A stretch of DNA of 49,487 nucleotides from Halopseudomonas sabulinigri (GCA_011053055.1 DRHT01000020.1:1-49487); one strand, 5' to 3'. Counted from the stretch's first letter, positions 1 through 49,487 are shown. Numbers and translations are program-made. Notes: a model not told the origin generated them from the sequence alone.

Positions 1-93
1 GGTACAGTGGCCTGGATGGCCGAAAAGGGGCTGCAACGCGCTGAAAACGCGACTGAGGGCGATGAAATCGTTCCTGAAATGTTTTTTTTGTGA
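1..93 (+). CDS. C-terminal fragment of an unidentified protein (5' end outside window)
   Basis: An open frame runs from base 1 to a TGA at 91-93 and gives 30 residues ending in VPEMFFL. The reading is hydrophilic and acidic (GLQRAENATEGDEIVPE) and has no stop before 91. It is convergent with the oxidoreductase that ends at 181. I do not recognise the family. The following 87 bases hold no obvious terminator hairpin. It could be chance, but the amino-acid composition looks coding. Confidence 0.45.
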   Translation, partial: GTVAWMAEKGLQRAENATEGDEIVPEMFFL

Positions 94-180
94 GCCGAGG
101 TCATAATCGCCGCCCATATGGCCGGTATTTCAGACCTTCCCTAGGCGAAAAAGACAACTAACGATATTGTAGGTCGTGAT

Positions 181-1107
181 TTAACTGAGCTTCGCATAAA
201 TTTTTGCGTGGGGGCCGCTCTGCTGGGCTTGCCATGCATTTGATGTGTTGGAAAAGGGGAATTCCGTATAGTCCACGGTGATATTCCGTTCTTGGGAGAT
301 TGTCAGCAGTCGCTGCCAGATTTTTTGGCGGTCTGCAGGAGGTCTTTGCCCCGTGCCAATGCATGACAGGGTTTTGAACAGCAGGTCGGCGATATCCAAA
401 TTGATCTGGCGTCCGGCACCGGTACCTATCGTCATTATTCTTGCGCCCCAGCGGCAGGCCTTTAGTGCATAAAGTAGTGGCTGACCGCATACCAAATCCA
501 ACACCACGTCATACCCTTCACCGGCCTCGCTCTTCAGAGCCTGTACGTCGCTTTCATCGCCTTTCAGACATACTACGCTATCAGCGATGCCCCGCTCAGT
601 GAGTCGTGCCAAGGCATCTGCGCTGCGTCCGGCAGCAACCACTTTGCCTGCGCCCAGATAACGAGCAAGTTGCAGCGCTATCTGCCCCAAGGTTCCTGTG
701 CCGCCGAGTATCAGCACTGTCTCACCTTGCTTGATGTTGGCAGCTTCCAGAGGGACGAGCGCGCCAGTGGCTGCTATGCCCATGGTGATGGCTGTGCGGT
801 CATCGATGTGTTCGGGAACCTCCCAAACCTCCTCTGCTGGCACCAAGGTCTTTTCAGCCCAAGCGCCAAAAGGTAATACCGACCGCTCACCAAAGTAGAC
901 GCGGGTACCTTCGGGGTTGCGGCCGACGCCTTCGCCACGAATCACGCAGGGATACTCAACACCTAGTCGATAGGCGCCAAGTACATCCCAGCCACCCAAA
1001 CCGGCGGTGTCTACACTGATGAGTACAGAGCCATCTTGTGGGGTGGGCTCTTTGAATTCTTGAATGACGGGCAGCGCGCCACGTTCATTGATAATAGCTG
1101 CTTTCAT
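181..1107 (-). CDS. Zinc-independent MDR-family (quinone oxidoreductase-like) NAD(P)-dependent oxidoreductase
   Basis: This 308-residue medium-chain dehydrogenase/reductase has an N-terminal GroES-like domain (MKAAIINERG start) and a Rossmann domain with the nucleotide-binding stretch LGGTGTLGQIALQLARYLGA near residues 133-152. The structural and catalytic zinc ligands of alcohol dehydrogenases are not evident, which points to the quinone oxidoreductase/enoyl reductase branch. It probably reduces or oxidises a small carbonyl or enone with NAD(P)H; the substrate is unknown. The ATG at 1107 is preceded by AAGGAAC at proper spacing. It is transcribed away from fdhD and shares a 140-200 bp control region with it. 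The family call is firm; the specific function is not. Confidence 0.85.
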   Translation of the reverse strand: MKAAIINERGALPVIQEFKEPTPQDGSVLISVDTAGLGGWDVLGAYRLGVEYPCVIRGEGVGRNPEGTRVYFGERSVLPFGAWAEKTLVPAEEVWEVPEHIDDRTAITMGIAATGALVPLEAANIKQGETVLILGGTGTLGQIALQLARYLGAGKVVAAGRSADALARLTERGIADSVVCLKGDESDVQALKSEAGEGYDVVLDLVCGQPLLYALKACRWGARIMTIGTGAGRQINLDIADLLFKTLSCIGTGQRPPADRQKIWQRLLTISQERNITVDYTEFPFSNTSNAWQAQQSGPHAKIYAKLS

Positions 1108-1209
1108 GGTTGTGTTCCTTAGGGCGACAGCTTTGCTGTGGCCGTGGGTCTAAAGCACGAAGCAATAGCATTCGTTTTTCAGGGTGTTTGTGTGTTCTGT
1201 GATGAGGTA

Positions 1210-1248
1210 TCATTCTGAAATAAGATTGTCATTCTGTCAAAAGAATGA
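1210..1248. promoter_or_regulatory. Candidate operator with three TCATTCT half-sites between the MDR gene and fdhD
   Basis: TCATTCT occurs at 1210-1216 and 1229-1235 as a direct repeat and as its exact complement AGAATGA at 1242-1248. The last two form a perfect 7-bp inverted repeat around six bases. It lies in the divergent intergenic space. No regulator in the window can be assigned to it. Confidence 0.45.
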
Positions 1249-1292
1249 TTGAGCATCCCATTATGCTCGTATTGAGCAAGAGGAGCCCTGCC

Positions 1293-2111
1293 TTGCCTTA
1301 TTCATCCAATAACCAATCAGGATTTCATGCGGCCCATCCGCAATTTCACTTATATACCGGGTTGGGCAGTCAAACAGTGGCTTCTTCGGTGCTGCTGCCA
1401 GAAGAGGTGCCGGTTGCATTTGTTTATAACGGCATTAGTCAGGCGGTGATGATGGCGAGCCCATTTGATCTTGAGGATTTTGCCCTTGGCTACAGTATTG
1501 GTAGCGGCTTGATAAAGGATGCAAGCTGTATCTACGGTATAGAAATTACCCAGGGTATTGCAGGTATTGAGCTTCAGATTAGCGTGAGCCAGCGCGCTTT
1601 CGCCAATATCAAGCAACTTCGCAGAACGCAAGCGGGGTCGACCGGGTGCGGCCTTTGTGGAGTGGAGTCGCTTGCCAATGTGCTACCAGATCTGGCGTCA
1701 CATCCTCCACAAGCGTTACCTCCGGCTCAGCATCTGAGCAAGTTGCGTTCTCGTTTGGCCAGTCATCAGCTGCTGGCTAAACAGACGGGAGCGTTGCACG
1801 CCGCCCTCTATGTGGATGAAGACGGCGACATTAAGTTGTGCCGTGAAGATGTGGGGCGGCACAACGCAATGGACAAGTTGATTGGTGCGCTGCTAAACGA
1901 TCAGTGCTTCCCGGAGAGAGGCTTCGTGGTTGTGACGAGCCGCTGTAGCCTTGAACTGATCCAGAAAGCGGTTCGTGCTGGATTTTCGACCTTGGCCACC
2001 TTGTCAGCCCCAACCAATATCAGTGTTTCCTGGGCTCGTCATTGCCAATTGAATCTGGTGCATATACCGCGTTCCAGTGACCCCAGAGTCTATAGCCCGG
2101 AGCCTTTATGA
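1293..2111 (+). CDS. fdhD: Formate dehydrogenase accessory sulfurtransferase FdhD
   Basis: FdhD passes sulfur from the cysteine desulfurase IscS to the molybdenum cofactor of formate dehydrogenase-type enzymes. The diagnostic CGLCG motif gives the paired cysteines C119 and C122 when counting from the TTG at 1293, close to C121/C124 of the E. coli protein. I chose this TTG because AGAGGAG sits seven bases upstream. ATG codons at 1245 and 1263 are in frame but lack a ribosome site, and 1245 overlaps an inverted repeat. The C-terminal half has the family stretch CREDVGRHNAMDKLIGALL. Length is 272 residues, or 288 from 1245. Its stop overlaps the start of the next gene (ATGA), so the molybdoenzyme downstream is its obvious client. 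Confidence 0.9.
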   Translation: MPYSSNNQSGFHAAHPQFHLYTGLGSQTVASSVLLPEEVPVAFVYNGISQAVMMASPFDLEDFALGYSIGSGLIKDASCIYGIEITQGIAGIELQISVSQRAFANIKQLRRTQAGSTGCGLCGVESLANVLPDLASHPPQALPPAQHLSKLRSRLASHQLLAKQTGALHAALYVDEDGDIKLCREDVGRHNAMDKLIGALLNDQCFPERGFVVVTSRCSLELIQKAVRAGFSTLATLSAPTNISVSWARHCQLNLVHIPRSSDPRVYSPEPL

Positions 2112-4444
2112 ATTCGCAGAAAGCGGGCATGGGAAAATTTCAGCACTATACTGGCCCGGCTGCAGGTTGGGGTGCTTTGCGCGGCGTCACCAATGCGTGG
2201 TTGGGTAGTGCTCAACCAGTCAAGAATATCCGCGCACTTTTGAAAACTAACCAACATGGGGGCTTTGATTGCCCTGGGTGTGCTTGGGGAGAAGAGCCGG
2301 GCCCAGGACGAATAAAGTTTTGTGAGAATGGTGCCAAGGCAGTTAACTGGGAGGCTACCTCCCGTAAAGTTGATGCCGATTTCTTCGCACGGCATAGCGT
2401 CGCGCAACTGCGCCGGCAGACGGATTACTGGTTGGAGTATCAAGGCAGGTTGATCGAGCCGATGCGCTATGACCGGGCCAGCGATCATTATGTTCCTATC
2501 AGCTGGGACGATGCCTTTGCACTTATCGGACAACATCTGAACGCATTGGATTCTCCAAACCAAGCGGAGTTTTATACCTCGGGGCGGGCTAGTAATGAAG
2601 CCGCTTTTTTGTACCAGCTGTTCGTGCGGATCTTCGGTACAAATAATTTTCCTGACTGCTCGAATATGTGTCACGAAGCCAGTGGTGTGGCGCTTGGTGC
2701 GAGTATTGGAACAGGGAAGGGCACAGTCACCTTTGCAGATTTTCAAAAAGCCGATGCGATTTTTGTAATGGGCCAAAACCCAGGCACCAACCATCCCAGG
2801 ATGCTGGAGCCATTGCGAGACGCGGTACGACGTGGGGCGCAGGTAATCTGTTTTAATCCACTGAGAGAGCGAGGGTTAGAGCGCTTTCAGCATCCGCAGA
2901 ACGTGGCGAAGATGCTAAGCAACAGTTCAGATGCCATGCATACGGCCTATTTTCGCCCTGCCTTGGGTGGTGATCTGGCTGCGCTGCGGGGAATGGCCAA
3001 GTTTATGTTGCAATGGCAAAGAGGTGCACAACGTCAACGCCTGGCTGGCGTACTGGACGAGGCATTCATTCTTTCGGAAACTGAGGGCTTCCAGGAGTAC
3101 ATCGCAGTCTTGGACGCTACAGGCTGGGACGAAATAGTTACTCAGTCGGGTCTTTCCATCGTCGAGATTGAACAGGCGGCTCGTCTCTTTAGCAATGCAC
3201 CAAACACTATCTTCTGTTGGGCTATGGGAATAACTCAACATCTTCACGGCGTCGCTACCATTCAGGAAATCGTCAACCTTCAGTTGTTGCGCGGGAATAT
3301 CGGTCGTGTTGGCGCAGGGCTATGCCCCGTGCGGGGCCACAGCAATGTGCAGGGCGATAGAACTATGGGTATTAACGAACGCCCCGACGCAGCGTTTCTT
3401 AATCGTTTGCAGGATTACTTCCATTTCAGCCCGCCTCGCAAACCTGGACATAACACGGTAGCGGCGATCAATGCGCTGCTGGAGGGGCGGGCAAAAGTAT
3501 TCGTTGGACTGGGTGGGAATTTTGCTCAGGCAACACCCGACAGCGAAGTGACCCACGCGGCGCTTTCTCGTTGTGCACTCAACGTGCAGATTAGCACCAA
3601 GTTGAACCGTAGCCACTTGATGGTTAGCAACGATGCGCTGATCCTTCCGTGCTTAGGGCGCACAGATATTGACTACCAAGCGGCGGGGCCTCAGTGCGTA
3701 ACCGTCGAGGACTCCTTCAGCATGGTGCATGCGTCGTTCGGTCAGCTTGAGCCGATATCTGCTCAAATAAAGTCTGAGCCCTGGATCATTGCAGGTATAG
3801 CTAGCGCGACCCTGGGCGATCAATTGGTCGATTGGCAAGCTATGCGCGACGATTACCAGACGATTCGTAAGGCCATCAGCCATTGTATTCCCGGCTTTGA
3901 TGATTTCGAGCAGCGGCTGCACAAGCCTGGAGGCTTTCACCTTCCAAATACGGCTACCGCGCGTAACTGGAGCACGGTAACCGGCAAGGCCAAATTTATC
4001 GCCAGTGCGTTGCCAACAGATTTGTTGCCTGAAGGGGTCAGGCAGTCAGGCGAAGAGCATGATCTTGTTCTGCAAAGTTTGCGGTCTCATGATCAATACA
4101 ACACCACTATTTATGGGCTAGATGATCGCTATCGTGGTGTATCGGGTCAACGAGAAGTCATATTCGTCAATCCACGAGATATCGAGAAATTGGGCTTGGT
4201 GGCAGGTGCCAAGGTCGACCTAGTGTCGCTATGGCATGATGGCGTGAGACGGCGGGTTAAGGGGTTTAGTGTCTTACCGTACGATATTCCGGCCGGACAG
4301 GCTGCAGCCTACTATCCGGAGGTGAACCCTTTGGTGCCGCTGGGTAGCTACGGAGTTGGCAGCGGTACTCCCGTGTCCAAATTTATCCCGATAAAACTGG
4401 AGCGTTCGTTTGACGTTGCTCCGCTGGCGATCAGCGAAGCATAA
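2108..4444 (+). CDS. YdeP/FdhF-family molybdopterin-dependent oxidoreductase alpha subunit
   Basis: A 778-residue member of the DMSO reductase superfamily, related to E. coli YdeP and formate dehydrogenase H. Near the N terminus are C55, C58 and C72 (FDCPGCAW, FCENGAKA), probable iron-sulfur ligands in this family. The stretch DCSNMCHE puts C188 where FdhF carries its selenocysteine molybdenum ligand, so this is a cysteine version. Later stretches such as QLLRGNIGRVGAG and VRGHSNVQGDRT are typical bis-MGD contacts. The C-terminal cofactor-binding domain (residues ~650-770) is present. Substrate is unproven: formate is possible, but YdeP homologues are often of unknown substrate. It overlaps fdhD by four bases, so expression is coupled. 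It is convergent with the thiolase, with 11 bases between stops. Confidence 0.88.
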   Translation: MNSQKAGMGKFQHYTGPAAGWGALRGVTNAWLGSAQPVKNIRALLKTNQHGGFDCPGCAWGEEPGPGRIKFCENGAKAVNWEATSRKVDADFFARHSVAQLRRQTDYWLEYQGRLIEPMRYDRASDHYVPISWDDAFALIGQHLNALDSPNQAEFYTSGRASNEAAFLYQLFVRIFGTNNFPDCSNMCHEASGVALGASIGTGKGTVTFADFQKADAIFVMGQNPGTNHPRMLEPLRDAVRRGAQVICFNPLRERGLERFQHPQNVAKMLSNSSDAMHTAYFRPALGGDLAALRGMAKFMLQWQRGAQRQRLAGVLDEAFILSETEGFQEYIAVLDATGWDEIVTQSGLSIVEIEQAARLFSNAPNTIFCWAMGITQHLHGVATIQEIVNLQLLRGNIGRVGAGLCPVRGHSNVQGDRTMGINERPDAAFLNRLQDYFHFSPPRKPGHNTVAAINALLEGRAKVFVGLGGNFAQATPDSEVTHAALSRCALNVQISTKLNRSHLMVSNDALILPCLGRTDIDYQAAGPQCVTVEDSFSMVHASFGQLEPISAQIKSEPWIIAGIASATLGDQLVDWQAMRDDYQTIRKAISHCIPGFDDFEQRLHKPGGFHLPNTATARNWSTVTGKAKFIASALPTDLLPEGVRQSGEEHDLVLQSLRSHDQYNTTIYGLDDRYRGVSGQREVIFVNPRDIEKLGLVAGAKVDLVSLWHDGVRRRVKGFSVLPYDIPAGQAAAYYPEVNPLVPLGSYGVGSGTPVSKFIPIKLERSFDVAPLAISEA

Positions 4445-4455
4445 GTCGCTATTAT

Positions 4456-5637
4456 TTAATCGCGCTCGACCGCTATTGCTACGCCTTGTCCGCCTCCAAT
4501 GCACAATGCCGCTAGTCCCTTCTTGGCATCACGCTTTTCCATTTCATGTAGTAGCGTGACTAGCACGCGGCAACCAGAGGCACCAATGGGGTGTCCCAAG
4601 GCAATTGCACCACCATTCACGTTAACCTTGTCGAGATCCCACTGAAGTTCCTTTCCAACTGAAAGGCACTGGGCGGCGAAAGCCTCATTTGCTTCTATAA
4701 GATCCAATTGGTCTAGGGACCAGCCTGCTTTCTCCAGGCAACGTTTGCTCGCAGGTACAGGACCAATGCCCATTATCGACGGATCAACCCCTGCACTGGC
4801 GTAGCCTTTGATTCGCGCCAGAACAGGTAGCCCCAGCTCTTCAGCGCGTTTGGCCGACATTAGCAGCACAGCCGCCGCGCCGTCATTCAGGGTAGAAGCA
4901 TTGCCTGCCGTTACGCTGCCTTCTTTCTTGAAGACAGGGCGCAATCCTGCAAGGCTGTCTGCGGTGGTTTCTGAGCGGGGCTGCTCGTCAGTGGCAAATA
5001 TAAGAGGGTCATTGTTACGCTGAGGGATAAATACGGGTGCGATCTCATTTTTAAAGCGTCCCGCTTGGATAGCAGCCGCCGCGCGTTGTTGGGATAGCAG
5101 TGCGTAGGCATCTTGGTCCGCTCGGCTCAGTTGGTACTGATCAGCCAGGTTTTCCGCGGTGATACCCATGTGGTAGTCGTTGAAGGCATCAATCAATCCG
5201 TCTTTAAGCAGGCTGTCTTGCAGCTCTGCATGTCCCATCCGTAAGCCGTTACGGGCTTTTGGTAGTACATAGGGCGCAAGGCTCATGTTTTCCATACCGC
5301 CCGCAATCACGGTGTTTGCATCACCACAACGGATAGCTTGCACAGCTATATGTATCGCTTTCAAACCCGAACCGCACAGTTTGTTCAACGTCATGGCAGA
5401 CGTCGAAAAAGGTAGCCCGGCGTTTATTGCAGCTTGCCGCGCAGGGTTCTGGCCGCATCCGGACGTTAGCACTTGGCCCATAATGACCTCGTCAATGTCA
5501 GCTGCATTGATACCGCTGCTACTGAGTAAAGAGCGAATGACAGCGCTTCCTAGCTCCACGGCCGTGATGTTGGCCAGCGACCCTTGAAAGCAGCCAATGG
5601 CAGTGCGCTTGGCTACTACGATAACGACGTCTTGCAT
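4456..5637 (-). CDS. atoB: Acetyl-CoA acetyltransferase (thiolase)
   Basis: Degradative thiolase of 393 residues that splits acetoacetyl-CoA into two acetyl-CoA. All active-site elements are present: nucleophile C88 in [17 protein letters not shown]349 in [11 protein letters not shown], and C379 in CIGGGQG. I start it at the ATG at 5637 ([10 protein letters not shown]), which has a GGAG ribosome site in front. An in-frame start at 5703 would add 22 unrelated residues and run into a hairpin. It is the last gene of the minus-strand leucine/acetoacetate set, after the CoA-transferase pair, which fits the terminal step of acetoacetate use. The specific substrate could be wider, since thiolases of this type overlap in sequence. 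Confidence 0.93.
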
Positions 5638-5701
5638 AATAATCTCCAAAAAAAACGTGGCTTCCCGGAGGGTCAGCCACGTAAATATTCCAACGGGCAG
5701 C

Positions 5702-5739
5702 ATTTGCCTTGCAGCAAGGGGAGTAGCAGCAAGGCAAAT
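5702..5739 (-). promoter_or_regulatory. Intra-operon hairpin between CoA-transferase B and thiolase genes
   Basis: Arms ATTTGCCTTGC (5702-5712) and its exact complement (5729-5739) make an 11-bp perfect stem with a 16-base loop, inside the 124-bp gap between scoB and atoB. No U-run follows in the direction of transcription, so it is not a standard intrinsic terminator. A second short stem (CCTGCC/GGCAGG, 5748-5761) directly follows the scoB stop. A role in RNA processing or partial attenuation is inference. Confidence 0.5.
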
Positions 5740-5761
5740 TCAGGGTGCCTGCCAGGGCAGG

Positions 5762-6412
<651 letters not shown>

Positions 6413-6414
6413 GA

Positions 6415-7113
6415 TCAGGCGCTCCGTGTAGTGCGTTTTTCAATGCGTTTTTCGGGTACTGAATTGAGTACTATGCGTTGTACGTAGATACCCGGCAGGT
6501 GAATCTGGTCTGCGTCCAGCTCCCCAATTTCAACAATTTCCTCTACTTCAACGATGCAAACCTTGCCGGCAGTCGCTGCAAGCGGATTGAAGTTGCGAGC
6601 AGTTTTGTTGAACATCAGGTTGCCTGATTTGTCCGCTTTCCATGCCTTGATAAGTGCAACGTCTGCGTTCAGCGAGGTCTCCATGACGAACCACTCGTCG
6701 TTGAACTGACGCGTTTCCTTTCCCTCGGCGATCAGCGTGCCGTAGCCAGTTTTGGTATAAAAGGCGGGAATGCCTGCGCCACCGGCACGCAGTTTTTCAG
6801 CCAAAGTACCCTGTGGGGTGAACTCAAGCTCCAGCTCTCCAGATAGATATTGCCGTTCAAATTCCTTGTTCTCGCCTACATAAGACGAGACCATTTTACG
6901 AATTTGGCGTGTTTCGAGTAGGAGTCCTAGGCCAAAGCCGTCTACTCCAGCGTTGTTGCTGATGACGGTAAGGTTTTTCTTTCGGGTATCGCGCAGGGCT
7001 TCAATGAGTGCTTCTGGGATACCGCAAAGACCAAACCCGCCAACTGCCAAGGTCATTCCATCCTCTATCAGCCCCTCAAGGGCATGATGGGCATTTGGAT
7101 AAATCTTGTTCAT
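6415..7113 (-). CDS. scoA: 3-oxoacid CoA-transferase subunit A
   Basis: Alpha subunit (232 residues) with the family's N-terminal [12 protein letters not shown] stretch (residues ~27-38) and the [12 protein letters not shown] segment typical of this subunit. With subunit B it moves CoA onto acetoacetate. It lies 40 bases after hydroxymethylglutaryl-CoA lyase and two bases before scoB, within the leucine degradation block. Donor specificity (Sco versus Ato type) is open. Confidence 0.93.
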
Positions 7114-7153
7114 TGTTTTGATACTCCTCGTCCCTTTAAAACTTGTATTAACG

Positions 7154-8059
7154 CTATGCGTGTTGCTGACTTCGCGCTCTGGCTACCCTGGAGCCGTTGG
7201 GGCGTTCAAGGGTGTCGCTGATTCGGTTGCCTGCTTCTATCAGCGAGCCGAGATCAATCCCGGTATCAATCCCCAGCCCGTTCAGCAGATAAACGACATC
7301 TTCGCTAGCGACATTGCCGGTGGCGCCCCTGGCGTAGGGGCAACCCCCAAGGCCGGCTACGGAGCTGTCGAATACCTGGACTCCCTCCATCAGGCTGGCG
7401 TAAATATTCACCAAGGCCTGCCCGTATGTATCGTGAAAATGCCCGGCCAGAGCAGAGCGCGGCACAGCCTCTGCTACGTTGGCAATCAGCTTGCGGGTGG
7501 CGCCAGGCGTACCTGTGCCGATGGTGTCGCCAAGGGAAATTTCGTAGCAACCCATGGCGTAGAGCTCACGGGCAACCGCTGCCACTTGTGATGGCGGAAT
7601 GTCTCCTTCATAGGGGCAGCCGAGCACACAGGAAACGTATCCGCGCACGCGGATGCCTGCTTGCACTGCAGCAGAGAGAACAGGTTCGAAGCGCTGAAGA
7701 CTTTCACTGATCGAACAGTTAATGTTCTTCCGTGAGAAGGATTCAGATGCCGCGGTAAACACGGCGACTTCCTGTGCACCGGCTGCCAGCGCCTGTTCAA
7801 AGCCTTTTATATTGGGGGTCAGCGCGGTGTAGATGCTGCCTTCATAACGGTTGATACCGGAAAAAACCTGCTCAGAGCCCGCCATTTGGGGCACCCACTT
7901 TGGCGATACAAAACTGCCCACTTCAATCACCGGTACACCAGCAGCACCCAGATCGTTGATCAGCCGGATGCGGTCTGCGTTACTCACCGGATGAGACTCG
8001 TTCTGCAGGCCATCGCGCGGGCCTACCTCTACCAGCTTGACCTTGGCGGGTAGGTTCAT
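7154..8059 (-). CDS. liuE: Hydroxymethylglutaryl-CoA lyase
   Basis: This 301-residue TIM-barrel enzyme cleaves HMG-CoA to acetoacetate and acetyl-CoA, the last step of the leucine/isovalerate pathway. Signatures visible are GPRDGLQNE (residues 13-21), HFHDTYG with metal-binding histidines, and [14 protein letters not shown] with the catalytic cysteine. The start ATG overlaps the liuD stop (ATGA), indicating translational coupling. Length matches bacterial MvaB/LiuE. The context with methylcrotonyl-CoA carboxylase makes the assignment secure. Confidence 0.95.
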
Positions 8060-10002
8060 TCCGGCTCCTCCATCTCCACCAGCAAGGTGCCTTCTGAGAT
8101 CAGATCACCCTCATCGCAAAGGACCGCTTTTACACGCCCGTTTGCTGGGGCACGGATACTGTGTTCCATCTTCATGGCTTCAAGAACCAGCAGGGGCGTG
8201 CCCGCCTCGACAACCTGTCCGACGGCCGCCATGATCCTTACCACGCTACCGTTCATTGGAGCCTGCAGTCCGCCAGCACTTTGCTGGGCGTGTCCTGCTC
8301 CGTCGATGGGGTCATACGCGTTGATCTGATGCCAAGCGCCGTGCCAATTGAGGTAAAGGTCAGCGCCCTTACGCACCGATCGGTAGCGCACCTTTTGTGT
8401 CCCTGCATCAATCGTCAGCAGTTCGCTATCGGCACAGTAACTGGCGTTGCCTAGGCTGATGCTGGAGAAAATCTGATCTTGTTCACCGCAGCGAAGATGG
8501 AGACGACTTTGCGCGGGTAACCCGGCACGCCAGCCAGGGAGTTGTTGCCAGAGAGCGACGCGGGGGCTTTTATCCACGCCTGCAGGTCGGGTGATCAACC
8601 ATGCCTTGGCGGCAACATTCCAGAAGCTGCTGTCCAGTTCTGCGGGCTTGGGCAGCAACTGCGCGCTGTGTTTTTCAATGAATCCGGTATCCAGCTCCTG
8701 CGCGGCAAATGCAGGGTGGGCCAGTATTTTTTCCAGGAAACAGAGGTTGGTTTTTACGCCGGCCACGACGGTATTTCGCAGCATGTCGAGCAGTGCCAGC
8801 CGAGCCTGCTCACGGGTCTCACCCCAGGCAATCAGCTTGGCGAGCATGGGGTCATAGAAAGGGGAGACGCTGTCGCCCTCGACGACGCCGCTATCCACCC
8901 TGCGTCCCACGCCGGTATTCGGTTCGCGATAAAGCGACAAGGTGCCGCTGGCAGGTAAAAAATCCTGGTCTGGATCTTCCGCATAGAGCCGAACCTCAAT
9001 GGCATGGCCCTGGAACGGAATCTGCTCTTGGGTCATTGGCAACGGCTCGCCCTGGGCGACACCAAGCTGCCAAGCTACCAAGTCCAGACCGGTAATGGCT
9101 TCGGTAACTGGGTGCTCTACCTGCAGGCGGGTGTTCATTTCCATAAAGAAGAACTCGCCTCGCGCATCTAGTAGAAACTCGACGGTGCCGGCGCCTACAT
9201 ACCCGATAGCCTGTGCTGCCTTGACGGCTGCGTCGCCCATCGCTTTGCGCAGTTTTTCGGACAGACCGGGGGCTGGCGCTTCCTCAACGACCTTTTGATG
9301 GCGCCGTTGGATCGAGCAGTCGCGTTCGTGCAGGTAAACGGCGTTGCCGTGCTGGTCGGCAAATACCTGAATTTCGACGTGGCGCGGCTGCAATACGTAC
9401 TTTTCCACCAGCATGCGGGCGTCGCCGAAGGACGAATGGGCTTCACGTTGAGCGGAGGCCAATGCATCGGCAAGCTCCTGCTCGCTTTCAACCACCTTCA
9501 TACCTTTGCCGCCACCGCCGGCGGTTGCCTTCAGCAATACTGGGTAGCCAATATCCTGAGATGCAGCTCGGAAGGTCTCAAGCTGTTGATCGGCACCATG
9601 GTAGCCGGGTACCAAAGGTACGCCCGCGCTCTCCATCAATGCCTTGGCGGCAGCCTTGCTACCCATTGCGTCAATCGCCGATGCGGGCGGACCGATAAAA
9701 ATCAGACCGCTGGTTTCAATCGCACGAGCGAAATCGGCGTTTTCGGAAAGAAATCCGTAACCTGGATGGATTGCTTGGGCGCCACTGGCCTTGGCGGCCT
9801 GAATGATACGGTCGGCCCGCAGATAACTCTCCGCGGGCTTGGTCCCGCCCAGGTTGACTGCGACGTCAGCTTGCTTGGCGTGTTGCGCGTCCTGGTCGAT
9901 GTCGCTGTGGACGGCAACCGTTTTGATGCCCATCCGCTGAGCTGTCCGCATGATGCGGCAGGCGATCTCTCCTCGGTTGGCGATTAGTAGAGTATTGATC
10001 AT
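8056..10002 (-). CDS. liuD: 3-methylcrotonyl-CoA carboxylase, biotin-containing alpha subunit
   Basis: A 648-residue biotin-dependent carboxylase subunit. The biotin carboxylase domain occupies about residues 1-450: the [17 protein letters not shown] start, the ATP-grasp loop [10 protein letters not shown] and [14 protein letters not shown]. The C-terminal biotinyl domain carries the biotinylated lysine, K611, in EAMKMEH. I start at the ATG at 10002; the in-frame start at 10095 would add 31 residues overlapping liuC. With LiuB it carboxylates 3-methylcrotonyl-CoA to 3-methylglutaconyl-CoA. The ending [12 protein letters not shown] is a normal biotinyl-domain end. Geranyl-CoA carboxylase (AtuF) is the closest alternative; the liuABC/E neighbours favour methylcrotonyl-CoA. 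Confidence 0.94.
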
Positions 10003-10048
10003 TGTTCTTCTATCCACATGATGGCTCGGTTTGGCTCGGGCAGTGCGG

Positions 10049-10879
10049 TCAGGCGCGCAGCCACTGGGGCTTGCGTTTGTCGAGGAAGGCGGCAAGGCCC
10101 TCCTGACCCTCTTTGCTGACGCGAATACTAGCTATTGCTGATTCGGTGTAGCTGCGCAATTCGGATGTCAGGTCACCGTGCTTTACTTTCTGCATTAGCG
10201 CCTTGGTGGAACGCATCGCCTGCGGGCTATTGAGAAGCAGGTTCTCCACCCAGCCAGCCAGCGCTTCGTCCAGCGCCGCAGCTGGATAAACTTCTGCCAG
10301 CAAGCCCAGTTTCTGGGCGCGCTTGCCATCGAAACGCTCTGCTGTCAGGGCGTAGCGCCGGGCAGCGCGTGGGCCTATTGCCTGCGCAACATAGGGACTA
10401 ATGACGGCGGGTAATAAACCGATGCGCACTTCAGACAGGCTAAACAAACTGTCCTCGGTGCCAATGGCCATATCACAGCAACTGATCAACCCCATGGCGC
10501 CACCGAAGGCGGCGCCATGCACGACGGCCAGAGTGGGGATTTTCAGCTGCGCCAGACTTGCCATAAGCTGGCCCAGCTCGCGTGCGTCATTGAGGTTGGC
10601 ATCGTAGTCCAGTTGCGCGCAGGCCAGCATCCAAGCCAGGTCTGCACCGGCCGAGAAGTGCTTTCCACGTCCGCGCAGAATCAAAAAACGCAGCTCATTG
10701 TTCATTTGAATTTCGCTGAGGGCCATGAGGAGTTCGGCGATCATTTCAGCGTTGAACGCATTGTTTTTTTCAGGGCGGTTAAGCCACAGCGTGCCGATGC
10801 CGCCAGTGTCAATCTCGACTTCGAGGGTGTTGAATGCACTCACGCTTGTTTTCTCCACTGCTACCATGGTTGTTCTCAC
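10049..10879 (-). CDS. liuC: 3-methylglutaconyl-CoA hydratase (crotonase family)
   Basis: Enoyl-CoA hydratase/isomerase fold, 276 residues. It hydrates 3-methylglutaconyl-CoA to HMG-CoA. The oxyanion-hole motif SAGADLAWM and the [19 protein letters not shown] stretch are present. The first crotonase glutamate is absent while the second is kept in LSEVRIGL, the pattern usual for LiuC-type hydratases. The annotated GTG at 10879 overlaps the liuB stop; an ATG at 10867 is an equally plausible start four codons downstream. It lies between liuB and liuD, the standard liu order. Confidence 0.92.
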
Positions 10880-12483
10880 ATCCGGAATACGCCGAAGCGT
10901 GTCTGATTGATCGGTGCATTCAATGCCGCAGAAATTGCCAAGCCGAGAATGTCGCGCGTTTGGGCAGGGTCGATGACCCCGTCATCCCACAGGCGAGCGC
11001 TTGAGTAGTAGGGGTGGCCCTGCTGTTCATACTGTTCCAGTATGGGTTTGCGCAGACTGTTGGTTTGCTCGGTGCTGAAGATTTCTCCACTGCGCTCAGC
11101 CTGTTCTTGCTTAACCTGCACCAGGACACCTGCCGCTTGTTCACCACCCATGACCGAAATACGCGCGTTTGGCCACATCCACAGGAAACGGGGGTCGTAG
11201 GCACGGCCACACATGCCGTAATTGCCGGCGCCGAAGCTGCCCCCAATGATGACCGTAAACTTTGGAACCTGGGCACAGGCCACAGCGGTAACCAGTTTTG
11301 CTCCGTGTTTGGCAATGCCGCCGGCCTCATACTTTTGCCCGACCATGAAGCCGGTAATGTTCTGCAGGAACAGCAAAGGAATACCGCGCTGACACGCAAG
11401 CTCAATGAAATGCGCGCCTTTTTGCGCCGACTCGGCAAACAAAATGCCATTGTTAGCGAGGATCGCGACTGGGTGCCCGTGCAGGTGGGCGAAACCGCAC
11501 ACCAATGTTGTCCCGTAGAGCGCCTTAAATTCATCAAAGGTGCTGTCGTCAACGAGGCGTGCGATGACATCCCGCACATCAAATGGTTGCTTAGGGTCAG
11601 CCGGGATGATGCCGTACAGCTCGTTGGCTGGGTAACGTGGGACCACAGGTTCTCGCAGGTTCAGCTCGCCCAATTTGCGCCAGTTCAGGTTGGCTATGCT
11701 GCGTCTTGCCAGCGCTAACGCATGTTCATCGTTTTCCGCGTAGTGGTCGGCAACACCAGAGGTTTTGCAATGGACATCGGCACCGCCCAAATCTTCGGCG
11801 CTGACGACTTCGCCCGTCGCTGCCTTGACCAATGGTGGGCCGGCAAGAAAAATGGTCGCTTGTTCCTTCACCATGATAGCTTCATCTGCCATCGCCGGTA
11901 CGTAAGCACCGCCGGCCGTGCAGGAACCCATGACCACTGCGATCTGCGGGATACCTTGCGCGCTCATATTGGCTTGATTGAAAAAGATACGGCCGAAGTG
12001 CTCGCGATCGGGGAACACTTCGTCTTGGCGTGGCAGGTTGGCGCCGCCAGAATCGACCAAGTAAATACATGGCAGACGGTTTTGTTGAGCTATCGCCTGC
12101 GCTCTGAGGTGTTTTTTTACGCTCAGGGGGTAGTAGGAGCCGCCTTTCACAGTCGCATCATTAGCAACGATCATGCACTCAACACCTTCGACCCGGCCAA
12201 TGCCGGCGATTATCCCTGCGGCAGGTACATGTTCGCCGTATACCTCGTGGGCAGCAAGCTGACCGATTTCGAGAAACGGTGAGCCATGATCAAGCAGGGC
12301 GTCAACGCGCTGCCGGGGTAGTAGTTTGCCCCGAGAGAGGTGCCGTGCTTGGGCGGTTGGGCCACCGCCTTCTGCTACTTTGCCCAGCAGCTCACGGAGA
12401 TTGCAGACAAGCTCCTGCATGGCCGCCACATTGGTGATGTACTCTGGCGACCGCGTGTTGATCTGACTTTTAAGTGAGCTCAT
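10876..12483 (-). CDS. liuB: 3-methylcrotonyl-CoA carboxylase, carboxyltransferase beta subunit
   Basis: Carboxyltransferase subunit of 535 residues, the usual length for LiuB/MccB. It contains two crotonase-like halves with glycine-rich acyl-CoA binding stretches, for example [20 protein letters not shown] around residues 145-164 and [20 protein letters not shown] in the second half. LiuB transfers CO2 from carboxybiotin on LiuD to 3-methylcrotonyl-CoA. It starts 54 bases after liuA and overlaps liuC. Geranyl-CoA carboxylase AtuC is the nearest alternative. Confidence 0.95.
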
Positions 12484-12537
12484 GCCGCTGCTCCTATAGG
12501 TGCAATCGGGGCCCGGATGGCCACGCCGCTGAACTGT

Positions 12538-13719
12538 TTAACGTGTTTCATTGAACAGCTCCCGGCCAATCAGCATGCGGCGTACTTCACTGGTCCCCGC
12601 GCCGATTTCGTAGAGTTTTGCGTCGCGCCAGAGTCGGCCGGCAGAGTACTCGTTGATATAACCGTTGCCGCCAAGAATCTGGATTGCCTCGCCAGCCATC
12701 CAGGTCGCTTTTTCCGCGGTATACAGGATCACCCCGGCGCAGTCCTTGCGAACCTGCCGCACATGACCGCTGCCCATAGAGTCCAGGTGTTTGCCGACGC
12801 TGTATTGGTAAGCGCGACAGGCTTGCAGGGTGGTGTACATATCGGCCACCTTGCCCTGAATGAGCTGAAACTCGCCGATGCTTTGGCCAAACTGTTTCCG
12901 GTCGTGGATGTAGGGGGTAACTATGTCCATTGCCGCCTGCATCAGGCCGAGTGGGCCACCGCTGAGCACCGCTCGCTCATAATCGAGGCCACTCATAAGT
13001 ACTCGGGCGCCTTCACCTACGCCGCCTAGAACGTTCTCTTCCGGCACTTCAACGTTATCGAAAACCAGCTCGCCGGTATGCGAGCCGCGCATGCCGAGCT
13101 TGTCCAGCTTCTGCGCAACGGAAAAGCCGGGCGTGTCTGTTTCGAGAATAAACGCCGTCATGCCTTTGGCACCGGCGGTGACATCGGTTTTGGCGTAGAC
13201 CACCAGTACGTCGCAATCCGGGCCGTTGGTGATCCACATCTTTGTGCCATTGAGGATGTAGGTGTCGCCTTGTTTGTCAGCACGCAACTTCATGCTGACG
13301 ACGTCTGAACCGGCATTCGGCTCGCTCATTGCCAAAGCACCAATGTGCTCACCCGATATCAGCTTGGGTAGAAATTGGGTTTTTTGCGCTTCGTTGCCGT
13401 TACGATGAATCTGGTTGACGCACAGATTCGAGTGAGCGCCGTAGGAAAGACCGATGCCCCCAGCTGCCCGGGAAATTTCTTCCATGGCAATCATGTGTGC
13501 GAGGTAGCCCATACCAGATCCACCGTATTCCTCGGCTACCGTCAAACCCAGCAGGCCCATGTCGCCGAATTTTCGCCACAAGTCCATGGGAAACTCATCT
13601 GTGCGGTCTGCCTCGGCTGCACGAGGCGCGATTTCCTTGCCAGCAAAGCCGGCGACTGATTCGCGCAGCATGTCTATCTCTTCGCCGAGGAAAAAGTCTA
13701 ATCCGGGTACTGCACTCAT
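12538..13719 (-). CDS. liuA: Isovaleryl-CoA dehydrogenase
   Basis: Acyl-CoA dehydrogenase of 393 residues that oxidises isovaleryl-CoA to 3-methylcrotonyl-CoA and passes electrons to ETF. The catalytic base is probably the glutamate in [17 protein letters not shown]; its location in this loop, not near residue 375, is characteristic of isovaleryl-CoA dehydrogenases. FAD-binding segments [14 protein letters not shown] and [16 protein letters not shown] are present, and the C-terminal [13 protein letters not shown] stretch is typical. It lies 26 bases downstream of the oxidoreductase that could make its substrate, and upstream of liuB. Confidence 0.95.
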
Positions 13720-13745
13720 ACGTTTATCTCCTATTGTTATTAGCG

Positions 13746-16700
13746 TTACAGCTGAGTGACGTTGATGCGCTCTGCTGGCTCTTGTGAAGTGGCGTCGATG
13801 AACAGCGTCTGGAGCTCACCTCGCCATTGTTTTAAAAGGTTCTCGCGCTGTTTTATTGCCTGGGCCAGGAAGCGTTCTTTCACCGGCCCGTATCCGCGCA
13901 CAATCTCGGGAAGGCTCGCGAGCTGGATGGCAGTCGGCAGGTTGTCGCTGTCGAGTGATGCTAGGATCTGATCGAGAATCTGTTCGTAGCTTTCCAGCCA
14001 TTGCCGCTCCAGCTTGCGCTCTGCGGTATAGCCGAATGGGTCCAGTACTGAATTGCGCAGGAATTTCATCCGTGCCAAGAGTTTGAAGCCCGTGAGCATC
14101 CATGTGCCGTAGCTACGCTTCTTGGGTTCCTTACCGGGCTTGGCGCTATTGAGCAGAGGTGGCGCCAAGTGAAACTTGAGTTTGTAATCACCCTCGAAGC
14201 TGTCCTGCACTTTTTTGATGAAGTCGCCATTGGTATAAAGACGAGCCACTTCATACTCATCCTTGATGGCCAGTACTTTGTAGTAGTTACGTGCGACAGC
14301 GTCTGCCAAGACACCGGTGCTGCCGGAGATGGCTGACTCTGCGTTTTCGAACTGCTGTACTCGAGCGCGATAGCGGGCGGCCAGATCTGCATCTTGGTAC
14401 TCGGTAAGGGCGGCGACGCGTTTCTGAATAGCCTCTTCGAGTGTCTGCGATAACGCCTCAGTAGGGCGCTTGCCCTGGCTGTCGATCATCCCTTGAACGC
14501 GAATGGGGTCCACCGCAGTACGACGGCCCCAGGTGAAGGCCTTGAGGTTGAAGTCGACAGCCGTGCCATTCAGTTCGATGGCAGCAATAAGCGCTTCGGC
14601 CCCAACGGGTAGCCAGCCTTTCTGATAGGCAAGGCCGAGCATGAAGGTATTGGTCGCAATGGAGTCGCCCATCAATGCTGTCGCAATCTTGCTGGCATCG
14701 ACAAAAATCGCTTGTTCAATGCCGACGGCCTCTGCGATTTGTGCAGACATGCCTTGCGTGCGGAACTGAGGATCAGGGTGTGCCTGAAGGTCGCCACTCT
14801 CCGCCTGCATCGCAAAGGTACGAACAAACTCGCTGGTGATGCTCTGTTCCGAGTTAACTAATGCATGGGTGTGGCCGTGGCGCAACTTAGCCAGGGTCTC
14901 GTTGTTGGCGCTGACCACTAGATCGCAGCCTAGTAGCAAGCTGGTCTCACCCTCAGCAATACGCGGCGCATGCAGTTGGGATTGGTCAGCCGCAATGCGG
15001 ATATGCGACCAGACCGCACCGCCTTTCTGGGCCATACCTGCCATGTCCAGGTTGAGCGTGCCTTTGTTTTCCATGAAGGCGGCCATGCCGAGCAGGGCAC
15101 CAATTGTTACAACACCGGTACCACCTACGCCGGTCACTAGAATGCTGTAAGGCTGATCGAGCGCCACTGTGTTAGGCGTGGTCAGATTCCAGTCGTCAAC
15201 CGCTTGGTCGGTAAGCGCTTTGGCTTTACGTAGCGAGCCACCTTCAATGGTGACGAAGCTTGGGCAGAAGCCGGAGAGGCATGAAAAATCCTTGTTGCAT
15301 GATGACTGGTCAATGCTGCGTTTCTGACCAAACTCGGTATCCACTGTCACCACAGACATGCAGTTGGACTTGCTGCTGCAATCGCCACAGCCTTCGCACA
15401 CGGCCTGGTTTATCACCACCCGTCGTGCCGGGTCGGGAAACTTGCCGCGCTTGCGCCGTCTGCGCTTTTCAGCGGCGCAGGTCTGATCGTAGATAATGGC
15501 GGAGACACCGGGGTATTCACGGAGCTGGGTTTGTAGCTCCTCCATTTTGTCCCGGTGCAGGACGGGTACGCCGGGCGCCAGTCCCTGGATTGCTTTGTAC
15601 TTTTCTGGCTCGTCGGTCACCACAGCAATGCGCTTGACGCCTTCAGCCGCCAATTGTTGAGATATTTGTGGCACAGTCAGAGTGCCGTCTACCGGTTGTC
15701 CGCCGGTCATGGCGACGGCATCGTTGTAAAGGATTTTGTAGGTAATCTGCACATTGGCAGCCACTGCAGCGCGAATAGCTAACGTGCCAGAGTGGAAGTA
15801 AGTTCCGTCGCCAAGATTGGCAAATACGTGTTTGGTTTTAGTGAAAGGTGCCTGTCCAATCCAGGCGACACCCTCGCCACCCATCTGACTGAATGTCTGG
15901 GTTTGCGGATATATCCAGGCTGCCATGTAATGACAGCCGATGCCTGCTAGCGCGCGACTACCTTCAGGCACTTTGGTGGAGATATTGTGCGGACACCCAG
16001 AGCAATAGTGTGGAACCCGATCCATTAACGAAGTAAGCACGCTCTTTGTGGTGAGCTGCGCTTCGAGATCATTCAAATGCATTTGCAGGGATTCATCTGC
16101 GTGAAGACGAAGAATCCGTTTGGCCAAGGCTCGGGCGATTTGCGCGGGTGTGAGATCGTTAATCGCAGGCAGCAGCCAATCGGTATGTGGCATGGTCCAC
16201 TCGCCCTTGTCATCAAACTTGCCGACAATGCGTGGACGCACGTCCTCCCGCCAGTTGTATAGCTCTTCTTTCATCTGATACTCGATCAGGTGGCGTTTTT
16301 CTTCAACTACCACGATTTCTTCGAGCCCTTCCGCAAAGTGTCTGACGCCGTCAGCTTCAAGGGGCCATACCATGCCGACCTTGTATACCCGCAGGCCAAT
16401 CTCATTGGCCTTGGAATCGTCAATCCCCAGCATGTTCAAAGCTTGACACACGTCCAGGTAGGATTTGCCCGCAGTGATAATGCCGATGCGTGCTTTGGGT
16501 GAGTCCATCACTACGCGGTCAATGCCGTTGGCTTTTGCGTAGGCCAGTGCGGCATAGAGCTTGTGTTCTAGTAGCCGTTGCTCTTGGGCGAGCGGTGGAT
16601 CAGGCCACCGAATATTCAGGCCGCCCTCAGGGATGTCGAAATCAGGAATCACGCTTTCCACACGGAAGGGATCGATATCAACAATGGCAGCGCTTTCAAC

Positions 16701-17312
16701 CGTGTCGGCGACGGCTTTGAGTGCCACCCAGCAACCGGAGTAGCGCGACATGGCCCAGCCGTGGATGCCGTAGTCCATATACTCCTGAACCCCAGATGGA
16801 GCCAGTACTGGCATCATCACAGCCTTGAAAATATGTTCGGTCTGGTGCGGGAGTGATGAAGAGCGTGCGCCGTGGTCATCGCCGGCAACCGCAAGAACGC
16901 CACCAAATTGGGAGGTGCCGGCAGCGTTAGCATGGCGGAATACATCACCTGAGCGATCAACGCCTGGGCCTTTTCCATACCACATTCCGAAAACGCCGTC
17001 GTAGGTTGCGCCTTCAAAAAGATTGACCTGTTGGGTTCCCCATATTGAGGTCGCGGCTAACTCCTCGTTTACGCCCGGTTGGAAAAGTGTGTTGCTTTTT
17101 TCCAAGTACTTCCGAGCACGCCACAAGGCTTGATCCAAGCCGCCAAGGGGTGAGCCACGGTATCCGGAGATAAAGCCAGCGGTGTTCAGCCCGTTGACTT
17201 GATCACGCTGCTGCTGCATTAGCGGCAACCGCACCAATGCTTGGATACCAGTCATCAACTGCAAACCGCTATTCTCTGTGTACTTGTCATCCAGCGAGAT
17301 AAGTTTGCCCAT
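13746..17312 (-). CDS. Fused indolepyruvate:ferredoxin oxidoreductase-family 2-oxoacid dehydrogenase
   Basis: A 1188-residue single-chain protein that joins the parts of IorA and IorB. In order: an N-terminal pyrimidine-binding region ([19 protein letters not shown]), a TPP-binding domain (YCSGCPHN near residue 436; GDGTYFHSG), a ferredoxin-like segment with cysteines between ~636 and ~690 ([25 protein letters not shown]), and a C-terminal gamma-type domain ([15 protein letters not shown]). The family decarboxylates 2-oxoacids to acyl-CoA and reduces ferredoxin or another carrier. It opens the minus-strand block and sits 26 bases from liuA. From this I infer that 4-methyl-2-oxopentanoate, the leucine oxoacid, is a substrate, in place of the lipoamide-dependent dehydrogenase; aryl pyruvates remain possible. 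Confidence 0.88.
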
Positions 17313-17440
17313 GGCTACTCACACCTTTTTATTTTGTTATGGGGTATCGCAGCGAGCGCAATACACGATGAGCTGGAGTATATGAACTGGGTTTGGTATC
17401 GTAAATTATTAAAAATTGCTGATAGGTATCTGAAAAATTT
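17313..17440. promoter_or_regulatory. Divergent control region between the oxidoreductase-liu block and the LysR gene
   Basis: This A+T-rich 128-bp gap contains GGTATC three times in the same orientation (17343, 17395, 17425). A LysR protein encoded next to a divergent operon usually binds such a region. The specific sites are inference; no perfect T-N11-A palindrome was identified with confidence. Confidence 0.4.
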
Positions 17441-18349
17441 ATGTCTAGGTCCGATATTTCGATGCGGCAGTTGCGCTATTTCGTGGCTGCAGCTGAAACC
17501 GGCCAGTTTTCTCAGGCCGCTGCGACCGTGCATGTATCTCAGTCCGCGGTGACCACTGCAGTGATGCAATTGGAGCAGCGGCTTGGTGTGAAGCTTTTTG
17601 AGCGTTTGCCTTACGGCGTGAGCTTGACCGCAGAGGGCAATAAATTCTTCCAGCACGCGAGGCACATTCTGGACACATTGCAGGACGCGATGAGTGAACC
17701 ATTTTTTATGAGTCACTCGGTCTCTGGAGTGGTGCGGGTCGGAGCGTCCTACACAGTTCTTGGTTATTTTCTTCCCAATCTCCTGGCACGATTTAAGCGT
17801 AGCTATCCTGATATTGAGATTGATCTGATTGATATGGATCGCGTGAGTATCGAAAATGCTGTCAGGCAAGGAGAGCTTGATCTCGGATTGACTGTCGTTT
17901 CGAATGCGACGGACCTGACCGGATTAGATGCGAGCGTGCTTATACGCTCGCGTCGCCAGCTTTGGCTTGCTTCCGGGCATCCCCTTATTGAATTGGCATC
18001 CATAACGCTGAAGGACGTTGCCGAACACGCCTATATTCTGCCTACGGTGGACGAGGGCGAGGAGTCCGTTCAGCGGTACTGGAAAGCACAAGGCTTGGAG
18101 CCGAAAGTTGCCTTTCGTACCTCTTCTGTAGAGTCGCTGCGTGGTTTGGTGGCGCACGGATTTGGCGTCACGGTGTTGTCTGACATGCTTTATCGGGCTT
18201 GGTCGCTGGAAGGGCGCAAGATTGAGGTGCGACCGTTGAACGATGCCGTCCCTTCGATGGAGCTCGGCCTTATCTGGGCGAAGGGTGAGGGGATGAGCGA
18301 GCCGGGCAATGCTTTTCAGCAGTTTCTCATCCATGCGTGTGGATCGTGA
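17441..18349 (+). CDS. LysR-family transcriptional regulator
   Basis: A 302-residue LysR regulator. The N-terminal winged helix-turn-helix (residues ~8-66) includes RQLRYFVAAAETGQFSQAA and VSQSAVTTAVMQLEQRLGV. The periplasmic-binding-protein-like effector domain follows, with the usual GVVRVGASYTVLGYFLPNLL start. The gene is divergent from the 2-oxoacid oxidoreductase/liu block and convergent with the SDR at 18406, so I infer control of the divergent block. An alternative ATG at 17462 would remove seven residues. Effector unknown. Confidence 0.92.
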   Translation: MSRSDISMRQLRYFVAAAETGQFSQAAATVHVSQSAVTTAVMQLEQRLGVKLFERLPYGVSLTAEGNKFFQHARHILDTLQDAMSEPFFMSHSVSGVVRVGASYTVLGYFLPNLLARFKRSYPDIEIDLIDMDRVSIENAVRQGELDLGLTVVSNATDLTGLDASVLIRSRRQLWLASGHPLIELASITLKDVAEHAYILPTVDEGEESVQRYWKAQGLEPKVAFRTSSVESLRGLVAHGFGVTVLSDMLYRAWSLEGRKIEVRPLNDAVPSMELGLIWAKGEGMSEPGNAFQQFLIHACGS

Positions 18350-18405
18350 ATGGCCGTAGAGTGAGATTGGTAGCCATATCGCGTTCCTGTTGCCCGGCAG
18401 CTTCA

Positions 18406-19257
18406 TCAGATACTGCTCTGCATTTCTCGCCGCACACGGATACTTTCGGCGAAATCACGTTTTAGCGTGGGGTAGTATGCGATCTGTCCGCCCATACCGC
18501 CGGCAATGTCGATCGACGCGCCGCTGATGAAGCTTGCGAAGTCGCTGGCAAGAAAAAGAACCATGCCTGTGACATCTTCTGGTTTGCCATAGCGGCCTGC
18601 GGGCACCACCTTCATCACCATGGCGTCAAACTCTTCTCGGCTTACATCTTCCCCCATTTCTCTGAAATGGCGATCCCACTGTCCAGTATCGATCCAGCCC
18701 ATGTTGAGAGTATTTACTAGGATGTTATCTTTAGGGAGGGACATCCCAAGAGACCGTGAGAGCGCTATGCAAGCAGCTCGATTTATTACGGAAGGAATGC
18801 CTTCTGGAGTAGGGATGGTGCCGGCAAGAGCGTTAATTTCTATGATACGTCCCCAACGTTGTTTGCGCATGTGAGGCACTACCGCTTGGGTGAAACGAAA
18901 ATGCCCCATTTGCAGCACGTTGGCGTGTTCAAGTATGTCCTCTGGGGTCAGGGTATCCAGATTGCCACCTTTTCCTTGCCCAGCGTTATTGACTAGAACG
19001 TCAATTCCGCCCCAAGTCTCTGCTACCTCCGCAACAAAACTTTTTACAGAGGTGCTATCGGTTACGTCGACCGAGCGAGCAATAACGGCCTCCGCGGTAT
19101 CGGGTAGTGCCTCTCCAGTTTGAGTGATGTCTGCGAGGTTGCGCGAGCAGATGGCAACCTTTGCACCATCTTTAGCGAAAGCGAAAGCGATAGCTCGACC
19201 TATGCCTCGTGACGCACCAGTAACAATCACGCGTTTTCCTTTTAAGTCGATATTCAT
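18406..19257 (-). CDS. SDR-fold protein lacking the Ser-Tyr-Lys catalytic triad
   Basis: A 283-residue short-chain dehydrogenase/reductase fold with a normal cofactor loop TGASRGIG (13-20) and NNAG (90-93). The active-site region is altered: where NISS is usual it has INALAG, and where YxxxK is usual it has S156-V-I-N-R160. The C-terminal GASIDIAGGMGG resembles the normal dimer end. It may be a non-reductase relative, or use other residues. The start has AAGGAAAA upstream. It is divergent from the DUF1302 gene across a 430-bp control region and convergent with the LysR gene. Function unknown. Confidence 0.85.
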   Translation of the reverse strand: MNIDLKGKRVIVTGASRGIGRAIAFAFAKDGAKVAICSRNLADITQTGEALPDTAEAVIARSVDVTDSTSVKSFVAEVAETWGGIDVLVNNAGQGKGGNLDTLTPEDILEHANVLQMGHFRFTQAVVPHMRKQRWGRIIEINALAGTIPTPEGIPSVINRAACIALSRSLGMSLPKDNILVNTLNMGWIDTGQWDRHFREMGEDVSREEFDAMVMKVVPAGRYGKPEDVTGMVLFLASDFASFISGASIDIAGGMGGQIAYYPTLKRDFAESIRVRREMQSSI

Positions 19258-19693
19258 ACATTTTCCTTGGTTATTGTTTTGTCGAAATGTTTCGGTGAGA
19301 AATGGCTATACAGCCTGTTCTACAAGGCCTAACGGACTTAATTTCCTATTTTTAGGAAAGAGGTATTGCGAAAAGTAAAACATAAATTGAACAAAGTTTA
19401 AAATTATGTTTAATTTTGGCTGTGTATGATTTGGAGCATGAAAACCGAGCGTGCCGGCGCTGATAGGAAGAGCTCTGAATAATGTGACGATTTGCTATGA
19501 TTTAAAAATCTGAATGCAGAATTTAAATCTTGATATGGAATTATATGTAACGCTCCGCTAGGATAGCGAGACGCTGGTTTAGGGAAACTGGGCGATGGTT
19601 ACCGTATTGAGGCGACTTAGCCTGAGCGTTTCATTACATCAGTAATCGGATAATTTTTATAAGTCACTGAAAATAAAAACAAAAGGAATGAAG
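19258..19693. promoter_or_regulatory. Long A+T-rich divergent intergenic region with several inverted repeats
   Basis: No gene is convincing in these 436 bases. They hold TTTCCTA/TAGGAAA (19342-19359, four-base loop), AAACATAA/TTATGTTT (19378-19411) and GATTTAAA/TTTAAATC (19499-19529). The region separates the SDR (minus) from the envelope operon (plus). These are candidate operators, and composition alone could create some of them in A+T-rich DNA. AAGGA at 19683-19687 is the ribosome site of the DUF1302 gene. Confidence 0.5.
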
Positions 19694-21358
19694 ATGAACA
19701 CTATCGACAAAACCGGTCACATGAATGTGGCGCGTAGCGCCTTAGCCGTTGCCGTTCTGATCGCCAGTGGTAACGCTTCCGCAATGCAAATCGATCTGGG
19801 TAATCCGGATATTCGCATGCGGTGGGATAACACCGTCCGCTACAACCTAGGCATGCGGGCAGAAAGCCAAGATAGCGCCATCATGAATAACCCCAATTAC
19901 GATGAGTCTGACGGGAAGTTTGATCGTGGCGACATTGTTACCAACCGCCTTGACCTGCTGACTGAGGTTGATTTGGCGTACAAATGGCATTTCGGCGCCC
20001 GTGTTAGCGCTGCTGGCTGGTACGACGACGCCTACAGTGATCGTTCGGTCGATAGCAATGTGCCTGGCTACTCCACCAGCTACAACAATGATAAATACAG
20101 CTCTGAAGTGGAGCGGTATGTTTATGGTCCTTCGGGAGAGATTCTAGACGCGTTTGTTTGGGCTAACTTTGATCTTGGGCAGGTACCCGTCAACGTGAAG
20201 GTCGGGCGTCACACCCAGTATTGGGGTGAAGGTTTGTTATTCGGTGCTCATGCTATTTCATATTCGCAAGCTCCTACTGACGCAGTGAAGGCGGTGACCA
20301 GTCCAGGGATCGAAACTAAGGAAGTCTTTTTGCCTATTGGTCAGGTATCGGCCAAAGCTCAGGTGACCAACTCGCTTTCCGTATCTGCGCAATATTTCTA
20401 TGAGTGGGATCACACCCGATTCCCTTATGGTGGCACCTACTTCGGCGCAGCGGACCCATTCTTCGAAGGCCCCGACCGTTTGCCTGCCGCGCCTGGCTTC
20501 AACCTACAGCATGCTGACTCCAAGTTTGGACGAGATTCTGCCAACTGGGGCGTGATGGCTCGCTATGACCTGCAAAGTGTTGGCGCAACCCTCGGTGCCT
20601 ATTATCGAGAGTTTGACGACTATCAAGCCTGGCTATCTCCACAAGTTGATATGACTACCGGACAGTATCGCCTGGTGTACCCGCGCGGAGTCAAACTGGT
20701 GGGCTTGAGTTACGCAGGTAATGTTGGCTCGGCGTCTATCGGTGCAGAGGTGTCTTACCGTAAAGGCGGAGCATTGAACGCGACTGGTGTTAGCACCCTT
20801 GATGATGAAGGCCCTCGCGGCAACACCTATCACGCTTTGGTAAACGCCGTGTATGGAGTGCCACGCTTCTGGATGGCGGAGAGTTCAACTCTTGTCGCCG
20901 AGTTGGTGTACAGCCACCTAGACAAGGTGACTGAGCATCAGGAGCTTTATAAAGGTGAGGGTACAGCGGCTTGCAAAGATCTGCGTACCGGCGGCGAGGG
21001 TGATAAGTCGGATGGCTGCTCTACACGCAATTACGTGGCGGCAGCTGTCAATTATACGCCGCAGTATTTGGCAATTTTGCCATCCTGGGACCTGTCTGTA
21101 CCACTGACTGTGAATTACGGAATTTCCGGTAACGCAGCTAACGCGGGCGGTGGGTCAGAAGGCGCCATGTCATGGTCCGTAGGTGCCAGGATGACATATC
21201 AGCAGCAGCACGAGTTTAGCCTGCGATATGCTGACACTGTGGCCCAGGAGAAGAACACCATCAATCCTGTTAACGGTCAGGCAATGGTAAACGGCAACGG
21301 CGCAGTCGGTGGTACCGACCGCGGCTGGTTGTCACTTACATACAAAACGTCGTTTTGA
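19694..21358 (+). CDS. DUF1302-family outer-membrane barrel-like protein
   Basis: A 554-residue protein with a signal peptide ending about SGNASAMQ, then a body rich in amphipathic beta-strand patterns (alternating aromatic and polar residues) and ending in LTYKTSF, with a terminal phenylalanine as in outer-membrane barrels. The family opening MQIDLGNPDIRMRWDNTVRY is typical of DUF1302. Such proteins occur with DUF1329, BNR and MMPL/RND proteins in steroid, terpenoid and other hydrophobic-compound gene clusters, and transport across the outer membrane is inferred. I start at 19694 because AAGGA lies six bases in front; the ATG at 19688 abuts that site. First gene of a four-gene envelope operon. 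Confidence 0.88.
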   Translation: MNTIDKTGHMNVARSALAVAVLIASGNASAMQIDLGNPDIRMRWDNTVRYNLGMRAESQDSAIMNNPNYDESDGKFDRGDIVTNRLDLLTEVDLAYKWHFGARVSAAGWYDDAYSDRSVDSNVPGYSTSYNNDKYSSEVERYVYGPSGEILDAFVWANFDLGQVPVNVKVGRHTQYWGEGLLFGAHAISYSQAPTDAVKAVTSPGIETKEVFLPIGQVSAKAQVTNSLSVSAQYFYEWDHTRFPYGGTYFGAADPFFEGPDRLPAAPGFNLQHADSKFGRDSANWGVMARYDLQSVGATLGAYYREFDDYQAWLSPQVDMTTGQYRLVYPRGVKLVGLSYAGNVGSASIGAEVSYRKGGALNATGVSTLDDEGPRGNTYHALVNAVYGVPRFWMAESSTLVAELVYSHLDKVTEHQELYKGEGTAACKDLRTGGEGDKSDGCSTRNYVAAAVNYTPQYLAILPSWDLSVPLTVNYGISGNAANAGGGSEGAMSWSVGARMTYQQQHEFSLRYADTVAQEKNTINPVNGQAMVNGNGAVGGTDRGWLSLTYKTSF

Positions 21359-21406
21359 TAAAGCGGCACTAGCTCCCAGTTAATAAACACAAGAACGGAG
21401 ATTTTT

Positions 21407-22771
21407 ATGAGATTGTCACTCGCTTTTAGCTTGGCTCTAAGTGGTATTTCAGCCTGCGCAGTAGCAGCAGTTCCTCCAGAGGAGGCCGCCCAACTTGGTA
21501 AGACCCTTACCTTGTCTGGTGCTGAACAAGCCGGCAATGAGGCGGGTACTATCCCTCCCTTTGAAGGGGGGCTCCGTACTGCCCCTGCCGGTTTTAAACC
21601 CGGCAGTGGGTACTGGGTTAATCCATTTAAAAACGAATCCCCTTTGTTTCGGATAAATGCTAGTAACTACCAACAATATATCGACAAACTGAGTGCTGGG
21701 CAGGTTGAGTTGATTAAGCGCAATTCGGACTACTACTTGGATATTTATCCCAGTCATCGTACTGCCGCCCTACCAAAAGAGGTGCTAGATGCCTCCGTTC
21801 GTAACGCCACTACCTGCGTAACGATGAACAATGGCTTGACCCTATCGCCCGAATGTCGGGGCGGTGTGCCTTTTCCGATTCCTCAGACCGGACATGAGGT
21901 CATGTGGAATCAGCAAGTGCGTTATAACGACGGTAAGTATGGAACCACAACCAGCTCTTCCAATAGCTGGCTGGTGGCCTCAAATGGGGCTGTGACTAAG
22001 GCATCTGAACAAGCCACTTTTGTTGAGCGTCCCTACTACCAGGATGATGTGGACGGTCGCGACCCGCAGATGTATGCACGCGTCTACTCGGTCACCAAAG
22101 AGCCAGCACGACGTGCTGGTGAATTGACCGGGTACATGGACTTTTTGGATCCTACCCAACAGCCGCGAAGAGCGTGGAGTTATACGCCAGGTCAGCGCCG
22201 CGTAAAGTTGGCGCCTGAGTTTGCATACGATACCCCTGTCGCCAGCATGGGGGGCTTGGAGCTGTTCGACGAGCTATTCATGTTCTCCGGTATGCAGGAC
22301 CGCTTCGAGTTCAAGCTGGTTGGTAAGAAGGAAATGTATATTCCTTATAACAGCTACGAGCTGTATTTCGACTGCAATCCTGAAACCCAGTTGATGGGAA
22401 ACCACGTCAACCCAGAGTGTGAGCGCTGGGAATTACACCGCGTATGGGTTGTTGAGGCCACCCTCAAAGGGGACCGTCGCCATGTTTACAGCAAACGTAC
22501 CTATTACCTAGACGAAGATACCTTTGGCGCGGGTCTTTACGACGCCTGGGACCAGAGCGGTCAGCTCTATCGGTCGATGATGCTGGGCGGTGTTCAATTT
22601 TACGACCAGGATATTCCGTACATCGTTAAACACTCTATCTATGACTTTAATAAAGGTATGTACGGTCTGATTAACGACGCGCTCAGCGGTGGTTATAAAG
22701 TATTGGATGCGCCGCGTTCAGAACGTGATTTGAATCCGGAAGCTGTGGTCGCTCGCGAGACTTCCAGATAG
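21407..22771 (+). CDS. DUF1329-family exported protein (copy 1)
   Basis: A 454-residue protein with a short signal peptide (LALSGISACAVAA) and the DUF1329 pattern: PPFEGGLRTAPAGFKPG near residue 50, GVPFPIPQTGHEVMWN, GGLELFDELFMFSG, and a conserved C terminus with GGVQFYDQDIPY. DUF1329 has a LolA/LolB-like fold in structure predictions and is almost always paired with DUF1302. It starts after a GGAG site, 48 bases behind the DUF1302 stop. The 452-residue copy at 32481-33839 is clearly paralogous along the full length. Role in moving a hydrophobic substrate through the periplasm is inferred. Confidence 0.9.
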   Translation: MRLSLAFSLALSGISACAVAAVPPEEAAQLGKTLTLSGAEQAGNEAGTIPPFEGGLRTAPAGFKPGSGYWVNPFKNESPLFRINASNYQQYIDKLSAGQVELIKRNSDYYLDIYPSHRTAALPKEVLDASVRNATTCVTMNNGLTLSPECRGGVPFPIPQTGHEVMWNQQVRYNDGKYGTTTSSSNSWLVASNGAVTKASEQATFVERPYYQDDVDGRDPQMYARVYSVTKEPARRAGELTGYMDFLDPTQQPRRAWSYTPGQRRVKLAPEFAYDTPVASMGGLELFDELFMFSGMQDRFEFKLVGKKEMYIPYNSYELYFDCNPETQLMGNHVNPECERWELHRVWVVEATLKGDRRHVYSKRTYYLDEDTFGAGLYDAWDQSGQLYRSMMLGGVQFYDQDIPYIVKHSIYDFNKGMYGLINDALSGGYKVLDAPRSERDLNPEAVVARETSR

Positions 22772-22785
22772 CCCAAAAGCTGATT

Positions 22786-22809
22786 AGCGTCGCCTTTACA
22801 GGTGACGCT
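22786..22809 (+). promoter_or_regulatory. Hairpin after the DUF1329 gene
   Basis: AGCGTCGCCT and AGGTGACGCT pair as a 10-bp stem with one G-U pair around the loop TTAC. No U-run follows. It may set different transcript levels for the DUF1302/DUF1329 pair and the downstream BNR and RND genes; this is inference. Confidence 0.4.
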
Positions 22810-22884
22810 TAACTGTGCAACTTCGCCAGGCGATGTAACCGTAGTACTCGGCAATTTGAGCGGGCTACGTAGAGGATAACAATA

Positions 22885-24048
22885 ATGATTTTGATCGACC
22901 TGATGAGTGGGTGGCTGCTGCGAAGGCTACCCCGGTTATTGGTGGTTTTTTTCTTCGCAAATGCAGTTTTTTCTTTTGCTGTGGCAGGCTCTTTGGCGTC
23001 GGGTACGGCACCAAAACAAGATGAGTCAGCCACTGTTGGGCTGTTCGATCCACTCGATAATGTCGGAGCGATTCAGCCAGTCCCTGAAACGCAGCCGACC
23101 TTAAGCGTCGCCCGAGCGGGGAAACGAATCATAGGCGTGGGTTTGCGTGGTTTGATCATGATGTCAAACGATGAGGGTGAATCCTGGACGCAAATTGATA
23201 GTCCTGTGGGTAGTGATCTTGTACAGGTCCGCTTTCGCGATGAGAAGCATGGATGGATTGTCGGCCATGACTCGGTTTTTCTGGCTACGGAGGATGGCGG
23301 TCAGACATGGTCGGTGTTGTTGGACGGCCGCAGTCTTCTCACGTTACTAAAAAATTATTACGCAGGTGTGGCTGATCTCGATGAGTTTGAATCTGAGAGC
23401 ATGTTGCGTGAGTTCGAGCTCGCAATGAACACCTCTTCTGACGCCGATGTAATGGCAACCCCCTTTCTTGATGCTTACATAAATGAGCAGGGCGAAGGAT
23501 ATGTGGTGGGGGCATTTGGCATGATTCTGCGCACGACTGACAACGGTGGACACTGGGTTCCATGGATAGAGCGAACTGACAATGATCGGCGCATGCACCT
23601 CTATTCTGTAAGCATGTCAGGTTCAGAGGCTTTTATTAGCGGTGAGCAAGGATTGGTGATGCGCCTGGATGAAAGTTCGCAGCGTTTCGTCAAAACACCA
23701 ACTCCGTATACGGGTACCTTCTTTGGCGTGAGTGTCTCTGCAGATACGGTCTTGGTGTATGGCCTGCGGGGCAGTCTCTTTGCCAGCAAGGATCTTGGTG
23801 AGTCATGGAGCAAGGTGGAAACCGCCCAAGAGTCTGCCATTGTTCAAAGTCTGCCTATCGGTAAAAACAAAGCCCTGCTGATTAGTCAGAGAGGGGGTGT
23901 TCTGCAGATAAATACCAAAACTCTCGAACTGAAGAAAGTGGCTGACGATTATCGAGGCGCGGTTTTCTCTGCAGCGGTATTAAATGCATCTGACAAGTTG
24001 CTACTGGCACAGTTTTCTGGCGTCCGAACAACAGAATTGAAGCCCTAG
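22885..24048 (+). CDS. YCF48/BNR-repeat exported protein
   Basis: A 387-residue protein with an N-terminal hydrophobic segment (LLVVFFFANAVFSFAVAGSL) consistent with a signal peptide and then repeated beta-propeller blades of the YCF48/BNR type: LIMMSNDEGESWTQI, VFLATEDGGQTWSVL, MILRTTDNGGHWVPW, SLFASKDLGESWSKV. Such proteins are regular partners of MMPL/RND genes in this operon type. The photosystem II assembly label often attached to this family is a fold relationship only. The start ATG follows GAGGA. The molecular role, perhaps as a periplasmic adaptor for the transporter, is inferred. Confidence 0.87.
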   Translation: MILIDLMSGWLLRRLPRLLVVFFFANAVFSFAVAGSLASGTAPKQDESATVGLFDPLDNVGAIQPVPETQPTLSVARAGKRIIGVGLRGLIMMSNDEGESWTQIDSPVGSDLVQVRFRDEKHGWIVGHDSVFLATEDGGQTWSVLLDGRSLLTLLKNYYAGVADLDEFESESMLREFELAMNTSSDADVMATPFLDAYINEQGEGYVVGAFGMILRTTDNGGHWVPWIERTDNDRRMHLYSVSMSGSEAFISGEQGLVMRLDESSQRFVKTPTPYTGTFFGVSVSADTVLVYGLRGSLFASKDLGESWSKVETAQESAIVQSLPIGKNKALLISQRGGVLQINTKTLELKKVADDYRGAVFSAAVLNASDKLLLAQFSGVRTTELKP

Positions 24049-24168
24049 TTTAAAACGCGATCGACGCTAGCCGGCTGGGCATCCAGCTGACCCGGATTTA
24101 AATAGCCAGAATGGCGAGGTGGGTCGGCGCACAAAGTGGCCGCTGCCCGTCGATCCTCGGAGATAGAG

Positions 24169-26691
24169 ATGGTCAATCAGAAGAATACCAATGGGATGCC
24201 AGTCGTCCGAAATGTAAAGGATTTTGATAAGAAGTCCGGTGGCCTGTTCGAGCGATTAATTTTCAGTAACCGAATCCTGGTTATTCTGTGCTGCTTGGCT
24301 GCGACGGTGGTGCTTGGTTTTTTTGCGACCCGTATTGAGGTGAACGCCAGCTTTGAACGGATGATTCCGGTTAATAATCCGTATATCAAGAATTACCTTG
24401 AGTATAAGAACGAGCTGCCCGGTCTGGGTAATAGCATCCGGGTTGTGGTTGAAAATAAGACGGGGGATATCTATGACCCGGAGTATCTTGACGTTCTTCG
24501 AAAAGTTAACGATACCCTTTATCTCATCCCCGGCGTTGACCGTTCCTGGATGCGCTCACTCTGGATGCCCATCGTGCGATGGAGAGAAGTAACTGAAGAT
24601 GGTATTAGTGGCGGAGCAGTCATGCCTGCTAACTATGACGGCAGCGAAGACAGCATTCAGGCGTTGCGACGTAATATCTTTCGAGCAGCAATATCGGGAA
24701 GCCTGGTAGCGAACGATGGTCGCTCGAGCATGATTGTAGCACCCCTGCAAGACACTAACCCGCAAACGGGTGAGCCGTTACATTACGGTGATTTTTCCGA
24801 CCAGTTGGAACAAAAAATCCGTGCTTATGAAAGTGACTCAATAGGTATCCATATAGTTGGATTTAGCAAGCTAGTTGGTGACCTGATTGAGGGGTTAAAG
24901 GTAGTGATGTTGTTTTTTGCCATCTCCGTGGCAATCGCATCGATATTTGTTTATCTCTATACGCATTGTTTGCGTAGTACGTTGTTATTGGTTGGCATTG
25001 CAGTTACCGGTGTGGTGTGGCTGTTGGGCTTGATGCAGTTGCTCGGTTATGAGCTGGATCCTTACTCGATTTTGGTACCCTTTCTGATTTTTGCTATTGG
25101 CCTCTCGCACGGCACGCAAAAGATGAACGGGATCTTGCAGGATATTGGGCGCGGCACTCATAAGTACGTCGCGGCACGTTACACCTTTCGCCGGTTGTTT
25201 CTGACTGGTTTGACAGCATTGCTGACCAACATAGTTGGTTTTGCAGTGCTGGCGATCATCGACATTCCGGTTATCCGTGACTTGGCTCTTACCACCAGTG
25301 TTGGTGTCGCGGTGCTCATTTTTACCAAGCTCATCCTGATTCCAGTGGCGCTTTCTTATATCGGCGTCAGTGAGAAAGCGGCGCAAATTGCTATAGAGAA
25401 AGACCAAGCGGGCCAGGCCAACAAAAATTGGCTTGGTAGAGTATGGAAAGGATTAGACCGCTTTACTGAGCGCAAATGGGCACTCGCTGCAATTGGTGCT
25501 TCAATTATTGTGACGGCAGGCAGCACTGTTCTGATGATGGATCTGCAGATTGGTGACCTTGACCCTGGCGCGCCTGAACTGAGGCCAGACTCTCGTTACA
25601 ACCAAGACAATGCCTATATCACCTCACATTATGGACTATCGAGTGATCAGTTTGCCGTAATAATGAAAACGGATGTTGACGGCTGTCGTTTTTATCGACC
25701 GTTACAAACAATGGATCGTTTGGCTTGGAAGTTACGGCAAACTGAGGGGGTTCAAACCACTAGCTCCCTGGCCGACACCGTACGCTTTGTCTCTTCAGGC
25801 ATGGCTGAAGGCAGTGCTAAGTGGTTGACCATCAGTCGTGATCAGGCAATCACGAACGCATCAGTGGATGCTGCCATGATCTCTTCACCAGGCATTACAA
25901 ATCAGAACTGTTCGGTTACTCCGTTGGTAGCGTACCTCTCCGATCATAAAGCCGAAACGCTTAACCGGGTGTTGGGGGTGGTTGAGGACTTTGCAGCCGA
26001 ATACAACACTGCCCCTGACGCTGAGCGTCCGGTGCAGTTTCTGCTGGCTGCGGGTAATGCGGGCATAGAGGCAGCAACAAATATTGAGGTAGAGAAGGGC
26101 ATTATCACAATGTACTTCGCAGTGTACGGGGCTACGGCGCTTCTTTGTTTGCTGACTTTCAGAAGCATCCGCGCCACTTTAGTCGCACTTATTCCGCTCA
26201 TCATGACCACGATCATCTGCAAGGCGTTGATGGTCCTGCTCGGTATTGGGCTCAAAGTGGCCACGTTGCCGGTAATAGCCGTAGGAGTTGGAGTTGGGGT
26301 GGATTACGCACTGTATCTTTTGAGTGTGCAGGTTGCGGTGCAAGAACGTGGCGAAAGCCTTGCCGTTGCTTATCGTCGATCACTCGACTTCACCGGGCGA
26401 GTGGTTGCACTGATTGGCCTAACAATGGCAGCCGGCGTCATAACCTGGGCTTGGTCACCAATCAAATTCCAAGCTGACATGGGGATTCTGCTGACCTTCA
26501 TGTTCCTTTGGAACATGCTCGGGGCGCTGATTTTGATCCCCGCGCTCTCACATTTTTTGCTAAATCCCAAAAGTACTGCTGGCACCCCTGGTGACAGTAC
26601 GGACGAAGCGGGTGCTCCGCTTTCCAGTACCGCGTATACACATTCTGCAGGTCAGACATCTTATAAGCAGGAAGAGGTCGCGAGCCTTTGA
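24169..26691 (+). CDS. RND/MMPL-family transporter
   Basis: An 840-residue inner-membrane protein with the two-fold RND layout. TM1 lies near residues 36-54, followed by a large periplasmic loop, a group of five hydrophobic helices (residues ~245-405), a second single helix and loop (residues ~435-460 onward), and a last group of helices (residues ~645-795). The stretch GVGVGVDYALYLL in the second group is a typical MMPL/RND feature with the intramembrane Asp/Tyr. I start at ATG 24169 (GGAGA eight bases before); a GTG at 24136 has no such site. It ends the envelope operon. MMPL/RND proteins of this class are tied to lipid and hydrophobic-substrate movement; direction is not determined. Confidence 0.9.
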   Translation: MVNQKNTNGMPVVRNVKDFDKKSGGLFERLIFSNRILVILCCLAATVVLGFFATRIEVNASFERMIPVNNPYIKNYLEYKNELPGLGNSIRVVVENKTGDIYDPEYLDVLRKVNDTLYLIPGVDRSWMRSLWMPIVRWREVTEDGISGGAVMPANYDGSEDSIQALRRNIFRAAISGSLVANDGRSSMIVAPLQDTNPQTGEPLHYGDFSDQLEQKIRAYESDSIGIHIVGFSKLVGDLIEGLKVVMLFFAISVAIASIFVYLYTHCLRSTLLLVGIAVTGVVWLLGLMQLLGYELDPYSILVPFLIFAIGLSHGTQKMNGILQDIGRGTHKYVAARYTFRRLFLTGLTALLTNIVGFAVLAIIDIPVIRDLALTTSVGVAVLIFTKLILIPVALSYIGVSEKAAQIAIEKDQAGQANKNWLGRVWKGLDRFTERKWALAAIGASIIVTAGSTVLMMDLQIGDLDPGAPELRPDSRYNQDNAYITSHYGLSSDQFAVIMKTDVDGCRFYRPLQTMDRLAWKLRQTEGVQTTSSLADTVRFVSSGMAEGSAKWLTISRDQAITNASVDAAMISSPGITNQNCSVTPLVAYLSDHKAETLNRVLGVVEDFAAEYNTAPDAERPVQFLLAAGNAGIEAATNIEVEKGIITMYFAVYGATALLCLLTFRSIRATLVALIPLIMTTIICKALMVLLGIGLKVATLPVIAVGVGVGVDYALYLLSVQVAVQERGESLAVAYRRSLDFTGRVVALIGLTMAAGVITWAWSPIKFQADMGILLTFMFLWNMLGALILIPALSHFLLNPKSTAGTPGDSTDEAGAPLSSTAYTHSAGQTSYKQEEVASL

Positions 26692-26784
26692 GATATCAGG
26701 TGGATGATGTTTGAGATCACCGCTTTGAATTGAAACGCCCGCCGCTGTTAATGCGGTAGGCAAGAACAACAGATGGAGAAAAGT

Positions 26785-27750
26785 ATGTTTGAGCTTTTGA
26801 TGAGTGCCGACATGATGGTGCCAGATCCTGATGGTATGACCGAGTTGTTGGTCGACAAATTAGGCATACATAAACATGAACGCTGGCGCCAGGCTTTCGA
26901 TGATCATCCTTATATTGCTCACTTTCTCCGTGTGCACAAGTCGTTAGCTGTTTCGCCAACTCGTGTCGAGCCGCAATGGCATCTGGATCGCCCGAATCCA
27001 GGCGATCCGATGTTTCATGACTTTCTGGAAAGTCTGAAAGCATTTCAGGGAAAGCACCGTCCCATGTTGACCCACTCCATCGTACTTGCCTTGCATGGCG
27101 ATAAGTTCGATGCGCTGGTCAGCAAGCTCATGCGTCGCGGTTTGCCGTTTCGCATGGCGCAGCGGACTCCGGATATGCCTTTCGACCGGCTATGGCTGGG
27201 TGCTACCCCTGAAAAGCCGTTCTATGACCCTGTGGTAGATGGCGGGCTGTGTATCGAAATCATGCCGGTTGAACCCCTGCAGCTGCCCCAGGAAACCTTT
27301 GCAGTACCGCCGGTGCAACCTAGGGACTCCAAGCCAGGCGATATGGTCCGGGTTTCTGCGCGTGGGTATCTGGTGCGGGATCTGAATGAGACGCTTCGTC
27401 GCGTTTCAACCAATCTAGATTGGGAGCCGAGTGGGACGGTTGAGACCATTAAAAGCGAGGGTTACCTTCGTGCGAGGATGGGCTTTACCTTGCCTAATAG
27501 CGCCACCCTTGATCTGATTGAGGCTACCCGCTGGAATAGTGAGGCCGGCTTGTACCTTAATAGCTGGGGCCCCGGACCATATTACATTCGCATTGCGGTG
27601 AATGATCTCGCGGCAAAAGCCGAAGACCTGCGTGCTCGGGGCACCAAATTTACCTGGATCGAGACAAGTGACGCAGTGGCAGGAAAATCACTGATTCGCG
27701 TCGACTCCTACGAGCTCAATGGTCAATTGTTTGAGTTTGAGGAGTGTTGA
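26785..27750 (+). CDS. Tandem VOC (glyoxalase-like) domain protein
   Basis: A 321-residue protein that looks like two fused VOC modules. The first contains LTHSIVLALHG and GGLCIEIMP; the second contains YLVRDLNETLRRVSTNLDW, YYIRIAVNDLAAKAEDL and the ending GQLFEFEEC. The classical metal ligands are incomplete: the first module offers one His and one Glu, while IRIAVND takes the place of a His in the second. It may bind rather than transform its substrate, or be a divergent enzyme. The ATG at 26785 follows GGAGA; an earlier ATG at 26773 has no ribosome site. The next gene follows immediately. Function unknown. Confidence 0.7.
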   Translation: MFELLMSADMMVPDPDGMTELLVDKLGIHKHERWRQAFDDHPYIAHFLRVHKSLAVSPTRVEPQWHLDRPNPGDPMFHDFLESLKAFQGKHRPMLTHSIVLALHGDKFDALVSKLMRRGLPFRMAQRTPDMPFDRLWLGATPEKPFYDPVVDGGLCIEIMPVEPLQLPQETFAVPPVQPRDSKPGDMVRVSARGYLVRDLNETLRRVSTNLDWEPSGTVETIKSEGYLRARMGFTLPNSATLDLIEATRWNSEAGLYLNSWGPGPYYIRIAVNDLAAKAEDLRARGTKFTWIETSDAVAGKSLIRVDSYELNGQLFEFEEC

Positions 27751-27751
27751 G

Positions 27752-28564
27752 ATGAAGGACGTAGAAACCATGGCGGTCGAGATCAACGGCGCGGTCAAGG
27801 TTATTCTTGATGGTGCGGTGGGTTGGGTCATATTGACCAGGCCTGCTCAAATCAATGCCATTAACGATGATATTCGCCAGGGCGTTCCTGCTGCTTTGGC
27901 CTTGCTGGACGCTAACAATGCGGTTCGTGCTGTCGCCATCCGCGGTGAAGGTGAACGAGGGTTTTGTGCTGGCGCTGACATCAAAGAGAAGCGCGGCGTG
28001 GAAACCTCTCTAGATGTGCGCAAACGCATTGAAGTCTCAAGCTGGATCGACTCGCTCGACCGCGTTAGCAAACCCATCATTGTGGCTATTCACGGATACT
28101 GTATGGGCGGGGGCCTGGAGTTAGCCCTAGCGGCGGATATTCGTGTCGCGTCACCTGATGCCATACTATCTTTGCCGGAAACCGGGTTGGGGCTGATTCC
28201 CGGTGGAGGAGGGACACAGCGGCTCAGCCGGGTCGTTTCACCAGGCCACGCACTGGATATGCTTTTGACCGGCGATCGTTTGGATGCAGCCAAAGCTCTG
28301 AGTATCGGCCTGGTAACCAGAGTCTCTTCAGATAGCGATAGCTTGCTGGATGAAGTGAGAGTGCTGGCGCACCGAATTGCTGCAAAACCGCCAATGGCGT
28401 CTGCCTTTGTCAAGCGAGCAGCTCGGGCCTCTCTAGAGATGGAGCTCGGTGCCGGGCTTAGTCTTGAGCGCGATCTGTTTTCATTGTTGGCGACCACAAA
28501 AGATGCGAAAGAGGCGGCACTCGCATTTAGCGAGCGGCGTCAGCCTGCTTTTACCGGTGAGTAA
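27752..28564 (+). CDS. Enoyl-CoA hydratase/isomerase family protein
   Basis: Crotonase-fold protein, 270 residues. The oxyanion-hole motif GFCAGADIKE and GYCMGGGLELALAADIRVA are present, and both hydratase glutamates are kept (GGGLELAL and LPETGLGLIPGGGGTQRL). This predicts hydration of a 2-enoyl-CoA. I start at ATG 27752, one base after the preceding stop, with GAGGAG in front; an in-frame ATG at 27719 would overlap the upstream gene. It lies between a VOC protein and an SDR, suggesting one step of side-chain or ring beta-oxidation. Confidence 0.9.
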   Translation: MKDVETMAVEINGAVKVILDGAVGWVILTRPAQINAINDDIRQGVPAALALLDANNAVRAVAIRGEGERGFCAGADIKEKRGVETSLDVRKRIEVSSWIDSLDRVSKPIIVAIHGYCMGGGLELALAADIRVASPDAILSLPETGLGLIPGGGGTQRLSRVVSPGHALDMLLTGDRLDAAKALSIGLVTRVSSDSDSLLDEVRVLAHRIAAKPPMASAFVKRAARASLEMELGAGLSLERDLFSLLATTKDAKEAALAFSERRQPAFTGE

Positions 28565-28591
28565 TACTGACCTTAAGTACGGAGCTACAAG

Positions 28592-29422
28592 ATGACGAAG
28601 GGAAAACTTGAAGGGCGCGTAGCTATAGTCACCGGCGCTGGCGGTGGGCTGGGCGCTGAATGTGCAAGAGTACTGGCGGCGCATGGCGCCAGTCTGGCGA
28701 TTGTGGATATCAATGAAGCCGCCGCCGCTGGTGTGGCAACCGAGATAAATGCGTCTGGCGGCTCGGCGATTAGTGTAGCCACCGACGTTTCATCAGAAGA
28801 CAGCGTTGAGGCTATGGTAGCTGCTGTCATGGAGCGATACGGCCGCATCGACGTACTGCATAACAATGCCGCCGTGCTAGACGTTGCCCAGCGCCAGAAC
28901 GATCGAGACATCTGCAATCTGGACATTACTGCTTGGGATCGTGCCATTGCAGTTAATTTGCGCGGCTCGGTGTTGTGCACGAAACACGTTGTACCTGTGA
29001 TGTTAAAGCAGGGAAAAGGCTCGGTCATCTTTGCCACCTCTGGTCTGGGCGCTCAGGGTGACTTGTCACTGACGGGTTACGCCTGCTCCAAGGCAGCATT
29101 GAATATGATGCCGAAACTGGTCGCGGCGCAGTATGGAAAGCAGGGAGTTCGGGGCAACGCGGTACAAATTGGGCTCGCGCCGGCAGAAAATGCACACTCG
29201 TCCATGCCAAGGGAGCTGCTGGATATTCTGCGGGATAACCACATGACTCCTGAACTCGGCACGCCAAAACAAATTGCCGACGTGGTCGCGTTTCTTGCCA
29301 GTGATGAGTCGTCGTTTGTTACGGGCACAACGCTAGTCGCTGATGGCGGATTTTCAAGCCATACGCCGTCGCTGGTGGCGATGCAGGCATTCTTCAGTCA
29401 GTCCGATCACAAAGGCATGTAA
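28592..29422 (+). CDS. SDR-family oxidoreductase with intact catalytic residues
   Basis: A 276-residue classical short-chain dehydrogenase. Cofactor loop TGAGGGLG (14-21), an acidic residue at the end of beta-2 (VDI) that favours NAD, NNAA, and a complete triad S150, Y163, K167 (TSGLGAQ, YACSK). It is the only one of the four SDRs in this window with the full standard triad. It follows the crotonase by 27 bases and ends the operon. It probably oxidises a secondary alcohol, perhaps the hydroxyacyl-CoA made by the crotonase or a P450 product. Substrate not determined. Confidence 0.9.
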   Translation: MTKGKLEGRVAIVTGAGGGLGAECARVLAAHGASLAIVDINEAAAAGVATEINASGGSAISVATDVSSEDSVEAMVAAVMERYGRIDVLHNNAAVLDVAQRQNDRDICNLDITAWDRAIAVNLRGSVLCTKHVVPVMLKQGKGSVIFATSGLGAQGDLSLTGYACSKAALNMMPKLVAAQYGKQGVRGNAVQIGLAPAENAHSSMPRELLDILRDNHMTPELGTPKQIADVVAFLASDESSFVTGTTLVADGGFSSHTPSLVAMQAFFSQSDHKGM

Positions 29423-29441
29423 AACTGATATAGGGTTTGCT

Positions 29442-30101
29442 TTAAGAGGGTTTGATAATTGCGGCGAGAATGAAATTCGCCGCATGCTCGCGCCAAATCT
29501 TCATGCCCTCTGTTGACCTGGTATCGAATCCCACCAGCACCGAGAGAGTGTAGTGGTTGGTAAAACCGCCAGACATCAATAGCGCTGATGTGGCCAGTAG
29601 AAAACGAGCATCTACATTCGCACGGAAAATACCGTCGGATATCCCACGCTGCAGTAGCGAGGCAAACTTGGCTATTAGCGCCGGCGATTGGCCGGAGAAA
29701 CTGTTGACCTGATCGTCGTGAGCTGACTCATGATAGCGGATACCTTCAAGCGCCAATGAGCCAAGTAGTGGGTCTTTCATGTACTGCTCGAAGGTACAGT
29801 CGAGCAGTGTCAAGAGGGCCTGTTGTGGCGGCAGGTGTTCTACATTCAGTGCGAGGAGCTCATCCATTATTTGCCGTGACGAGTCATCCAGCACTGTTGT
29901 AAATAGGGATTCCTTGGAGCCGTAGTAATGGTAAACCAGTTGCTTGGTTACTCCTGCCTGCCGCGCTATATCCTCCATTCGCGCCCCGGCCAGACCTTTT
30001 TGGGCAAAGATCTTCTTGGCCGCTGAAAGCAGACGCTCAAGGGTATCTCGCTTGCTGGGTTCGGCGCGAGCCGAGAAAGACTGGAGGTCATCAGTAGGCA
30101 T
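29442..30101 (-). CDS. TetR-family transcriptional regulator
   Basis: A 219-residue TetR repressor-type protein. The N-terminal helix-turn-helix is clear (RMEDIARQAGVTKQLVYHYY, then GSKESLFTTVL). The C-terminal ligand domain is diverged, as usual. I use the ATG at 30101, which has AAGAG seven bases upstream; an ATG at 30119 is the alternative. It is divergent from the SDR gene at 30216 and convergent with the SDR that ends at 29422. The 114-bp gap includes TTGCT/AGCAA around ten bases at 30183-30202, a weak operator candidate. A hydrophobic effector is likely for this family but not shown. Confidence 0.9.
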   Translation of the reverse strand: MPTDDLQSFSARAEPSKRDTLERLLSAAKKIFAQKGLAGARMEDIARQAGVTKQLVYHYYGSKESLFTTVLDDSSRQIMDELLALNVEHLPPQQALLTLLDCTFEQYMKDPLLGSLALEGIRYHESAHDDQVNSFSGQSPALIAKFASLLQRGISDGIFRANVDARFLLATSALLMSGGFTNHYTLSVLVGFDTRSTEGMKIWREHAANFILAAIIKPS

Positions 30102-30215
30102 GTCACACTCTTGATACATGACGCTTTTGGGTAATCAGGATAAAGCATTGCACGCGCACTGGGTACCCTGAAATCAAGCGCTTTGCTAGTCGAGAAAAGC
30201 AACGGGAGAATAGTT

Positions 30216-30995
30216 ATGGAAACAGGGCTTCAAGGGCGCAAAGCGCTAATTTGCGCTTCCTCCCGCGGGCTTGGTTTTGCCTGTGCACAGGCGCTCGCAC
30301 TCGAAGGTTGCGCCATAGTGATCAATGGTCGTGATGAGGCATCCCTAGCGTGCGCTGCCAGGCAAATTGCGCAGATCACAGGCGTAAGGCCGTTGCATGT
30401 GGTGGCTGACATTGCCACCGAAGAGGGTCGAGAAAAACTCGCCGAACCGCTGGCCAGTGCGGATATCCTGGTGACCAACAATGGTGGTCCCCCACCGGGC
30501 GACATGGCTGATTGGGACAACGCGCGCTGGCATGCCGCCCTCGAAGCAAACATGTTGTCTGCGGTGTCGCTTATTCAAGACGTTGTTCCGGGCATGCGCA
30601 CGCGCAAGTTTGGTCGGATTGTCAATATCACCTCCGCAATGGTGAAGACTCCGCGCTTGGCCATGGGACTGTCAACGGCTGCCCGTGCCGGGCTTACCGC
30701 GTTCTCCAAGGCGCTCTCTGCGGAGGTAATCCGGGACAATGTGACGATCAACAACCTGCTGCCGGAAAGGATTGAGACAGACCGTCTGCGCTACATGACA
30801 GACAAATTGGCGAAGCACAAGGGGATTAGTTTGGCGCAGGCACGTGAGGAGATGCTTCGCCCCATTCCTGCTGGTCGTTTTGGTCGGCCCGAAGAGCTTG
30901 CCGCGGCCTGCATTTTTCTTTGCTCGCAGCAGGCAGGCTATATAACAGGACAGAACCTGCAACTAGATGGTGGCGCCTATTCGGGGCTGATCTGA
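30216..30995 (+). CDS. SDR-fold protein of the NNGGPPPG subgroup
   Basis: A 259-residue short-chain dehydrogenase fold. It has ASSRGLG in place of the TGxxxGIG loop and NNGGPPPG where NNAG is usual. The active-site serine (S140, NITS) is kept, but the Tyr and Lys positions read S153 and R157 (STAAR). A group of annotated 3-oxoacyl-reductase-like proteins shares the NNGGP form, so this is a subfamily trait, not a local mutation. I start at ATG 30216, preceded by GGGAGAA; a TTG at 30183 also lies in frame. Divergent from the TetR gene, which may control it. Reaction unknown. Confidence 0.85.
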   Translation: METGLQGRKALICASSRGLGFACAQALALEGCAIVINGRDEASLACAARQIAQITGVRPLHVVADIATEEGREKLAEPLASADILVTNNGGPPPGDMADWDNARWHAALEANMLSAVSLIQDVVPGMRTRKFGRIVNITSAMVKTPRLAMGLSTAARAGLTAFSKALSAEVIRDNVTINNLLPERIETDRLRYMTDKLAKHKGISLAQAREEMLRPIPAGRFGRPEELAAACIFLCSQQAGYITGQNLQLDGGAYSGLI

Positions 30996-30999
30996 TAGG

Positions 31000-31404
31000 T
31001 CATCGAGACGACAGCGTCTTCCAGTTACCAGGGGGGGCTTCGTGCGGTGCAAAGTCCAACTCGACTTCTACTCCATTCGGGTCGTAAAAGAAAACCTGCC
31101 AGGTTAGGGTGCCGGGGGTACGTATGATGCGAAAGGTTACTTGGTGCTTTTGGAGGGACCCCAAGGTCCTGATCAAATCATTGGCGGAAAAAGCCATGTG
31201 GTCTAGAACGCCACGGCGTGGAACAGGCATTTCTTTAACCTCGATAACATGCAGCACCGGCTCATCCTTTAAATATAGCCAAATTCCGGGGACCGGGAAA
31301 TCCGGTCGTTGCCCTACCCGGAGTTCAAGCAGGTCAGTATAAAAACGACGCGTTAACTCAAGCTGATCCGTTACGATCGTGAAATGATCCATGCTGGTGA
31401 TCAT
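31000..31404 (-). CDS. Single-domain VOC (glyoxalase/extradiol-like) protein
   Basis: A 134-residue vicinal-oxygen-chelate module. Metal-ligand candidates are the histidines in MDHFTIVT and LDHMAFSA and the glutamate in GVEVELDF, which fit the typical VOC pattern. VOC folds include glyoxalase I, epimerases and ring-cleaving dioxygenases; a single module of this size must dimerise to form the site. It follows the alpha/beta hydrolase by 45 bases and shares its transcript direction. The stop faces the SDR stop four bases away. A start at the second ATG (31392) is also possible. Specific reaction unknown. Confidence 0.85.
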   Translation of the reverse strand: MITSMDHFTIVTDQLELTRRFYTDLLELRVGQRPDFPVPGIWLYLKDEPVLHVIEVKEMPVPRRGVLDHMAFSANDLIRTLGSLQKHQVTFRIIRTPGTLTWQVFFYDPNGVEVELDFAPHEAPPGNWKTLSSR

Positions 31405-31449
31405 GCCAGAAGCTCTCTCTGTGGTCTGCAGGTGGGGGGAGTCGAAGCC

Positions 31450-32421
31450 CTAGACTTTGTCGCTGGATCTAGATCTGGAGTTTACTTTGGAGCTTAAAGA
31501 CAGGGGAAGCTGGCCTGTTTTAGTCCATTCGGCGATCCCTTCCCAGATATCAGACCGTGCGTTTGCAAAGTTGTGCAAGTGAGCATTACCGGCAACACAT
31601 AAGAGTGTCTTGTCACACGCATTGGAAAAAAATTCAGGTTCCTTCTCTGGTGCAGGACTGACATCAACTTCACCGTATGCCAGCAATACCGGACAGAAAA
31701 TGTTGGCGGCACTGGCGACAACCACGTTTGGAGTGAGTGCTGCGGTGGCCAGAGTGACGGGTGTCAGGCTCGAGTGCTGGTTATCGACAGTTATTACGGC
31801 TTCAGCAACATCCGGCAGGTGGAAAAGAGCGCGCATCTGCGATCGATCCGTGGGTATGTAGCCGCTGGGGGGGAGTGCCACCTTCATCGCTTCTACTTTG
31901 GCACCGGCCAGTTCCAGAGGCAGGTTGCTCCAGCCTGCGACGATAAGGCGATCAAAGCTCTTGTAATGAGCTTGCTGATAGGTGATCAGCATACCGCCCA
32001 TGGAGTGGCCCAAGCCGGCGACTGTCAGGCTTGTTGATTCTGCCAACGTGCCCCACTGGTTCGACATTAAGGCTTGAACACACTGTTGAGTGGCAAGGTG
32101 ATTGGCCTCTGCTATCACATTCAATGTCAGCTTGGATTCGGGCTCAGGCCTGCTGCTTTCACCCATGCCCAGATTGTCGAGCGCTAGAACCAGGTAGCCT
32201 CTATCGGTCATAAACTCGGCAAAGCTGTAACTCGGGTCAAGGTATGGCGGATGAAAGTAGCTGCGTGAGCAGCTGCCGCCATGCAGGCAAACAACAAGGG
32301 TCAGTGTCTCTGGCACGTGGTCGCCAAACTTGTCCGGCAGGAACAGAGAGCCGCATAGGTCAACTTTGGATATGAAGGGGGTAAGGTGAGTTACGTCCCA
32401 GGATAGATTGATCGTTCGCAT
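31450..32421 (-). CDS. Alpha/beta hydrolase
   Basis: A 323-residue alpha/beta hydrolase fold protein. The nucleophile elbow GHSMG puts the catalytic serine at S140; the oxyanion loop is HGGS near residue 48, an acidic residue follows in GEVDVSP, and the histidine is in AGNAHLHNF. There is no signal peptide, so it is cytoplasmic. It lies 59 bases downstream of the second DUF1329 gene and before a VOC gene. It might hydrolyse an ester or a C-C bond of the compound being degraded; the sequence does not decide this. The start follows AAGGTG. Confidence 0.88.
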   Translation of the reverse strand: MRTINLSWDVTHLTPFISKVDLCGSLFLPDKFGDHVPETLTLVVCLHGGSCSRSYFHPPYLDPSYSFAEFMTDRGYLVLALDNLGMGESSRPEPESKLTLNVIAEANHLATQQCVQALMSNQWGTLAESTSLTVAGLGHSMGGMLITYQQAHYKSFDRLIVAGWSNLPLELAGAKVEAMKVALPPSGYIPTDRSQMRALFHLPDVAEAVITVDNQHSSLTPVTLATAALTPNVVVASAANIFCPVLLAYGEVDVSPAPEKEPEFFSNACDKTLLCVAGNAHLHNFANARSDIWEGIAEWTKTGQLPLSLSSKVNSRSRSSDKV

Positions 32422-32480
32422 CCGTTACACCTTAGCAATTCCCCTTGGCCGCGAAGCTCAAGGGGATTGGTGAGTTGGTT

Positions 32481-33839
32481 TTATCGTTGAGATTCGCGCA
32501 TCACAATGGCTTCGGGGTTTAACTCACGTTCAGTGCGAGCTTCGGTGAGAACCTGATAGCCGGCGTCCATTCCGTCGTTGACGATGCCGTACATGCCTTT
32601 ATTAAAGTCGTACATGGCGTGCTTCACGACGTAGGGGATGTCGTGGTCATAGAACTGGACACCTCCAAGCATCATCGAACGATACAGCTGGCCATTCTGA
32701 TCCCAGGCATCGTACAGGCCGGCACCATAGGTATCTTCATCGAGATAGTAGGTGCGCTTGCTGTAAACGTGACGCATTCCTGGTTTCAAGGTTGCTTCAA
32801 CCTCCCATACACGGTGAAGCTCCCAGCGCTCGCATTCGGGGTTTACATGAGAGGTGCGGAACTGGTCCTCACAATCGAAGTAGAACTTGTAGGTGTTGTA
32901 TGGAATCAGCATCTCTTTGCGTCCAACAAGCTTGAAATCAAACCTATCCTGCACGCCTGAGAACATGAATAGTTCGTCGAACAGCTCCAAGCCGCCCATG
33001 CTCCCCACCGGAGTGTCGTAATTGAACTCGGGGGCGAGTTTGATGCGCCGCTGTCCAGGGGTATAGCTCCAGGCACGGCGCGGCTTGTCGGTCGGATCGA
33101 TAAAGTCCATCAGGCCAGTGAGCTCTCCCGCTTTGCGTGCGGGTTGCTTGGTCAGCGAGTAAACACGGTAAAAAAGATCTTCCGGCCGGCCTGGTACGTC
33201 TGTCTGGTAGTAAGGGCGCTCAACGAACGTAGCTTGGTTGGCAGACTGGGTTACTGACCCGTTTCTATCAACGACCCAGGTGTTGGACGAAGAGGTGGTG
33301 GTACCAAACTTGCCGTCGTTATAACGCACGAGCAGGTTCCAGATTACTTCATTGCCTGTCTGGGGGATCGGAAAGGGTAAGCCGCCACGACAATTTGGTT
33401 CAATCGCCAGCCCGTCCTTCAGGGTGTGGCAGGTAGTTGCGTTACGCACAGTTGCGTCCAGCACTTCCTGCGGGTAGGCAGCAGATCTGTGGCTGGGGTA
33501 AATGTCCATGTAGTAATCGGCGTTGCGCTTCAATACCTCTATCTGTCCCGCACTAAGCAGGTGCTCGTGCTCGCTTAGATTGGCCGCAGTAATTCGATAC
33601 ATGGGTTTGTCCGCAGCATAGGGGTCTTTCCAAAACCCTGTACCTGGCTCGAATCCCGGGGGGGCGGTTCGCAGACCTCCCTCATAGGCTGGAATGCTAC
33701 CATCGGCGTTCGCTGCCTGAATAGCGCCCAATGGTGTGAGGGTATCGCCGATAGCGCTGGCTTCATCCGGGCTCACTGCGGCCAGAGATGTGGCGGACAG
33801 GCCGCCAACTAGCAATCCAATAGCAATTTTCAGTTTCAT
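32481..33839 (-). CDS. DUF1329-family exported protein (copy 2)
   Basis: A 452-residue paralogue of the protein at 21407, with signal peptide LLVGGLSATSLAAVSP and all the same blocks: GGLRTAPPGFEPG, GGLPFPIPQTGNEVIWN, GGLELFDELFMFSGVQDRF and GGVQFYDHDIPY. CGGAGA lies before the ATG. Unlike copy 1, no intact DUF1302 gene precedes it; in that place is a short open frame with a similar A-rich leader. It heads a minus-strand operon with an alpha/beta hydrolase and a VOC protein. Periplasmic handling of a hydrophobic substrate is inferred, as for copy 1. Confidence 0.9.
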   Translation of the reverse strand: MKLKIAIGLLVGGLSATSLAAVSPDEASAIGDTLTPLGAIQAANADGSIPAYEGGLRTAPPGFEPGTGFWKDPYAADKPMYRITAANLSEHEHLLSAGQIEVLKRNADYYMDIYPSHRSAAYPQEVLDATVRNATTCHTLKDGLAIEPNCRGGLPFPIPQTGNEVIWNLLVRYNDGKFGTTTSSSNTWVVDRNGSVTQSANQATFVERPYYQTDVPGRPEDLFYRVYSLTKQPARKAGELTGLMDFIDPTDKPRRAWSYTPGQRRIKLAPEFNYDTPVGSMGGLELFDELFMFSGVQDRFDFKLVGRKEMLIPYNTYKFYFDCEDQFRTSHVNPECERWELHRVWEVEATLKPGMRHVYSKRTYYLDEDTYGAGLYDAWDQNGQLYRSMMLGGVQFYDHDIPYVVKHAMYDFNKGMYGIVNDGMDAGYQVLTEARTERELNPEAIVMRESQR

Positions 33840-33860
33840 GATCTTTCTCCGTTTTTGTTT

Positions 33861-34043
33861 TTATAAAGAGAGCGCGAAAAATCGCTGTCCGGCACTGCTG
33901 TCAGGCAACGAGTTCGAGGTTAGGTAGTAGAACAATGAAGGTGCGGGACGTGCATCCCGATTTCCCTGCGCAGGAACGCCTTCCGGTAGGCAGAGCTGAT
34001 CGGAACCGGATTCACCCTGGATGTAAACCAGAGATGCTTTCAT
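33861..34043 (-). pseudogene. Short open frame in the usual DUF1302 position; possible deletion remnant
   Basis: Directly before DUF1329 copy 2 is a 60-codon frame with a good AAGGAAAT ribosome site. Its leader closely resembles that of the intact DUF1302 gene: both run TGAAAA, then an A-rich stretch, AAAAGGAA and AAGATGAA. The junction in front of DUF1329 (ACAAAAACGGAGA versus ACACAAGAACGGAGA) is also similar. The peptide has no signal sequence or DUF1302 motif. I infer that most of a duplicated DUF1302 gene was deleted, leaving both ends. The low complexity of the leader means the match may be chance; a real small protein is the alternative. Confidence 0.4.
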
Positions 34044-34159
34044 CTTTATTTCCTTTTATTTTTATTTTTCAAAGGCTTTCATCGTGCTTCCAGCCCAGTC
34101 TGGATGGGCTGTACAGCCGAATCTGATTGCCTGCCTAAGACCCTAGCAGAGCATTGAAA

Positions 34160-34200
34160 ATAATTCCACATGTAGATTGAAATTCTACAATCGGAATTAT
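34160..34200. promoter_or_regulatory. Nested 41-bp palindrome, probable operator
   Basis: ATAATTCC (34160-34167) is matched by GGAATTAT (34193-34200), and inside it GTAGA (34172-34176) is matched by TCTAC (34184-34188), with equal four-base spacers on each side. The whole is centred on 34180. Such spacing suggests a dimer of dimers or a large repressor binding between two divergent operons. Which regulator binds is unknown; the TetR protein at 29442 is one candidate. Confidence 0.6.
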
Positions 34201-34261
34201 GCTGTCAGGATGCTTTAAGCGAGAGGAAGGGTTGTTTTGCTCTTTGCTCGCACCTCAGGGT

Positions 34262-34302
34262 GCTGGATATCCGTTTTACGCTCGGTAAAACGGATATCCA
34301 GC
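34262..34302. repeat. 18-bp perfect inverted repeat with a 5-base loop
   Basis: GCTGGATATCCGTTTTAC at 34262-34279 is repeated as its exact complement at 34285-34302 around GCTCG. The stem would be very stable as RNA or cruciform DNA. No U-run follows on either strand, so it is not a typical terminator. It may be an attenuator in the leader of the CrtI-like gene, a transcription insulator, or a relic of a mobile element. Confidence 0.65.
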
Positions 34303-34476
34303 GCCTCCGGTTCTTTCTTGTTACGTTCCCGATTGCCGTATACAGCGGACGGCGAATGTTCATGCGTGGTGATGCCAATGGGTATCGGACGCATTGTTTA
34401 TTGGGCGTAGCAAGGACTCTGTCGGCAGGTGTTTGGTAAAGGAAAACTTGAGTCAGCCCAGTAGGGAGATATTTTA

Positions 34477-36066
34477 GTGAATAACAAAAATACCGATTTC
34501 GACGTGATTGTCGTGGGTGGGGGAAGCAATGGCCTTTCAGCGGGTTGCTATCTCGGCCTTGAGGGCAAGCGTGTTCTTGTTCTAGAGGCGTTGGACAAGG
34601 TAGGTGGGATGGCGTCGTCCGGCTATCTCATCCCTGAGGCGCCGGAGCATCTGGTGCATCCTTGTGCGCTCGACATGATGTCGATGCGCGTGCACTCCCA
34701 TGTACCGGAGGAGCTAGGCTTGGCCGACCACGGCTTTGACTCTATCGAGTTGTCGCCGGGTTATGTCTATCTACACCCCGATGGAAGCTCGTTGATTTTT
34801 TGGCGAGATCGGCAAAAAACAGCAGATGAAATTCGTCGGTTTAGCCACAAGGATGCTGCTGCATTTCTTGAGTTCATGGATGTTATCGACATGTTCATGG
34901 ATATAGCCCTGCCTATGATGCGGGTAGATCCCGCGCGGTTCAACTTGACAAGTAAGCTTAAAGTTCTAGGCGTGGCGCTGAAGAACCGGCGCCTTAAGCC
35001 TGAACTCATGGCGCTGATGACAGGGTCCGCTCATCAGGCTGCCAAGGAACGTTTCGAGCACCCGGTGACCATTTCCGCGATGTGCGCGCTGACGGGACTG
35101 GCAGGTGATATTCGGGCTGATGGCGGCGGTATCTATTATGCGCTACTTGGGTTTCTGCACCGCTTTGGCGTGGGACGGGTCAGGGGAGGTATGCAGCAAT
35201 TGAGTAACGCAATGTGCTCACGTCTCGAGGAGCTGGGTGGCAAGGTGATTACGTCTGCCACGGTGACTGAAATCATCTCTTCGCAGGGCAAAATCGAAGG
35301 CGTTCGACTTGCTGATGGGCGCACTTTCACTGCGCCCGCGGTGATAGCAGGTTGTCACCCCAAGGTAGCGCTGGAAATGGTAACCCCGGGCGAAATGCCT
35401 GCCCACCTGCTCACACGGGTAGCCATGGCTCCTGCCAACGCGAAGGGCTCGGGCCCACTGAAAGTGGATGTCGCGCTTGACGGTTTGTTGTCGGTTCCAC
35501 GCTATGAGGCCATCCGCGGCGACGGAATTGATTTACGCAAGACGGTCCTGTTGATCGGTACGGAAGACGCAGTACTTGAAAGCTTCGCCGCCTGTGAGCG
35601 TCGCGAAGTCCCTAGGCACCCCTACATTACGCTTGCGGTCCCTAGTGCGGCGGATCCGACTCAAGCGCCCGCCGGCCAGGACATCGTATATGTCTATCCG
35701 CCAGTCATGCCTGTCAACCCCAGTGCAGGCTGGGATGCGCTAAGGGAGACTGTGGCGGACCAGGTGTTACGCCAATTGGCTGACTACGTGGATGGCATCG
35801 ATGGTCATGTCATTGGCCGCCGTATCGAGGCAGCACCGGACTTCACAGAACGGCTAAATACAGTGAATGGCTGTGTAGTCCATATCGACACCACCACCAT
35901 GCGTTCGAGCACTATGCGGCCTGCCTATGGGCTGGGTGGCGATACTCTCCCGGTTTCCGGGCTGTATCTGGGTAGCGCAGGCAGCCACCCGGGCGGCGGA
36001 GTCAATGGTATGGCCGGCAAGCTTGCAGCCAAGCGGGCGTCCACGTTTTTGTCGAAGAATTCCTAA
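34477..36066 (+). CDS. CrtI-like FAD-dependent oxidoreductase (phytoene desaturase superfamily)
   Basis: A 529-residue flavoprotein. The dinucleotide-binding loop GGGSNGLSAG is at residues 14-23, followed by VLVLEALDKVGGMASS, the second ADP-contact region typical of the phytoene dehydrogenase-related (COG1233) group. Near the C terminus, GLYLGSAGSHPGGGVNGMAG is the closing FAD motif. Members catalyse desaturation, isomerisation or saturation of isoprenoid and other hydrophobic substrates. The start is GTG at 34477 with GGGAG ten bases upstream. It leads a four-gene operon with P450, an unknown protein and a SnoaL-like protein. There are no other carotenoid genes here, so carotenoid synthesis is unlikely. 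Confidence 0.88.
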   Translation: MNNKNTDFDVIVVGGGSNGLSAGCYLGLEGKRVLVLEALDKVGGMASSGYLIPEAPEHLVHPCALDMMSMRVHSHVPEELGLADHGFDSIELSPGYVYLHPDGSSLIFWRDRQKTADEIRRFSHKDAAAFLEFMDVIDMFMDIALPMMRVDPARFNLTSKLKVLGVALKNRRLKPELMALMTGSAHQAAKERFEHPVTISAMCALTGLAGDIRADGGGIYYALLGFLHRFGVGRVRGGMQQLSNAMCSRLEELGGKVITSATVTEIISSQGKIEGVRLADGRTFTAPAVIAGCHPKVALEMVTPGEMPAHLLTRVAMAPANAKGSGPLKVDVALDGLLSVPRYEAIRGDGIDLRKTVLLIGTEDAVLESFAACERREVPRHPYITLAVPSAADPTQAPAGQDIVYVYPPVMPVNPSAGWDALRETVADQVLRQLADYVDGIDGHVIGRRIEAAPDFTERLNTVNGCVVHIDTTTMRSSTMRPAYGLGGDTLPVSGLYLGSAGSHPGGGVNGMAGKLAAKRASTFLSKNS

Positions 36067-36141
36067 GTCGGCTGTATCGCTTACCCGCGATTACAATCGT
36101 GACTATAACAAAAGACCTGAAGGTCACAGGGAGAACCACTA

Positions 36142-37419
36142 ATGTCAGCAGAAATGAACGAGCTTGATATCGAGCAGGCTTATCACGCGGTTTCAGATAC
36201 CTATCTTGGCTCAGCAGTCGATATCCACGGGCTGTGCAGGGATAAGCGGATTAACGACCCAGTTATGCGTGGCGACTTCGTAGATAGTTACCTGGGTGTG
36301 CCAACCAATGCTGGTGCCAAGGCGGCCAAATGCGTTGTCACGCTGTTCAAGCACAAAGACGTGATGGCGGTGCTGCGCGACGCAGAAACCTTCACCAGCG
36401 GTTTTATTGCCGAAGGGCTGGGCGCGTTCTTCGACGGTTTGATTGTGTTAGCCATGGACGGTGAACAGCATCGTCGTACACGGGCCCTGTTGCAGCCAGT
36501 GTTCATGCCGGAAACGGTCAACAAGTGGCGACCGGAAATCGACAGGGTGATTCGGGAAGAGTTTCTGCTGCCAATGCAGGCAGACAAGAAAGCCAACCTG
36601 ATGGATTTCGGGTTGTATTTCCCCATCCGTGAGATGTACGCGCTGATGGGCTTTCCAAGCGACGACCCAGATAAATTCAAACAATACGCTACTTGGGCTC
36701 TCGCGCTGGTGGCCGCCAACCAGATCGATCCGGAGAAAGCGCGTATCTATGGTGCCTTTGCCGGTAAAGCGGTTAAGAACCTGTATGACGCGATAATGGA
36801 AATTGTGGTGACAAAACGGGCTGCTGGCGCAAAGGGCGATGACTTGATCAGTCGAATGATCAACGCTGAATATGAAGGCCGTGCGCTGGATAACCATGAG
36901 GTAACTACCTTCGTGCGCTCTTTGTTACCCGCCGCTGGAGAAACAACCACACGCACCTTCAGTTCGATCATGACACTGTTGCTTGAGCGGCCAGAGCTGC
37001 TGGAACGAGTGAAAAGAGATCGGGGTTTGATTGGCAAGTTGATCGACGAAACTGTGCGTTATGAGCCTGTAGCAACTTTCAAGGTTCGTCAGGCTTCGAG
37101 AGACGTCGAGGTGGGTGGCGTTCTGGTTCCCAAGGGGGGCTTGGTTCAGTGCATGGTGATATCCGCCAACCGAGACGAAGATGTCTTCGACAACGCAGAT
37201 CAGTTTGATATTGATCGAAAGGTGAAGCCTTCCTTCGGCTTCGGCTGGGGGGCGCACATGTGCATCGGTCAGTTTGTTGCCAAGGTCGAAATCAATTGCG
37301 CGATCAACGCAATTCTGGATCTGTTTCCAAACATCCGATTGGACCCAAGTATGCCTGCGCCTGTCATCGCAGGGGCTCAACTGCGAGGTGCGAAATCCAT
37401 TCATGTGATTTGGGATTGA
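36142..37419 (+). CDS. Cytochrome P450
   Basis: A 425-residue soluble bacterial P450. The haem-ligand loop FGFGWGAHMCIG puts the thiolate at C374; the K-helix ExxR is ETVR in LIDETVRYEP; the I-helix oxygen motif is AAGETTT. It lacks a membrane anchor and a fused reductase, so it needs a ferredoxin and reductase. Candidates are encoded at 40352-41923 and at 45296 in this window. A CrtI-like gene precedes it by 75 bases, with small inverted repeats in the gap. It probably hydroxylates a hydrophobic substrate. The CYP family cannot be assigned by eye. Confidence 0.93.
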   Translation: MSAEMNELDIEQAYHAVSDTYLGSAVDIHGLCRDKRINDPVMRGDFVDSYLGVPTNAGAKAAKCVVTLFKHKDVMAVLRDAETFTSGFIAEGLGAFFDGLIVLAMDGEQHRRTRALLQPVFMPETVNKWRPEIDRVIREEFLLPMQADKKANLMDFGLYFPIREMYALMGFPSDDPDKFKQYATWALALVAANQIDPEKARIYGAFAGKAVKNLYDAIMEIVVTKRAAGAKGDDLISRMINAEYEGRALDNHEVTTFVRSLLPAAGETTTRTFSSIMTLLLERPELLERVKRDRGLIGKLIDETVRYEPVATFKVRQASRDVEVGGVLVPKGGLVQCMVISANRDEDVFDNADQFDIDRKVKPSFGFGWGAHMCIGQFVAKVEINCAINAILDLFPNIRLDPSMPAPVIAGAQLRGAKSIHVIWD

Positions 37420-37445
37420 TGCAACCTTAGCGGAGGAATACCAGT

Positions 37446-38477
37446 ATGAAATCTTACAAAAACATCCCCGAGCGTGGCGACTTTGTTTACCAGCAGCTAG
37501 TTGGCCCATGCAAAACCACTGGGCCGACGTTGAATGAAACGCGCTCATTCTTCGGCCTGTTGCTGAGCAAGAGCATGCCTTTTGGCTCTGTACGTGATGA
37601 TGAAGGGCACATCTACTCATTTGTTCGCTCGGTAATGGCCCCTACAGGTACGCCCAACCCGACGCGGTTTTTTTATCAGTCTACGCGGATTGACGGCCAG
37701 CATATTCGTATGGATACCGAGCGAATGGCAAAGCAGGCGTTGACGCCAATGCCAACGCAGACACTGGATGGGGATACGGTGCGCTGGACCAGCCTACCCG
37801 GAGAAGAGGGCAACCCCTGGTTACTGGAAGCCTCTGCTGAGCATATCAAGTGGGTGGAAGAGGGGCTGTATGAGCTGCAGGGGAAGCCGGTTGGCTGCGG
37901 TATGCAATGGTATTTGCCTGGTGTTGAGTGGGGCACGTTTTATGTCTCGCAACTGTGGAGCCTTTCCGGCGTGTGCGAAGGGCGGAAAGTGAAAGGCCTG
38001 ATGGCACTGGACCAAGTGTATATGGCAGAAGGTGGAGCCATACATTTCAAGAAAGACTTGGTGGTAAACAACAAAATGCACGTCATCTGGTGGTCTTTTG
38101 CCACGGTATACAAGGACGGTACATTCGACTCGGGATCTTTCATGGTCGGCCATGACAACCTTGGTTACGCCATCTTAAACAATGAAAAAGGCGAGGTGCG
38201 TACTACCACCGATATCGAGGGCTTGGCAGTGCATAAGGACGGTAGTTACTTCCTGGACAATGCGCGAATTGTTTTGGACGGCAGCGAAGAGTGGGAGTTT
38301 CTGCCGGACGAAAAGGGTGAAATGGCGGACTTTGTTGGCGGCTTTCCGATTACAGCCCAGCAGGAAGGTCGCTGGCGCAGAGTAGGGGACACACGCGAAC
38401 CAGACCACTGGCTGGCGTGGGGAGAGTCCGATCGCCGCAATGGCTCAGCGCGTAACGTACGTGGTGCGGATCTATGA
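37446..38477 (+). CDS. Conserved hypothetical protein, possibly an AttH/CrtC-like beta-barrel
   Basis: A 343-residue cytosolic protein that I cannot place with certainty. It is rich in Trp, Tyr and Gly and has blocks such as GMQWYLPGVEWGTFYVSQ, GLMALDQVYMAEGGAIH and VIWWSFATVYKDGTFDSGSF, which suggest a large beta-sandwich or lipocalin-like barrel like AttH or the CrtC hydratase. That is a fold impression, not a homology result. It has no signal peptide and no obvious metal site. It starts after GGAGGAATACC and lies 26 bases downstream of the P450. It may bind or transform the P450 product. Confidence 0.75.
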   Translation: MKSYKNIPERGDFVYQQLVGPCKTTGPTLNETRSFFGLLLSKSMPFGSVRDDEGHIYSFVRSVMAPTGTPNPTRFFYQSTRIDGQHIRMDTERMAKQALTPMPTQTLDGDTVRWTSLPGEEGNPWLLEASAEHIKWVEEGLYELQGKPVGCGMQWYLPGVEWGTFYVSQLWSLSGVCEGRKVKGLMALDQVYMAEGGAIHFKKDLVVNNKMHVIWWSFATVYKDGTFDSGSFMVGHDNLGYAILNNEKGEVRTTTDIEGLAVHKDGSYFLDNARIVLDGSEEWEFLPDEKGEMADFVGGFPITAQQEGRWRRVGDTREPDHWLAWGESDRRNGSARNVRGADL

Positions 38478-38523
38478 CAGTCTCAATCGCCCGACTGTTC
38501 GAGGGCATAAACAGGAGCGGAAT

Positions 38524-38880
38524 GTGATGCCAGGCTTAAACCAAAAAGACATAGACGCCTTTTTACACGGCCAAATCGCCTGTTGGAATTCAGGTAACCG
38601 TGAAGGCTTCTTCGAGCATTATCGGCAGGTTGCCCCAAAGGGCTTGAGCATTGAGTACGTTGGGCGCCCGGCGGCGGATGGCTGGCCTGTACTTGAAGCT
38701 ATGTGGGACCAGCAAAATAGCCGCTTTTCGGTGGAGGTAGAGGTGAGTATTCTCGGCCCGAATGAAGCCGCCTGTCACCATCGCAATGTGATGCGGGACG
38801 GCAGTGGCTCAATTGAGACGATTGAGCTGTACCGGTTCGAGGCAGATACAATGAGCGTGCGTTATTTTATTAAACAATAG
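38524..38880 (+). CDS. SnoaL-like / NTF2-fold small protein
   Basis: A 118-residue protein (117 from the ATG at 38527; GTG at 38524 is nearer to the AGGAG site). Its size and order, an N-terminal helix pair (KDIDAFLHGQIACWNSGNREGFFEHYR), then strands ending IETIELYRFEADTMSVRYFI, fit the NTF2-like SnoaL group. The fold hosts isomerases, cyclases, dehydratases and hydrolases acting on polyketides, steroids and terpenoid epoxides. It ends the CrtI-P450 operon, 46 bases after the hypothetical protein, and is followed by a strong terminator. Activity unknown. Confidence 0.8.
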   Translation: MMPGLNQKDIDAFLHGQIACWNSGNREGFFEHYRQVAPKGLSIEYVGRPAADGWPVLEAMWDQQNSRFSVEVEVSILGPNEAACHHRNVMRDGSGSIETIELYRFEADTMSVRYFIKQ

Positions 38881-38896
38881 TGTTTGCTCTACTGAG

Positions 38897-38934
38897 CCAC
38901 AAAAAACCGCTGCCCTGGCAGCGGTTTTTTGTGG
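38897..38934. terminator. Bidirectional intrinsic terminator
   Basis: An 18-bp perfect stem between the convergent SnoaL-like and Bcr/CflA genes: CCAC, six A, then CCGCTGCC pairs with GGCAGCGG, six T, GTGG. The G+C core is followed by a T-run on both strands, so it serves both transcripts. Confidence 0.92.
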
Positions 38935-38959
38935 GCCATACTCACGCTAGGGCGAGGCT

Positions 38960-40189
38960 TCAACTTTCGCCAAATTGCTCGGTGATTTGACCGGGCGCGT
39001 TTGGCTGGCTGATACGATGCAATAGCAAACTGGCGGCGCTGAGGCCAAGCATTACAGTGATAACCGGCAATGCACTTGGGCTCATCCACAGGCTGACGAT
39101 GCCCACGGCCAAAGTGCCGAACAAGAACTGTATGAACCCAATGACTGATGAGGCAGAGCCGGCGCGGTGGCCCTGACTTGCCATTGCCAAGGCTACCGCG
39201 TTGGGTGTCAACAGGCCCATGGAGGTCATGTAGATAAAAAAGCACAGCATAAGCTGCGACAGGTTGATAGTGCCTGCCCAAGTGGACAGCGTCGCCATTA
39301 GGGTTGCGATTGCTGGCGCAAGAAGCACATATTTGAGCAAAGTGGCAGGGCCGTAGCGAGCGACCAGTTTCGCGTTCAGTTGTGAACCAACAATCATGCC
39401 AAAAGCGTTGAGGCCGAAGAACCAGCCAAAGTGGTTAGGTTGGATACCATAGAGGTCGATGATGATCTTGGGGGATCCGGATACATACGCGAACATCCCG
39501 CCAAAAGGTAACGCACCTACCAGGACAAACCGCATAAACTTCCAGTCACAGGCCAGGCTCAGGTATTGATTGAATGCGGAACGTAGTTTCGGCTTGCTGC
39601 CGTTGCCGAGACTCGGTGAGGTTTCTCGCATGCAAAAATGGACACCCAGCAGCAGCGCCAGTCCACAGGCAGCTAGGGTCATGAAAATACCGCGCCAGCC
39701 GACTACCAGCAGCAAAGCTCCGCCTGCAAGCGGTGCCAGAATAGGCCCGAGGCCCAACATCAACATTAGCATCGAAAAGGCTCTCGCGGCCTGTACAGTG
39801 GAGGTTCGGTCGCGGATGACAGCCCTGCTGATGACTACGCCAGCTCCCCCGCCCAGCGCCTGGCAAAAGCGTGCTGCGGTCAGCGTTGTCAGATCCGCTG
39901 CGAAGGCACAGCCAATTGATGCGATGAAGAATAAGGTTAACCCTGCATAGAGCGGTGGCTTGCGGCCGTAGAGGTCGCTGAGCGGGCCGTAGATCAACTG
40001 CCCAAATGCCATTCCCAGAAGAAATACGGCCAGGGTGATTTGCACCTCCGACGAGCTGACTTGCAGTTGGCTCGCAATTACCGGAAAGGCTGGCAAGTAA
40101 AGGTCGACGGAGAGCGGCGAAAGGGCCGTCAGCATGGCGAGTAAAAATAGCCAGCCGGGGAGCAGCGGTACCTTCTCAGGAAGCGTCAT
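38960..40189 (-). CDS. Bcr/CflA-family multidrug efflux MFS transporter
   Basis: A 409-residue inner-membrane protein with 12 predicted hydrophobic segments. The N-terminal LLAMLTALSPLSVDLYLPAF and the loop GQLIYGPLSDLYGRKP (MFS motif A) are typical of drug resistance transporters of the Bcr/CflA group, as is the middle stretch RAVIRDR. It would export toxic compounds with proton antiport. It stands alone, in a convergent pair with the P450 operon and a shared terminator. In this catabolic setting it could relieve toxicity of the substrate or intermediates. The specific drug or compound is not known. Confidence 0.92.
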   Translation of the reverse strand: MTLPEKVPLLPGWLFLLAMLTALSPLSVDLYLPAFPVIASQLQVSSSEVQITLAVFLLGMAFGQLIYGPLSDLYGRKPPLYAGLTLFFIASIGCAFAADLTTLTAARFCQALGGGAGVVISRAVIRDRTSTVQAARAFSMLMLMLGLGPILAPLAGGALLLVVGWRGIFMTLAACGLALLLGVHFCMRETSPSLGNGSKPKLRSAFNQYLSLACDWKFMRFVLVGALPFGGMFAYVSGSPKIIIDLYGIQPNHFGWFFGLNAFGMIVGSQLNAKLVARYGPATLLKYVLLAPAIATLMATLSTWAGTINLSQLMLCFFIYMTSMGLLTPNAVALAMASQGHRAGSASSVIGFIQFLFGTLAVGIVSLWMSPSALPVITVMLGLSAASLLLHRISQPNAPGQITEQFGES

Positions 40190-40299
40190 AGCGGAGAGTC
40201 CTATCGAATGACACGTGCAAGCGGCGTTCAGTCAGGCGCCGTGTCGGTTTCAAGAGTGGGTATTGTTTTTTGCTAGCGAGACAGCTGGTGGGTGACGCT

Positions 40300-40337
40300 A
40301 AAAAAGCCCCCTCAAGCCCAGCAGACTATCGGGGGCT
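40300..40337 (-). terminator. Intrinsic terminator after the ferredoxin reductase gene
   Basis: Read on the minus strand, AGCCCCC (from 40337) pairs with GGGGGCT (to 40305) across a 19-base loop, followed by five T (40304-40300). It ends the MFS-ferredoxin-reductase transcript. Confidence 0.8.
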
Positions 40338-40351
40338 ACACGATCAACTTG

Positions 40352-41587
40352 TTATGTACGGTGTGCTATTTCCCAGGCTTTGAGATCGAAGCCCGGGGTG
40401 CTGGCCTCACTGATGGTGAGTTCGGCTGGACGAGAAAGCAGTTTCTTCCCGGCCATGTGATCACTTGGCCGGTTGCAGGACTCAACCGCAACCAGGTGAT
40501 CCTTGCGGAAGCAGAGCACGGAAAACTGTTGCGAACTCGGGTCGCCTAACGTGACGGTGGTGTCGAAGCCGGTAGACAAACCAACGATCTGCAGCTTGAG
40601 ATTCCCCTGATCGGTCCAAAACCAAGGCGTGGCGATGAACGGCGACGGTTTCCCGAGCAGTCTTGCTGCAACGCTACGGGCCTGATCCATAGCGTTGGGC
40701 ACGGATTCTATGCGGGTGTGTTCGCCGTTGTTGTGTATGCACGGGAAGCATGCCACATCGCCAATAGCGGAAATATGGGGGTCGTTGGTTAAGAGGTTGG
40801 CATCGACCTTAATACCATTGTCAATCTCAAGGCCAGCCTCGGCTGCCAAGGTGATGTTCGGGATGATGCCGATGCCATACACCACAAGGTCAGCCGGCAA
40901 CTCTTCGCCGTTCTCCTTTACGACCCCAGTTACTCTCCCGTTGGCTTGGTTTATCCGGCTGACGCCTTGATTGAAGTGAAAATTGACGCCCCAGCCCTGA
41001 TGCGCTTCGAGGAAAAGCTTCGACATTTCGTGAGAGATAGCGCGCGCCATGGGACGGTCACCACGGTCAACCAGTTGGACTGACTTTCCTAGTGCCGCAG
41101 CGACAGCAGCAAACTCCAATCCGATAAATCCGCAGCCGATCACCACTACATTCTCCGCCTCGTTCATCCGGGGGGAGAGGGCATCGGCGTCGGCCAGGGT
41201 TTTGATCCCAAACACACCGTCAACATCATCACCAGGGATGGATAGCAGGCGGTTATGGCCACCAGTAGCAAGAACCAAGTGGTCGTAATGTGCGCTTTTT
41301 CCGTTGGCCAGAACCACAGTGTGGTTTTGGCGGTCTATCTCGACCGCGGTGGTGTGCAGCAACTCGATATTCTGCTCGCTGAGGAAAGCAGCGGGGCGGA
41401 ACGCCAGATTATCCGCCTGTATTTTGCCCAGAAGGTAAGCTTTGGAGAGCGGTGGGCGCTGGTAAGGCAATCCCGGTTCATCCCCAATAAGGGTAATGGC
41501 GCCGGCGTAGCCGCCTTGCCGCAAAGAAGCTGCAACCTGAAAGCCGGCTTGGCCTGCACCCACAATGACTACTGAAGAAATCGACAT
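40352..41587 (-). CDS. NAD(P)H-dependent ferredoxin reductase (putidaredoxin reductase type)
   Basis: A 411-residue FAD flavoprotein. The FAD loop is VIVGAGQAGFQVAASLRQGG (residues ~7-26), the NAD loop is VVVIGCGFIGLEFAAVAA, and the second FAD contact is ISAIGDVACFP. It closely fits reductases that feed [2Fe-2S] ferredoxins for P450 and ring-hydroxylating dioxygenases. It lies 15 bases behind the ferredoxin gene, and a terminator follows. Together they supply electrons, probably to the P450 at 36142 transcribed from another operon. Confidence 0.93.
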   Translation of the reverse strand: MSISSVVIVGAGQAGFQVAASLRQGGYAGAITLIGDEPGLPYQRPPLSKAYLLGKIQADNLAFRPAAFLSEQNIELLHTTAVEIDRQNHTVVLANGKSAHYDHLVLATGGHNRLLSIPGDDVDGVFGIKTLADADALSPRMNEAENVVVIGCGFIGLEFAAVAAALGKSVQLVDRGDRPMARAISHEMSKLFLEAHQGWGVNFHFNQGVSRINQANGRVTGVVKENGEELPADLVVYGIGIIPNITLAAEAGLEIDNGIKVDANLLTNDPHISAIGDVACFPCIHNNGEHTRIESVPNAMDQARSVAARLLGKPSPFIATPWFWTDQGNLKLQIVGLSTGFDTTVTLGDPSSQQFSVLCFRKDHLVAVESCNRPSDHMAGKKLLSRPAELTISEASTPGFDLKAWEIAHRT

Positions 41588-41602
41588 ATTCGCTCCCGGC
41601 GC

Positions 41603-41923
41603 TCAGTATTGAGATTCGGGGAGTCGAAGCACCATCCCTTCCATATTGGCGCTCACTGTCAGTTGGCAGGTCAGGCGGCTGTTCGCTTGACGCTCGCTCG
41701 CGTACTCGAGCATGTCCGATTCAGTCTCCTGCAGTTCAGGCATTTCGGGCAGCCAGGTATCATCAACAAATGCGTGACAAGTGGCACAGGCGCACGCACC
41801 ACCGCAGTCCCCCTGAATCCCTGGAACCATGGCTGCAAGTGCGGCCTGCATAACGGACTGTCCGAGTTCGGCGTTGACTTTATGCTCGGTGCCATTGTGT
41901 TCAATGAGCGTAATTGTCGGCAT
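41603..41923 (-). CDS. [2Fe-2S] ferredoxin, adrenodoxin/putidaredoxin type
   Basis: A 106-residue ferredoxin. The cluster ligands are C40, C46, C49 and C86 (C-x5-C-x2-C then TCQL), and an additional C44 lies inside the binding loop. The acidic EMPELQETESDML segment is the usual docking site for reductase and P450. It sits between an MFS gene and the reductase gene in a three-gene operon. It is the likely electron carrier of the P450, although a second ferredoxin is encoded at 45296. Confidence 0.94.
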   Translation of the reverse strand: MPTITLIEHNGTEHKVNAELGQSVMQAALAAMVPGIQGDCGGACACATCHAFVDDTWLPEMPELQETESDMLEYASERQANSRLTCQLTVSANMEGMVLRLPESQY

Positions 41924-41952
41924 GAAATATCTCCTTTTATTCTACGTGGCAG

Positions 41953-43224
41953 TTAACGGGAAACAGCCCCAGCGCCGTTAAAATTGGGCGCGCGGCCTAG
42001 GGTCAGAATTAAAATAGGCCCGAGGATGGTGCAAATTACGCTGTAAACCAGCATGGATGAATATGAGCCTGTCGCGGTAAGGAAGGCTCCAAAAAGCAGG
42101 GGCGCAAGGGCTGCTGCCACGGTGTTTAAGCCTTGGTGCACCCCAAATAAACGCCCGTACTCCTTCATGCCAAAATAGCGAGCGACAAGAAATGCTGCGA
42201 TATCGAATTCAGCTCCGGCACCGAAGCCAACGAGTACGGCTGCTAGAGCCATAAGCCAGAAGTCATTGCTGTTACCCAGAAAGATGAGGCAGCCAATTGC
42301 AGGCATTGTCAGGCTGATAGCTGACACTAGAGGTGGCCATACACGGTCTAGCAGATAACCAATAATTACTCTGCCGCCAGTCAGCGATATGCCAAAGCAA
42401 CCGAAAATCAAACTTGCATCTTCTGCAGAGATACCTTTGTCGCGGAGCATAGGAACTGTGCTGGTAACCAGCCCTACTATGGCTGAGATGACAAGGCTTA
42501 GCGCAAGATTGCAGACCCAGAATTTCTTAGAAGACAATCCCTCTTTAAACGTCATCCCGGGAAGTTGGCTAGTATTTAATTGGCCAGCTTTTGGCCCTGT
42601 TTGAGCTTTCAGTTTTTGTGGCAGAGAAAACCAAAGTAACGTTATGGGTAACAGCACTGCGATGTTCAGAAGTGCGAGAATAACGAACGCTGCTCGCCAA
42701 TCCCACAGGCTAATTCCCCATGACAACATCGGTGGCAAGACCGCCGCTGTCAGGCCTGTACCCGATAAGCCAATGGCTAATGCGAGGCCTCGATTTTTGT
42801 CGAACCACATATTCAGAAGCTGGGTCCAGGTGACGGCAAGACAGCCCATGCCTAGCAAAGGGAGAAGTGCGAAGGCGAGATAGAGCGTCCAGATAGAGCC
42901 ACCGATCTGTGTGGTAGCTAGGTAGCCTATTGATATAGCAATGAGCGAAATGACAGTTACACGCTTCATTCCGAAGCGAAGGTTAAGCCAGCCAACCAAT
43001 TGCAAAGATATTACTGCGCTGCCAAACAGGAAGGTGATCGCTGCCTGAAGAGCTCCTCGCTCCCATCCAAACGCTTCCTCCAGCGGGATGACCAGCGTGC
43101 CAAACCCATACAGAAGAGAGGCATTTATGCTGATCGCAATGCCTATCAAGGATAAAAGCAATATCCGCCATCCGACACGGAACTCAGCTAGATCAACCGC
43201 TGCTTCGCTTTTGGATGAATGCAT
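41953..43224 (-). CDS. MFS transporter, monocarboxylate/oxalate-formate (OFA-like) type
   Basis: A 423-residue membrane protein with 12 hydrophobic segments and two six-helix halves split by a loop near residues 195-225. The stretch LLPLLGMGCLAVTWTQLLNMWFDKNRG in TM4/5, with an aromatic followed by FDKNRG, is like the RxKR-type loop of monocarboxylate/OFA transporters. Motif-like GISLTGGRVIIGYLLDRV is in the second half. It heads the ferredoxin/reductase operon, so substrate uptake of an organic acid is inferred. The start ATG follows AAAGG. Confidence 0.9.
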   Translation of the reverse strand: MHSSKSEAAVDLAEFRVGWRILLLSLIGIAISINASLLYGFGTLVIPLEEAFGWERGALQAAITFLFGSAVISLQLVGWLNLRFGMKRVTVISLIAISIGYLATTQIGGSIWTLYLAFALLPLLGMGCLAVTWTQLLNMWFDKNRGLALAIGLSGTGLTAAVLPPMLSWGISLWDWRAAFVILALLNIAVLLPITLLWFSLPQKLKAQTGPKAGQLNTSQLPGMTFKEGLSSKKFWVCNLALSLVISAIVGLVTSTVPMLRDKGISAEDASLIFGCFGISLTGGRVIIGYLLDRVWPPLVSAISLTMPAIGCLIFLGNSNDFWLMALAAVLVGFGAGAEFDIAAFLVARYFGMKEYGRLFGVHQGLNTVAAALAPLLFGAFLTATGSYSSMLVYSVICTILGPILILTLGRAPNFNGAGAVSR

Positions 43225-43280
43225 ATGGTGGCCTTTGATTGTTTTTATGAGAGCGCGTTAATCGCTAGTGAGAGCCTTAA

Positions 43281-43296
43281 GTTCTGTATACAGAAC
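43281..43296. promoter_or_regulatory. 16-bp perfect palindrome in the MFS/chemoreceptor divergent promoter
   Basis: GTTCTGTATACAGAAC is fully self-complementary. It lies 57 bases before the MFS ATG and 100 before the chemoreceptor ATG. A TGTATACA core occurs in operators of some GntR-family (FCD) regulators, but no such gene lies in this window, so the binding protein is unknown. Confidence 0.6.
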
Positions 43297-43396
43297 CAAT
43301 TCTTAATGTCAGAATATTTGATCTGTTCTTTGATGTCCAACTGATCATCGTAGAATTTGAACACAAAAACAATAAGTGACTAAGGAAAAACGTTAT

Positions 43397-45046
43397 ATGC
43401 GATGGCTTAGTAGCTTCTCCATGGGCGCCAAACTCCTTTTTGCCCCTGCTCTCATTGTGCTTCTGCTTATCGGTGTGTCCGCGATTGCATACGATGGTTT
43501 GGCGCGCCAGCAGGGGGTTCTTCAGGAAGTTGAAGAGGTGCGATTTCATCAATATCAGCGTGCGCTCGAGATAGCCGCTGCTTCCCAAGCTGCGATGGTT
43601 GGGTCTTATGCGGCAGTTGTTCAGTTAATTCAAACGGAAGGTCATTCGTCTCAGGAAGAAATGCAATTTTACGTGGAGGATATGCGCGCTAGCGTTCATG
43701 ACATGAGCGTTGATATAGAGCGTGGTCTCGCTAACGGCACAGGGTTCAGCGATGAGGAAAGAACTCTCTATGAAACCATGGGCGAGCAGGCAAAGGCTTT
43801 TGCGCAGGGGGTTGATGACCTGGCTGAGGCGGCATTGACGTCGCCTTATCAGGCGCCCTCACTTTTGGGTTATGTGCGTGCTGACTATACGCGTCTGCAA
43901 GGGTTGCTATCTCGCATGCTCGCTCTTCAAGAGGAGCTGTCCGCTGATGCTTTTTCAACTGCCAACGAGACGGCAAATTCGGTAACACACGCGCTTTATA
44001 TGGCGGTATTTGTTGCCATTGGTTTGGCTTTGTTGGTGGGGCTACTAATGAGACATCAGGTCTTGCGCTCCATTCGGGCTATAGAGCGCGCGGCATTAAA
44101 GCTCAAGGACGGCGATTTGACGCACAGGGTAGAAGTGATCGGGCGTGATGAAATAGCCCAAACAGCGGTCGCTTTCAATGCGTTGATAACAAGTTTGCAG
44201 ATTGCGGTGGAGCAGGTTAAACGCGTGGCAAGCTCTGTCGGCGACTCGGCTGAGGAGCTTGTTGTTACGTCAAATCAGGTTGCTGTGGGGGCTAACGAGC
44301 AAGCCAGTGCTGCGGTCCAGGCGTCTACTACCGTCGAGCAGATGAGCTTAGGCATCGCGTCCATTTCCTCCCACGCAGAGGGGTTACGGGTCTCAGCGGA
44401 AAATAGCTTAAGAGGCGCTGAGGCAGGGAAGTCTGCTCTTAATCGATTGCTGGAGGAAATCCTTCGTGTAAGGCACGCATTTAAAGCCATCACTGCCTCC
44501 GTCGGGGATTTTGTATCTAGTACTACGGCAATAACGGACAGTATTAATCGGGTCAAGGAGTTGTCAGCGCAAACGAATTTGTTGGCTTTGAACGCGGCGA
44601 TCGAAGCTGCTCGTGCTGGTGAGAGTGGACGAGGTTTTAGTGTCGTTGCGGACGAGGTAAGGAATTTGGCGCAGCGATCTGCGGTAGCTGCCAACTCCAT
44701 CAATCAGCTGACTGAAGCGCTTGAGGGGCAGTCAGCAAGCGTTAGCGTAGTGTTGGGTGAAGGCGCTGCTGCACTCGATAGTAGTCAAAGTCTGCTGGAA
44801 GAGCTCGAGAAGGTGTTATTGGAAGCGGCCCAGCTCGTAGGGGCGTCTAGCAGTGGAGTTCGTGAAATTGCCTCTGCGGTGCAGGTTCAGAATGAGGGCA
44901 GCAACGAGATTTCATTGGGTATTGAGCGTATCGCGAAGATGGCAGAGGAGGGTGATGAAATATCGCATACGGTGTCTGCGGCCGTGGCATCTCTGCGTGA
45001 AATAGCTGAAGAGCTTGCCCTTTCGGTAAGGCATTTCAGAACCTGA
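43397..45046 (+). CDS. Methyl-accepting chemotaxis protein
   Basis: A 549-residue inner-membrane chemoreceptor. TM1 lies about residues 10-35 ([20 protein letters not shown]); a helical periplasmic domain of about 165 residues, four-helix-bundle in pattern, follows; TM2 is near residues 200-222; then a HAMP domain ([20 protein letters not shown]) and the signalling domain with its invariant hairpin tip [26 protein letters not shown] precedes the ATG at 43397; a GTG at 43376 is in frame but lacks a site. It is divergent from the MFS gene. It probably senses the compound the surrounding genes degrade; the ligand is not known. Confidence 0.93.
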
Positions 45047-45295
45047 TGGTTACGAAGGGGTATCTGGAAAAAAGAGCTAAGCGATGTTTTTCAGGTAAGT
45101 TATACATTAATTGTTACTTTCTTGTTCTGTATGCGTATCTACTATAAGTGTATGAAAATAAAAGAATATATATATTTGAATATTATTTATTAATAATTAT
45201 TACGCATTTTATGTTCGGATCAGAACGTGGAATTTTACAAAAAACAAAAAATTGTTCATTATTCGTATTCCCTGAGCCTGACAAGAGGAAAAAAT

Positions 45296-45517
45296 ATGAG
45301 TTCAGATAAGGTGATTTTTCGCGCGGTAGCTGATCGTGGTCGCTGCTGTGGCTATGGGCTATGTGCATCCATTTGCCCTGAGGTATACAAGTTAGACGGT
45401 GATGGGTTGGTTTACTTCGATGACGACAAGGTCCCACCGGAACTGGAAGAGGCGGCCCGGGAAGGAGCAGAGGCCTGTCCTGCCGAGGCAATTTGGCTGG
45501 AACAAATCCAGAGCTAA
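45296..45517 (+). CDS. Small [3Fe-4S]-type ferredoxin, P450-associated class
   Basis: A 73-residue ferredoxin. The cluster loop starts CCGYGLC and the distal ligand is in ACPAEAI, giving C17, C23 and C61. The position between them that holds cysteine in [4Fe-4S] ferredoxins is Y20; the actinobacterial P450 ferredoxins have His there (CxxHxxC). A further cysteine, C27, stands just before Pro28. This predicts a [3Fe-4S] cluster, or a [4Fe-4S] with a non-cysteine ligand. The start follows AGAGGAAAAA. It precedes an SDR gene by 35 bases and heads a four-gene catabolic operon. A second carrier for the P450 is inferred. Confidence 0.9.
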   Translation: MSSDKVIFRAVADRGRCCGYGLCASICPEVYKLDGDGLVYFDDDKVPPELEEAAREGAEACPAEAIWLEQIQS

Positions 45518-45552
45518 GAACCGCTCACCTGAATACCAAGGAGCAAAACGAT

Positions 45553-46311
45553 ATGAAACGCCTGGAGGGGAAGGTCGTATTGATCAGCGGTACCGGCGGT
45601 GGGCAGGGCAGGGCAGCTGCGCTGCGGTTCGCACGTGAAGGTGCCATCGTCGTCGGCTGTGACACAAACCGTAAAGAGCATGCGCAGACCGCTCAACTGA
45701 TGGCAGCGGAGGGTTACTCACTATATGGCAATGCGCCAATTGACCTGGGTGACCACGAGCAAGTGCGAGACTGGGTCGAGTCTGCAGTCGCCGCTCACGG
45801 CAAGATTGATGTCCTTTATAACAACGCCTCGGCAGCGCGCTTCGCTCCGGTGCAGGACATGAGTATAGAGGATTGGCACTTCACCATTCGCAACGAGGTC
45901 GACCTGGTCTTCTATGCGACCAAATATGCATGGAATCATCTGGCTAAGCAGAAGGGCGTGATTATCAACGTGTCTTCTACTGCCGCATGGGGAGGCTCGA
46001 AAGTGGCTGGTATATCGGCCCATTCTGCGGCCAAGGGCGCAGTAGTTTCGTTCACTCGTCAGCTCGCTGTTGAGGGGGCGCCGGTGGGGATTCGCGCCGT
46101 CAGTCTCAGCCCAGGATTTATTGCCACCCCTGGAACAGCAGCGTTCATGGAGAACCCGCAAGCGCGAGCTGCATTGCTCGACGGTGTTTTGATGGATCGA
46201 CCTGGTGAGCCGGAGGAGGTCGTCGCAATGGCACTCTTCATCGCTTCGGACGAAGCTTCGTTCATCACCGGGTCGGATATCGTTATTGATGGTGGTTTGC
46301 TTGCGATCTGA
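45553..46311 (+). CDS. SDR-family protein with His in place of the catalytic Tyr
   Basis: A 252-residue classical SDR fold with cofactor loop SGTGGGQG (12-19), an Asp at the end of beta-2 (CDT, favours NAD), YNNA, and NVSS (S141/S142). The YxxxK motif reads H157-S-A-A-K161, so Lys and Ser remain but the tyrosine is histidine. The end ITGSDIVIDGG is normal. The start ATG 45553 follows AAGGAG; an earlier in-frame ATG at 45493 overlaps the ferredoxin gene. It follows the ferredoxin and precedes a ring-cleaving dioxygenase. If active, it probably makes the dihydroxy-aromatic substrate or oxidises an alcohol. Confidence 0.88.
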   Translation: MKRLEGKVVLISGTGGGQGRAAALRFAREGAIVVGCDTNRKEHAQTAQLMAAEGYSLYGNAPIDLGDHEQVRDWVESAVAAHGKIDVLYNNASAARFAPVQDMSIEDWHFTIRNEVDLVFYATKYAWNHLAKQKGVIINVSSTAAWGGSKVAGISAHSAAKGAVVSFTRQLAVEGAPVGIRAVSLSPGFIATPGTAAFMENPQARAALLDGVLMDRPGEPEEVVAMALFIASDEASFITGSDIVIDGGLLAI

Positions 46312-46374
46312 TGTGTCTATCGCTGTGCGAGGACAATGAGGATTACTGCCGACACAAACAACGAGGTAGAAAAC

Positions 46375-47316
46375 ATGGACATTATTGGCATTGGCTATCT
46401 TGGCTTTGAAGCTACAGACCTTGATGCATGGCGTGATTATGGTCCGTCAGTGATGGGGTTTGGGCTGGGGAAAAACCCTGACAGAGATCCCGACTCGCTT
46501 TATTTTCGTATCGATGACCGGCGTCATCGTTTTGCTTTTCACCCAGGCAGTGTTGATCGTCTGTCCTACATAGGTTGGGAAGCCAAAGGTCGGATGGAAT
46601 ACAAGCAGGCATTAGCACGGTTCTGTGAGGAGAGCATCGACTTTGAGGTTGGTGATCAGGCATTGTGTGAAATGCGCGGCGTCAAGGAGCTGATCCGGTT
46701 TTTTGATCCTGTGGGGTTTCAACACGAATTGTTTTATGGACAAAAGTGGACGCCGGATTCCTTTGTTGCCGGCCGCCGACATGGTGGCTTCCTAGCCAAT
46801 CACCGGGGATTGGGCCATGTGGTGTTGATGTCTCCGGATTACTCCGATGAGCTTGAACACTTTCTTATCAATATCATGGGCTTTCACTGGTATGGATCGG
46901 GAGCAGGAAAAGGTCGCACTGGTTTTTTCCGTTCTAAGCTGAACACCTATACCAGTCACGATATTGCTTACGGGCATGCGCCTGGTCGCATGGGTATACA
47001 GCACATCGGTTTGTTTGTGAGTAGCATTCGAGATGTTGGCGAGACCTACGATATCGTCAAAAAGCGTGAGTTGCCGTTGATGATGACGCTGGGTCAGCAT
47101 GCTCAGGACCCTCATGTGTCTTTCTATCATTTCTCACCATCGGGTTTTGCTTTTGAATGCATAGGCGAGATTGAGCCTTGGCACGATGATGGCTTTGAGC
47201 TGAACCCTGAGGTAATGAGCGTTTGGGGGCATGAAATTGTTGGGCCAATACTCGGGCCAAGCGTTAAAACGCCTGAAGAGGTGCGTGACCCCACCTTCGT
47301 CCCCAAGAATGGTTGA
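46375..47316 (+). CDS. Type I extradiol (BphC-like) ring-cleavage dioxygenase
   Basis: A 313-residue two-domain VOC enzyme. Iron ligands line up with BphC: H148 (GLGH), H210 (GIQH) and E261 (FAFE), versus H146, H210 and E260 in the Burkholderia enzyme. The second-shell H195 (TSHD) and Y251 (SFYH) are also kept. It should cleave a catechol next to the hydroxyls with Fe(II) and O2. The N-terminal domain is the usual degenerate one. I start at the ATG at 46375; an ATG at 46336 is in frame upstream. The next gene starts inside its stop codon. The aromatic substrate is unknown. Confidence 0.9.
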   Translation: MDIIGIGYLGFEATDLDAWRDYGPSVMGFGLGKNPDRDPDSLYFRIDDRRHRFAFHPGSVDRLSYIGWEAKGRMEYKQALARFCEESIDFEVGDQALCEMRGVKELIRFFDPVGFQHELFYGQKWTPDSFVAGRRHGGFLANHRGLGHVVLMSPDYSDELEHFLINIMGFHWYGSGAGKGRTGFFRSKLNTYTSHDIAYGHAPGRMGIQHIGLFVSSIRDVGETYDIVKKRELPLMMTLGQHAQDPHVSFYHFSPSGFAFECIGEIEPWHDDGFELNPEVMSVWGHEIVGPILGPSVKTPEEVRDPTFVPKNG

Positions 47317-48215
47317 GCTTGCGTCTCGCTCGAATCCGAGATGTTAACGGGCAGACTGGCTGGGCCGTGCTATGTGTGGAGACGGGGCAGGCACGATGGA
47401 TATTCGGCCAATTTGCTGATTGGGCAAGAAAGTTGACGCGCTGCCAGTCGGCGGCGCTTGAACTTTGTGTAGATGCTCTACAGCCCGGAGATTTTAGTAT
47501 TCTCACTCCTGTTGAGCCTGGCGCCCGTATTTTTGGCATTGGATTGAATTACTTGACGCACCTCCAACGCCTAGGGAGCGCAGAGCCACCTCATCCGTTG
47601 TCCTATATGAAGCCAGAGTCTGCACTGGTTCCGCACCTGGGTGACATTCTTTACCCGGCAATGACGCAAGAGCTTGATTATGAAATTGAGTTGGTGGCCG
47701 TAGTGGGGCGCCCGCTTGAAGACGATGTTAGCGCCATATCCAGTCTACTTGGCTACACCATTGGTAATGATGTCAGTGCGCGTGATGCCGGCAGAGCTTT
47801 GGGTAGGCTTGACCTTTTTACGCAGAAAGCGATGGATAAAACGACCCCGCTCGGACCCTGGATAGCCTTGAGAGAAGAGGCCGGTGGGGATGCTCAGCCA
47901 GAGCTTGATATGCAGCTAATGGTCAATGATGAGGTAAGGCAGCAAGACAATACTCGCGAGATGTTGTTTCCAATGGAGGAGCTACTTAATTATCTGGACG
48001 CGCGCGTGAAGCTGCGTGCGGGGGACTTGGTGTTTACCGGATCAACACATGGGGTGGGGTTGGAAACCGGCAGGTTTCTAAGGCCTGGCGACCGCGTGAG
48101 CGCAACAGTTCAGGGGATTGGCACCTTGTTCAACGTTGTTGGCAATCCGCGGCGGTTGGCGGAATCTCGGAGGGTAGGTCGGTTGGGTTTTCCGGTAATA
48201 GCGACGCAGAAGTGA
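47313..48215 (+). CDS. Fumarylacetoacetate hydrolase-family protein
   Basis: A 300-residue FAH-superfamily enzyme. The family stretch FGIGLNYLTH, the metal-binding acidic set DYEIELVAVVG and GNDVSARDAGRALGRL, and FTGSTHGVG are visible. These enzymes hydrolyse or hydrate the ring-fission product, or isomerise it. The start is TTG at 47313, overlapping the dioxygenase stop, or TTG at 47319; no ATG fits. Coupling to the dioxygenase says it probably acts on the ring-cleavage product. Which reaction (C-C hydrolase, hydratase, decarboxylase) cannot be told. Confidence 0.88.
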   Translation: MSLRLARIRDVNGQTGWAVLCVETGQARWIFGQFADWARKLTRCQSAALELCVDALQPGDFSILTPVEPGARIFGIGLNYLTHLQRLGSAEPPHPLSYMKPESALVPHLGDILYPAMTQELDYEIELVAVVGRPLEDDVSAISSLLGYTIGNDVSARDAGRALGRLDLFTQKAMDKTTPLGPWIALREEAGGDAQPELDMQLMVNDEVRQQDNTREMLFPMEELLNYLDARVKLRAGDLVFTGSTHGVGLETGRFLRPGDRVSATVQGIGTLFNVVGNPRRLAESRRVGRLGFPVIATQK

Positions 48216-48263
48216 GCTATCTGCCACTTTGGCTAAATGCGATTAACCCTCTAAAGGTAGTTT

Positions 48264-49349
48264 GTGATTAATAAGAAGTCGCCTTGGTATCCGCTGACAC
48301 TAGACAGGTTTCGGCCTTTCTGGGCTGCAGGGGCTGTCGCGAATCTTGCAATATGGATGCAAACGGTCAGTGCTGCTTGGATCATGGCGGGCTTGTCGAA
48401 TAGCGCATGGATGGTTTCTCTAGTCCAAACGGCAATCACTTTACCAGTCTTGATCTTCGGCTTGCCCGGTGGTGTTTTAGCTGACTTGGTTGATCGAAGA
48501 CGCTGGCTATTGTTCACTCAAGCGTTAATGTTGATTGCGGCTTTTAGTCTATTTATTTTGATGGTGTCAGGGGGCTTGACCCCATGGCTATTGTTGGCTC
48601 TGACCTTTCTGTTGGGGGTTGGTAGCGCCTTGAATATGCCCGCCTGGATGGCTGCCACCTTAACCCTTATTCCCCGAGATGTGGTTCCGTCAGCGGTTGC
48701 TCTCAACGCTGTTTCTACCAATGTCGCTAGAGCTGTAGGGCCCGCCTTGGCGGGGCTCTTGATTGCTTTTGCGGGTCAGTCAGCGGTTTTTGTGGTCATC
48801 GCATTGTGTTTCTTCGGGGTGGTGCTGTTTTTGCTGCGTTGGAAAACCGACCGTGCAGCGATCACGTTACCTCCAGAAACGCTGTTCGGTGGTATGCGCA
48901 GCGGTTTGCGCTATATTCGACATTCACGCGAATTGACCAGTGCGCTGGCCCAGGTATTCGTGTTCACCAGTTGCGCGAGTTCTTTATGGGCGCTCCTCCC
49001 GCTTATTGCTAAAGACCGTCTGTACATGTCTGCAGGTGGCTATGGAATGTTAATGGGTGCTCTGGGGCTCGGCGCTGTATTGGCTGCGCTTAATTTGCCA
49101 CGCCTTTATCGTGACTTTGCTCTCCGCAAGCTGGTGGTTGGGGGCGTAATTCTATTTGCTCTTGCGACTATAGGTGCTGCATTACTGGAGCTGGCTTGGG
49201 CTGTCTGGGTGGTATTGGTGGGGGCGGGTATGGCTTGGATGGCAGTTAACGCGACAGCCTCTACGATAGTTCAGACTTGTGCGGCAGATTGGGTGCGCGC
49301 GCGGGTTGCGTCGGTTTATCTTCTGATGTACATGGGCGCTATGTGTTAA
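48264..49349 (+). pseudogene. EntS-like (MFS_3) transporter interrupted by an IS21-family element
   Basis: A 361-codon frame with GTG start at 48264 (AAAGGTAG before it) encodes the first ten or so helices of an EntS/MFS_3-type exporter: DRFRPFWAAGAVANLAIWMQ, LPGGVLADLVDRRRWLL (motif A) and VRARVASVYLLMYMGAM. The family normally continues past this point with two more helices, to about 400 or more residues. Codons after GCTATG fall in an insertion-sequence end, which supplies TGT TAA. The gene is therefore cut at its C terminus and probably non-functional, unless the truncated protein keeps partial function. Confidence 0.85.
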
Positions 49350-49487
49350 TGGCCAATTAAACTGACCCACCTCTGGCCAACAATTTTGACCCACCCATGG
49401 TGGCACTGGCCACCGATCCATGTAGCGTCACCCGCCTTATGCACAGGCCGGGGACAGATCATTGAAGGAGTGGGTTGTGATTCACAA
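49344..49487 (+). mobile_element. Left end of an IS21-family insertion sequence, with the start of istA
   Basis: From about 49344 (TGTTAATGGCC) the sequence carries repeated terminal motifs: TGACCCACC at 49363-49371 and 49387-49395, each preceded by a TGGCCAA...AATT-like stretch, with period 24. Multiple such terminal repeats starting with TG are typical of IS21-family ends. A ribosome site GAAGGAG (49464-49470) leads to a GTG at 49477 whose codons (V/M-I-H) suit the beginning of IstA transposase. The remaining part lies outside the window. The exact junction may be off by a few bases. Confidence 0.75.

Follow-up and report, generated by a model that had tools for sequence, protein, structure and literature searches.

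Based on its gene content, the window analysed here (a stretch of 49,487 nucleotides) very probably holds approximately half of a Dit-type island for the catabolism of abietane diterpenoids, that is, of resin acids such as abietic, dehydroabietic and palustric acid, and most likely represents a conifer-type resin-acid pathway of known kind in a Halopseudomonas-like bacterium, both the substrate and the chemistry being read from the genes alone. As judged from its genes, the island is a single unit and Dit is the name for its pathway. An earlier note on this DNA had recognised a single island for breaking down a hydrophobic, probably cyclic compound, which proved right, but was mistaken in finding no nameable pathway, and the boundaries it had drawn (19258–48215) were too narrow: the unit extends leftward to approximately 4456, taking in a LysR gene, an indolepyruvate-ferredoxin-oxidoreductase-family gene (IOR) and a leucine (liu) set, and continues rightward in contig C26 of the same genome, which adjoins the right end of the window and carries a ring-hydroxylating dioxygenase, a CoA ligase and a second P450. 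In P. abyssi the whole island lies on one contig, where the window end and the C26 end meet within three bases. A previously unnamed island thus becomes a resin-acid pathway, the same gene set is shown across alpha-, beta- and gammaproteobacteria, marine groups included, and genes without function (a 343-aa protein and a CrtO-like enzyme) are given testable jobs.

Table 1. Features of the island within the window, with profile or motif evidence and percent identity in the LB400-like island.
Feature	Position	Strand	Evidence	LB400-like island
Thiolase, putative acetoacetyl-CoA end of leucine arm	4456..5703	-	Pfam Thiolase_N/C	
CoA-transferase subunit	5762..6412	-	PF01144	63% (C3:592790, near island edge)
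CoA-transferase subunit	6415..7113	-	PF01144	65% (C3:592088)
HMG-CoA lyase (liu)	7154..8059	-	PF00682	no homologue in stretch
Methylcrotonyl-CoA carboxylase (MCC) alpha (liu)	8056..10095	-	biotin carboxylase domains	
Methylglutaconyl-CoA hydratase-type crotonase (liu)	10049..10879	-	PF00378; place in liu set	
MCC-beta (liu), island copy	10876..12483	-	PF01039	
Acyl-CoA dehydrogenase, isovaleryl-CoA dehydrogenase-type (liu)	12538..13719	-	profile matches; M. putida island relative	
IOR, 2-oxoacid oxidoreductase, island type	13746..17312	-	NF009588	
LysR regulator, divergent from IOR gene	17441..18349	+	PF00126/PF03466	58%
SDR a	18406..19257	-	INRAAC where catalytic Tyr belongs	76%
DUF1302 protein, outer-membrane by family	19688..21358	+	PF06980	37%
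DUF1329 protein a	21407..22771	+	PF07044	41%
YCF48/BNR-repeat protein	22885..24048	+	PF14870	34%
MMPL/RND transporter	24136..26691	+	PF03176	55%
Two-domain VOC protein	26773..27750	+	PF13669	73%
Crotonase	27719..28564	+	PF00378	63%
SDR b	28592..29422	+	classical YxxxK	59%
TetR regulator	29442..30119	-	PF00440	52%
SDR c	30183..30995	+	no catalytic Tyr/Lys (LSTAAR)	60%
Single-domain VOC protein	31000..31404	-	PF00903	56%
Alpha/beta hydrolase	31450..32421	-	PF12146	no homologue in stretch
DUF1329 protein b	32481..33839	-	PF07044	40% (same gene as protein a)
CrtO/CrtI-like FAD enzyme	34477..36066	+	NF045689, below cut-off	70%
Cytochrome P450 (second one of the island on C26)	36142..37419	+	PF00067; heme motif FGWGAHMCIG	75%
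U343, 343-aa conserved protein, island marker	37446..38477	+		68%
Small protein	38527..38880	+	start codon uncertain, ORF opens 38440	54%
Bcr/CflA-type MFS transporter	38960..40189	-	TIGR00710, over cut-off	none in stretch
Ferredoxin reductase	40352..41587	-	PF07992/PF14759; adjoins [2Fe-2S] ferredoxin	61%
[2Fe-2S] ferredoxin	41603..41923	-	PF00111	48%
MFS transporter	41953..43224	-	PF07690	53%
Methyl-accepting chemoreceptor	43376..45046	+	PF00015	26%
Single-cluster ferredoxin, DitA3-like	~45296..45517	+	PF13459/PF13370 (Fer4_13/Fer4_15); CxxYxxCxxxCP	56% over 77% of ORF
SDR d	45493..46311	+	HxxxK replacing YxxxK; first ATG 45553	65%
Type I extradiol ring-cleavage dioxygenase (DitC-type)	~46375..47316	+	PF22632/PF00903	67–69%
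FAH-family enzyme	47313..48215	+	PF01557	55%
MFS_3 transporter, ended at aa 361 by contig-end repeat DNA	48264..49349	+	PF05977 positions 2–356 of 524	

The reference is replicon C3 (1,471,779 bp) of genome G160, whose replicon C2 measures 3,363,523 bp; from replicon lengths and gene content, we infer that C3 is the Paraburkholderia xenovorans LB400 megaplasmid. That megaplasmid, of 1.47 Mbp, is described as bearing an 80-kb Dit island through which the host can use abietic, dehydroabietic, palustric and 7-oxo-dehydroabietic acid for growth (PMC6210171). Of the 27 window genes from 18406 to 49349, 24 have a homologue within approximately 78 kb of this replicon (C3:597–675k), 18 of them at identities of at least 50% and six at 26–48%, leaving three with none; both DUF1329 proteins share one LB400-like gene. 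Of the 25 genes scored on contig C26, 22 are likewise matched in this stretch, including the CoA ligase (74%), a thiolase-like protein (80%), the second P450 (69%) and an IclR regulator (59%), while its dioxygenase alpha (73%) and beta (59%) subunits match C3:604–606k as DitA orthologues would, the alpha query giving a single match in its own genome. The BphC-type gene matches C3:664k, the next match in G160 reaching 34%, and the LB400 gene at this position is presumably the one named ditC; the DitC name itself did not occur among the best 120 of 247 BphC relatives, whose source names are generic. The CrtO-like orthologue is equally distinct (next match in G160 30%), and the two P450 genes, matching the two of the LB400-like island, would by orthology be of the DitQ/DitU type, individual assignment and the CYP226 name being putative.

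The two islands thus share DitA-, DitC-, P450-, CoA-ligase-, IclR- and IOR-type genes but differ in gene order, and the LB400-like stretch lacks the liu set and counterparts of the Bcr-type MFS, MFS_3 and alpha/beta hydrolase genes. Its DUF1302, DUF1329 and YCF48 proteins are only weakly similar to those of the window, as is its chemoreceptor; the chemoreceptor of the window has relatives of 56–88% identity in five gammaproteobacterial islands. Likened by description, the dit clusters known from Pseudomonas abietaniphila BKME-9 and from P. abieticivorans share the named steps DitQ (P450), DitA (dioxygenase), DitC (ring cleavage), DitF, DitH and DitI (PMC13063091). These clusters are given as comprising 19 or 24 genes, with a length of 34.6 kb for P. 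abieticivorans, and are described as overlapping only partially with that of LB400.

It is improbable that the same type of island serves another natural substrate, namely a different aromatic or polycyclic terpenoid with an isopropyl group, such as a marine or cyanobacterial one, instead of conifer resin acids. Known marine lineages (Marinobacter, LSUCC0057, Porticoccaceae, Colwellia and Paraglaciecola) are among the hosts, the uptake genes are the most divergent (34–41%) and three window genes lack an LB400-like counterpart; however, the key catalytic genes retain 65–80% identity (69% for the BphC-type gene, with the CrtO-like, P450, dioxygenase alpha, CoA ligase and thiolase-like genes at the values given above). 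Furthermore, marine and estuarine cyanobacteria are a reported source of abietic and dehydroabietic acids (PMC4800451), and a marine host therefore needs no other substrate.

Two established pathways were also considered and rejected. For the biphenyl bph pathway, the BphC model TIGR03213 scored 198.7 bits against a cut-off of 366.45. For steroid catabolism (Kst/Ksh/Tes/Hsa), scores were 156.2 against 450 for HsaC, 22.6 against 280 for KstR and 26.9 against 789 for 3-ketosteroid-delta-1-dehydrogenase, and no steroid-type equivalog exceeded its cut-off among the families listed (at most the best 25 per protein), in agreement with the earlier note's statement that classic steroid genes are absent. 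The window gene shares its fold family, domains and what we take to be metal-site motifs with BphC/HsaC dioxygenases, but outside its own lineage identity was at most 36% among the matches listed.

Comparison across genomes, which the earlier note had proposed, revealed that these neighbourhoods co-occur widely, where that note had envisaged unrelated loci if they never did. Of 37 loci from three proteobacterial classes, several of them shortened by contig ends, 34 carry the P450, 35 the small companion and 30 the CrtO-like gene within up to 10 kb on each side of the U343 marker. CrtO-like, P450 and BphC-type genes were present in all 12 marker-bearing islands compared, again from three classes, and the BphC-type gene in each of the 22 marker genomes searched (of 37; best match 66–92% identical). 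The association of these genes is not due to chance. Differences in gene order and strand among islands, TetR, IclR and LysR genes suggestive of several regulons, and a distance of approximately 86 kb from marker to BphC-type gene on a Caulobacter plasmid would fit several unrelated catabolic loci brought together by chance, but against this constant core, and with the marker accompanied by IOR in 13 of the 14 genomes of the genus that carry it, such an explanation is exceedingly improbable. For other bacteria, spread of ditA1 mostly by horizontal transfer has been doubted (PMC10710418).

The individual genes largely bear out the earlier inventory: the envelope quartet (19688–26691), the CrtI-like flavoprotein, the P450 with two ferredoxin options, the crotonase and alpha/beta hydrolase, the VOC proteins, the BphC-type dioxygenase with its FAH enzyme, two MFS transporters, the chemoreceptor and the TetR protein were all located. 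As for the four SDRs, three lie inside 19258–48215, whereas the fourth (SDR a) stops one base before it; SDR a lacks the catalytic Tyr, with NRAxC in nine of nine relatives shown. A second DUF1329 protein, the 343-aa protein, its small companion and a third MFS gene ended by the contig end had not been listed. The last encodes 531 aa in P. abyssi, and the tail of the window gene is repeated at C52; the Bcr/CflA-type transporter is also found in three other gammaproteobacterial islands of the 12-island comparison. U343 had no Pfam match at E<=10, nor did the small companion match Pfam, the latter appearing NTF2/SnoaL-like by eye. DitA3-type ferredoxins are [3Fe-4S]/[4Fe-4S] proteins. The FAH enzyme, one of three FAH-type genes in the island, is one candidate for DitH.

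A five-step route may be proposed from these genes. Uptake would proceed via the DUF1302, DUF1329, YCF48, MMPL and MFS proteins, with the dedicated chemoreceptor probably sensing the substrate. The two P450s, served by the [2Fe-2S] ferredoxin and its reductase, would then oxidise C-7, while the CrtO-like flavoenzyme, a candidate C-ring desaturase/aromatase, may together with U343 and the small companion isomerise and aromatise non-aromatic abietanes to 7-oxo-dehydroabietic acid, a role suggested because these genes are co-conserved and such a step is known to be needed. By orthology, the C26 dioxygenase and the DitA3-like ferredoxin would form the 11,12-dihydrodiol, an SDR the catechol, and the BphC-type DitC would open the ring. 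FAH and amidohydrolase enzymes may subsequently cut the chain, and a CoA ligase, acyl-CoA dehydrogenases, crotonases and thiolases may degrade the remainder. Finally, if the ring opens on the C9–C11 side, C11-C12-C13 together with the isopropyl group would be left as the 2-oxo acid corresponding to leucine, 4-methyl-2-oxopentanoate, which the IOR-type enzyme would convert to isovaleryl-CoA and the island liu set, CoA-transferase and thiolase to acetyl-CoA.

We give about even chances to this last step as a whole, in which the isopropyl-bearing ring end is so released and consumed by an IOR and liu arm recruited more than once. The leucine-arm reading is new with this analysis, the spare liu set hinting at how the final portion of the aromatic ring serves as a nutrient, and if true it would make leucine catabolism the terminus of resin-acid degradation. 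It also offers an answer to what becomes of the aromatic ring once DitC has acted, a stage at which downstream metabolites are described as poorly understood; most dit genes are described as functionally uncharacterised (PMC13063091). Against it, the route has no obvious place for 2-isopropylmalic acid, a product that has been published (PMC6891630).

The set shares HMG-CoA lyase, both MCC subunits, the hydratase and the isovaleryl-CoA-type dehydrogenase (76% to an M. putida island relative annotated as isovaleryl-CoA dehydrogenase) with the liu (leucine/isovalerate) pathway, but is here an additional copy, attached both to a catabolic island and to an IOR gene scoring 1718.8 bits against NF009588 (cut-off 952). 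Among 37 genomes of the genus, the island-type IOR occurred in 13 of 14 marker-bearing and none of 23 marker-free genomes; two copies of MCC-beta were present in 11 of the 14 and in none of the 23, the distance to the marker being 21–40 kb. The liu genes could instead be mere neighbours, a spare copy for leucine linked to the island, which is possible but rather doubtful. The genus may have inherited the island a single time, such that the 11/14 versus 0/23 contrast is not phylogenetically independent, and liu was not found in the stretches read of 10 of 16 islands or in the LB400-like island, which has IOR and CoA-transferases; in the Marinobacter genome liu adjoins the island, yet there is no IOR match at E<=1e-60. 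On the other hand, IOR, the possible maker of the entry compound isovaleryl-CoA, is present in 13 of the 16 islands examined, and a second close MCC-beta copy was not found in any of the 23 marker-free genomes of the genus. Marinobacter, Stutzerimonas and a Massilia plasmid likewise carry a liu set next to the island, those of Marinobacter and Massilia being arranged differently, and the differing arrangements and tree positions (Marinobacter, Massilia putida, pseudomonads) suggest repeated recruitment, in favour of the leucine arm. The thiolase position is shared with the H. laoshanensis and Stutzerimonas islands. The MCC-beta tree requires at least four label changes; gene conversion between the island copy and the second genome copy (C47, 91% identical) could explain part of it.

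All of the gene types that the earlier note had listed for a putative catabolic island at 19258..48215 were confirmed by domain and family searches, and the four SDRs that it placed within the island do exist, although one of them sits just outside the proposed start. A second DUF1329 protein, a 343-aa protein and the small gene following the latter had been overlooked. The 343-aa protein, which matches no Pfam family up to E≤10, was employed as island marker in a scan of GTDB species genomes, which yielded 37 loci in Halopseudomonas, Marinobacter, Stutzerimonas, Thauera, Aromatoleum, Paraburkholderia, Acidovorax, Zoogloea, Massilia, Azospirillum and others. Within at most 10 kb on each side of the marker (several loci end early at contig ends), a P450 gene was present at 34 of the 37 loci, the small companion gene at 35 and the gene of the CrtO-like flavoenzyme at 30. 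The BphC-type gene (a DitC-type extradiol dioxygenase) was found in all 22 marker-bearing genomes searched, with a best match 66-92% identical; in two of the 22 there is a further copy (at 71% and 64%), and the remaining matches are at 33% or below. When the window was compared with wider stretches from 11 of these 22 genomes, the CrtO-like, P450 and BphC genes were present in 12/12 islands, as was the 343-aa gene, which is, however, the selection marker, while the acyl-CoA ligase, the small companion, SDR d, the IclR regulator, the thiolase-like protein and the ring-hydroxylating dioxygenase each occur in 9-11 of the 12. Homologous neighbourhoods thus co-occur, which is the check that the earlier note had set for its island, and the island of the window is one unit and not several.

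Concerning the pathway, the absence of a steroid-type gene set was upheld, as the steroid models listed score below cut-off, and both steroid and biphenyl pathways were rejected on the basis of family models. Degradation of abscisic acid, ionone or other apocarotenoids, a possibility prompted by the CrtO-like gene, found no fitting literature and was superseded by comparison with an LB400-like island. The presence of dioxygenase alpha/beta, thiolase/SCP-x-like, acyl-CoA ligase, FAH and IclR genes pointed to the dit genes of resin-acid degraders. One of the compared genomes, G160 (9.7 Mb, with replicons including ones of 1,471,779 and 3,363,523 bp), is presumably that of P. xenovorans LB400. 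Stretch 597-675k of its replicon C3 contains homologues for 24 of the 27 window genes at 18406-49349. Eighteen of these are 52-76% identical and the other six 26-48%, namely the [2Fe-2S] ferredoxin (48%), the two DUF1329 proteins (41% and 40%, both matching one common gene), DUF1302 (37%), YCF48 (34%) and the chemoreceptor (26%); the alpha/beta hydrolase, the Bcr-type MFS and MFS_3 have no homologue in this stretch. Searched against the whole of G160, the CrtO-like and BphC proteins have orthologues in this stretch at 70% and 67% identity, versus 30% and 34% for the respective next matches. A second genome from the same genus search (G046) carries the same island.

The LB400 genome is reported to consist of two chromosomes and a megaplasmid totalling 9.73 Mbp, in a review that makes no mention of diterpenoids (PMC12117332), and the 1.47-Mbp megaplasmid to carry an 80-kb Dit island mediating growth on abietic, dehydroabietic, palustric and 7-oxo-dehydroabietic acid (PMC6210171). 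Because the homologues cluster on the LB400-like replicon and the Dit island is described there, the gene set, which the earlier note could not match to any nameable pathway, can be named: to judge from sequence comparison, the window very probably carries about half of a Dit-type island for abietane diterpenoid catabolism. Counting against this name is the report that Pseudomonas dit clusters overlap only partially with that of LB400 (PMC10710418), and the name DitC was absent among the best 120 of 247 BphC-type protein relatives in a database search, the names given being generic. It is the DUF1302/DUF1329/YCF48 part that diverges most between the two islands, for which reason the substrate range of the window's island may differ from that of LB400. 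Abietic and dehydroabietic acid have been reported from marine and estuarine cyanobacteria (PMC4800451), a possible source of abietanes for marine hosts of the island.

Pseudomonas abyssi MT5 is the closest named relative among the records returned (343-aa protein at 99%, window genes at 75-100%), which places the window's genome in the Halopseudomonas group; the P. abyssi island is uninterrupted on a single 78.8-kb contig. In the window's genome (3.82 Mb, 99.5% complete) the island is split between the 49,487-bp contig C20, the whole of which is the window, and a second contig, C26, whose half contains the ring-hydroxylating dioxygenase, a CoA ligase, a second P450, acyl-CoA dehydrogenases and a thiolase. 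The right end of the window and the end of C26 align to neighbouring positions of the P. abyssi contig, 26882 and 26884. The window's final 144 bp have no counterpart on that contig, and an identical copy of them stands at the end of contig C52; a repeated element thus interrupts the third MFS gene (MFS_3), which encodes 361 aa in the window versus 531 in P. abyssi; by eye this repeat looks like an IS21-like insertion-sequence end. To the left of 18406 lie a LysR gene, the oxidoreductase gene of the indolepyruvate-ferredoxin-oxidoreductase (IOR) family, a complete set of leucine breakdown (liu) genes, CoA-transferase subunits and a thiolase, in an order identical in P. abyssi and H. laoshanensis.

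Features of the window discussed in the text (SDR motifs were placed by eye)
Feature	Coordinates	Remarks
Zinc-type dehydrogenase gene	181-1107	Island flank; same place in P. abyssi and H. laoshanensis
FdhD-type gene	1245-2111	Island flank; same place in P. abyssi
Molybdopterin oxidoreductase gene	2108-4444	Island flank; same place in P. abyssi and H. laoshanensis
IOR-family gene	13746-17312	
SDR	18406-19257	NRAxC replaces YxxxK, catalytic Tyr absent; 9/9 island orthologues shown
SDR	30183-30995	LSxxxR replaces YxxxK, catalytic Tyr absent; 8/8 island orthologues shown
CrtO-like flavoenzyme gene	34477-36066	
343-aa protein gene (marker)	37446-38477	+ strand
SDR	45553-46311	HxxxK replaces YxxxK, catalytic Tyr absent; 13/13 island orthologues shown
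BphC-type gene	46375-47316	
Terminal repeat	49344-49487	

The isopropyl group of abietanes is located on C13 (PMC6891630), and the DitA product is described as the 11,12-diol of the 7-oxo compound (PMC13063091, PMC6891630). If, as is proposed at about even odds, the extradiol enzyme opens this ring on the C9-C11 side, subsequent hydrolysis, hydration and retro-aldol cleavage would release C11-C12-C13 with the isopropyl group as 4-methyl-2-oxopentanoate; the IOR-type enzyme would convert the latter to isovaleryl-CoA, the breakdown of which would be completed by liu and the CoA-transferase. Opening on the C12-C13 side would instead produce isobutyrate and render liu useless. The 2-isopropylmalic acid reported in the resin-acid literature (PMC6891630) suggests that an isopropyl fragment is released and does not settle the route. 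Among the top-ranked open-licence papers on this subject, on 2-isopropylmalic acid or ditC, and on Halopseudomonas or P. abyssi with resin acids, a link between resin acids and isovaleryl-CoA or leucine degradation was not found by title, opening of the abstract and term counts, and may be in print elsewhere.

As regards the genes of the isovaleryl-CoA route, two close methylcrotonyl-CoA carboxylase beta copies were found in 5 of 14 genomes searched (G000, G001, G005, G007 and G022), these being the window's own and four other gammaproteobacteria, each with one copy beside the island; the island stretches read in the other nine contain none. Within the genus, 14 of 37 genomes carry the 343-aa marker. 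Counted at E≤1e-200, two beta copies occur in 11 of these 14 versus none of the 23 marker-free genomes (Fisher p = 4e-7, the genomes not being phylogenetically independent), the exceptions being G181 and G196, which have the island copy alone, and the 75%-complete G185, which has no copy; 19 marker-free genomes possess one copy and four none. Island-type IOR (82-100%) is similarly present in 13/14 versus 0/23 (p = 4e-9, with the same non-independence), and a distant relative (47-48%) occurs in two genomes of the genus, one of them marker-free. In 13 of the 14, IOR and carboxylase beta both share a contig with the marker, at distances of 21-40 kb from it. Outside the genus, Stutzerimonas has liu next to the island in the same order, and Marinobacter and a plasmid of Massilia putida have it there in other arrangements. 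Among 16 islands (the window, P. abyssi, the 11 compared, G160, G046 and the Massilia plasmid), for some of which the stretch is shorter than the island, the IOR gene is present in 13 and the liu set in six. At E≤1e-60, Marinobacter yielded no match to IOR; in several betaproteobacteria, other IOR copies lie elsewhere in the genome.

In a tree of 31 beta-subunit proteins (11 island, 15 other copies and five from marker-free genomes, a subset of the copies seen), the island copies fall into more than one clade, the starred branches require at least four label changes, and in both Marinobacter and Stutzerimonas the island copy groups as sister to the host's own chromosomal copy. The simple reading of this tree is that liu was recruited to islands repeatedly, part of which pattern gene conversion between copies could imitate.

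To turn non-aromatic abietanes into 7-oxo-dehydroabietic acid, an aromatisation step is required, to which excerpts of a review assign no enzyme (PMC6891630). The CrtO-like flavoenzyme, whose best solved-structure match is phytoene dehydrogenase (4dgk, E 9e-22), is the best predicted candidate, perhaps together with the 343-aa protein. One source labels a 77% relative of the 343-aa protein as an AttH-domain protein, an identity unsupported by Pfam here. Because the usual catalytic Tyr is missing from three of the four SDRs in the relatives shown, these three are possibly not alcohol dehydrogenases of the ordinary kind. A literature search on CYP226/DitU yielded nothing that tells the island's two P450s apart, and one on IOR enzymes nothing usable. 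In the H. laoshanensis island (L107:2793-4381) and on C26 (25085-26670), a ChsH2-type OB-fold protein forms a pair with the thiolase/SCP-x-like protein. This pairing resembles Ltp2-ChsH2, the aldolase of steroid side chains, and by analogy DitF could act as an aldolase instead of a thiolase.

A Stutzerimonas island (G022:C16, 385-480k stretch) contains two 343-aa genes (75% and 71%) and two BphC-type genes (71% and 75%), the duplicated genes being situated at 38.1k, 62.6k, 68.3k and 81.9k of the stretch. More remote relatives of the 343-aa protein (38-39%) are encoded on plasmids of Paraburkholderia sprentiae and Mycobacterium branderi (L114 and L115), in acyl-CoA-rich clusters with P450 genes and with no ring-hydroxylating or ring-cleavage dioxygenase annotated within the 41 kb shown, hinting that this protein family is used by a second pathway.
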